A stretch of 43,424 nt of DNA from Candidatus Aminicenantota bacterium (GTDB taxonomy: Bacteria > Acidobacteriota > Aminicenantia > S016-38): NCBI GenBank assembly GCA_026991555.1, contig JALXBI010000095.1, positions 1-43,424 of the forward strand, read 5' to 3'. Under the pieces are notes generated by a model. It saw only the letters and a list, made by a program, of their open reading frames with translations, did no database searches and had not been told where the DNA came from. The position numbers and the translations under genes were made by a program. Shown piece by piece: positions 1-43,424 of the stretch (position 1 is its first letter; every line of letters starts with the position of its first letter).

Positions 1-127
1 GGGATTGTGTTAGCGTAGGGGGAAGGGGAAGGTTTTTTCTGCGAAGGGATAGGTCTGTGGTTTTTAAGGATTTTTAGAAAAAGAAGGGGGATTTCTGTCT
101 GTTTTTGGGGGTGGATTTTTGGGTAGG

Positions 128-210
128 GGGAGTTTTGGGTGGAAATTTTCTGAAGTGGTGACGATTCGGGAGGGAGTTTTTGGGAAAAAAGTAAAAAAGG
201 GTCTGTCCCT
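128..210 (+). repeat. Left copy of an ~82-bp interspersed/terminal inverted repeat with GGGTCTGTCCCT core (199-210)
   Basis: GGGAGTTTTGGGTGGAAATTTTCTGAAGTGG....GATTCGGGAGGGAGTTTT.GGGAAA...AAAAAGGGTCTGTCCC matches the reverse complement of 43343-43424 with a few substitutions and one indel. Confidence 0.85.
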
Positions 211-258
211 AATTTTTGAATTGTTAAGAGGAAATTTATTATTACGGAAAGGGAAATA

Positions 259-1293
259 TTATTGGACCAGGCGGTAACCTATGGCCCAGTAGCCTACCCA
301 GTGTTTCAGGGAAAAGGGGGCGGTGGTTCCTATTCCCAGACGGAAAGCGGGAAGAACCCCCAGGGTGTAACTGTCGCCATAGCGGAAGGCTACCCCTTCC
401 ATTTTCCTTCCCATAAGCTCCGCCATTTTCCTCAACGTAAGAAGGCCAAAGGGGACGGAATACCTCCCGCACCAGAGGATTCCCTCTCCCCATACCCTGT
501 CGGCAAAGGCTCTTATCTTATCCTCGGTGATGAGTCCGGAAAGGAATTTCTTCCCTAACTCCCGGTCCTGGGCTGTGGCCTTCCTGTGGGCCTCCTCGTC
601 AAGACCGAAAACCGAATAATTAAAATCAGGCCCATAATGGGTATTGTCCGCAGAGATTATGAAGGAAATGTCCTTTCCAGGTTTTAGCCCCTTTTCCTTC
701 ATGTAGGAATAAAGAACTGCGGCGAGTTTCTCTGAAACTTCCTTCATTCTCCAGTAATTCATACCGGTAACCATTATGGAAAGAATCCTGACCTTTCTGT
801 TGTAATACTGGAGGAAGGGAACCATGGACTCAGCGGAATGTTCTATTTTCTGAGCCTCGTTAGAAACCATGTAGTATTGGGAGGGAAGGTGTGTTTTTAT
901 GTATTGCCTGAGCCCCCTGTCCACCTCCACCGGGCCATAGGGACCGTCCCACCGGTCATAATCATCAAGGATTATTATCCCATGGGGGTCCTTGAGGAGC
1001 ATTCTTGCCCTGTGATGGGTGACTGCGAAAATCACCACGGTCTTTGCTCCTGCGACCCTGGGCATAGCGTAAATGTAAACCCTTCCAGCGTAAATGTGGT
1101 CATCGTGGGGGGAGATGACGGCGAAATAATTTCCCCTTATTTTTGATGCTCCGGGCTCCAATTTCTCCGACAGCTTCACTATGGTCTCAATCTGATATGG
1201 CTTGGTGCAGAATCCCACATTATCGAAGAAATGCCTTACCCCTCCTGCCATTATTAAGCCCGTTAAAATTGCAAAAATCGCAAATTTTCTCAT
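259..1293 (-). CDS. AmmeMemoRadiSam system protein B / MEMO-like family protein
   Basis: Motifs ISPHDDHIYAGRVY, VVIFAVTHH, ADNTHYG typical of the MEMO family. Start set at MRKF (ATG 1291-1293) with GGAGGG upstream; the ORF-track start at 1305 is a TTG lying across the lptD stop. Confidence 0.75.
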   Translation of the reverse strand: MRKFAIFAILTGLIMAGGVRHFFDNVGFCTKPYQIETIVKLSEKLEPGASKIRGNYFAVISPHDDHIYAGRVYIYAMPRVAGAKTVVIFAVTHHRARMLLKDPHGIIILDDYDRWDGPYGPVEVDRGLRQYIKTHLPSQYYMVSNEAQKIEHSAESMVPFLQYYNRKVRILSIMVTGMNYWRMKEVSEKLAAVLYSYMKEKGLKPGKDISFIISADNTHYGPDFNYSVFGLDEEAHRKATAQDRELGKKFLSGLITEDKIRAFADRVWGEGILWCGRYSVPFGLLTLRKMAELMGRKMEGVAFRYGDSYTLGVLPAFRLGIGTTAPFSLKHWVGYWAIGYRLVQ

Positions 1294-1294
1294 T

Positions 1295-3355
1295 TTACCC
1301 TCCAAATCTATCTATACCAAATCCCACCTGGGGAAGGGAAAAGGAAATGTTGAAAAAGTATTTCTCCTTTCTGAAGGGCATGTAGGCAAATCTGAATATG
1401 AAGCGCACGCACTGGAGGTTCAGGTTGGCAATGATGGTGTATTGTCTGGTCTTTTTGCTGCCTATGTCATAAAACCAGAAACCGCTCAGGCTTAACCCAA
1501 GGGGGGAAATGGCTATTCCCCCCGAAAGTCTCATCTGATTGGAAATAAGGGAGGTTTCCTCAAATACCGACTTGGTGGTGAAATAATTTCCCGAAACATA
1601 GAAGGGAAGACCCCTTGGCCTCAAACTGAGGGTTATGGAATTGAAAAGGAAATACTTATCGTAGGGCTCGTATTGGCCTATCCAGTAGAGGGAAAGGGAA
1701 TCGTCAGGGGTAAATCTTAGATTCATATTGACCGAGGAAAATTTATGGGAAACAGGAAGCCCTAAAGGAGTTATCACATTTTCCGTTTTCGGATAATAAC
1801 TTCCCCCTATGGAAAAGGAGAGTATTTCCACAGGGGTTCTTTCCCCCCATACTTTCTTTTTAGCAAGCACCCGATTGGTCAGGGAAAAATCCACATGGGA
1901 GGATGCAGGGAAATAATCGTAGCCGTCATAGGAAACTATTCTGGGAAAGTAATCGTAATCAGGGGAAAAGACAATGGAAACCGAGGGCTCTATCACATGC
2001 TTGAATTTTGGAGAATAGGCCAGGTTGGGAGTTTTGAAAATTCTGTAGAAAACGGGGCCCGTAATGGTGGCGGAATAGGAATAGGCAAAAATTCTCAAGG
2101 GTTCGTCAATTCTCTCTTCGTCCTTGAGCTGCTGGGTATAATAGGCCATGTGAAGGCTCAGCCTGTTATCAAGGCTTATCCAGGGTGCGGGAGAAAGGGT
2201 GTATACGAGGCTGGGTTTCCAGATTATCCTTCTCAGGTCATAGGTTTTCTTTTTTCTCTGCTCCTGGATATTGCTGGCGATGAGTCCGCCGGAGAAATAG
2301 AGGTTTCCGATTATTCTTTTCCGGGTAAAGGTAAAATTAAGTTCCGGAAGGTGGCGAAAAACCGTTTCTCCTCCCAGATAACTTTTTTGCTCATCCGCCC
2401 GAAGGACCAGACTGGCATCCTCCCAGGATTTCGTAAGGTAAGCGGAGGAATAGAAAAATCGCTGAACTATCCGGAAATAATTGGTGGAAATGTTCCACAG
2501 AAATTTATAGGAACTTACCAGGTCTGCGTTGGCAGTAAGCCTCCATCCCCTTCCCAGGTCAAGAACCTCATGTCCCTTTATCAGGTAGTCCGCTTTACCG
2601 TCCCAGTATTTAAAATAGGAGGCCCTGAGGTTCCCGTAATTTCCATCGCTCCAGACATACCTGTATTCCCCTGTAAACATGTGCCCCAACTGGGACATGT
2701 AATCGTAGGAAAAGGTAAAATCCAGCCAATCTGCAGGAGCCCAGTAAAAATCCTCGCCAAAATAATAGCCCCGGTTGGAGCTGTGGCCGAATTTAGGCAT
2801 GAGGAAACCTGTTTTCCTCTCCTTCTTTGAAGCGGGATAGTATAGATAAGGAAGGTAAAGCACCGGAATTCCCTTGATTCTCAGGACCGTTCCCCAGAGG
2901 GATATGTGGTCGTCCCGGTAATACTTTCCCCTTTTAGCCCTGGTCTCCCAGAGGGGGCATGTCTGGTTGCAGGGCGTGAACCAGATTTTTTTAAAGGAAA
3001 ATTCTTTCTTAGAGGAGGCCCTCACCTCCTCTGCCTGAAAGAAAAATTTCTTCTGCAACCATCCCCAGACATTCACGAAGCGGAGTTTGCCGGTCTTGTA
3101 ATTGTAAAATCCCTCCTTTCCTGCTATGAAGCCAGAATCAAAGATAACCGATACATTTCCTATGAGGTGAACATCTCCGGTTTTCAGGTTAACCTCCATC
3201 TGATCAGCGTAGAGCTTTCCCAGTTCGGAACTTACCTCCACATCCCCCTTTGCTATAAGAAGGTCCCCTGAAATCTTCTGATAATCAGCCGTAATTTTGG
3301 GAATTTTGTCTGCCAGCAGAAAGCAAGCCAGCAAAAGGAAAAGTGCTTTTCTCAT
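1295..3355 (-). CDS. lptD: LPS-assembly protein LptD (OstA-type N-terminus plus C-terminal beta-barrel)
   Basis: OstA-like LLIAKGDVEVSSELGKLYADQMEVNLKTGDVHLIGNV; CNQTCPLWETRAKRG; IKGIPVLYLPYLYYP; long aromatic-rich beta-barrel region. Confidence 0.88.
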   Translation of the reverse strand: MRKALFLLLACFLLADKIPKITADYQKISGDLLIAKGDVEVSSELGKLYADQMEVNLKTGDVHLIGNVSVIFDSGFIAGKEGFYNYKTGKLRFVNVWGWLQKKFFFQAEEVRASSKKEFSFKKIWFTPCNQTCPLWETRAKRGKYYRDDHISLWGTVLRIKGIPVLYLPYLYYPASKKERKTGFLMPKFGHSSNRGYYFGEDFYWAPADWLDFTFSYDYMSQLGHMFTGEYRYVWSDGNYGNLRASYFKYWDGKADYLIKGHEVLDLGRGWRLTANADLVSSYKFLWNISTNYFRIVQRFFYSSAYLTKSWEDASLVLRADEQKSYLGGETVFRHLPELNFTFTRKRIIGNLYFSGGLIASNIQEQRKKKTYDLRRIIWKPSLVYTLSPAPWISLDNRLSLHMAYYTQQLKDEERIDEPLRIFAYSYSATITGPVFYRIFKTPNLAYSPKFKHVIEPSVSIVFSPDYDYFPRIVSYDGYDYFPASSHVDFSLTNRVLAKKKVWGERTPVEILSFSIGGSYYPKTENVITPLGLPVSHKFSSVNMNLRFTPDDSLSLYWIGQYEPYDKYFLFNSITLSLRPRGLPFYVSGNYFTTKSVFEETSLISNQMRLSGGIAISPLGLSLSGFWFYDIGSKKTRQYTIIANLNLQCVRFIFRFAYMPFRKEKYFFNISFSLPQVGFGIDRFGG

Positions 3356-4587
3356 GAAAGAAGGTGAACCACCAGACCGCTTTTAAGTTTGGGCTCAAAC
3401 CATGTGGACTTGGGGGGCATTATCTTTCCCTGGTCTGCCACTTTTAAAAGTTCCTCCACCGATGTGGGATACATGGAAAAGGCCACTGCGTATTTCCCGC
3501 TGTCCACTAATTTCTCGAGGTAGTCGGTTCCTTTTATCCCTCCAACGAAGGTTATCCTGGGGTCCTTCCTCGGGTTTTCTATTCCCAGCACCGGGGAAAG
3601 GAGGTGGTCCTGAAGGATGGCAACATCAAGGGAGGAGACGGGGTCCTGCGGGTCAAACAATCCTTCCCTGGGCCGAAGGTAATACCATTTTCCCCCAAGA
3701 TACATGCTTATGGTGTGCTTTTTCGGAGGTTCAGGTCCTCCCGGGCTTATCTTAAAATTCTCCTCCACCTTTTTCAGAAACTCCTCCCCTGAAAGCCCGG
3801 CCAGGTCCTTCACCGCCCTGTTATAGGGAAGTATTTGCATTTCGTCGTGGGGAAAGACAACAGCCAGAAAGAAATTGTATTCCTCCTCGCCTGTATGGGA
3901 TGGGTTTTCCTTTTTCTTCATTTCCATCACCCTGTGGGCTGCGGCAGCCCTGTGATGACCATCGGCTATGTAAAGGTGGGGAATATTTTCGAAAATTCCC
4001 TTTATTTTCTCTATTAGACCTTTGTCCCTTATTACCCAGAAAATATGCCTTACCCCCTGGCTGGTAAAATCGTATTCCGGCTCGTGCTGCTGCATATAAT
4101 TTTCCAGAAGTTCCTTTACCGGCAAATTCCCGTCCCTGTAGAGAAGAAAGACAGGGCCAGTATTGGCGTTGGTATAGAGTATGTGTTTTGTCCTGTCAAG
4201 CTCCTTGGCCTCCCTGGTTAACTCGTGTTTCTTGATCTTACCACTGCCGTAGTCCTCGCAGGAGGCGGCCACCACCAGTCCGGTTTGAACATGATCGCCC
4301 ATTTCCTGGCGGTATATGTAAAAATACTCTTCGGGGTCCTGGACTAAGATGCCCTCGTTTACGAACTTTCTGAGGTTTTCCGCTCCCTTCCTGTAAACCC
4401 TCTCATCGTATAGGTCCACACCTTCAGGAAGGTCTATCTCCGGCTTTATAACATGAAGGAAAGAATACGGGTTGTCCTTAGCCATTTCCAGGGCCTCTTC
4501 CCTTTCCAGAACATCGTAGGGAGGGGAAGCTACCTTCTCCACCAGTTCCCTTTTGGGTCTTAAACCTTTGAAGGGTTTTATTCTCAT
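3352..4587 (-). CDS. DUF1015 family protein
   Basis: N-terminus MRIKPFKGLRPKRELVEKVASPPYDVLEREEA; YIADGHHRAAAA; strong SD (AAAGGAGGT) upstream. Confidence 0.85.
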   Translation of the reverse strand: MRIKPFKGLRPKRELVEKVASPPYDVLEREEALEMAKDNPYSFLHVIKPEIDLPEGVDLYDERVYRKGAENLRKFVNEGILVQDPEEYFYIYRQEMGDHVQTGLVVAASCEDYGSGKIKKHELTREAKELDRTKHILYTNANTGPVFLLYRDGNLPVKELLENYMQQHEPEYDFTSQGVRHIFWVIRDKGLIEKIKGIFENIPHLYIADGHHRAAAAHRVMEMKKKENPSHTGEEEYNFFLAVVFPHDEMQILPYNRAVKDLAGLSGEEFLKKVEENFKISPGGPEPPKKHTISMYLGGKWYYLRPREGLFDPQDPVSSLDVAILQDHLLSPVLGIENPRKDPRITFVGGIKGTDYLEKLVDSGKYAVAFSMYPTSVEELLKVADQGKIMPPKSTWFEPKLKSGLVVHLLS

Positions 4588-4615
4588 AATTGCGACCTCC
4601 TTTTATTAGATTATT

Positions 4616-5671
4616 TTACAATGAAGGCGGTTGAAAAACAGAACTCAGGTTCCTGGGAAGATAAATCGCAAATTTCTTTCCCTTTCTGAGGACGAGCCAT
4701 CCATTTCTGAGAACTTTTATTAGCGAAAAACCCCGGGGAAGATAAAACCTATAAAGATATTTTCCTTTCTCCGAAAGAACATCAAAATGGCTCTTTCCCG
4801 GCGCCTCGTTTACCTCAATCAGGAGCAGGCCCGAGGGAAGGGCCATAATCCTTTTAAGCACCGGAAGTTTATGGGGTAATCTTTGGGCAATGGCTTCAAG
4901 GGTCCTTTCCCGGTTAACCGGTTTCCAGATGAGAAACATAGGAGCAATCTTTCTCCTTTCCTCTAAGGGAAAATCAGGGTTGGGAACATCAAAATGAAAT
5001 TCCCTCACGAGCTCTCCATTGAGAGTTAAAACCTTAAGGGAATAACGGTGGCTCTCCCCTGCTATTACGTGATCCGTGAGAGGAGAATAGGTCCAGAGAA
5101 GGGTGGGTATTATTTCAGGGACGGAAATGGCGGAAACACCCCGGGGGGATTTTATTATAAGGGTTCCGGGTTTGAGGCTTTTTATAAGCAATTTTTCCGG
5201 GTGACTTTTATCCCCTATCAAAACGAGCTTCTTTAATGGCTTCCCCTCCTTCAGCTCAAGATAGGAGCCCAGAAGTTGACCCTCCTTAGTGGGAACTACC
5301 CTCTCGTAGAACCTGTCCAGAACACCTTTACGGGCCGGCTCACCGGGACACATCTTCACCACCTGGCGGGGGGTGGTGGCCCAGAAACATCCTGAGGAGA
5401 AATAAAGGGATGGGACATAATTTAGGAGTCCGGGTTTTAGAACTTCTTCCCTGTTCCCGGAGGAGGTCAGCTTCCATACCCCGGTATCCGGTCCCGAAAA
5501 ATAAATTTCACCGGAAGGTGAAAGGGCAATGGAAAGGCGAGGATGCTCCGACCCTTCCAGGGGAAGGTCCATTTTCTTTTCAAGTTTTAATTCTACCTCC
5601 CCCTTTTTGGGCCTGTATCCCCCGCAGGCCGCCAGGAAAATTAAAAGGGAAATGAGCCAGAGTTTTCTCAT
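4616..5671 (-). CDS. Predicted lipoprotein of unknown function
   Basis: MRKLWLISLLIFLAACGGY signal with LAAC lipobox; no recognised domain; overlaps the upstream gene by 4 nt. Confidence 0.7.
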   Translation of the reverse strand: MRKLWLISLLIFLAACGGYRPKKGEVELKLEKKMDLPLEGSEHPRLSIALSPSGEIYFSGPDTGVWKLTSSGNREEVLKPGLLNYVPSLYFSSGCFWATTPRQVVKMCPGEPARKGVLDRFYERVVPTKEGQLLGSYLELKEGKPLKKLVLIGDKSHPEKLLIKSLKPGTLIIKSPRGVSAISVPEIIPTLLWTYSPLTDHVIAGESHRYSLKVLTLNGELVREFHFDVPNPDFPLEERRKIAPMFLIWKPVNRERTLEAIAQRLPHKLPVLKRIMALPSGLLLIEVNEAPGKSHFDVLSEKGKYLYRFYLPRGFSLIKVLRNGWLVLRKGKKFAIYLPRNLSSVFQPPSL

Positions 5672-6450
5672 TGAAGCTCCTTGATGAGATTTTTCAGGGC
5701 CTCCTCCACCTTACCTTTGAATTTTATTATCCTCACCCCTAAGGAGGAAAGCCTGGCTTCCCCCTTCTTTCCTATATTACCGGTTATTATGGTATTGCAG
5801 TCATCCACTAAGCGATAAACATCATAGGTTTTAAGGTGCTGGAAATTGTCCCTGTGTATGTTCGTTCTCTTTTCCATAAATACGGGGCTCCCGTTCTTCA
5901 CCTCATATACAAAGAAATACCCTGCCCTACCGAACATGCGTGGGAAAACCTCAAGGCCATCGTCACTGGCAACGGCCAGGCGGAATTTATCCGCCCCGGC
6001 CAGAAGAAGGTTTTCCTCACCGAAATTTTCCAGCCTCATCACCCTGAGGCCGGCTTCTTCGGTCATTCTCCTGAGTTCCTCCCTGCTGAAATACCTCTCA
6101 GGTATCCCTGTCCTGGCTCTCTCATCCCAATCCCAAACCAGGATTTTCCCTCCCACCGCCAGTTTTTTCCCTGCTTTTCTCAGGAATTCCACCGGGGAGG
6201 AAAAATGGTGAAGGGAGTGGTGGGAAAAAATCAGGTGAAACCACCCTGGAAGTTTATCCACCTCCTCTGCTCTCAATCTCAGTATTTCAAGATTTTCCCC
6301 CCTGGTCTCCTGCACAAAGGGGTCAATGCCCACAAAGTGCACCTCAGGAAATTCCGCTGCCAGTTTCCTCAAAAGGGAGCCGGAGCCACACCCTGCCTCA
6401 AGAACCCTTCCCCTTTCTGGCAAAAGGTTCTTCAGAATCTCCTCAAACAT
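5668..6450 (-). CDS. Class I SAM-dependent methyltransferase fused to a C-terminal dinitrogenase Fe-Mo cofactor (NifX/NafY-like) domain
   Basis: Motif I VLEAGCGSGSLL, HLIFSHHSLHHF; then KFRLAVASDDGLEVFPRMFGRAGYFFVYEV...VDDCNTIITGNIGKKGEARLSSLGVRIIKFKGKVEEALKNL, which resembles PF02579. Confidence 0.75.
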   Translation of the reverse strand: MFEEILKNLLPERGRVLEAGCGSGSLLRKLAAEFPEVHFVGIDPFVQETRGENLEILRLRAEEVDKLPGWFHLIFSHHSLHHFSSPVEFLRKAGKKLAVGGKILVWDWDERARTGIPERYFSREELRRMTEEAGLRVMRLENFGEENLLLAGADKFRLAVASDDGLEVFPRMFGRAGYFFVYEVKNGSPVFMEKRTNIHRDNFQHLKTYDVYRLVDDCNTIITGNIGKKGEARLSSLGVRIIKFKGKVEEALKNLIKELQ

Positions 6451-6490
6451 CTCAGGGGGATTATAACACGGGAATGTTAAAATTAGGGGG
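6451..6490. promoter_or_regulatory. 40-bp divergent promoter region: minus-strand TGTTATAAT (-10 at 6460-6465) and plus-strand TGTTAAAAT (-10 at 6478-6483)
   Basis: Extended -10 elements facing both ways, 9 nt and 7 nt from the respective start codons. Confidence 0.6.
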
Positions 6491-7507
6491 ATGAAAAGAG
6501 TGGTAGTAGGACTCAGCGGTGGCGTTGATTCCTCGGTGGCAGCCCTTCTCCTGAAAAGGCAGGGATTTGAGGTTATAGGGGTCAGTTTAAAGCTTTACAG
6601 GGAGGAGAGCGGGGCTGCGGAAAGGGTGGCCCGTTTTCTTGAAATACCCTTAAGGGTGCTGGACCTCAGGAGGGAGTTCAGGGAAAAAATAATGGATTAT
6701 TTTGCCCGGGAATACAGGAGGGGAAGAACTCCAAATCCCTGTGCCCTTTGTAATTCTTACATAAAATTTCGTTACTTAGAGAAGGTCCGAAGGGAGGAGA
6801 AGGCGGAGTTTATAGCCACTGGACACTACGCCAGAATAGTGGAGAAAGGGAGGAAGTTTTACCTGGCGCCGGCTAAGGACAGGGGAAAATCCCAGGAGTA
6901 TTTTCTCAGCCTTCTTCCAGAGGACATTTTAGAAAAGACCCTGTTTCCCTTGGGGAACCTGACCAAGGAGGAGGTGAGGAAATTGGCAGGGAACATAGCA
7001 GCAAAAAGGGAAAGCCAGGATATTTGCTTTGTTCGGGAAAGGAATTATCACAAATTTTTAGAGAAAGAATACGGTTTTTTGCCGAAAAAGGGAGATATAA
7101 TCACAACTTGGCGGAAGAAAATAGGACAGCACAACGGGTTCTACAAATTCACTGTTGGACAACGAAGGGGAATAGGAGTTTCCTCCACCCAATTTCCCGG
7201 AGGGGCGAAGGGTCCACTGTATGTGGTGAAAATTCTCCCGGAGGAAAACGCTGTGGTCGTGGGAGAAAAAGAGCAGGCCTACAGGTCGGAAATAAAGGTG
7301 GAATTGAAGCTCTGGAAGGGAACAGGGGATGGAAACTACCGGGTAAGAATCAGATACAGACATCCCGGAGCAGAGGCGAAGGTGAAAATTGAAGGCAATA
7401 TTGCAACAGTTAATTTCCTCCTTCCCCAGTTCGCCCCTGCTCCAGGACAGTTAGCGGTTTTTTACGACGAGGAAGAACTTGTGGTAGGCGCAGGGTTCAT
7501 TTTCTAA
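6491..7507 (+). CDS. mnmA: tRNA-specific 2-thiouridylase MnmA
   Basis: PP-loop GLSGGVDSSVAALLL; RTPNPCALCNSYIKF; ATGHYARI; SQEYFLSLL; ESQDICFV; KFTVGQRRGIG. Confidence 0.92.
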   Translation: MKRVVVGLSGGVDSSVAALLLKRQGFEVIGVSLKLYREESGAAERVARFLEIPLRVLDLRREFREKIMDYFAREYRRGRTPNPCALCNSYIKFRYLEKVRREEKAEFIATGHYARIVEKGRKFYLAPAKDRGKSQEYFLSLLPEDILEKTLFPLGNLTKEEVRKLAGNIAAKRESQDICFVRERNYHKFLEKEYGFLPKKGDIITTWRKKIGQHNGFYKFTVGQRRGIGVSSTQFPGGAKGPLYVVKILPEENAVVVGEKEQAYRSEIKVELKLWKGTGDGNYRVRIRYRHPGAEAKVKIEGNIATVNFLLPQFAPAPGQLAVFYDEEELVVGAGFIF

Positions 7508-9134
7508 TTCTCCTCACCACACGCTTCTCCTTAGGGACAGCGCCTATATGCCTATGGGTTACGCTTTTCCTTCCGTAATGGACAAAGCCATGTATTCTCT
7601 TGGAGGTTATAAGGGCTGATGCCCGAGAGGCAGTCTTTGTGGAGAGCCGCCACTTACATACACGATTGTTCCCCCAATCCACTGCATAAACATTTCCGTC
7701 CTCGTCAATAGCCAAACCTCCAGTGCCGTTCAATTCTCCATCGCCGGTTCCGTGCCCTGCAAAGGTGAGGACAAATTTCCCATCAGGCAGAAACTTGTAA
7801 ATCTTATCAGTGCCCCACGCTCCATAGCCCTGTGGGGACCCCACATAAACATGACCCATTCTGTCTGCGGCTATTGCAAAGGGAAAGGGAACATTTTTGG
7901 AAAATTCTCCCTTTTTACTGCCAGAAGAAGAATAGATGACTATTTTTCCACTTTGTCTTAAGGTTACATACACATTCCCGTTGTTGCCAACAGCAGCCCA
8001 TGTGGGTTTTCCGCTTATATTCCACTCCGCTATTTCATTTCCATGGGAATCCAGTTTTAAGAGTTTATTCGCATCCGGAAGGGGCATGTAAATATTGAGG
8101 TCATCGTCCATGTCAAATCCATAAATAAGGTATGGAATGGCCTTTTTCCACTTCACATTGAAAGAAGCAGAAAAGGCTATGAGGTATGAAAACGCCCCCC
8201 AGTTTAGAGGGTCTCCTCCCACATAAAAGGTTTTGTTCTTCTTAACATAAAGGAGAGTGTAAGGATGATAGGGAATTGAGAAGCTTGTCATAAATCCTCC
8301 GGAGGCGTTGAATTTCTCTATCCTTGCATTTACATAATCCGCCACATAGACTTTTCCTTCGCTGTCTATGGTAACATCAGACGGCTCATCGAATTTTCCA
8401 TTGGTTTTGCCATATCCACCGAAGCAGAGGTCAAATTCATATTTGTAAGGAGCAAGTTTAGCCTCTATCGTATATTCCTGACCCGCAGCCAAATTCATCC
8501 TTTTGCTCCATTCCCCATAAAGATCCCTCTTCACTTTTATCTCATGTTCCCCGGCAGAAACCTCAATTGTGCATGGGGTTTCCTCTTTTTCCTCACCGTC
8601 CACATAAACCGTCCCTTCCGCAGGCGAAGAACTTATTTTCAAGGTAGCTTTCTGCTCCTCCTGTATCCCTCCGCCTTCCCCTCCTTTGCTCAAAAGAAAA
8701 TACGCAGCTCCTCCTGCCACCACAGCTCCTCCCAGCAGGTAAGGCCATATTTTGTGGTGGCGTTTGGAGACAACAGGTTGAACCCCTGAGGAAGAAGAAA
8801 CAGGCTTTGCCTGGGACGCAGGAGCTGGGTTAGACGAAGGAGCCTGTATAATCTTCTCTATTTCTATCCTCACAAGGTTGGATTGGACATAACCCACAGC
8901 ACCATTCTGGCTCCTGACTTTAAGCCACATACCCAGGTCTTTCACCACATCCAGCTTTTCATCTGGCTGGGCTATGTAAACCACTGAGGCTCCAGGTGAA
9001 GGCGAGGAGAGAATTTTCAAAACTTTCAGCGCCACCGCATATTTCTTTTCCACTCCTCCTAAAACATTAAACCCGCCTAAAAACACAAACAGAATTAGGA
9101 TAAGGGAAAGGGAAATTCCCCTTTTACTGTTCAT
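7497..9134 (-). CDS. Secreted SH3-like / PEGA / NHL beta-propeller protein
   Basis: N-terminal signal; SH3_3-like GMWLKVRSQNGAVGYVQSNLV; PEGA-like TLKISSSPAEGTVYVDGEEKEETPCTIEVSAGEHEIKV; NHL-like repeats (GKFDEPSDVTIDSEGKVYVADYVNARIEKF; GLAIDEDGNVYAVDWGNNRVCKW). Confidence 0.78.
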   Translation of the reverse strand: MNSKRGISLSLILILFVFLGGFNVLGGVEKKYAVALKVLKILSSPSPGASVVYIAQPDEKLDVVKDLGMWLKVRSQNGAVGYVQSNLVRIEIEKIIQAPSSNPAPASQAKPVSSSSGVQPVVSKRHHKIWPYLLGGAVVAGGAAYFLLSKGGEGGGIQEEQKATLKISSSPAEGTVYVDGEEKEETPCTIEVSAGEHEIKVKRDLYGEWSKRMNLAAGQEYTIEAKLAPYKYEFDLCFGGYGKTNGKFDEPSDVTIDSEGKVYVADYVNARIEKFNASGGFMTSFSIPYHPYTLLYVKKNKTFYVGGDPLNWGAFSYLIAFSASFNVKWKKAIPYLIYGFDMDDDLNIYMPLPDANKLLKLDSHGNEIAEWNISGKPTWAAVGNNGNVYVTLRQSGKIVIYSSSGSKKGEFSKNVPFPFAIAADRMGHVYVGSPQGYGAWGTDKIYKFLPDGKFVLTFAGHGTGDGELNGTGGLAIDEDGNVYAVDWGNNRVCKWRLSTKTASRASALITSKRIHGFVHYGRKSVTHRHIGAVPKEKRVVRRIRK

Positions 9135-9254
9135 GCTTCACCTCCTCCGTTTTTCTAAATTTCATTTTAATATCCCTTTCTTAAAATTTCAAAAAAATTT
9201 TTCGAAGATTTCCCCCATTTCCCATGCTGATTCAAGCATTATTTCAAGAATTTT

Positions 9255-10139
9255 TCATTTTATAAGAGTTAACAATCTTTTTATCTTCTCGTATCCTGCT
9301 CTCTTAATAGGGGTCCCCTTAAATTCACCCTCAAACTCCTCCTTTGAAGGCAACGCATCAAGGGAAGGCGGAACTCTGGGGAGAAAGTCCTTAAGTCCGG
9401 TCTTAACCGCTTTCCTGTTCCATGGGCAGACTTCCTGGCATATATCGCAGCCGAAAATCCATCCCATGTTCCTTTCCCTGTATATTTCCGGGATTTCCCC
9501 TTTATGCTCCACGGTTATGTAAGAAAGACAAAGGCGAGCGTCAAGGAAATAGGGCTTTAAAGCCCCGGTGGGACACGCTTCTATGCAACGGTTGCAGGTC
9601 CCGCAGTAATTTTCTCTGAAGGGCTCATCCGGGGGAAGTTCCAAGGAAATGAAAATCTCCCCCAAGAAGACCCAGGAGCCGTATTGGCGGGTTATAAGCA
9701 TGGTGTTTTTTCCTATCCAGCCAAGGCCTGCTTTACGGGCAATCTCCCTCTCAAGCACCGGAGCGGAATCCACGAAGAACCTCCCCTCCACCCCGGGAAA
9801 TTCCTTCCTGATGAAGCCGAAGAGTCTCCTCATCATCTTCTTCATGACCCTGTGGTAATCCCTGCCCAGGGCATATCGGGAAATCTTCGCCCGTCGGTAA
9901 TTCACCTCTCCCGGATAATAATTGACCGCTAAGGATATGATGGTTTTAACCGGGGGAAATATTTCCTTGGGATTAAGCCTGAGGTGGATATTCCTCCTCA
10001 TGTAGGCCATGCCCGCTTCTGCCCCCCGGGAAAGCCAGTTCAGGAGGAAATCCCCCTTAATTTTCTCAGGGGTGGTGAAACCTATTTTGGAAAAACCCAG
10101 CTCTAAGGCTTTATTCCTTATCCTTTCCTTTTTTTCCAA
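9255..10139 (-). CDS. queG: Epoxyqueuosine reductase QueG
   Basis: [55 protein letters not shown]. The first codon in the track is TTG. Confidence 0.92.
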
Positions 10140-11079
10140 GGCGGTAAAGTCTGACCATGGCCCTCTTCCATGTGTTAAGTTTCGTGTTGGGACATCCCCC
10201 TATTATATCACCGGGGGCCACCTTCCTTAAGACGCAGGCCTTGGCTGCAATCATGGCCCTGTCCCCCACTTCCACATTATCCCTTATCCCGGCCATTCCC
10301 CCGCAAATCACCCCCTTCCCTATCTTAGCGCTTCCTCCTATGGCTATCATGCCGGCGAACATGCTGTCTTCCCCGATCTTAGTTCCATGGGCAATGAGAC
10401 ACAGATTCCCTATTTTTACCCTGTTTCCTATCCTGGTGGTTCCCAGGGCAGACCTATCTATTACTGTATTGGCCCCTATTTCCACATCGTCTCCTATAAC
10501 AACCCTACCCACCTGGGGAATTTTCTCCCCGGCTTCAAAACCAAATCCGTCGCAGCCTATAACCACCCCTGGATGTATAATGCACCTTTCCCCTATTTCC
10601 GTCCCTTCCCTTATAACCACGTTGGAGTAAATTCTGGTTCCAGAGCCTATTTTCACATCGTGGTAAACCACCACCCCGGCGTCTATTTTAACCCCATCTC
10701 CTAAAACCACATTTTTGCCGATTTTCACGAAGTCACCAATGTAAACATCCCTGCCAATTTTCGCCGTGGGATCCACCGTGGCGTTGGGAGAAATGCCTTT
10801 TTCGCCGGGCTCCTCTGGATGGAAAATTTTTATCAATTTTATAAGGGTGGCCCTTGGGTTTTCGGATATTATGAGGTTTTTCCCGGGTATAACCGTATCG
10901 GGACCAACCAGAAAGGCGGAAGCCTTTGAGGAAAGGGCGAGTTTTTCGTATTTTTTCCTGTAAAAGGGGGCAATCTCCCCTTCCACGGCGTCCTCTAAGG
11001 AGGAGACCCCCTTTATTTCAAGCTCGCCATCTCCCCTGAGTTCAGCCTCCAGTATATCTGCTATTTCCTTAAGTTTCAT
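10111..11079 (-). CDS. lpxD: UDP-3-O-acylglucosamine N-acyltransferase LpxD
   Basis: [32 protein letters not shown]-terminal domain plus hexapeptide repeats ([39 protein letters not shown]). Start shifted from 11115 to ATG 11079 by family N-terminus. Confidence 0.9.
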
Positions 11080-11902
11080 CCTTCTCGTTAAGCAAAGCGG
11101 AAATTTCCGCCCCAAGCAGAAGAATTAAGGAGGAAATTTCCACCCAGAAAATGAATATTATCACCGTAGAAAGGGTCCCGAAAACCTTGCTTGCCAGGGA
11201 TATGTTTTCAATATACCACATGAAAACATGGGTTCCTGCAATCCATAGAACTGCAGTGAAGATTGCGCTTCTCAGGGCAGCGAAGGTTTTTACCCTTCTT
11301 TCTGGAATCCATTTGTAAAGCACGAAGAAATAAAAGGTTGCCAGCAAAAATGGAATTAGAATTCTCACCAAAAAATTATTAACGATAGCCATTATGTAAG
11401 GGTTAAGATACTTGGATAGGGTTTCGTTGGAACCCACAAACCTGTTAAAGGCGCTTATTGCTCCCATCAATCCGAAGGCCCCAAAAAGGAAAAAGCCCGA
11501 AAAAATCAGGATGATGATTTCCTTCAGCCTCTTCCAGAAAAAGGATTTACGGCTTTCAACTTCGTATATCTCCTGGATGGCGGATATGACCTTGGAGATA
11601 AGCATTATACCCAGAACCACCGCAAGGTAAATTCCCAGGATTCCCACCTCCTTTATCTTGGAGGCGTAAATCTTCATATTGGTGAAGAAGCGAGGGTTTA
11701 TGGACGAGAAAAAGTCCTGGGAAAACAGGTTAAGATCGTTAATAACGCTTTCCGAAGACCCGATTATGTAGGTTGAAAGGTAGAGGAGAAATCCTGCCAG
11801 GGGGACTGAAGCCCACAGGGCATAATAGGAAATTATAGCTGCCTTATCATCAATCCTGTGCTTTGAAATGCGCCTGTAAAGAGCCTTAAGCCAGGCCCAC
11901 AA
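11069..11902 (-). CDS. YihY/virulence factor BrkB family membrane protein
   Basis: Multi-TM with [26 protein letters not shown] and [17 protein letters not shown]; start codon is TTG. Confidence 0.8.
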
Positions 11903-11925
11903 GGATTCAGTCCCCCCGGACCTTT

Positions 11926-12246
11926 TTAAAGTTTGATTTTTCCTACGAGAAGAATCTCAATGAGAAGGGTGTAAATAACCAGGGACTCAATGAGAACCAA
12001 GCCCAGAATAAGACCGAACCTTATCTGAGGAGCAGTGCCAGGGTTGCGGGCTATAGCCTCCGAGGCCCTATGCACCACCTTGGACTGGGCAATGGCTCCC
12101 ACCGCAGAAGCTATTGCGATGCCAAACCCGGCAGCCGCAGCAATCCACCCGTAAACGGAAGCGGATACAGCACCGCCGGCGGGTCCCTCCGCGGCAAAAA
12201 GCGATGAGCCCAGCATAAACAGAACGAAGCCTAAAAGATACCTCAT
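11926..12246 (-). CDS. atpE: F0F1 ATP synthase subunit c with N-terminal signal-like extension
   Basis: Leader MRYLLGFVLFMLGSSLFAAEG, then hairpin ASEAIARNPGTAPQIRFGLILGLVLIESLVIYTLLIEILL; SD AAAGGAGGT. Confidence 0.92.
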   Translation of the reverse strand: MRYLLGFVLFMLGSSLFAAEGPAGGAVSASVYGWIAAAAGFGIAIASAVGAIAQSKVVHRASEAIARNPGTAPQIRFGLILGLVLIESLVIYTLLIEILLVGKIKL

Positions 12247-12258
12247 GTTAAACCTCCT

Positions 12259-12987
12259 TTAGTGTTCTTCTGAGACCGCCCCGTAAAGGTAAACGGCGGT
12301 CAACATGGCAAAAATATAAGCCTGCAGGCCACCTGTTATAATGGCCAGTGCCATTAAAGGGACTGGCAACAGGGGAGCAAAAAGGCCCGCAAGCACCACA
12401 ATTAAAGTTTCCTCAGCGCTTATATTCCCGAAAAGACGAATGGAAAGGGAAAGAGGCCTGGAAAGATGGCTTATGAACTCTATGGGGGCCATAATGGGAG
12501 CGATAAATATGTATTCTCCGGTAAATTGTTTTATGTAAGCCAGTTTATGCTTTCTTATGCCCTGAAGGTGGTAGTAAAAGAAAACAAATATGGCCATTCC
12601 CGCGGGAACATTTATGTTCATGGTAGGGGCTGAAAGCCCTGGAAAAAGTCCGAAATAATTCATAGTTATTATAAAAAGGAAGAGGCTCCCCACTATTGGG
12701 ATAAATCTTCTTCCCTCCTCCCCTATTATGTCCCTGTTCAGGGAATCAAAGAAAAGGAAAACCTGCTCAAAGAAGGCCTGTTTTCTATCAGGGTAAAATT
12801 TCGGTTTTCCCGAAAGAACCCCGAAGACCACGATGACCGTTATTGAGGCTAAAATTGCCAGCACCACATGCTGGGGAATGGGTTCATGGTGATTAAGGTG
12901 AATTCCGAAGTAGGAGAATATTTTCACAACCGCAGGACCAAGGAGCCGGTTTATTTCTCTAACTATCCATAGTGTCTTCTCGTGCAT
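12259..12987 (-). CDS. atpB: F0F1 ATP synthase subunit a
   Basis: FSHLSRPLSLSIRLFGNISAEETLIVVLAGL with the essential Arg; located directly upstream of atpE. Confidence 0.93.
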   Translation of the reverse strand: MHEKTLWIVREINRLLGPAVVKIFSYFGIHLNHHEPIPQHVVLAILASITVIVVFGVLSGKPKFYPDRKQAFFEQVFLFFDSLNRDIIGEEGRRFIPIVGSLFLFIITMNYFGLFPGLSAPTMNINVPAGMAIFVFFYYHLQGIRKHKLAYIKQFTGEYIFIAPIMAPIEFISHLSRPLSLSIRLFGNISAEETLIVVLAGLFAPLLPVPLMALAIITGGLQAYIFAMLTAVYLYGAVSEEH

Positions 12988-13369
12988 CTTTTTTGCCCCT
13001 TAAAAGAACCAACAGCATAACTAAATTAGCCGATAAAGCCAGGGTAAGGGTCCCTGAAAGGAAATATATTACCATAATTTTTCCTCTTCTCAAAAGGTAA
13101 AAAGTCAGCAAAATGACCAGGCCGATGGTTAGCATGAAAAGACCTATATACATGGCAGCCCTCTTTACTTTCTTTCCGGTTATCCTGCTGGAAAGGCCCG
13201 TAATTCCGAGAAAATGAAGTGACATTATGCCTCCTCCCGCGAAGAAAAGCATGGAATTTACAGGAGCGGAAAGAAGCAGAACCAAAAGACCGCCGGCCAT
13301 GGTGAAAATCACCGTCAATTTCAATATTAACCTAATTTCCCTTTCCATCCAGCTCCCTGTTGTATTCAA
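12959..13369 (-). CDS. ATP synthase subunit I (AtpI/UncI-like) small membrane protein
   Basis: Four predicted TM segments, small size, position immediately upstream of atpB. Confidence 0.6.
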   Translation of the reverse strand: MNTTGSWMEREIRLILKLTVIFTMAGGLLVLLLSAPVNSMLFFAGGGIMSLHFLGITGLSSRITGKKVKRAAMYIGLFMLTIGLVILLTFYLLRRGKIMVIYFLSGTLTLALSANLVMLLVLLRGKKDAREDTMDS

Positions 13370-13556
13370 CGATTTGCCTTATGAGCTCATAAAACCCGGC
13401 GATTATACCCAGGATTAAGCCCGCTGTTTTTCCCCAGGTTTTGGAAAAAACCCTATCCACCAAGTATCCGAGACCATAGCCTATCAACATGGATGAGGGA
13501 ATTATAAAGGCAAGGCTGGTAAGCCTCAGGATTTTCCTGTTAAAAAGGGGTATCAT
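13332..13556 (-). CDS. AtpZ/AtpI-like F0 assembly/accessory protein
   Basis: 74 aa with two TM segments: SSMLIGYGLGYLVDRVF...GLILGIIAGFYELIRQI, typical of the AtpZ family. Confidence 0.7.
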   Translation of the reverse strand: MIPLFNRKILRLTSLAFIIPSSMLIGYGLGYLVDRVFSKTWGKTAGLILGIIAGFYELIRQIVEYNRELDGKGN

Positions 13557-13840
13557 TCAAAGAAATCCTCAAAATCCGAACCCTCCCGCCGGTCAAGAAT
13601 CCCGAATTCGTCCCTCCTCCTTTCAATAGCCCGGAAGAAGAATTTTTCGTCGGGATAATGTCTAATATAATTTCCCTCTGTGTCACTGTAAACAAGTTCA
13701 AAATAATCCTCCCCGATCCTGCAAAAAACCGACATGGAGGGAAATTGATCCAGGTCCCCTATTTCTTCAATAACCTCTGCCCTGTCCTTCAGGGCATCTA
13801 AGGATCCCCAATCGTAAACTTCTATTTCCTGTATTCTCAT
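13553..13840 (-). CDS. Acidic small protein of unknown function heading the ATP synthase F0 cluster
   Basis: 95 aa MRIQEIEVYDWGSLDALKDRAEV...; overlaps the AtpZ-like gene by 4 nt; promoter immediately upstream. Confidence 0.65.
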   Translation of the reverse strand: MRIQEIEVYDWGSLDALKDRAEVIEEIGDLDQFPSMSVFCRIGEDYFELVYSDTEGNYIRHYPDEKFFFRAIERRRDEFGILDRREGSDFEDFFE

Positions 13841-13849
13841 TCCCAGAAC

Positions 13850-13878
13850 AAGTTAGAGCAAAATTCAGAGGATGTCAA
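13850..13878 (-). promoter_or_regulatory. Predicted promoter TTGACA-N17-TAACTT for the atp F0 cluster
   Basis: -35 TTGACA is the reverse complement of 13873-13878, -10 TAACTT of 13850-13855; spacer exactly 17. Confidence 0.6.
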
Positions 13879-13883
13879 TACCA

Positions 13884-16322
13884 TTAAAGCATTTTTTTCA
13901 GACGAAAAAGTATTTCAAGGGCCTGTAAAGGAGTAAGCCTCTCGGGATCTATGCTGGATAGAAATTCCCTTAATTGGTCCTGCTCCTCAAAGAGAGAGGG
14001 TTGATAGGAGCTTCTGTCCCTGCCCCTGCTTCCCTTTCCCTTTTCCAGCTGTTCCAGAACTTCCCAGGCCCTTTTTATCACCGCATCAGGAACCCTGGCC
14101 AGCTTGGCCACATGAATTCCGTAGGACTTCTCAGACCTTCCCCTTTCAAGTTCGTAAAGGAAAACCACATTCCCCTGCCATTCTGAGACCTTTATGTGGT
14201 AATTGACCACACCGGGAAGCTCGTCTTCAAGGTCGGTGAGCTCGTAGTAATGGGTGGCAAAAAGGGTCTTTGCCCCTATTTTATCGTGTATATACTCCAC
14301 CACGGCCCAGGCGATGGAGATTCCATCGTAAGTGGAGGTTCCCCTTCCAATTTCGTCCAGGATAACCAAGCTCCTTTCTGTGGCCTTGGAGAGTATCTCA
14401 GCGGTTTCCTTCATCTCCACCATAAAGGTGGACTCCCCCCCGGCAAGGTAATCAGAGGCGCCTATTCTTGTGAATATCCTGTCCATAAGAGGGATTTCCG
14501 CTTCCTTTGCCGGAACGAAACTCCCGCAATGGGCGAGGAGGGAAATCAGGGCCACCTGCCTGAGGTAAGTGGACTTGCCCCCCATGTTTGGTCCCGTTAT
14601 TATGAGAATCCTCTCCTTATCGTCCATGTATGTGTCGTTGGGAACAAATACTTCTGCTCTCTTGAGGACCTCCACCACAGGATGCCTTCCTTCCTTTATC
14701 ACCAGTCTTTTCCCATGGGTTATCCTTGGCCTTGTATACCCCCTTTTTCTTGCCACTTCAGCAAAGGAAAGAAGGAGGTCCAGCTCCCCTATGGCCCTGG
14801 AATTTTCCCTGATTTCCTCTATATGCCGCCCTGCCTTTTCCCGGATCTCTCTGAAAAGGGCCTCCTCAAGTTCCTTTATCCTCTCTTCGGCGTGGAGAAT
14901 CTTCTCCTCCATCTCCTTTATCTTAGGGGTAATGAACCTCTCGCTGTTCACTAAGGTCTGTTTCCTTATGTAATCTGCAGGAACCATGGAAGCCTGGGAT
15001 TTTGGAACCTCTATGAAGTATCCGAAGACCTTATTAAACCCTATGCGGAGCTTTTTTATCCCCGTCCTCCTTCGCTCTTCCTCCTCCAAGGAAAGTATCA
15101 AAGCCTTGGCATTTCTCGAAATCTCCCTCAGCTGGTCCAGCTCAGGGTGAAAACCCTTCCTTATAACCCCTCCCTGGGAGATAAGGTAAGGGGGCTCGTC
15201 CACCAGGGCCCTTTCAAGGAGGGAGACCAGCCCGGGAAGGGACTTTATCCTTTCCCTTATTTCGGAAAGAACCTTTGAGTTCACATCTTTAAGGGACTCC
15301 TTGAGGGAGGGAAGAATTTTCAGGTATTGCTTTAAGGCCACTAAGTCCCTGGGACCTGCAACATCGTATCTGGCCCTGGCCGCCACCCTGTCCAGGTCCC
15401 CTAAGTCCCCGAGAAGGGACCTCAGAGCCTCCCTCAGGCGGTTGTTTTCGTAAAGCTCACTTACTCCTTCAAGCCTCTCTTCTATATCCTCCTTGCGGCG
15501 GAGGGGAAACCTGAGGGTGTGACGAAGCATACGGGCTCCCATGGGGGTAAGGGTCATGTCCAGAACCTGTATTAGGCTTCCTCGCCGGGTTCCATCCCTT
15601 AAATTCGAGAAAATCTCCAAGTTTCTAACCGAGGTGCTGTCCAGGAAAAACCCTTCCTTCAAGGAAACCATGGGAAGGAGCTGGGGAGACTTCCCCCTCA
15701 GCTTGGAAAGGTAATTAACTGCAGAGTTATAGGCCTTCTCTAAAGGGCTCTTTCCTTCTGCCTCCTTTACCTGAGTAAGGGGAAAATCCCTGATGGGGAA
15801 ATTGGCTAAGACCTCCTTGGGAGAAAGCAGGGAAAGGAAGTTCAGCACTTCCTCCTGGCTAAGTTCCCCTCCCAGAACCTGACCTGTGGCCAGGTTGGCG
15901 AAAACCGCCCCTATTTTTTTACCATCCTTCCAGAGGGAGGCAAGATATTCGCCCTCTCCCCTTTCTCCCTCAATTTCTATGGCAGTGGAGGGGGTAATCA
16001 CCCTCACCACATCCCTCTTGACCACTCCCTTAGCCTTCTTAGGGTCCTCTAACTGCTCTGCTATGGCTACCTTATATCCGGCCTTAAGGAGTTTCTCTAT
16101 GTAAGCATCCACAGAATGATAGGGAACCCCACACATGGGAATGGGGTCCTCCTTGCCCTTTTCCCTGGTGGTAAGGGCTATGTCTAAAACCCTGGAGGCC
16201 ACCTTGGCATCTTCAAAGAAGAGTTCGTAAAAATCTCCCATCCTGAGAAGTAGGAGGCTATCCGGGTATCTGGCCTTCAGGGTTACATACTGCCTCATGG
16301 CAGGGGTGAGTTCCCTGTCCAT
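13884..16322 (-). CDS. mutS: DNA mismatch repair protein MutS
   Basis: MRQYVTLKARYPDSLLLLRMGDFYELFFEDA; Walker A TGPNMGGKSTYLRQVALI; LVILDEIGRGTSTYDGISIAWAVVE. Confidence 0.97.
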   Translation of the reverse strand: MDRELTPAMRQYVTLKARYPDSLLLLRMGDFYELFFEDAKVASRVLDIALTTREKGKEDPIPMCGVPYHSVDAYIEKLLKAGYKVAIAEQLEDPKKAKGVVKRDVVRVITPSTAIEIEGERGEGEYLASLWKDGKKIGAVFANLATGQVLGGELSQEEVLNFLSLLSPKEVLANFPIRDFPLTQVKEAEGKSPLEKAYNSAVNYLSKLRGKSPQLLPMVSLKEGFFLDSTSVRNLEIFSNLRDGTRRGSLIQVLDMTLTPMGARMLRHTLRFPLRRKEDIEERLEGVSELYENNRLREALRSLLGDLGDLDRVAARARYDVAGPRDLVALKQYLKILPSLKESLKDVNSKVLSEIRERIKSLPGLVSLLERALVDEPPYLISQGGVIRKGFHPELDQLREISRNAKALILSLEEEERRRTGIKKLRIGFNKVFGYFIEVPKSQASMVPADYIRKQTLVNSERFITPKIKEMEEKILHAEERIKELEEALFREIREKAGRHIEEIRENSRAIGELDLLLSFAEVARKRGYTRPRITHGKRLVIKEGRHPVVEVLKRAEVFVPNDTYMDDKERILIITGPNMGGKSTYLRQVALISLLAHCGSFVPAKEAEIPLMDRIFTRIGASDYLAGGESTFMVEMKETAEILSKATERSLVILDEIGRGTSTYDGISIAWAVVEYIHDKIGAKTLFATHYYELTDLEDELPGVVNYHIKVSEWQGNVVFLYELERGRSEKSYGIHVAKLARVPDAVIKRAWEVLEQLEKGKGSRGRDRSSYQPSLFEEQDQLREFLSSIDPERLTPLQALEILFRLKKML

Positions 16323-16327
16323 CCTGG

Positions 16328-18370
16328 TCAGAGATTATTTAAAAGAAATTCCGCCACCCTCTGCAGCACATCCTCCCTGTAGCCCCTTATGCCGTGGCTC
16401 TGACGGGGATAAATCATCACGGAGAACTTCTTTTTGGCATCAAGGAGGGCCTTTACCATGGCTACGGTGTTCTGGAAGTGGACATTATCATCGCTGGTTC
16501 CGTGGATTATAAGGAGCTTTCCCTGCAGTTTATCAGCAAAGTTTACAGGGGAAGAGTTTTTATAACCCTCTGGATTCTCCTTGGGAGTGAGCATGTATCT
16601 CTCGGTATAAATACTGTCGTAATACTTCCAGTCAGTAACAGGGGCCACCGCCACCCCCACCTTGTAAACCCCGTCACCTTTGAGCATTGCCATGAGGGTC
16701 ATGTATCCCCCGTAGCTCCATCCCCATATCCCTATTCTATTGGGGTCAATAAAGGTTTGGGTTTTAAGGTAAGAAACCCAGAGGAGCTGGCCCTCCAGCT
16801 CGTGTTTTCCGAAATTCTTATAAATCCAGTCCTCCCATTTCTTTCCCCTGCCGTAACTTCCCCTGTTGTCTACGCTGGTTACTATAAACCCCTTGGAGGC
16901 TAAATATTGGTGAAAAAGGGCGAAGCTTCCCATCCATGCTCTCCTTACCACCTGAGCATGGGGTCCACCGTAAACATAAACTATAACGGGGTATTGTTTG
17001 TCCGGGGAAAAATCAGGGGGTTTAATGGTGAGGGTGTAATACTCCCTTCCATCCAGGTCCACCCTTCTTATCTCCGGAAGCCTCAGGCCCAGTTTCTTTA
17101 CCCCCTCTCCCTTGTCAATGAGCCTCGCCCTTTCCCCTGTCCTGAAAAGGTAAAGCTCTGTTGGGACAAGAAGGTCAGAATGGAAGTCCAGGAAATAGCG
17201 GAAATTCGGGGCGAACCTGGCGGAGTTGGTGCCGGGAAGGTGGGTGAGTTCCTTAATCCTTCCCCGAAAACTGGAGGCGTAAATCCTCCTCTCCGGTGGA
17301 GAGGAAAGGTTGGCCTGAAAATAAATTCTCTTTCCGTCGGTCCCATAAAGGGAAGTAACCTCCCAGTTTCCCTTGGTAATCTGTCTTATGAGCTTTAATT
17401 TGAGACCCTTGAGCTTGTAAAGATAGAGGTGCATGTGCCCGCTCCTCTCACTTCCCCATATCAACTTATCTTTATAGAAGCGGAAATTACTGGTTACATT
17501 CAGCCAGGTTCCCCATCTTTCTTCCAGTGCCAGGGATTTTTTTCCTGCAGAGACGCTGTATATCCAGAGCCTGAGTCTGTTCTGATGGCGGTTGAGGGTT
17601 ATGAAATAGAGCCTGTCGCTGTCAACCCATCCTGCCCTGGCGATGTATTCGTCTTCGTAGGGAATCCAGGTTATTTTTTTCCCAAAGATGTCGGTTATTC
17701 CCAAGGAGACCTTTGGGTTTTCCTGCCCGGCCTTGGGATATTTTTCATGGTATATCTTCCCGTAAAGGGGAATGAAATCAAGGATGGGGTAGGATTTAAC
17801 CTTAGTCTCGTCAAACTTGAGGAACAGAATCTTCCTGGAATCCGCAGACCACCATATCCCCCTGCAAAGCTCCAGCTCCTCGCAATAGACCCAATCGGTT
17901 TTCCCGTAGAAAACCTCCTCTCCCCCATCCCTGGTCAAACTCCTTGTCTCGCCGGTTCTGAGCACCGTTAACTTAAGATTTCCCCCGGAAGGATAGGCCA
18001 CCATGGTATGGTCCGGGGAAAGAATTGGAGCTTTAGCCTTTGCAGAATACCATTTACCATTGGAGGTATCGTAAAGATAGAGCCCGTCCCTGGACGGGAA
18101 AATGAGGAATTCACCCTTCCCATAGAAGGACTTGAACTTGAAATCTTTTCCAAATTTCTCCTTAAAACTCCTGGCCAGGTCCATAAGCTCCACCGCAGAG
18201 AAGGAGTTCACATCGTAGCGATAGAACTTCCCGTCTTTCACATAGACGAAAGCCCCGGAATTTATCCAGTGGACCTGACGGATGTTGGTTCCGTAGTTCT
18301 TAAATATCTGGTCCCACTGGAGGGAAAAGGCGGAAAAACTCAGCAGGAGGAGAAGGGCAAACTTCCTCAT
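16328..18370 (-). CDS. Prolyl oligopeptidase family (S9, DPP IV-like) serine peptidase
   Basis: Signal peptide; N-terminal beta-propeller; nucleophile motif GIWGWSYGGYMTLMAM; IIHGTSDDNVHFQNTVAM; YPRQSHGI. Confidence 0.92.
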   Translation of the reverse strand: MRKFALLLLLSFSAFSLQWDQIFKNYGTNIRQVHWINSGAFVYVKDGKFYRYDVNSFSAVELMDLARSFKEKFGKDFKFKSFYGKGEFLIFPSRDGLYLYDTSNGKWYSAKAKAPILSPDHTMVAYPSGGNLKLTVLRTGETRSLTRDGGEEVFYGKTDWVYCEELELCRGIWWSADSRKILFLKFDETKVKSYPILDFIPLYGKIYHEKYPKAGQENPKVSLGITDIFGKKITWIPYEDEYIARAGWVDSDRLYFITLNRHQNRLRLWIYSVSAGKKSLALEERWGTWLNVTSNFRFYKDKLIWGSERSGHMHLYLYKLKGLKLKLIRQITKGNWEVTSLYGTDGKRIYFQANLSSPPERRIYASSFRGRIKELTHLPGTNSARFAPNFRYFLDFHSDLLVPTELYLFRTGERARLIDKGEGVKKLGLRLPEIRRVDLDGREYYTLTIKPPDFSPDKQYPVIVYVYGGPHAQVVRRAWMGSFALFHQYLASKGFIVTSVDNRGSYGRGKKWEDWIYKNFGKHELEGQLLWVSYLKTQTFIDPNRIGIWGWSYGGYMTLMAMLKGDGVYKVGVAVAPVTDWKYYDSIYTERYMLTPKENPEGYKNSSPVNFADKLQGKLLIIHGTSDDNVHFQNTVAMVKALLDAKKKFSVMIYPRQSHGIRGYREDVLQRVAEFLLNNL

Positions 18371-18380
18371 GGTTTCCCCC

Positions 18381-18971
18381 TTAGAGGGCCATTTTCATCG
18401 TCCCTGCCACCATGAAACCTGCAACAATAGCCCCTATGATCCAGTAAATCACTATGGATATTATTATCACCACAAGGGTGTAAACAGCGGCCTTGTCAGA
18501 CGGAACCTTTTTTATGGGAGTCACCCCTAAATAGAAAACATAAATCCCATACAGGGCGAAAAGTAACCCGAGGATGGCTAAAGGTGGAATTATGGCGAAA
18601 AGTCCTCCGACCCAGGCCGGAGTGGAAGAATAGACCGCCAGCTTGTGGGAAGATAAAATGTCCTTTTCTCCGTTGAAACTGGGCGCTAAGGCGTCAATTA
18701 TGTATGCCAGGACGAAAACACCCGCTAAGGTTAGCACGATTCTCAGAATAAATCCCACTAAAGCAGAGCCCATGGGGGTGCGGAAATGGGTGCCCAGAAC
18801 AGAAAAACCAATAATGGCCCTGCCTATGAATTCGGCTAAAGCCGCCGCTGACACCAGGATCAAGGCATAGTTCACATAAAGCTCCTGAACACTGGTTTGC
18901 TCCGTGGCGATAACCTCCCATTCGCTTTTAGGGGAAAGAATAATATTCTTGGCCCTCTCAACGAGATTCAT
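18381..18971 (-). CDS. Yip1 family membrane protein
   Basis: VERAKNIILSPKSEWEVIATEQTSVQELYVNYALIL plus TM segments and YGIYVFYLGVTPIKKVPSDKA. Confidence 0.8.
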   Translation of the reverse strand: MNLVERAKNIILSPKSEWEVIATEQTSVQELYVNYALILVSAAALAEFIGRAIIGFSVLGTHFRTPMGSALVGFILRIVLTLAGVFVLAYIIDALAPSFNGEKDILSSHKLAVYSSTPAWVGGLFAIIPPLAILGLLFALYGIYVFYLGVTPIKKVPSDKAAVYTLVVIIISIVIYWIIGAIVAGFMVAGTMKMAL

Positions 18972-19005
18972 CTCAACCTCCTTAAAGATTTTTATTTCAA
19001 ATCTT

Positions 19006-19014
19006 ATTTTAACA
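19006..19014 (-). promoter_or_regulatory. Extended -10 element TGTTAAAAT upstream of the Yip1 gene
   Basis: ATTTTAACA on the + strand at 19006-19014, inside the 45-bp intergenic gap. Confidence 0.45.
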
Positions 19015-19016
19015 CT

Positions 19017-20138
19017 TCAGGGCCTTTTTGCCACCACAGCATAATCCTGGTGGGCGAAGAGAAAACCGTTTATTCGCCTGAGGCTTTCCCTTATAACGGC
19101 CTCCCTCTCATTATGGGCGGGAAATTCGGGAAGCTGCCTTGGGAAATTTAACCTGAGTATTTCCTCAACCCTCCACCCCCCGGATTCCAGAAGAAATTCT
19201 AAGGTTTTCGGATGAAGGGGGGTAATGTGGGTAGGATCTAATAGAAAGGCGCCGTGAAAACCCGAAGGGGAAGCCACATTAACCGTCTCTGCTATAAAAT
19301 AACCGCCTGGCCTGACTTTTTCGTAGGAAACCGCTATTATCTTCTCTATGTCCGTAAAGGTAAAATGCTCAAGAACCTGGGCTGAGAAAACTGCTCCTAA
19401 GGAGGAATCCTCTAAGGAGGATAGATATTTAATCCCATCGCCAAGATGGCACTTCAGACCTCTTGAACGGCATTCCTCCACAAACTGGGAATTTATGTCC
19501 ACTCCAAAGGCTTCAATTCCTTCTTTTTTGAGAAACTCCAGAAATTCCCCCCTTCCGCATCCAAAATCCAGAACAGGTTGAGCTTCCTTCAAATATTTCA
19601 GATAAAGCCTCAGGTTTTCCTCCTTGGGCTCAGCCCTGAACCTCCTCTCAAACCAGTAATAGAAACCTGAGGAAAAATCCGCCTTCCCCTGAAGCGAAAG
19701 GGTCTTGGCAGTATGAACCAGCCGGGAAAGGGCATCAACCAGTTCCCTGAACCTTTCTTCTTTTCCCTCCAGCTCCTCCATGGCCTTGGAGAACCACTCC
19801 TGATCCTTGGCATCCATCAGGGGTATCAGGGTCATGTAAAGTTTCCGGTGTAGCTCCCATACTGAGGATATCTTCTCGGTAAGTTCCACAAGATAGGGAA
19901 CCAGAAGGTTTATCATTTGAACCATCAGCTCATTGAAATCTCCCTGGGGCCCCAGGAGTTTTCTTCTGAGGGAATTTGCGCTTACTTCCTGAACCTTCTC
20001 GTTTAGTCTCGCCCTTATTTCCTCCACCTCTGGTCCCAGGGGTTTAATCTGCTCTTCCCGGTCCAGCCTGCCGTGGAGTTCCTCGTAATTAGAGCTGGCC
20101 TTAGCCCTTATGATTTCCAGGTCTTCAGGCTTTTTCAT
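19017..20138 (-). CDS. Class I SAM-dependent methyltransferase with long helical N-terminus
   Basis: VLDFGCGRGEFLEFLKKEGIEAFGVDINSQFVEECRSRGL; FSAQVLEHF. Confidence 0.8.
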   Translation of the reverse strand: MKKPEDLEIIRAKASSNYEELHGRLDREEQIKPLGPEVEEIRARLNEKVQEVSANSLRRKLLGPQGDFNELMVQMINLLVPYLVELTEKISSVWELHRKLYMTLIPLMDAKDQEWFSKAMEELEGKEERFRELVDALSRLVHTAKTLSLQGKADFSSGFYYWFERRFRAEPKEENLRLYLKYLKEAQPVLDFGCGRGEFLEFLKKEGIEAFGVDINSQFVEECRSRGLKCHLGDGIKYLSSLEDSSLGAVFSAQVLEHFTFTDIEKIIAVSYEKVRPGGYFIAETVNVASPSGFHGAFLLDPTHITPLHPKTLEFLLESGGWRVEEILRLNFPRQLPEFPAHNEREAVIRESLRRINGFLFAHQDYAVVAKRP

Positions 20139-21612
20139 CGGGGAAAAGCGGTGCCAGTTCTTCCCTTGAGGGGGGCCTGTCCAGAAGGCTTATAATCACT
20201 AAGGCCAGAAGGGAAATCAGGAATGCGGGGTATATAAGGGGAATTCCTAAGGGGTCCCCTTCCGGGGAAAGGGATGGCTTAAGGGAGGCGAAAATCCTCA
20301 GGCCTATGGCGGTTAAACTTCCCAGGATAATGGACCAGAGGCCAGCCTTTCTGGTAGCCCTTTTCCAGGCCAAGGCGGCAATGAGGGCCGGGGTTATGGA
20401 AACCCCGTATATGGTATAGGCGAAATAGGCCATGTTCAGAACCGACTGCATCTTCACCGCAAGATAGTAGGCGATCACGCCCAGTATTAAAACCATGATT
20501 CTCTGCAGGGCCACCATCTCCCTGTGGGTGGTCTGCTTTTTCAGGAATCTCTGGTATATGTCCCTCATGATGTTGGTGGTGGGGGAAAGAAGGTAGTTCA
20601 TTCCCGTGGAAAGAACCACCACAGAAGCGGCGCCCATAAGCAAAAGCCCGATGACCGGTGGGACCATGTGCTTGGCTGCCACAAGGACAATGGAGGCGGG
20701 GTCAATTCCCTCCTTTCCTCCGCTGCTCATCCATGCCTGAATCTGGGGCCAGTATTTTCCTGAAGCGAAAACAGCAATTACCACAACAATGGTTTCCACG
20801 ATGATGGTGCCCACAACCCATAGGGCCACGGCCTCCTTGGCATCCTTTGGGGTTTTTGCGGAATAAAATTTTTGGTACATGCTCTGGACCCCAAGAAGGA
20901 GTAGCATGGTGGCCAGGAAATAACCTCCGGCTTTAAGGTAAGGATGGGCGCCGAAGCTCTGGTTGATTATGGCAAAATGGGAAGGCGGAAGGACTGTTTT
21001 TATGGTGTGCCAGCCTCCGGCTGCGTGTATAACAAAGGGAACTGAGGTTATGGTGGCTATGAGAATTATTATCCCATTGGGAAGGTCAGTATAGGCCACG
21101 GCTATCATACCGCCTAATGCGGTGAAAAGAATCACGAAAATTGCGGTTGCGAATTGGCCGGTTCCCACGGAGATTTTTCCATCGGTTATAACATTGAGGA
21201 TGTATCCTCCTGCCCTGAACTGGTAGGAAACTATAGCGGTGAAACTCACGATGAGGGCAAGGGCCCCAAAGAGGCGGGCAAATTTACCGTATCTTACCTC
21301 AAGGATATCCCCCACGGTATACTGACCGAAGGTTCTTATCTTGGCAGCCAGAAAGTAGATTATGATGATGCCCACCCAGGCTCCCGCAGGCATCCACAGG
21401 GAGGAGAAACCGGCCCTGGCCGCATATTCAGCCCCAGCAATGAAGGTTCCAGAGCCAATCCATGTGCATATGAGGGTGAAGACCATTACCCGGATACTCA
21501 GGCTCCTTCCTGCCACCATAAAGTCTTCCTGGGTCTTCACCCTTTTGGCCCGTAGAAAATTAAGTCCGGTAAGCAGAAGGAAGTAGAGAATTATTATGTA
21601 AAGGGCCCACAT
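20125..21612 (-). CDS. Sodium:solute symporter (SSS) family transporter
   Basis: LNFLRAKRVKTQEDFMVAGRSLSIRVMVFTLICTWIGSGTFIAGAEYAAR; about 13 TM segments. Confidence 0.88.
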   Translation of the reverse strand: MWALYIIILYFLLLTGLNFLRAKRVKTQEDFMVAGRSLSIRVMVFTLICTWIGSGTFIAGAEYAARAGFSSLWMPAGAWVGIIIIYFLAAKIRTFGQYTVGDILEVRYGKFARLFGALALIVSFTAIVSYQFRAGGYILNVITDGKISVGTGQFATAIFVILFTALGGMIAVAYTDLPNGIIILIATITSVPFVIHAAGGWHTIKTVLPPSHFAIINQSFGAHPYLKAGGYFLATMLLLLGVQSMYQKFYSAKTPKDAKEAVALWVVGTIIVETIVVVIAVFASGKYWPQIQAWMSSGGKEGIDPASIVLVAAKHMVPPVIGLLLMGAASVVVLSTGMNYLLSPTTNIMRDIYQRFLKKQTTHREMVALQRIMVLILGVIAYYLAVKMQSVLNMAYFAYTIYGVSITPALIAALAWKRATRKAGLWSIILGSLTAIGLRIFASLKPSLSPEGDPLGIPLIYPAFLISLLALVIISLLDRPPSREELAPLFPDEKA

Positions 21613-21615
21613 GGC

Positions 21616-22125
21616 TCAGGATTTCTTTTCAGCCTTAAAGAATTCTTTACCAGCTTCAGTGAGCCTCCACTCTCCTCGCCCCACCTTTTCCATGAGGGGC
21701 TTTTCCATTTTCTTGAACTTGTTCAGGTGATGGTAAATGTTCTTTATCCTTATCCCCAATTTCTTCACCGCATCACTGATTTCCCTGGTTTTAAAACTCG
21801 CTCTTCCCAATTTCTCCTGTAAATAATACACCACCGCTGCCAGTTTCTCCTCGGGCTTTAATTTCTGCTTCTTCAACCAGGCCTTGGCCTCCTCCACGTT
21901 GAACTCAACGCCCTTGGTCTGTCTTTTAGCTCTGGCGACCCTTTTTAGGGTGATTCTTTTCTCCCTTATTTCCCTTTTAGCTGCCTTGGGAAACTCTCCC
22001 ATGAGAAGGGGTTTAAATTCCTGAAATTTCGCTTCCACGAATTCCCTGTCCCCTTCTACTTCAAGTTCCAGCTTGTCTCCTGTTCTTATAAAACGAATCC
22101 GGTAAAAGTTGGTTTTCTGAATCAT
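21616..22125 (-). CDS. Uncharacterised basic protein with probable C-terminal winged-helix
   Basis: 169 aa, Lys-rich; FKTREISDAVKKLGIRIKNIYHHLNKFKKM...GRGEWRLTEAGKEF resembles a wHTH; SD AAAGGAGG. Confidence 0.6.
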   Translation of the reverse strand: MIQKTNFYRIRFIRTGDKLELEVEGDREFVEAKFQEFKPLLMGEFPKAAKREIREKRITLKRVARAKRQTKGVEFNVEEAKAWLKKQKLKPEEKLAAVVYYLQEKLGRASFKTREISDAVKKLGIRIKNIYHHLNKFKKMEKPLMEKVGRGEWRLTEAGKEFFKAEKKS

Positions 22126-22154
22126 TGGTTTCCTCCTTTATTGGATTCAAAAGG

Positions 22155-22183
22155 AGTTTAAACTCAAAAATTTAAAATGTCAA
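22155..22183 (-). promoter_or_regulatory. Predicted promoter TTGACA-N17-TAAACT
   Basis: -35 is the reverse complement of 22178-22183 and overlaps the stop codon of the upstream gene; -10 is 22155-22160. Confidence 0.55.
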
Positions 22184-22803
22184 TACTCCTCAACCACAAA
22201 ATTTTCAAGATGGGATGTTTGATTCAGAAGGTAAAGGGTAAATCCTCGCTCTTCGTTAAATTTTAAAATGGAATAGGAAGCGGTATCCACATGAATTTTC
22301 CAGAAGAAGGGCTCCCCTATATCCAGAATCCCGGCGATTAACGGTTTTAAAACAGCCCGGTGACTGACCACTGCAAAATCCTCTTTAACCTCCCCTAAAA
22401 TCCTCTTCAGGGTTTTAACTGCCCTTTCCCTTACATCCAGCACGCTTTCTGCCCCGGGAAGGCGCAGCTTCTCCGGTTCCGTTATCCATAATTTAAACTC
22501 CTGTGGATATTTTTCCCTTATCTCCTCTTTCAGCTTTCCTTCCCATGGGCCGAGATTTATGTTATTGAACCCCTCCTCCACTATCACCGGAGCCGAAATC
22601 TTCTTAGAAAGAATCTCTGCAGTTTCCTTGGCCCGGCTAAGGGGCCCTGTATAAATTCTCTTTATTCCCGCATTTTTTAGAGCCTCAGCTAAGGCCTCAG
22701 CCTGCCTCCTGCCGTTTTCGTTCAGGGGAAAATCAGCCCTTCCCCTGAAGTAGCCTTCCCTGTTTCCCTTAGTTTCTCCGTGCCTGATGAGATATATCTT
22801 CAT
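22180..22803 (-). CDS. Histidine phosphatase (phosphoglycerate mutase-like) family protein
   Basis: IYLIRHGETKGNREGYFRGRADFPLNENGRRQAEALAEAL; IYTGPLSRAKETAE; VVSHRAVLKPLIAGIL. Confidence 0.9.
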   Translation of the reverse strand: MKIYLIRHGETKGNREGYFRGRADFPLNENGRRQAEALAEALKNAGIKRIYTGPLSRAKETAEILSKKISAPVIVEEGFNNINLGPWEGKLKEEIREKYPQEFKLWITEPEKLRLPGAESVLDVRERAVKTLKRILGEVKEDFAVVSHRAVLKPLIAGILDIGEPFFWKIHVDTASYSILKFNEERGFTLYLLNQTSHLENFVVEEY

Positions 22804-22863
22804 GATTCCCTCCCATGGTAAAAATTAAGGAAATATAATAAAATATAACCTTCGGAGGTAAAA

Positions 22864-24066
22864 ATGTTTGCTTCTATAGAGGATGCCCTGGAAGATATAA
22901 GGCAGGGCAAAATGGTTATTGTCGTGGACAGTGAGGACAGGGAGAACGAGGGTGACTTGGTAATGGCCGCAGAAAAGGTCACCCCTCAGGCTATAAATTT
23001 CATGGCCAGCAAGGCCAAGGGACTCATATGTGTATCCATTACCAAGGAGAGGGCAGAAGAGCTGGAACTTCCTCCCATGGTGGTGGACAACACGGCTCCT
23101 TATAAAACAGCCTTTACCATTTCCGTGGATGCGGTGGAGGGAACCACAACAGGAATTTCCGCCTACGACAGGGCAATAACGGTGAAAAAACTGGCTGACC
23201 CCAAGGCAAAGGCCAAGGATTTCGCCAGGCCAGGGCACATATTTCCCATAATAGCCCGGAAGGGAGGGGTTCTGGAAAGAACAGGCCACACCGAGGCTTC
23301 CTTAGACCTTGCAAGGCTTGCAGGGCTTTATCCCGCCGGGGTAATGTGCGAGATAATGAACGAGGACGGAACCATGGCCCGCCTCCCTCAACTTGAGGAA
23401 TTCGCAAAAAAATACGGGCTGAAGATTGTAAAAATAGAGGACCTGGTGAGGTACAGGATGGCCAGGGAATCCTTAGTGAAAGAGGTAGCCAAGGCCGACC
23501 TACCCACGAAATACGGCCACTTTACCATTCACCTCTTCAAGGATATAATCCACGGGCACGAATATGTTGCCTTAGTCAAGGGGGAAATAAAGCCCGACGA
23601 GCCCGTGCTGGTAAGGGCCCATTCCCAGTGCCTTACTGGAGACACCTTTGGCTCTTTAAGATGCGACTGCGGACAGCAACTTCACCGTTCCATGGAAATG
23701 ATAGAGAAGGAAGGAAAGGGGGTAATACTTTACATTCTTGACCACGAGGGAAGAGGAATAGGCCTTGAAAATAAAATAAAGGCCTATGCCCTTCAGGATC
23801 AGGGCCTTGACACGGTGGAGGCCAACAAGAAACTGGGATTTAAACCTGACGAAAGGGATTACGGAATGGGGGCCCAGGTTTTAAGGGCCTTGGGGGTAAG
23901 GAAGATGAGGCTCCTTACCAACAACATGAGAAAATTCGTTGCCTTAGCAGGGTATGGGTTGGAAATAGTGGAGAGGGTTCCCATAGAAATACCCCCTAAC
24001 CAGGTCAATAAGGAATACCTGAAAACCAAGAAGGAAAAATTAGGCCACGACCTTCACATGGTATAA
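22864..24066 (+). CDS. ribBA: Bifunctional 3,4-dihydroxy-2-butanone-4-phosphate synthase / GTP cyclohydrolase II
   Basis: [95 protein letters not shown] 22854-22858; -10 TATAAT 22834-22839. Confidence 0.97.
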
Positions 24067-24067
24067 T
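24059..24067 (+). promoter_or_regulatory. Extended -10 TGGTATAAT for rnpB, overlapping the 3' end of ribBA
   Basis: TATAAT 24062-24067 contains the ribBA TAA stop (24064-24066); 7 nt precede the predicted RNase P RNA 5' end at 24075. Confidence 0.7.
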
Positions 24068-24074
24068 ATTTGCT

Positions 24075-24411
24075 GGGAGCGGGCAGGTCACCGCTCGCCT
24101 TAAGGCGGGAGGAAAGTCCGAACTCCACAGGGCAGGGCGGTCCCTAACGGGGACCGGGCGCAAGCCCAGGGAAAGTGCCACAGAAAATAGACCGCCCCGC
24201 CCTTCCAAAGGGCGGGGTAAGGGTGAAAAGGTGGGGTAAGAGCCCACCGCTCCGATGGCGACATCGGGGGCACGGTAAACCCCGCCCGGAGCAATGCCAA
24301 AAGGGGTGGCTGGCCCGGCCTTAACCCCTGGTAGGCAGCTTGAGGGAAGGGGCAACCCTTCTCCCAGACAAATGGTGGTCCAAGACAGAATTCGGCTTAT
24401 AGCCCGCTCCC
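24075..24411 (+). ncRNA. rnpB: RNase P RNA (bacterial type A)
   Basis: GGGAGCGGGC/GCCCGCTCCC closing helix; GAGGAAAGTCCGAACTCC; AAGGGTGAAAAGGTGGGGTAAGAGCCCACCG; GGTAAACCCC; CCTGGTAGGCAG; CCAAGACAGAATTCGGCTTATAG. Confidence 0.97.
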
Positions 24412-24427
24412 CAAAAAGTCAAAAAAC

Positions 24428-25438
24428 ATGAAATTATCGGAATTTGATTTTGACCTTCCTGCCGAGCTCATAGCCCAGGAGCCTCCTGAAAAAAGAGGCC
24501 TTTCCAGGATGATGGTCCTTTACAGGGAGGAGGAGAGGATAATCCACGATAGATTTCTGAACTTTCCCTCCTACCTTAAGGAGGGAGATGTTCTGGTTAT
24601 AAACGTCACCAAGGTCATAAAGGCAAGGCTGCTGGGAAGAAAACCCACCGGAGCCAAGGTGGAAATTTTGCTTTTGAGAAAACTGGGGAAGAACCTCTGG
24701 GAAGCTCTCACCAGACCGGCTAGAAGGCTCGGAAAAGGGGACAGGGTAATTTTCACCCGGGGGAGGGAGGCGGAAATCCGCCAGGAAGGGGAAGGGGGAA
24801 AAAGGATAGTTGAGTTCCTGTTTCCCCTGGAAAGGGAACTGGACAGGCTGGGGAGGGTTCCCCTGCCCCCCTACATAAGGAGGGAGCCCCTGCCTGAGGA
24901 TGAGGAAAGGTATCAGACCATATACGCCAGGGAGGGAAGGTCCGTGGCGGCGCCCACAGCCGGCCTTCATTTTAGCCGGGAAATCCTGAACGAGGTGAAG
25001 AAAAAGGCAGAGGTGATTGAAATAGTCCACAATGTGGGAGAAGCTACCTTCAGACCTCTTACCAAGGAAGTGGTGGAGGAAAATTCCCTGCCCCCTGAGG
25101 AATACTACATTTCCCCGGAGGCCTCCCTGGGGCTTAAGAAAGCGGTGGAGGAAGGAAGAAGGATAATCGGGGTGGGAACCACGGTGGTAAGGGCCTTGGA
25201 GTCAGCCTATGCCCATGGGTTTTCCCCTGGAAGCCATTTCACGGACCTTTTCATCTATCCCGGTTATGAATTTAAGGTGATAAAGGGACTCCTCACCAAT
25301 TTTCACCTTCCCCGTTCCTCCTTAATCCTTCTGGTTTCAGCCTTTGCAGGGAGGGAATTTCTTCTTCGGGCCTACCGATTAGCGGTGGAGGAAAAATACA
25401 GGTTCTATTCCTACGGGGATTGCATGTTGATTCTTTAG
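24428..25438 (+). CDS. queA: S-adenosylmethionine:tRNA ribosyltransferase-isomerase QueA
   Basis: FDFDLPAELIAQEPPEKRGLSRMMVL; RSVAAPTAGLHFS; GVGTTVVRALES; GLLTNFHLPRSSLILLVSAFAG. Confidence 0.96.
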   Translation: MKLSEFDFDLPAELIAQEPPEKRGLSRMMVLYREEERIIHDRFLNFPSYLKEGDVLVINVTKVIKARLLGRKPTGAKVEILLLRKLGKNLWEALTRPARRLGKGDRVIFTRGREAEIRQEGEGGKRIVEFLFPLERELDRLGRVPLPPYIRREPLPEDEERYQTIYAREGRSVAAPTAGLHFSREILNEVKKKAEVIEIVHNVGEATFRPLTKEVVEENSLPPEEYYISPEASLGLKKAVEEGRRIIGVGTTVVRALESAYAHGFSPGSHFTDLFIYPGYEFKVIKGLLTNFHLPRSSLILLVSAFAGREFLLRAYRLAVEEKYRFYSYGDCMLIL

Positions 25439-26199
25439 CTCAGGAGAAGTTTAAGGGCGAAGATAACTATGAGAACGGTAACGAACCTCTGGATAAATTT
25501 GTTTCCCTTCTTAACCGAGGCTATGGCCCCCAGCTGACCACCTAAGGTAGTTCCCACAGCCAAGGACAACCCCGCAGTCCAGTTGACCATGCCCCTTGAA
25601 AGGAAAACCCCTAAGGCGAAAACAGTAAAAATCAGAACCACGAAAATCTTCACCGCATTTCCCCTTACCAAATCAAGCCCTGAAAGCAGGACGGCGGAAA
25701 GTATGAAAAAGCCAACCCCTGCCTGCACGAACCCGCCGTATATCCCTATGAGGAAGAAAAGAAACATGGTGAGGGCCCATCTTTTAAAATTAAGGTCAGG
25801 AAAATCGCTCACCGACGAGGAACGGGCAAGTTTCTTTATGGGATTTATATATAGGGTAACCCCTGTGACCAGGACCATGAGAAGGGCTAAGGTCTTTTTA
25901 AAGGCTTCCTGACTTATTATTGTGGCAAGGTTCGCCCCAAGCAGGGCCCCTGCCACTGCAGGAGACACCACCATCAGGGAGAATTTCCAGGGAAATACTT
26001 TGAGCCTGTAAAACCTCCAGAGGGCGAATATGTTCTGAATAAGAATCCCCACCCTGTTGGTGCCGTTGGCCGTAGAGGGCGGAAGGCCCAGGAAAATCAG
26101 CACAGGAAGGGTTATAAAGGAACCACCACCGGCCACCACATTTATAAAACCGGCAAACAACCCAACCAGGGCGAGAAGGGCCAGTTTCCAGGGAGGCAT
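25435..26199 (-). CDS. TSUP (TauE/SafE) family sulfite exporter-like permease
   Basis: GLFAGFINVVAGGGSFITLPVLIFLGLPPSTANGTNRVGI; multi-TM. Confidence 0.88.
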   Translation of the reverse strand: MPPWKLALLALVGLFAGFINVVAGGGSFITLPVLIFLGLPPSTANGTNRVGILIQNIFALWRFYRLKVFPWKFSLMVVSPAVAGALLGANLATIISQEAFKKTLALLMVLVTGVTLYINPIKKLARSSSVSDFPDLNFKRWALTMFLFFLIGIYGGFVQAGVGFFILSAVLLSGLDLVRGNAVKIFVVLIFTVFALGVFLSRGMVNWTAGLSLAVGTTLGGQLGAIASVKKGNKFIQRFVTVLIVIFALKLLLS

Positions 26200-27530
26200 C
26201 AGAAAGGAAGGGAGAACTTGAAATTCTCGGGGATGAAGGCTTTAAAATGAGGGTCGTATTGGTAACGGAAGTTCTTCCGGCTTAGGGCATCCTCTAAGGC
26301 CTGTTTTAGAATTTCTATTTCCCCCGCGGTGTTATAAAAGCTCAAACTGGTTCTTATAGCTCCCAGGCCAGGAAGTTTTCCCTCCATCAGATTTTTCTTT
26401 ACCCTTTCCGTTTCCTCTCCGGAAACTCCCATGAGTTTTTTCACATAGGGCTGGGCACAGAAGCAACCGGTTCTGACTCCTATAGCATATTCAAAGGAAA
26501 GAACCGAAGAAATCAAATAGGGTGAAACTTCCTTTGTGATAAAGGATATAACCGGAAAATCCCCGGCTCTTCTTTCCCCTCCTAAAATTTCAATTTTGTC
26601 AAAGGAGGAGAGCACCCGATAAAGTTCCTGATGAAGTTCTTCCTCCCTTCTCTCCAAGTTCTCCATCCCCCATTCCTCAAAGGTCCTCATGGCCTCGGCC
26701 AGGGCCACGGCCCCCAGTATGACAGGGGTGCCTGCCTCCTCCCTTTCCGGAAGCTCTGCCCATATAACCTCGTCCAGGGACACGAACTTCACCGTTCCTC
26801 CACCCACGGATTCAGGAATTCCATCCCTGAAAAATTCCGCCCTTGCCACCAAGGCACCGGAACCGAAGGGAGCGTAAAACTTGTGGGCAGAAAAAGAAAG
26901 GAAGTCTATCCCCCGGGAAACATGAACTCTCCTGTGGGGAACCAGTTGAGCCCCGTCCACTGAGAATAGGGCACCGTAGCGATGAGCAATCTCCCCTATC
27001 TCGTAAATTGGATTGGGAAAACCCGTGACATTGGAGGCTCCAGAGACGCTGACAAGTTTTATCCTGCCTCCCTCCTTTTTGAGGGTATCCTCTATGCGGT
27101 TCAGGTCAAGCCTGCCGTGGGAGTCCACTGGAACCACCACGGTATCGTAATAGTTAAGCCACGGCAGGAGGTTTGAATGGTGTTCCATCTCTGTGGTAAG
27201 AACCTTCCCATCTCCTATGAATTCTTTCAGTCTGCGGGCCAGCTTGTTTATGGCTTCCGTGGTGTTTTTGGTGAAGATTACCGTGTGGCTTTCAGGAACA
27301 TCAAGGAATTCCCTGACCTTTTCCCTGGCTTCCTCAAAGAGCTCTGTTGATACGAAGGACTTGTATCCTATGCCCCGCTCCACATTAGAATAATAGGGCA
27401 GAACCTGATTCAGTTTCTCTTTAACCCTCCTCAGGGCAGGGGTGGATGCCGCATTATCAAAGAAGATATAAGTCCTTTCCCCTGATAAAACCCTAACTTT
27501 GGTCTTTTCTCCTACAACTTCTGGTCTCAT
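26199..27530 (-). CDS. Class V aminotransferase / cysteine desulfurase-like (SufS/Csd family)
   Basis: IFFDNAASTPALRRVKEKL; TEMEHHSNLLPW; SVDGAQLVPHRRVHVSRGIDFLSFSAHKFYAPFGSGAL (PLP Lys); RTGCFCAQPYV (Cys). Confidence 0.85.
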   Translation of the reverse strand: MRPEVVGEKTKVRVLSGERTYIFFDNAASTPALRRVKEKLNQVLPYYSNVERGIGYKSFVSTELFEEAREKVREFLDVPESHTVIFTKNTTEAINKLARRLKEFIGDGKVLTTEMEHHSNLLPWLNYYDTVVVPVDSHGRLDLNRIEDTLKKEGGRIKLVSVSGASNVTGFPNPIYEIGEIAHRYGALFSVDGAQLVPHRRVHVSRGIDFLSFSAHKFYAPFGSGALVARAEFFRDGIPESVGGGTVKFVSLDEVIWAELPEREEAGTPVILGAVALAEAMRTFEEWGMENLERREEELHQELYRVLSSFDKIEILGGERRAGDFPVISFITKEVSPYLISSVLSFEYAIGVRTGCFCAQPYVKKLMGVSGEETERVKKNLMEGKLPGLGAIRTSLSFYNTAGEIEILKQALEDALSRKNFRYQYDPHFKAFIPENFKFSLPF

Positions 27531-27537
27531 GTTTCGG

Positions 27538-27543
27538 ATTATA
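27538..27543 (-). promoter_or_regulatory. -10 TATAAT 7 nt upstream of the ATG of the cysteine desulfurase-like gene
   Basis: Reverse complement of ATTATA at 27538-27543; spacer 27531-27537; possible -35 TTGTTT 16 nt upstream. Confidence 0.6.
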
Positions 27544-27576
27544 AAATTTTTGCAGGAAAAAACAAATATGGAGCTA

Positions 27577-28194
27577 TTAACTCTTGGTTTCTTTCAAAAT
27601 CTTTATACCACACACGAATCTTTCTAATGCAGTGAAGGCAGAACCAATTAGCAGAATCGCCAAGAAGGCCAGAGCCACCCACTGGGAATAAATAAGAAAA
27701 ACAATAACAGCTGCCATTACATAAACCCTGACGAGGCGTGTAAAAATCCCTACTTTACATTCTCCTCCCAGTCCTTCTATTCTGGCCCGGGTATAGCTAA
27801 CCATAAAGGCAAAGAACATGGTGATGGCAAGAAGGAGAAGGGCCCAGCCGTTGTTTTTTGCATAAAAATACCATCCCATCCCTAAGTACCACAGAAATTC
27901 GTTGAGCCTGTCAGTGGTAGAATCAAGGAAGGCCCCGGCCCTGGTGACAAGGCCGTATTCCTTAGCAAAGGCCCCATCCAGGGCATCTGTAAACTGAGAT
28001 GCTATGTAAATAATGAAGGCCCAGGAAAAATGCCCTGTGGCTATGGTATAAGCGGATATGGCGGTGAGAATCACTCCGGAAAGGGTTATGAGATTTGGGA
28101 GATAGGGAGGTATTTTTTTAAGACCAAGAGCCCTTATCCAGCCCCTTACCTCTATCCTCGCCTCATCGGCTTTTCTCTCAATGTCTTCCATCAT
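27577..28194 (-). CDS. CDP-alcohol phosphatidyltransferase family protein
   Basis: Motif DALDGAFAKEYGLVTRAGAFLDSTTDR (CDP-OH transferase). Start placed at the MMEDIERKADEA methionines, not the upstream ORF start at 28242. Confidence 0.85.
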   Translation of the reverse strand: MMEDIERKADEARIEVRGWIRALGLKKIPPYLPNLITLSGVILTAISAYTIATGHFSWAFIIYIASQFTDALDGAFAKEYGLVTRAGAFLDSTTDRLNEFLWYLGMGWYFYAKNNGWALLLLAITMFFAFMVSYTRARIEGLGGECKVGIFTRLVRVYVMAAVIVFLIYSQWVALAFLAILLIGSAFTALERFVCGIKILKETKS

Positions 28195-28275
28195 TCCCCC
28201 TTCATGTGGAAATAAAGGGAGGCTACGAAACCCCCTCCGCATATAAGGAAAGAAAGAATCATGAAAACCACGGCT

Positions 28276-29700
28276 TCAGGCCTCAAACTTCCCTCCTCTC
28301 CGGTAATTAAATAGCACATAGAGAATCAGGAAAACCACAAACCACTGAAAAATCACCGTGGCCGGGGTATAGGTGGAAAAGGGATCCCAGAATTTTCCCC
28401 TGAAACTGGTTCCCAGCCACCAGCTCAGAAGGAAAAGGAACTCCACTGGAACAAGAAATTTAGTTACCCCTAAAACATAAGAGAAGACGGGATACCTGGT
28501 TGCCCTCTTTACATATTCCATAAATCCCCTCCCCTTTTTCCAGACTACCGTGGAGAAAATAAACCCGTTCAAAAGAAGGGCCAAGCCCCACACCCAATCC
28601 TGATTGTTGAGGAAATTGAGACTCAAAGCGGAGGGAAGGCCCAGAAGGAAGCCCACCGAAGCCACTATCAAAGAAGCCTTCCTCCTGGGGATACCCATAT
28701 CCCCCAGAACCCTTACCTCAAGCTCCATGAGGGAAATCAGGGAGGAGGCTGCTGCTAAGAAAAGGGAAAAGAAGAATAAAAAGGAAAAAAGCCCTGGCAG
28801 GGGCAGGCGGGAAAACAGTCGGGGAATCCAGAGAAAGGTAAGCCCCACATTCCCCGAGGAAAGAATCTTTAAGGCTTCGCCAGAGGAAGATGTGAAGGAA
28901 AAAATAGTCCCCACCACCGCAATGGCGGCAAGAAGAGAAGCTGTATAATCCCCGAAAACCAGCACCGCGCTGTTGGTGAATCCGTCTTCGGTTTTTCTGG
29001 CGTAAATTGAATAAGTTAAAACCAGGCCCCACCCTGCCCCGGTGGACCAGGCAGCCTGACTTGCAGCCTCTATCCATATCCTCGCATGGGCGAGCTTTGA
29101 GAAGTCCGGATAGAAGAGAAAATCAAGACCCTTAATTCCTCCTGGGAGAAAAACTACCCTTACGGCGAGAAGAACCAGGAGGAGGAAGAGGGAGGGGACC
29201 ATAAGGGAGGTGGCCCTTTCGATTCCCTTGGATACACCCCGGGAGACTATATAGGCCACGAAGAAAATGGAGAAAAGGTGAAAAATTAAAGGCAGGGGGG
29301 ACGATTGGAAACGGGTCCAGAAATTCTGGGGAGAGGAGAAAATTTCCTTGGAGAGAACCGAGCCTAAACTGTAAAACATGGCCCAGCCAGTCACCACAGA
29401 ATAATAGAACATTATTCCCGCGGTAACCGCGGCGATGAACCCCCCTATCCAGCCTTTCCTTCTCCCGTAAATGTCCTGGAATACTCCCACTACCCCCTTT
29501 CCATGGGTTCTTCCTAAGGAATACTCCAGGAAAACCAGAGGTAAGGCCCAAAGGAATAGGGAAACCAACCAGGGGATTACGAAAGCCCCTCCCCCGTTCT
29601 GGGCTACCACCCTGGGGAACCTCCAGATGTTTCCCGTCCCTATGGCCATACCCAGGCCAGCGAGAATGAACCCCCACCTGGTCCTGAATCTCTCCTTCAT
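28276..29700 (-). CDS. Neurotransmitter:sodium symporter (NSS/SNF) family transporter
   Basis: RWGFILAGLGMAIGTGNIWRFPRVVAQNGGGAFVIPWLVSLFLWALPLVFLEYSLGR. Confidence 0.93.
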   Translation of the reverse strand: MKERFRTRWGFILAGLGMAIGTGNIWRFPRVVAQNGGGAFVIPWLVSLFLWALPLVFLEYSLGRTHGKGVVGVFQDIYGRRKGWIGGFIAAVTAGIMFYYSVVTGWAMFYSLGSVLSKEIFSSPQNFWTRFQSSPLPLIFHLFSIFFVAYIVSRGVSKGIERATSLMVPSLFLLLVLLAVRVVFLPGGIKGLDFLFYPDFSKLAHARIWIEAASQAAWSTGAGWGLVLTYSIYARKTEDGFTNSAVLVFGDYTASLLAAIAVVGTIFSFTSSSGEALKILSSGNVGLTFLWIPRLFSRLPLPGLFSFLFFFSLFLAAASSLISLMELEVRVLGDMGIPRRKASLIVASVGFLLGLPSALSLNFLNNQDWVWGLALLLNGFIFSTVVWKKGRGFMEYVKRATRYPVFSYVLGVTKFLVPVEFLFLLSWWLGTSFRGKFWDPFSTYTPATVIFQWFVVFLILYVLFNYRRGGKFEA

Positions 29701-30611
29701 TCTACCAGAATTAGAACAGGCCTTATCCCCAATTCTCCACCCTCTTTACCCGGTTTGCCTATACCTATAAAATTTGAGCGGAAGTCCATCAATCGGAAGT
29801 AATCGTTCCTTCTTCCTCCTTCCTTTCCCCCTACCATTTTCAGGGGTATGAAATTGCCGTGCCTGGCCCTTTGGACGCCTTCCTCTCTAAGGTATACGGC
29901 GGGATATTCGTTTAAAACTCTGTTAAAGGGAATTATAGCCTCGTCAATTCTGCCCTCTTCAGCAAATTTTCTCAACTCTTCCAAGCTATAGGCGTCTTCC
30001 AAGGAAAACTCCCCGCTTTTCAGCCTTTTAAGGTAATCGAGATAACCTCCCACCCCCAGTTTCTTCCCTAAATCGTGGGCAATGGACCTTACATAGGTTC
30101 CTGCGGAGCACTTTATATCAAAGTGAAGGTAGGGAGGCTCATAGGACTTCAGGGCGAAATAATGAATTTCAACCTTAACCGGTTTGGGCTCCACCTTTTT
30201 TCCCTTTCTGGCCAGAGCATACATTCTCTTTCCCCCCATTTTCTTGGCAGAAAAGGGGGGTGGAACCTGGATAATTTGCCCCACGAATTCGTCCATGGCC
30301 TTTCTTATTTCTTCCTCGGTAAGGTTCAACTCCTTAACCTCGGATACAATCTTTCCGTCCCTGTCGTAGGTATCCGTCTCTGCTCCCAATCTAATTATGC
30401 CCGTGTAAACCTTGGTGCCCTTCACCAGAAAGGGAAACAGCCTGGTGGCCTTTCCAACTCCCAGCACCAGCAAGCCCTCGGCCTGGGGGTCCAGGGTTCC
30501 CATGTGCCCCACCTTCCTCTGGTGGAGAATGGCTCTGACCTCATCCACCACATCGTGGGAAGTCATACCCCTTTTCTTGTTTACCAGTATTATTCCTGTT
30601 TTTTCACCCAA
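29697..30611 (-). CDS. truB: tRNA pseudouridine(55) synthase TruB
   Basis: GIILVNKKRGMTSHDVVDEVR; KVGHMGTLDPQAEGLLVLGVGKATRL; DRDGKI; CSAGTYVRSIAHDLG. Confidence 0.96.
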   Translation of the reverse strand: MGEKTGIILVNKKRGMTSHDVVDEVRAILHQRKVGHMGTLDPQAEGLLVLGVGKATRLFPFLVKGTKVYTGIIRLGAETDTYDRDGKIVSEVKELNLTEEEIRKAMDEFVGQIIQVPPPFSAKKMGGKRMYALARKGKKVEPKPVKVEIHYFALKSYEPPYLHFDIKCSAGTYVRSIAHDLGKKLGVGGYLDYLKRLKSGEFSLEDAYSLEELRKFAEEGRIDEAIIPFNRVLNEYPAVYLREEGVQRARHGNFIPLKMVGGKEGGRRNDYFRLMDFRSNFIGIGKPGKEGGELGIRPVLILVE

Positions 30612-31576
30612 GGGAACATCTCCTCTATTTTTTCGTAAACCTTTTCCAAAGCCTCCTGCGGGGGAAGCTCAAGGTTGAATCCCGCTGCCTGGGGATGACC
30701 GCCTCCCCCAAAGGCCTCGGCCAGGAGACCCACATCCGCCCTTCCTTTGGACCTGAGACTCACCCTGAAGCCTCGTTCCAGCTCTTTAAATATAATGGCT
30801 ATTTCCACTTCCTCCACCGACCGCAATATGTTCATCACCGTCTCTGTTTCTACATCGTGGATTTCAAGTTGAAGTTCTTCCAAAAATTCCCTCAGGAGAA
30901 AAACAGATGCTACCTTTCCTGAGGGGTGAAACCTCAGGGTGGAGAGCATTTTTTGAAGGAGGAAAATCTCTTCCTTCCGGTGGCTTTCCAGGATAATGCG
31001 GCTTACATGGGCAGGATTCGCCCCTGCCTGCACCAGAAGCGAGGCATATTTAAGGGAAAGGGCACTGGTATTGGAAAAGCGAAACCCTCCGGTATCTGAA
31101 AATATGGCAGCATAAAGGCAGGTAGCCACATCCTCATCAATGGGAAACCCGTATTCCATGAGGAGTTCAAAAATCATTTCCCCCACAGAAGAGCGATGGG
31201 GTTCAATCCAGTTAATGTGGGCGAACTCCTCCGAGGTCCTGTGGTGGTCTATGTGAATGGTAAACATACCTGATGGATTCTGACCGCTCCTTTCGGCTGC
31301 AGAGGTTTCCATAAAAACCACACAGTCGTAGGAATCGGGTATCCTGCCCATTTTTATCTCATGGGCATGGGGAAGTTTTTTAAGGAAACATGGAGTGGGG
31401 TCCATGTTATAAATGTCCGCCCTTTTACCCAGTTTCCTCAGGGAAAGCATCAGGCCCAAGGCCGAACCTATACAATCCCCATCGGGCCTCAGGTGACAGG
31501 TTATGGCTACAGAGGAGCATTCCCGCAGTTTACTGGCTATCTCCTTTTTCTTCCCTGAGTTTCCTGAGAATTTCAT
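30590..31576 (-). CDS. DHH/DHHA1 phosphoesterase (NrnA-like oligoribonuclease/PAP phosphatase)
   Basis: HLRPDGDCIGSALGLML; IDHHRTSEEFA; AIFSDTGGFRFSNT; GGGGHPQAAGF. Start moved from TTG 31579 to ATG 31576. Confidence 0.92.
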   Translation of the reverse strand: MKFSGNSGKKKEIASKLRECSSVAITCHLRPDGDCIGSALGLMLSLRKLGKRADIYNMDPTPCFLKKLPHAHEIKMGRIPDSYDCVVFMETSAAERSGQNPSGMFTIHIDHHRTSEEFAHINWIEPHRSSVGEMIFELLMEYGFPIDEDVATCLYAAIFSDTGGFRFSNTSALSLKYASLLVQAGANPAHVSRIILESHRKEEIFLLQKMLSTLRFHPSGKVASVFLLREFLEELQLEIHDVETETVMNILRSVEEVEIAIIFKELERGFRVSLRSKGRADVGLLAEAFGGGGHPQAAGFNLELPPQEALEKVYEKIEEMFPWVKKQE

Positions 31577-31877
31577 CAACCCTTTTTGCCCTCTCCTCCT
31601 CTTCGTCTTTGAAAAAACTTAGTCTGGGAGTATATCTCAAATTAAGGTTAGTTGCAAGAAGTTTCCTGAGATATCCGGCCTTCTGCTTTAAAATTTCCAC
31701 GGCCTCCTCCACATCTTCCAGGGCGGTTATGTAAATCCTGGCCGAGGAAAGGTCATTGGAGAGCCTTACCCTGGTCACCGATACCATCATGTCCGTAAGT
31801 TCGTAAATGCTCTGAATGTCCGAGGATATCTGCTCCAGAAGTAGCTTTTCGAGTCTCTGTTTTCTCCTTTCCCTCAA
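31530..31877 (-). CDS. rbfA: Ribosome-binding factor A
   Basis: LEKLLLEQISSDIQSIYELTDMMVSVTRVRLSNDLSSARIYITAL; LRKLLATNLNLRYTPRLSF; position between infB/DUF503 and DHH/truB. Confidence 0.92.
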   Translation of the reverse strand: MRERRKQRLEKLLLEQISSDIQSIYELTDMMVSVTRVRLSNDLSSARIYITALEDVEEAVEILKQKAGYLRKLLATNLNLRYTPRLSFFKDEEEERAKRVDEILRKLREEKGDSQ

Positions 31878-32152
31878 AGGAATTCCACCTCCTCCTTTAA
31901 AATTTGAGCGTCCAGAAGGGAAGCCTCCTTCAAGATCCTATCAAAAATTCCCTCTACCGTTGAACGCTCTGAAGCTATTGAAACCATGGCCAGGCCAGCT
32001 CTCTGCCAAAGACTCTGAAAATCAACCTCGGCCACCGAAACATTGTAATGGTTCCTTATTCTATTCTTCAGGCTGCTTAGAAATTTCCTCTTTTCCTTCA
32101 GGGAATGGCTCCAGGGCAGGTAAAACTCTATGTAAAGATAACCTATGACCAT
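31874..32152 (-). CDS. DUF503 family (YlxP-like) protein
   Basis: YLPWSHSLKEKRKFLSSLKNRIRNHYNVSVAEVDFQSLWQRAGLAMVSIASE; located between infB and rbfA. Confidence 0.88.
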   Translation of the reverse strand: MVIGYLYIEFYLPWSHSLKEKRKFLSSLKNRIRNHYNVSVAEVDFQSLWQRAGLAMVSIASERSTVEGIFDRILKEASLLDAQILKEEVEFL

Positions 32153-32157
32153 TCAAA

Positions 32158-34299
32158 CTAAACCTGCCTTCTCTCGTATACTTCAATAATGTCTCCCTTC
32201 TTCACATCATTGAAGCTCTCCAGCCTTATACCGCATTCGCTGCCCATTCTTACCTCATCCACATCGTCTTTGTAATGCTTCAGGGAGGCTATTTTCCCGT
32301 CAAATATGACCTCTCCATCCCTTATAACCCTTGCTTTAAGGTCCCGCCTCACCTTGCCTTCCACCACCAAGCATCCGGCCACAACCCCAACCCTGGCAAT
32401 TTTAAAGGTCTGTTTAACTTCTGCCCTGCCCACCACCGTCTCCTCAAACTTGGGCTTAAGCATGCCCTTCAGGGCCTTCTTAACATCCTCAAGTAACTCG
32501 TAAATTACCCTGTAAAGCCTGATCTGGACCTTTTCAGAGGAAGCTGCGGCTAAGGCCTTTTTTTCAGCCTTTACATTAAAGCCTATTATTATAGCCTTGG
32601 AGGCAGAGGCTAAAAGAACATCGCTTTCGCTCACCGGGCCAGTGGCTGCGTGGAGTATTCTTATCTTTATCTCGTCGGTGGACAGTTTCTCCAGGGAATC
32701 CCTTATGGCTTCTAAGGAACCTATAACATCGGCCTTGAGGATTATGAGAAGCTCCTTCTCCTCCTGACCTTCCAGTTCCCTTAAAAGGTCCTCTAAGGTT
32801 ATCTTCCGCTCCACCCGGCGGGTCCCCATTTTCAGGTTTTCCTTTCTTATCTCCACAATTTCCTTGGCTTTTTCCACATCCCCCACCACATAAAGCCTGT
32901 CCCCTTCCTGGGGCACCTCTTCAAAACCCAGGATCTCTACCGGATCCGAGGGACCGGCTTGTTTGATGGGTTTTCCGAATTCGTCAAAGAGGCCCCTTAC
33001 CTTTCCCCAGGTAAACCCGGCCACGAAGGCCTCCCTGGGTTTAAGTATTCCCTTCTGAATTATTGCCTTTACCGTAGGACCTTTTCTGGGGTCAAGCTTG
33101 GCCACCAGGATGGTTCCCTGGGCAGGAACATCCACCGGGGCCTTGAGCTCCAGCATTTCACCTACCAGCACTATCATCTCAAGGAGTTCGTCCACGCCCT
33201 TTCCCGTCTTGGCAGAAATCTCAACAGCCACCGTATCCCCCCCCCACTCTTCCACAAGAACACCGTGCTCTGCCAGTTGCTGTTTAACCCTCATGGGATC
33301 AGCCTCGGGTTTGTCAATTTTGTTTATGGCCACTATCATCTGAACCCCTGCTGCCTTAGCGTGATTTATGGCCTCAACGGTCTGGGGCATAACCCCGTCG
33401 TCGGCGGCTACCACCAAAACCACTATGTCGGTGACCTGAGCCCCCCTGGCCCTTAATTTTGTAAAGGCTTCATGACCGGGGGTATCTATAAAAGTAATCC
33501 ACTTATCCCCCACTTTAACCTTGTAGGCCCCAATGTGCTGGGTTATTCCCCCTGCCTCCCTCTCCGCCACCCTGGTTCTTCTGATGTAGTCAAGGAGGGT
33601 GGTCTTTCCGTGGTCCACATGTCCCATTACAGTGACTATGGGAGCCCTGGGAACCCATTGGGTCCCTTTTCCGTGAAGCTCCTCTAAGCTTTCCTCAAAA
33701 CTCTTGAATTCTATGCTGACCTTTAAAATCCTTCCTATTTCCTGGGCTAAGGTGGAATCAATTTTGGTATTTGAAGTTATGTAAAGTCCCCCCTCCCGGA
33801 GCTTTTCCTCCACCTGGGAAACCTTAACCCCCAGTTTCTCCGCCAGATCCTTGAGGGTTTCACCCTCCACCACCGTGGCGGATTCCGGGAATTTAACCTC
33901 CTTTTTCTTCTTCTTTATAATCTCAAATCTTTTAGAAGAAACTTTCTGAGGGGGCTTTTCCTCTGGCTTTTCCTTCTTTGGAGGAGCGGTTTTTTTCCGG
34001 GATGGAGAAGGCTTAGCTCGAGTTCTGGGTTTGGGTTGGGGTTTAGGAGAAGTCTCCTTTTCTTCCGGGGCTGGTTTTGGCTTTGTTGCCTTTTTCTCCG
34101 TAACCTTGGGTTTAGGGTTGGGTCTCTTGCCAGTTTTTTTATACTCCTCTATTCTCTCCTTTATCCTTATAAGTTGCTCCTCGTTTATAGTGCTACTTGC
34201 TGTTTTAACCTGTATACCTATATCCCTCAGTAGCTCTATGACAAGCTTGCTATCGAGACCAAATTCCTTGGCGATCTGGTAGACCCTGAACTTCGCCAT
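32158..34299 (-). CDS. infB: Translation initiation factor IF-2
   Basis: IF2_N VYQIAKEFGLDSKLVIELLRDIGIQVKTASSTI; Lys/Pro linker; VTVMGHVDHGKTTLLDYIRRTRVAEREAGGITQHIGAY; FIDTPGHEAFT; NKIDKPEADP. Confidence 0.97.
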   Translation of the reverse strand: MAKFRVYQIAKEFGLDSKLVIELLRDIGIQVKTASSTINEEQLIRIKERIEEYKKTGKRPNPKPKVTEKKATKPKPAPEEKETSPKPQPKPRTRAKPSPSRKKTAPPKKEKPEEKPPQKVSSKRFEIIKKKKKEVKFPESATVVEGETLKDLAEKLGVKVSQVEEKLREGGLYITSNTKIDSTLAQEIGRILKVSIEFKSFEESLEELHGKGTQWVPRAPIVTVMGHVDHGKTTLLDYIRRTRVAEREAGGITQHIGAYKVKVGDKWITFIDTPGHEAFTKLRARGAQVTDIVVLVVAADDGVMPQTVEAINHAKAAGVQMIVAINKIDKPEADPMRVKQQLAEHGVLVEEWGGDTVAVEISAKTGKGVDELLEMIVLVGEMLELKAPVDVPAQGTILVAKLDPRKGPTVKAIIQKGILKPREAFVAGFTWGKVRGLFDEFGKPIKQAGPSDPVEILGFEEVPQEGDRLYVVGDVEKAKEIVEIRKENLKMGTRRVERKITLEDLLRELEGQEEKELLIILKADVIGSLEAIRDSLEKLSTDEIKIRILHAATGPVSESDVLLASASKAIIIGFNVKAEKKALAAASSEKVQIRLYRVIYELLEDVKKALKGMLKPKFEETVVGRAEVKQTFKIARVGVVAGCLVVEGKVRRDLKARVIRDGEVIFDGKIASLKHYKDDVDEVRMGSECGIRLESFNDVKKGDIIEVYERRQV

Positions 34300-34300
34300 A

Positions 34301-35554
34301 CTACCTCCTTAATCTATAGCCCCTTATTCTCAATTCCTCTTTAATTCTATCCAGAAATTTCCCGCTCATGCCCGGTAAGGATTCAAGCTTCTTTTCCGGA
34401 AGTTCCTGTAGCTTCTTCCAGGTGAGAATTCCCATCCTTTTAAGAGCAAGGGCAAGGGGCTTGGGAAACTCGGCAAAGGGAAGGCTCTCGTCGGTTTCCT
34501 TAAGAACCTCCTCCCTCCTTTCGCTTTCGGTTTTCAGGGAAATTTTCCAATGGGTAAGTCTGGAAGCCAGCCTTATGTTAGTGCCCTTTTTTCCCACCGC
34601 CACCGAATAATTTTCGTCAGGAACTATGACTTCGGCAATTTTCCTCCCCATATCTACAATCTTAACTTCGCTGACTTTTGCGGGACTCAGGGCGTTGGCT
34701 ATGAACTTCTCAGGATCCTCATCCCACAGCACTATGTCTATTCTCTCTCCTGAAAGTTCCTTGGTAACGGCCAGAACCCTGTTTCCCTTCATGCCTATAC
34801 ACGAGCCCAGGGCATCTACAGTGGGGTCCTCTGCGTATACGGCTATTTTTGACCTTACTCCGGGTTCCCTGACGATGCCCTTTATTTTTATTTTTCCCTC
34901 AGCAAGCTCAGGAATCTCCCTTTCCAGAAGTTTCACAACCAATTCTGGTCTCGTCCTCGAAAGTATGAGCTGCACCGGCTTAGCGTATCTGTAAACCCTC
35001 AGCAGCAGGGCCTTTATTTCCCTTCCTGTTCTGTAGGCTTCCGAGGGGATCTGCTCCCTTTTTGGAAGAAGAGCCTCATCTTTTCCTATGAAAAGGTAAA
35101 CATCCCCATCGCTGATGCGGTGAACCCTTGCGGTAACCACCTGCCCTTCCAGTTCCCTGTATTTGTTGAAAACCCTGTCCTCCTCTGCTTCCCTGACCCT
35201 GGAAAAGAGAACATTTTTGGCAGCCTGGGCTGCTATCCTCCCTAAGGTTTCAGGGGGGAGAGTAAGTTCCACCTCGTCCCCCTCCTTGACATCTTCACTG
35301 AACAGTTTTTTCGCCTTTTCTATATGTATTTCCCTGGTAGGGTCTTTAACCTGCGAAACCACCTTCTTTCGAACCAGAACTTTTACTTCTCCCTTTTCCC
35401 GGTCAAAATAAACCTCTATTTTCTCGCCCTCCCCAAAATATTTTTTTGAGGCTGTCCTTACCGCATCCTCTATGGCCTTTATAAGATAGTCCTTATCTAT
35501 GCCCTTTTCCTTAGAAAGTGCCTCAATAGCCTTTAATATTTTCTCGTTTTCCAT
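34301..35554 (-). CDS. nusA: Transcription termination/antitermination factor NusA
   Basis: KDYLIKAIEDAVRTASKKYFG; S1 domain; PGVRSKIAVYAEDPTVDALGSCIGMKGNRVLAVTKELSGERIDIVLWDEDPEKFIANALSPAKV. Confidence 0.96.
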   Translation of the reverse strand: MENEKILKAIEALSKEKGIDKDYLIKAIEDAVRTASKKYFGEGEKIEVYFDREKGEVKVLVRKKVVSQVKDPTREIHIEKAKKLFSEDVKEGDEVELTLPPETLGRIAAQAAKNVLFSRVREAEEDRVFNKYRELEGQVVTARVHRISDGDVYLFIGKDEALLPKREQIPSEAYRTGREIKALLLRVYRYAKPVQLILSRTRPELVVKLLEREIPELAEGKIKIKGIVREPGVRSKIAVYAEDPTVDALGSCIGMKGNRVLAVTKELSGERIDIVLWDEDPEKFIANALSPAKVSEVKIVDMGRKIAEVIVPDENYSVAVGKKGTNIRLASRLTHWKISLKTESERREEVLKETDESLPFAEFPKPLALALKRMGILTWKKLQELPEKKLESLPGMSGKFLDRIKEELRIRGYRLRR

Positions 35555-35563
35555 AAGAAAAAG

Positions 35564-35572
35564 ATTATATCA
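35564..35572 (-). promoter_or_regulatory. Extended -10 TGATATAAT immediately upstream of nusA
   Basis: TATAAT is the reverse complement of 35564-35569; 9 nt (CTTTTTCTT) to the ATG; no SD. Confidence 0.65.
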
Positions 35573-35607
35573 GAATCTTCGGGGTTTTGGTAAAATAAAG
35601 GAGGAGT

Positions 35608-36099
35608 ATGAATGTGTGGTGCTGCATTATAATTCTGCTTCTTCTGGCAGCCGATGTATACCTATTCGTAATGCTCTTAAGGGCAAAGAGGTTCTTTCAC
35701 CGTCAGATTGAGATATTGAAAATCAGAGGAAGTCTCCCCAGGGAATTCAAGGATAAAAGGGCCTTTCCCAGGGTGCCCGGTTTCTCCGAGAAACCTATTA
35801 TCCTCAGATTTATCTCCCCGCCCTTAAAGGATTATGAGGGGGTGGTGGATAACATCTCCACGGGTGGAGTGGCCATACTTCCTAAATTCCCTGTATCAAG
35901 AATCAGTATTGACCAGGAAGTGGGTCCCATAGAAATCGTTTTCCCTGACGGAACCTATAGGGTTGATTCTGCCAAGGTAGTCAGAATAGCCCACCTCGGA
36001 AACGACAGGATAATCGCCATGAAGTGGCTCAGGATCCCTTACCGAACCAGGGACAGAATTCAGAAATACATTGATGAATACTTCCGCAGCCGATCTTAA
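35608..36099 (+). CDS. Membrane-anchored PilZ-like domain protein
   Basis: N-terminal TM; RxxxR (KRAFPR) and NxSxxG (DNISTGG) motifs of PilZ; SD AAGGAGG. Confidence 0.72.
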   Translation: MNVWCCIIILLLLAADVYLFVMLLRAKRFFHRQIEILKIRGSLPREFKDKRAFPRVPGFSEKPIILRFISPPLKDYEGVVDNISTGGVAILPKFPVSRISIDQEVGPIEIVFPDGTYRVDSAKVVRIAHLGNDRIIAMKWLRIPYRTRDRIQKYIDEYFRSRS

Positions 36100-37144
36100 A
36101 CGGATAATCCATTTACTCTCCGAAATCTACTCTTCCTTAGAGCCAGAAGAGGTTCTTTTCCAGTCCCTGAAGGGAATAGTCTCCCTTATCGGATGCGAAG
36201 CCGGGTCAATCTGGGAACTATCCGAGGAAGAGGGGAAACTTTTCTTCAGGGCAATTGTGGGAAGAGGGGCTGAGAATTTAAAGGGTAAATCATTACACCT
36301 GGGGGAGGGAATCGCAGGAAGTGTGGCAGCCTCCGGAAAGCCGAGGGTGATAGATGATGTGAGGAAAAGCTCGGAGTGGAATCCGGACTTTGATAGGGCG
36401 AGCAGTTTTCACACCGAGAACCTACTAACCTTTCCGCTTAAATCCAGGGGGAAGGTAATAGGAGTTATACAGCTTCTCAACAAAGAAGGAGGTTTCCGGT
36501 CCGAGGACATTGAACTCATAGAGAATTTGGCCGGCCCAGTGGCCATGGCCCTGGAAAATGCAAGACTTTACCTATTCCAGAAGAGGCTATTTAAGGAAAC
36601 AGCATTGGCCCTGGCAACGGCCATAGATAAAAGGGACCCCTACACCGGAGGCCATACGAAAAGGGTTCTTGAATATTCAGGGAAAATAGGCGAAATTCTC
36701 GATATTGAGGGAAACGAACTGGAAAAACTTGAACTCTCTGCCATACTCCACGACGTAGGAAAAATAGGGATTCCCGATGAGATTTTAAGAAAAAAGGGAA
36801 GCCTCACAGAGGAGGAAAGGAGGCTTATAGAGAAACATCCGGAAATAGGAGCGGAGATTGTTGAGGGAATACCCGGAACAGAATCTATAGTAGAGGGAAT
36901 AAAATACCACCACGAAAGGTGCGATGGCTCCGGTTATCCTGATGGGCTAACCTGCGAAGAAATTCCCATCTTCGCCAGGATAATAGCCGTGGCCGATGTT
37001 TACGACGCCCTGACCAGCGAAAGGCCATACAGAAAAGCCCTTTCCCCTCAGGAAGCTCTTGATTACTTGAAGGAGAGGGAGGGTCAGAAATTCTGGGAGG
37101 AAGCGGTCCGGGCCCTCCTCTCGCTTTTTCCGGTCGGAAAATAA
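36074..37144 (+). CDS. GAF-HD-GYP domain protein (predicted c-di-GMP phosphodiesterase)
   Basis: GAF region; ATAIDKRDPYTGGHTKRV; ILHDVGKIGIPDEIL; KHPEIGAEIV; YHHERCDGSGYPDGL. Start moved from TTG 36071 to ATG 36074. Confidence 0.92.
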   Translation: MNTSAADLKRIIHLLSEIYSSLEPEEVLFQSLKGIVSLIGCEAGSIWELSEEEGKLFFRAIVGRGAENLKGKSLHLGEGIAGSVAASGKPRVIDDVRKSSEWNPDFDRASSFHTENLLTFPLKSRGKVIGVIQLLNKEGGFRSEDIELIENLAGPVAMALENARLYLFQKRLFKETALALATAIDKRDPYTGGHTKRVLEYSGKIGEILDIEGNELEKLELSAILHDVGKIGIPDEILRKKGSLTEEERRLIEKHPEIGAEIVEGIPGTESIVEGIKYHHERCDGSGYPDGLTCEEIPIFARIIAVADVYDALTSERPYRKALSPQEALDYLKEREGQKFWEEAVRALLSLFPVGK

Positions 37145-37158
37145 GGCCTCTGGCCAAT

Positions 37159-37166
37159 GTTAAAAT
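37159..37166 (+). promoter_or_regulatory. Extended -10 TGTTAAAAT (starts at 37158/37159) 6 nt before the rtcB ATG
   Basis: TAAAAT 37161-37166 followed by ATTGAT and ATG 37173; no SD. Confidence 0.6.
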
Positions 37167-37172
37167 ATTGAT

Positions 37173-38609
37173 ATGAAGGAAAAACTCAGAAAAATTTCCC
37201 CCTTTAAATGGGAAATACCCAAACACGGTAAGATGAGGGTTCCGGGTATAATCTACGCTTCCGAGGAAATAATGGAAACTGTGGAAGACGGAGCCCTCCA
37301 GCAGGTGGCCAACGCAGCTACCCTTCCAGGAATTGTTAAAGCCTCCATGGCCATGCCCGACATCCATTATGGGTATGGGCTTCCCATAGGAGGAGTAATT
37401 GCCACGGACTGGCACGAGGGAATAGTCTCTCCTGGAGGCGTGGGATTTGACATAAACTGCGGGGTTAGGCTTGTAAGAAGCAATCTTACCCTGAAGGATA
37501 TCCAGGGAAAGAAAGAAGCACTTCTCAATGCCCTTTTCAGGAAAATTCCTACCGGGGTGGGCTCCACAGGAAAATTAAAACTCTCCCATTCGCAGCTCAG
37601 GCAGGTTCTGGCCGAGGGCTCCTACTGGGCTGTGAGAAAGGGATACGGGACGGAAGAGGACCTTCAGGCCACCGAGAGCACTGGCAAGCTCCCCTGGGCA
37701 GACCCTTCCGAAGTTTCCACCAAGGCCTTGGAAAGGGGGAAAGACCAGCTTGGGACCTTAGGCTCTGGAAATCATTTTGCTGAAGTCCAGGTGGTGGACG
37801 AAATTTACGACGAGAAAACCGCCAAGGAATTCGGCCTGGAGCTGGGAATGATTACCCTTATGATTCACACTGGTTCCAGGGGACTTGGCCATCAGGTAGC
37901 CACGGATTTCCTGGTAATAATGGAACGGGCCCTTTCTAAATACGGCATATGGCTCCCGGACAAACAGCTGGCCTGCGCCCCCACCCAATCCAAGGAGGGT
38001 AAAAAATACTTAGGGGCCATGGCCTCGGCGGCCAATTTCGCCTGGGCCAATCGGCAGATTATAATGCACTGGGCCAGGGAAGCCTTCAGTGAAGCCTTGG
38101 GAATGAGCTGCGAGGAGCTGGGACTTGCCCTTATTTACGACCATGCTCATAACATAGTGAAGAAGGAAGAACACAGGGTCAACGGCAGGGAAACGGTGCT
38201 GGCCGTCCACAGGAAGGGAGCCACCCGGGCCTTTCCTCCGGGACACGAGGAACTTCCCCCCCGCTATCGCAAAACAGGTCAGCCGGTTATAATCCCCGGG
38301 GATATGGGAAGGTATTCCTTCCTTCTGGTTGCCACTCCAAGGGCCATGGAGGAAACCTTTGGCTCCTCCTGCCACGGAGCAGGAAGGCTCATGAGCAGAC
38401 ACAAGGCCATTAAGGCTGCCCGGGGAAGGTCCATCGAAAACGAATTGAAGAGGGAAGGGATTCTCGTAAGGTCTGCCAGCAGGAAAACCGTCATGGAGGA
38501 GATGCCCGAGGCCTACAAGGATGTTTCCTTAGTGGTGGAGGCCATAGAAGGGGCCGCTATCTCAAGAAAAGTAGCGAGGATGAGGCCCCTTCTGGTAATT
38601 AAGGGTTAA
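37173..38609 (+). CDS. rtcB: RNA-splicing ligase RtcB
   Basis: MPDIHYGYGLPIGGVIATD; GGVGFDINCGVRLVRSNL; GTLGSGNHFAEVQ; IPGDMGRYSFLL; SSCHGAGR. Confidence 0.97.
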   Translation: MKEKLRKISPFKWEIPKHGKMRVPGIIYASEEIMETVEDGALQQVANAATLPGIVKASMAMPDIHYGYGLPIGGVIATDWHEGIVSPGGVGFDINCGVRLVRSNLTLKDIQGKKEALLNALFRKIPTGVGSTGKLKLSHSQLRQVLAEGSYWAVRKGYGTEEDLQATESTGKLPWADPSEVSTKALERGKDQLGTLGSGNHFAEVQVVDEIYDEKTAKEFGLELGMITLMIHTGSRGLGHQVATDFLVIMERALSKYGIWLPDKQLACAPTQSKEGKKYLGAMASAANFAWANRQIIMHWAREAFSEALGMSCEELGLALIYDHAHNIVKKEEHRVNGRETVLAVHRKGATRAFPPGHEELPPRYRKTGQPVIIPGDMGRYSFLLVATPRAMEETFGSSCHGAGRLMSRHKAIKAARGRSIENELKREGILVRSASRKTVMEEMPEAYKDVSLVVEAIEGAAISRKVARMRPLLVIKG

Positions 38610-39367
38610 CGGGTATAGCGGAAATACATCCAGCGGCTCTTGGGTCCGGACCTTCCCGAAGCATCAACGCCCCAGACCCTCCATTTTCCAGGCTGTGCTC
38701 CCACGAAACGGAAGGTATAACTGGTTCCCCTTATGCCCTCAACCTTCTTCCACAGAACTGCTCTGCAGGTCTCAGGCCTTCTCATGGGGCCACAGGGTTC
38801 AATGTAGTATATCTCCACGGTATAGGAAACAGCCCCGGGAACGGGTCTCCATTTCAATGTGGTGGTTCTGGGGTAGTGATGGAAAACCTTACCATTGGGA
38901 GGATAAATGGGCTCTGGAGCTTCGGTCACTCTTCCTACTGCCGGTGGAGCTACGGTCGCCTTCCTGAAGGTGTAGGACTTGTCCATATTTTTCCTTTCGT
39001 CCAGGGGAAATCTAACCATGGTCCTTACCCTGAGGATGTTTCCGGAAGGACGGTTGAGTATGAGGTATCTCTCCGACTCCCTGAACCTGTAAATAGCTAA
39101 GATGGACTTAAAATGCCTGCCCGGGTCGTCGTAGGGACTTCCAGCAAAGGTATAGGCCTTCGCCTCCCCCCAGTAACAATCAGTAGGATGACATTTGCCC
39201 CACACCTTCACATAAGTGTCTCCTCCCCTTCTTGTTACGACAATCTTGGTAATTCCTTTGGTATGCGGATTGGTGTTAATCCATGTTCCATAAACCCTGT
39301 CAATTCCCTGAAACTGATAAGCAAAACCCAAAGAAAGAACGAAAAGAAAAGCTGCTATTTTTCTCAT
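38606..39367 (-). CDS. Secreted protein with C-terminal fibronectin III-like region, function unknown
   Basis: MRKIAAFLFVLSLGFAYQ signal; WINTNPHTKGITKIVVTRRGGDTYVKVWGKCHPTDCYWG; FnIII-like TTTLKWRPVPGAVSYTVEIYYIE; SD GGAGG. Confidence 0.65.
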   Translation of the reverse strand: MRKIAAFLFVLSLGFAYQFQGIDRVYGTWINTNPHTKGITKIVVTRRGGDTYVKVWGKCHPTDCYWGEAKAYTFAGSPYDDPGRHFKSILAIYRFRESERYLILNRPSGNILRVRTMVRFPLDERKNMDKSYTFRKATVAPPAVGRVTEAPEPIYPPNGKVFHHYPRTTTLKWRPVPGAVSYTVEIYYIEPCGPMRRPETCRAVLWKKVEGIRGTSYTFRFVGAQPGKWRVWGVDASGRSGPKSRWMYFRYTR

Positions 39368-39385
39368 GTCACCTCCTTCCTTTTT

Positions 39386-39394
39386 ATTTTAACA
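39386..39394 (-). promoter_or_regulatory. Extended -10 TGTTAAAAT upstream of the 38606-39367 gene
   Basis: ATTTTAACA on + strand; followed by AAAAAGGAAGGAGGTGAC-ATG. Confidence 0.5.
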
Positions 39395-39396
39395 GA

Positions 39397-40152
39397 TTAA
39401 ATTTCAAGAAGCATTCCGTCGGAAGCAGCCTTGATCTCTAAACCAAGGGTTCGGGAAAGCTCCTGGGCCATCTCCCAGGGCTTTGCCCTGAGCATGTTCA
39501 TCCCGAAATGAGTCATAATTAAAAGCCTCGGTTTAATTCTAATGGCCAGCTCCTTCACATTTTCCAGGCAAAGATGTTTTATCCTCGGATTACAATCCTT
39601 AAGAACAGTATTCACCACTAAATAGGAACAGTCGGAATAGCATTCGGGAAGCTCCGGAAAGAAAGCCGTATCAACTATAAAACACAACTTCCCCTTTTCA
39701 TGGGAAATTTTTACTCCGTAGGTTTCAACTCCGTGAACATGGGGACAGGAAATCTCAAGTTCCATGCCCTCCAAGGAGTATTTTTCCCGGGCCTTCATTC
39801 TTATTATTTCCACTGCTCCCATGAGATAACGGAAGACCACCCTATCCTCCCCCTCCACTGCCTGAGCAGGAGCCAGAAGAAAACCCCTTTTTCTCTTGAC
39901 TCCCTCTGTCATGGCATCAAGGAGAGCATTAACATCCCCGCTGTGGTCCAAGTGAATGTGGGTAAGAATAACCCCATCAAGGGAAGAAGGGGGAATTCTG
40001 GGCCTTGACTTGGCCATTCTCACCAGGGTTCCAGGGCCAGGGTCCAGGACGATTTTCTTCCCATTAACTTCAATATAAGTCCCTGCTGAAGAGCGAAGCT
40101 GGGTAGCCATAACATATCTGGCCCCTGCGGTTCCAAGAAATTTAACCCTCAT
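39397..40152 (-). CDS. MBL-fold metallo-hydrolase
   Basis: VRMAKSRPRIPPSSLDGVILTHIHLDHSGDVNALLDAM (HxHxDH); MTHFGMN. Confidence 0.88.
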   Translation of the reverse strand: MRVKFLGTAGARYVMATQLRSSAGTYIEVNGKKIVLDPGPGTLVRMAKSRPRIPPSSLDGVILTHIHLDHSGDVNALLDAMTEGVKRKRGFLLAPAQAVEGEDRVVFRYLMGAVEIIRMKAREKYSLEGMELEISCPHVHGVETYGVKISHEKGKLCFIVDTAFFPELPECYSDCSYLVVNTVLKDCNPRIKHLCLENVKELAIRIKPRLLIMTHFGMNMLRAKPWEMAQELSRTLGLEIKAASDGMLLEI

Positions 40153-41054
40153 TTGGGAACATCCGCCTCTATAAAGATTTTCTTTATCGAAGGGAATTTT
40201 TCCCTTATTTCCCTTTCTGCCATGTCAATGGCGGAACTTACCTTTTCCATAGGGGTGGTGGGAGGAAAAAGAACCTTCCCTGCCAGGAGGATGTTGTCCT
40301 CCCCTAAAATGAGGGACTTCAGATAAACCACCCTCTCCACCCCCTCCTGCCCTGAGAGAATTCTCTCTACCTCCCTCATCACCTCCTCAGGAGCTGACTC
40401 CCCCACTATGAGAGAATGCATCTCCGAACCCAAGAAAAAGGCCACGCCTATAAGGAGAAAACCTATAAGGACGGAACCCAACCCGTCAAAAAGGGCAAGT
40501 CCGGTAAAATGGGAAAGGAGCACCGAGAAGAGGGCAATGGTTAAACCCAGAAGGGCTGCCATGTCCTCTAAGTAAACCACCACCACTTCAACCCTGGGGG
40601 TCTTTCTCAGGAAGGAAAAAACCGAAAGAGCTCCCTTTTCCCTGTGAAGTTCACTGCTGGCTTTGAGAAAGGAAATCCCCTCCGCTGTCATGGCAAATAG
40701 GAGAAGGCCCACAGCCAGAAAGGGATTTTTTATCTGATGGGGATGGATGACCTTCCTCACCCCTTCCCAGAGGGAATATAATCCTCCTAAGGCGAAAAGC
40801 TGAACCGCCACGAGAAAGGCCCAGAAAAATCTCTCGCTGGCATAACCAAAGGGATGGGTTCGGTCCTCGGGCTTTCTGCTCCTTGCCATTCCCACCAGGA
40901 GGAGAACCTGATTTCCCGTGTCCGCTGTGGAATGTATGGCCTCCGAGAGCATGGAGGAAGAACCTGTAAGAAAATAAACCACAAATTTGGAAAGGGCTAT
41001 GGCCAGGTTGGCTCCCAGGGCGAAAAGCACTACCTTCTTGCTACCGTGCGCCAT
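40149..41054 (-). CDS. Cation diffusion facilitator (CDF) family transporter
   Basis: GSSSMLSEAIHSTADTGNQVLLLVGM; HPFGYASERFFWAFLVAV; VVVVYLEDMAALLGLTIALF; C-terminal cytoplasmic domain. Confidence 0.92.
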   Translation of the reverse strand: MAHGSKKVVLFALGANLAIALSKFVVYFLTGSSSMLSEAIHSTADTGNQVLLLVGMARSRKPEDRTHPFGYASERFFWAFLVAVQLFALGGLYSLWEGVRKVIHPHQIKNPFLAVGLLLFAMTAEGISFLKASSELHREKGALSVFSFLRKTPRVEVVVVYLEDMAALLGLTIALFSVLLSHFTGLALFDGLGSVLIGFLLIGVAFFLGSEMHSLIVGESAPEEVMREVERILSGQEGVERVVYLKSLILGEDNILLAGKVLFPPTTPMEKVSSAIDMAEREIREKFPSIKKIFIEADVPK

Positions 41055-41069
41055 GGATTAATTATACCT

Positions 41070-41837
41070 TCATTCCCAGTCATGAGGATGAAAATGCCTG
41101 TGGATTACCCTCCCATGCCGGTGCCGATGAATGTGCAACAAATTGGCCCTAAGGAGAAGCTCCCTGTCCGATAGAAGCTCCTTAAAATCCCCTTCGTATA
41201 TTTTCCTGTGGTCCTCGGAAAGGAGAATCGCCCTCTCTCCCAATTCCGGAGCCAGGCTCAGGTTCTGGGTGGCCACCACTGTGGTGGCAGGATACTCCCA
41301 GAGGAGGTCCAGAATCTCTCCGGTGCTCCTGGGATCAAGGTTAGAAAGGGGCTCGTCAAGGAGGAGCACCTCAGGCTCTAAAGCGAGTATAGAGGCCAGA
41401 GCCACCTTCTTCTTTTCGCCGATGCTGAGCTCCGCTGGAGACCTTTCGAAAAGATTGGAGATTCCCAGCTTCTCCCCCCATTTTTCAACCCTTTCGTCGA
41501 TGTCTTTAATCCTCATCTGTCTCAGACCAAAGGAAATCTCGTCCCTTACCGTGGGATTAAAGAGCATCACTTCCACATCCTGAAAAAGGAGAACCACGGA
41601 CCTTCTGAATTCCCCTTCAAAATTCTTAATCTTCCCCGGCCTTAATTCCTTTCCCTTCCAGAAAACCCTGCCTTTTTTCGGAAAAATAAGCCCGTCCAGA
41701 ATCTTAAGAAGGGTGGATTTTCCGCACCCATTACCTCCAAGGAGAACAACCCTATCCCCTCTTTCCAAATTTAGATTTATTCCTCTAAGGACATCCTCCT
41801 CTGCGTAGGAAAACCACAGGTTCTCAACCCTGAACAT
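41070..41837 (-). CDS. cbiO: Co/Ni ECF transporter ATPase subunit (CbiO-like) with His-rich tail
   Basis: GGNGCGKSTLLKILDGLI; LSIGEKKKVALASILALEPEVLLLDEPLSNLD; tail HIHRHRHGRVIHRHFHPHDWE. Confidence 0.9.
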   Translation of the reverse strand: MFRVENLWFSYAEEDVLRGINLNLERGDRVVLLGGNGCGKSTLLKILDGLIFPKKGRVFWKGKELRPGKIKNFEGEFRRSVVLLFQDVEVMLFNPTVRDEISFGLRQMRIKDIDERVEKWGEKLGISNLFERSPAELSIGEKKKVALASILALEPEVLLLDEPLSNLDPRSTGEILDLLWEYPATTVVATQNLSLAPELGERAILLSEDHRKIYEGDFKELLSDRELLLRANLLHIHRHRHGRVIHRHFHPHDWE

Positions 41838-42354
41838 AAAACCCCCTTGAACGAAGGGCCTGCTTTATTTCCTCTCCCCTTCTTTCCGAAACCCTCAGGA
41901 AGTATCCAAAAACGGCCCCGGCATAGGGAAAAAATGCCTTGCCAAGACGTCTGCTTACTGTCCGGGAACGGAGGGCCTGCTGAAAGGAAAAATAGGTTTT
42001 TTTGAAGGAGGAATACTGGGCATAGGCTAAGGAAAATACCGCCTGGAGGGTTGGAGAAAAGGAAAAAATCTTCAGTGGATGAATCAGGGAAAAGAACGCT
42101 ATGGCCGAAAGACTCATGGCAAGAACCCTCAGATTGAAAAGAAGCAACCAGTGCCACGGGGAAACCCCTTCCGGATGAAAGAAAATGTAAGGGAAGGAGA
42201 TTAAGAAGAGAAAAAGAAGAAGGCTGAGGATTCTTCTAAGCTTTAAAAAGGGAAGGGAAAGAAGAATTACCGGAAGGAAAACATACCAATTGTGAGAAAG
42301 GGAAAGAAAAAAAAGAAAACCAAGAAACAGAAAAAATGCTAAGGTTTCCTTCAT
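41824..42354 (-). CDS. cbiQ: Co/Ni ECF transporter transmembrane subunit (CbiQ-like)
   Basis: Multi-TM; C-terminal RTVSRRLGKAFFPYAGAVFGYFLRVSERRGEEIKQALRSRGF. Start placed at MKETLAFFLF (about 42354). Confidence 0.8.
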   Translation of the reverse strand: MKETLAFFLFLGFLFFLSLSHNWYVFLPVILLSLPFLKLRRILSLLLFLFLISFPYIFFHPEGVSPWHWLLLFNLRVLAMSLSAIAFFSLIHPLKIFSFSPTLQAVFSLAYAQYSSFKKTYFSFQQALRSRTVSRRLGKAFFPYAGAVFGYFLRVSERRGEEIKQALRSRGFYVQG

Positions 42355-42629
42355 TTTCTGAGCCTTTCGATGAGGACAAAAATCAGAATTATCAAACCTG
42401 CTCCCACAATGGCTGAAAGCAAATACGAGGGAAGTTCTCCAAGAAACTTCAAGGAATAATCGCTGACAGGAGCCTTCCATAATCCTGATAGTTTTTTGAC
42501 TCCGTAGGGAACAAAACCCAGCATCTCCCTAAGTTCCCCCTCTGCCCACTCCCCCCAGGCTCCTCCTCCCAGAAGGCCCAGAGGCACCAGAAGCAGGAAA
42601 ACAAGAAGCAGTTTAACTTCCCTTTTCAT
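42351..42629 (-). CDS. PDGLE/CbiN-like small membrane component
   Basis: Two-TM small protein between CbiM and CbiQ: WAEGELREMLGFVPYGVKKLSGLWKAPVSDYS. Start at MKREVKL (about 42629). Confidence 0.75.
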   Translation of the reverse strand: MKREVKLLLVFLLLVPLGLLGGGAWGEWAEGELREMLGFVPYGVKKLSGLWKAPVSDYSLKFLGELPSYLLSAIVGAGLIILIFVLIERLRK

Positions 42630-43242
42630 CCTTCTTAATATAGGAAAGCACCGCAAGGTTTAAAATCCCTTCCAAGGGAGCAAAAAACAGCAGGGTTGGA
42701 ACGAGCATGGCGGGGACGGTTACTTTTAAGCCATAAGGGAAATAAAGGGGAAGAGCGCCGTGGCGAAAAATAAGGGCCTGAAGCCCAAGAATAAGGGAAG
42801 CGGTAAGGGAGGAGAAAACTAAGGATACATATCCGCTCAGGAAATAGGAAAATTTACCCCATTTTCTGGTTATCTGCCAGGCCCAATATCCTACGAAGGC
42901 AGGGATAATGCCCATGACAATCAGATTTGCCCCATAGGTGGTTATGCCTCCATCGCCAAAAATAATGGCCTGGAGGGCAAGAACCACAGATAGGGAAGCC
43001 ACCGCCTTCCACGGACCGAATAATATGGCCAGAAGAGAGGTTCCCAGGGCGTGTCCGGATGTCCCTCCTGGGATGGGAATGTTTATCATCATCACCACGA
43101 AGGCAAGGGCTGAAAGCACTCCCAACCTGGCAAGATGTTCCTCGTCGAGAACCTTCTTAAAAGAATAGTAAACAAAGGGGATGGCCACCGCGTATGAGGC
43201 CGCACAGGTTTCGGGAGAAAGGAAACCATCAGGTATATGCAT
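42613..43242 (-). CDS. cbiM: Co/Ni ECF transporter substrate-binding subunit CbiM
   Basis: MHIPDGFLSPETCAASYAVAIPFVYYSFKKV; NIPIPGGTSGHALGTSLLAILFGPWKAV; QAIIFGDGGITTYGANLIVMG. Start set to the MHIPDGFL Met at 43242. Confidence 0.93.
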   Translation of the reverse strand: MHIPDGFLSPETCAASYAVAIPFVYYSFKKVLDEEHLARLGVLSALAFVVMMINIPIPGGTSGHALGTSLLAILFGPWKAVASLSVVLALQAIIFGDGGITTYGANLIVMGIIPAFVGYWAWQITRKWGKFSYFLSGYVSLVFSSLTASLILGLQALIFRHGALPLYFPYGLKVTVPAMLVPTLLFFAPLEGILNLAVLSYIKKDEKGS

Positions 43243-43249
43243 CTGCAAA

Positions 43250-43278
43250 ATTTTAAAAGGAGCTGGCGCTACTGTCAA
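43250..43278 (-). promoter_or_regulatory. Predicted promoter TTGACA-N17-TAAAAT for the cbiMNQO operon
   Basis: -35 is the reverse complement of 43273-43278, -10 of 43250-43255; 7 nt (TTTGCAG) to the ATG. Confidence 0.7.
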
Positions 43279-43290
43279 TTCCCTCAAATT

Positions 43291-43302
43291 AGGGACAGAC
43301 CC
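43291..43302 (-). repeat. AGGGACAGACCC repeat core, extra copy
   Basis: ATTAGGGACAGACCCTTTTTC, about 52 bp from the second copy ATTGGGGACAGACCCTTTTTC. Confidence 0.75.
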
Positions 43303-43342
43303 TTTTTCTTAATTTTTTCCAAATTTCTCCAAAACTTCAATT

Positions 43343-43424
43343 GGGGACAGACCCTTTTTCATTCTTTCCCGAAAACTCCCTCCCGAATCCTTGCCACTTC
43401 AGAAAATTCCCACCCAAAACTCCC
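43343..43424 (-). repeat. Right copy of the ~82-bp inverted repeat (GGGGACAGACCC core 43343-43354)
   Basis: Reverse complement aligns with 128-210; runs to the last base of the window. Confidence 0.85.

Follow-up and report, generated by a model that had tools for sequence, protein, structure and literature searches.

How is translation started at genes whose promoters seem to end where their coding sequences begin? The window, a stretch of 43,424 nt from a Candidatus Aminicenantes MAG, raises this question at seven genes, for which the original prediction proposed transcription as leaderless mRNAs. We consider it probable (roughly 0.87), as a prediction made at the level of the DNA, that this genome has leaderless transcription units with extended -10 promoters at the start codon.

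The seven predicted -10 hexamers are all present at the spacings proposed for them, and none of the seven genes carries a Shine-Dalgarno (SD) motif. The methyltransferase/NifX-domain gene (mTase, ATG at 6450) has a TG-extended TATAAT, TGTTATAAT, at 6460..6465 on the minus strand, leaving a gap of 9 nt, and the divergent mnmA (ATG at 6491) has TAAAAT (TGTTAAAAT) at 6478..6483 on the plus strand, with a gap of 7. These two promoters share one 40-bp intergenic region, where scanning for a simple -35/-10 consensus gave no promoter because their -35 boxes are weak. The 95-aa gene heading the ATP synthase cluster (ATG at 13840; atpB of this cluster at 12259-12987) has TAACTT at 13850..13855 (minus strand, gap 9), preceded with a 17-nt spacer by a -35 TTGACA at 13873..13878 on the same strand. 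Upstream of the SufS-like cysteine desulfurase-family gene (ATG at 27530) lies TATAAT at 27538..27543 (minus strand, gap 7), upstream of nusA (ATG at 35554) TATAAT (TGATATAAT) at 35564..35569 (minus strand, gap 9), and upstream of rtcB (ATG at 37173) TAAAAT (TGTTAAAAT) at 37161..37166 (plus strand, gap 6). Finally, cbiM (ATG at 43242) has TAAAAT at 43250..43255 (minus strand, gap 7) and, across a 17-nt spacer, TTGACA at 43273..43278 (minus strand), the latter also found in the relative G001.

Such AT-rich hexamers could be due to chance, or be a compositional by-product: the TANNNT pattern is loose, the DNA between genes is rich in A and T, and shuffling puts the probability for a single gene at about 6% for gap 6-7 and 14% for gap 5-9. 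We scanned a 511-kb sample of the host genome for TANNNT boxes, with gene starts called blind to upstream signals, divergent genes taken as operon-first, gaps counted in nucleotides to the start codon, and 1000 shuffles preserving local dinucleotides as the control. This genome-wide comparison with shuffled upstream sequence is the one by which the original prediction could have fallen, and the hypothesis survived it. A box at gap 6-7 precedes 24 of 60 divergent-first genes, when about 3.5 are expected, and none of the 1000 shuffles matches this count; leaving the window out gives 22/54 (shuffle mean 3.2, maximum 9 in 1000). The peak consists of 16 genes at gap 6 and 8 at gap 7, with about 2 per position elsewhere and flanks without excess. 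Among the first genes, as expected of TA-led units, a -10 element some 10-12 nt before the start codon exceeds the shuffled expectation. The boxes are concentrated in operon-first genes, since only 15 of 257 close co-directional genes have one at this gap. With the identical pipeline, Escherichia coli, the negative control, gave no peak (1/46 at gap 6-7), and the Deinococcus deserti plasmid P1, the positive control, gave 7/48 with the peak positioned as in the host. The host boxes have the consensus TATAAT/TAAAAT with a TRTGn extension, i.e., they are extended -10 elements, and TRTGn played no part in their selection. The 6-9 nt range of the original prediction is present, but the typical gap is 6-7 and the three gap-9 cases (mTase, nusA, and the atp head) sit at the tail.

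Relatives also speak against composition (below, f1-f10 are families of the class, f1 being that of the host, and G numbers denote relatives' genomes). No peak appears in low- and medium-GC samples from sister families (G012, 32%; G016, 42%), and the exact pattern TATAAT-N6-7-ATG is 2.0 times as frequent as its N20-21 control in f1 and about 1.0 times or less in f2, f3, f6, and f7. Chance or composition is refuted for the genome-wide pattern, and as an overall reading it is hardly credible. For single genes it is possible: because TANNNT is loose, chance should account for some 3-4 of the 24 boxed first genes. We are less sure of the 13840 gene (with its weak TAACTT), the cysteine desulfurase, and cbiM as single leaderless cases.

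Could the start codons be mis-assigned instead? The true starts would then lie downstream, and the boxes would be ordinary -10 elements of SD-led genes with short leaders. Every MAG has some miscalled starts, and divergent regions have -10 boxes near genes in any case. Still, the calls ignored upstream signals, yet the box peaks at one spacing. It precedes 51 of 154 real first starts, compared with 8 of 99 intergenic decoy ATGs and just 15 of 608 ATGs in the first 60 nt of genes. Moreover, N-termini are conserved: the relatives' protein alignments start at most two residues from the ATG for rtcB, nusA, mnmA, mTase, cbiM, and the atp head. We regard mis-assignment as very unlikely.

The use of SD motifs differs between boxed and unboxed genes. 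In the sampled host genome, SD-type motifs occur before 165 of 257 operon-internal genes, in agreement with the predicted general presence of GGAGG-type SDs inside operons, vs 20 of 58 divergent-first genes. Outside the window, 26 of 28 boxed divergent-first genes lack an SD and 16 of 26 unboxed ones have one (p=2.8e-5); pooled over three f1 genomes, SDs are present in 3/68 boxed vs 49/86 unboxed genes (p=6e-13). We rejected the possibility of a Bacteroidetes-type, SD-independent genome, given these 165 internal genes and the anti-SD CACCTCC kept at the 16S 3' end of the f1 member G004 and of three other class members (the host assembly is without 16S rRNA).

Where would the RNA start? The window offers an indirect calibration in rnpB, the class A RNase P RNA gene (24075..24415, plus strand; Rfam RF00010, 309 bits). 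Its -10 TATAAT lies at 24062..24067 on the same strand, and the sequence reads TATAAT-7-GGGAGCGGG, with the Rfam 5' end at 24075. This bears out the 7-nt distance used in the original prediction, and in five f1 genomes the RNA starts 6-8 nt after the box. By analogy, mRNA 5' ends would be expected 6-8 nt after their boxes. A variant is that the RNAs have short leaders, starting 3-8 nt before the ATG, with SD-independent initiation that is unstructured or assisted by ribosomal protein S1. S1 is encoded, and the boxes at gap 8-9 (mTase, nusA, atp head) leave 1-3 nt if the start is 7 nt after the box; a gap of 9 would thus allow a leader of 1-3 nt. However, the modal gap of 6-7 equals the box-to-5'-end distance of rnpB. 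A matrix trained without the window recovers the peak in both G002 and G004 and yields few boxes at gaps of 10-14 nt, a depletion expected if 3-8 nt leaders were disfavoured. We find short leaders a very unlikely account of the pattern.

The leaderless interpretation is supported by the sharp peak at a single spacing, the exclusion of SDs, the correct outcome of both controls, and the conservation of box and spacing in relatives. The promoters would be of the housekeeping sigma-70/RpoD type, mostly with an extended -10 (TRTGnTATAAT) and a weak -35. RNA polymerase would start 6-9 nt past the -10 box, which is at the start codon or within about 3 nt of it; we infer the exact mRNA 5' ends. An RNA starting there would leave the mRNA no room for an SD. 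Ribosomes would have to start on a 5'-terminal AUG, probably as 70S particles, as for other leaderless mRNAs. SD-led starts would be used alongside, with operon-internal genes mostly having GGAGG-type SDs. Among divergent operon-first genes, the leaderless share would lie between roughly one third, with chance subtracted, and one half by raw count; for all genes, the net share would be about 5-9%. These counts support leaderless initiation as one of two putative start modes, each serving about half of the divergent heads.

This mixture is visible in the window, where the pattern is not window-wide as originally suggested. Among six divergent heads, three are of the leaderless type (6450, 6491, and 35554) and three are SD-led: 22180..22803 (minus strand, SD GGGAGGG), the ribBA-type gene at 22864..24066 (plus strand, SD GGAGG), and 35608..36099 (plus strand, SD AAGGAGGAG). 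Nor are all seven genes shown to head operons. This is clear only for mTase, mnmA, and nusA; the 13840 gene trails the co-directional mutS by 43 nt, the 27530 gene a co-directional CDP-alcohol phosphatidyltransferase gene by 46 nt, and rtcB a co-directional GAF-HD gene by 28 nt, while cbiM lies at the contig edge. Transcripts starting farther upstream may also cover the genes at 13840, 27530, and 37173.

How stable are these start signals? Box and spacing are retained in relatives for rtcB (5/5 f1 genomes, gap 6), nusA (TGATATAAT at gap 8-9 in 6/6 f1 genomes with upstream sequence), the atp head (6/6 f1 genomes, with a TTGAC-type -35, a TAAYTT/TACCTT -10, and gap 9-10), mnmA (3/4; TAGAAT at gap 7 in G002 and G003), and mTase (3/3). 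The rtcB, nusA, mnmA, and atp-head boxes persist while the surrounding sequence diverges, and in the mTase orthologs of G002 and G003 a TAAACT stands at gap 6 although the rest of the sequence has diverged. Outside f1, rtcB has AAAGGAGG and GAGGAG SDs in the outgroups G007 and G008, respectively, the atp head has an SD-like AAGAGG in G008, and the nusA box of other families lies farther upstream. Other boxes come and go: that of cbiM is retained in G001 (gap 7) and G002 (gap 9), and no comparable box was found in G003, G004, or G005; the cysteine desulfurase has a gap 6-7 box in G001, G004, and G005, and no TANNNT box was found in G002 or G003. The 35608 gene is a putative switch between start modes, SD-led here vs boxed in G002, where TAAAAT precedes the ortholog at gap 8 and an SD is absent.

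Samples of 40-200 kb per family had suggested that the trait is confined to f1. This was overturned by a whole-genome count of TATAAT-N6-7-ATG vs TATAAT-N20-21-ATG over 80 genomes, which revealed an excess in f5 (ratio 2.3 in genus g6 and 1.4 elsewhere). In the f5 genome G014, four of five such sites are exact gene starts. The excess is weak in f8 and f4, and none is significant in f2, f3, f6, f7, f9, and f10. A reversed-pattern control was set aside as unsuitable, because TATAAT, unlike its reverse, is a promoter word. Judged by these counts, the putative trait is patchy within the class: strong in f1, weaker in f5, and absent in most others. Loss of S1 was rejected as its cause: S1 is present in f1 as in other families (the 83%-complete G005 has a weak match only). 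We give even odds to the proposal that in whole families, the small-genome f1 and to a lesser degree f5, leaderless initiation replaced SD-led initiation at many housekeeping operon heads (nusA, rtcB, the atp cluster), presumably in that direction. If true, the class would offer a natural experiment on how and why start modes swap gene by gene, some of the swaps separating species within a single genus (35608, cbiM). Since the heads rtcB, nusA, atp, cbiM, and 35608 appear leaderless in some close relatives and SD-led in others, start-mode evolution can be tested for each gene.

Leaderless and SD-led initiation are also mixed within one genome in Mycobacterium, where leaderless transcripts are backed by TSS and ribosome-profiling data; those of the host are predicted from the DNA. 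The predicted mechanism and its spacing match leaderless transcription known from Deinococcus, Actinobacteria, and other Acidobacteria. Experiments in Deinococcus radiodurans established TANNNT 6-7 bp before ORFs as the -10 element of leaderless genes, and Deinococcus-Thermus resembles the host in this spacing (~6-7 bp), in the lack of an SD, and in coexisting genes with GGAG-type SDs (PMC12340547). However, D. radiodurans favours TACACT, whereas the host has TATAAT/TAAAAT with TRTGn, and about 30% of all its genes are leaderless, compared with the 5-9% net estimated for the host (PMC12340547). Mycobacterium smegmatis uses GTG as an efficient leaderless start (PMC9031893), whereas ATG is the start codon of 28 of the 31 boxed first genes of the host. 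In the parts of Zheng et al. 2011 (PMC3160421) available to us, all three Acidobacteria genomes have 9.7-19.4% leaderless genes, their TA-led genes share the signal class of the host, and no Aminicenantes genome is named. Our literature search found no earlier description of leaderless starts in Aminicenantes. The mechanism is known and the lineage, as far as this search shows, is new for it, adding an uncultured lineage to the map of leaderless bacteria. Gene finders that assume SDs misplace starts in such genomes, and the annotation of MAGs of this lineage therefore needs a leaderless model.

The proposal that operon-first genes are transcribed as leaderless mRNAs was tested in the host genome, an assembly of 125 contigs (1.9 Mb), one of which is the window. 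We sampled 511 kb of it by stretches and called genes without regard to upstream signals, using just codon usage and the type of start codon. Among 60 first genes of divergent pairs, a -10 hexamer (TANNNT, the box) ended 6 nt before the start codon in 16 and 7 nt before it in 8, with a mean of about 2 at other positions. The original prediction had called for comparing box placement with shuffled upstream sequence, and the excess was found: when the 40 nt before the start were shuffled with dinucleotides preserved, counts at gaps 6-7 averaged 3.5 and never attained 24. Leaving the window out, 22 of 54 genes were boxed at these gaps, against 3.2 expected by shuffle. Only 15 of 257 close co-directional genes had a box, which was also rare at decoy ATGs (8/99 intergenic, 15/608 coding) relative to real first starts (51/154). 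At boxed sites the hexamer is preceded by T-R-T-G-n, a feature that played no part in their selection, and the -35 is only weak and T-rich. The same script recovered the known peak of Deinococcus deserti P1 (7/48 versus 0.6 expected) and showed no peak in 200 kb of Escherichia coli K-12 (1/46 at gap 6-7).

Shine-Dalgarno (SD) motifs and boxes are mutually exclusive. Outside the window, an SD was present in 2 of 28 boxed and 16 of 26 unboxed divergent-first genes (Fisher, 2.8e-5), and in three pooled genomes of the host's family, f1 (genera g1 and g2), in 3/68 and 49/86 (6e-13). With the window excluded, a matrix derived from the host genome recovered the same box peak in two relatives, G002 and G004. 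Boxes at gap 10-14 were scarce in the first genes of these three genomes (one site each), hence leaders too short for an SD are rare; leaders in f1 would be either absent or of SD-accommodating length. Four members of the class, including one from f1, have an unaltered anti-SD CCTCC, and ribosomal protein S1 is present, so SD initiation is kept alongside. Three divergent pairs lie only 17-22 bp apart with both genes boxed at gap 5-7 (L017:5357-5373, L044:10572-10592, L029:17240-17261); their boxes adjoin or overlap, and each -35 region falls within the opposite gene.

In the window, the seven promoters and the spacing of rnpB (TATAAT, 7 nt, then RNA) match their earlier description, and the identities of mnmA, nusA, rtcB-like, cbiM and the SufS-like gene are borne out. 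The rnpB box lies 6-8 nt upstream of the RNA in five f1 genomes, the 5' end being set by a structure model. By this calibration, transcription from a box at gap 6-7 would begin on the A of the start codon, and from one at gap 9 either there or as much as about 3 nt before it. We give a probability of about 0.9 that the RNAs of rtcB (37173) and mnmA (6491) start no more than 3 nt from the ATG. In our judgement, the same is very likely for nusA (35554), likely for mTase (6450), the head of the ATP cluster (13840) and the cysteine desulfurase gene (27530), and fairly likely for cbiM (43242). The earlier description of the pattern as window-wide goes too far, since three of six divergent heads are SD-led (22803, 22864, 35608). 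Operon-head status was also stated too strongly for 13840, 27530 and 37173, which have a co-directional gene 43, 46 and 28 nt upstream, so that in these cases it is inferred from the promoter itself. The 13840 gene (95 aa) is positioned between mutS and the atpB cluster. The mTase (5668-6450, minus strand) is an uncommon fusion of a methyltransferase domain (residues 4-138) and a Nitro_FeMo-Co (NifX/NifB-type) domain (172-256). For the rtcB-like protein (37173-38609, plus strand), the best match is to the extein portion of the NCBIfam "intein-containing RtcB" model; no intein is present.

Six more f1 genomes, and numerous families elsewhere in the class, were available for comparison; window nusA is 96%, 84% and 68% identical to that of three MAGs (two Candidatus Aminicenantes, one Acidobacteria bacterium). 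Several boxes are conserved within f1: rtcB has TANNNT at gap 6 in 5/5 relatives despite differing adjacent bases, nusA has TGATATAAT at gap 8-9 in 6/6 genomes, and the ATP cluster head has a TTGAC-type -35 with TAAYTT/TACCTT at gap 9-10 in 6/6. Gap 7 of mnmA is retained in 3/4, and mTase is boxed in all three genomes where it was found (gaps 9, 6, 6). Less stable are the boxes of cbiM (3/6) and the cysteine desulfurase gene (4/6). Outside f1, rtcB appears to be led by AAAGGAGG or GAGGAG and the ATP cluster head by AAGAGG, and nusA appears to have a longer leader, in f2 with AAGGAAGG. Gene 35608, SD-led here, is box-led in G002, so start modes switch between congeneric species.

Across the class the trait is patchy, dense in f1 and thinner in f5. 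First genes were boxed at gap 6-7 in 24/58 cases in the host (one overlapping pair dropped), 9/40 in G002 and 20/62 in G004, versus 3/166 across six other sampled families (p=2e-15); when every gene in the f1 samples is counted, boxes show a net excess of 5-9%. In a whole-genome count over 80 genomes, the ratio of TATAAT-N6-7-ATG to TATAAT-N20-21-ATG was 2.0 for f1 and 3.5 for the host itself. Within f5 it came to 2.3 for genus g6 and 1.4 for the remainder; f8 also gave 1.4 and f4 gave 1.2, and f2, f3, f6, f7 and f10 showed no excess (about 1.0 or below). The mechanism is known. In D. radiodurans, mutation showed that a box at 6-7 bp is the -10 of leaderless genes (PMC12340547), and 70S ribosomes are described as binding leaderless mRNAs at a 5'-terminal AUG (PMC9031893). 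A 2011 survey predicted leaderless genes in 207 of 953 bacterial genomes, with the first T of TANNNT about 12 nt before the start, and lists 9.7-19.4% leaderless genes in 3/3 Acidobacteria genomes (PMC3160421). Our literature search found no paper linking leaderless with Aminicenantes, which makes this a known phenomenon in a new lineage.

Finally, where the contig ends (43287-43367), two imperfect 29-nt repeats with AATTRGGGACAGACCC (GGGTCTGTCCC on the opposite strand) adjoin the cbiM promoter. They possibly represent a dispersed repeat, and this could explain the assembly break there.
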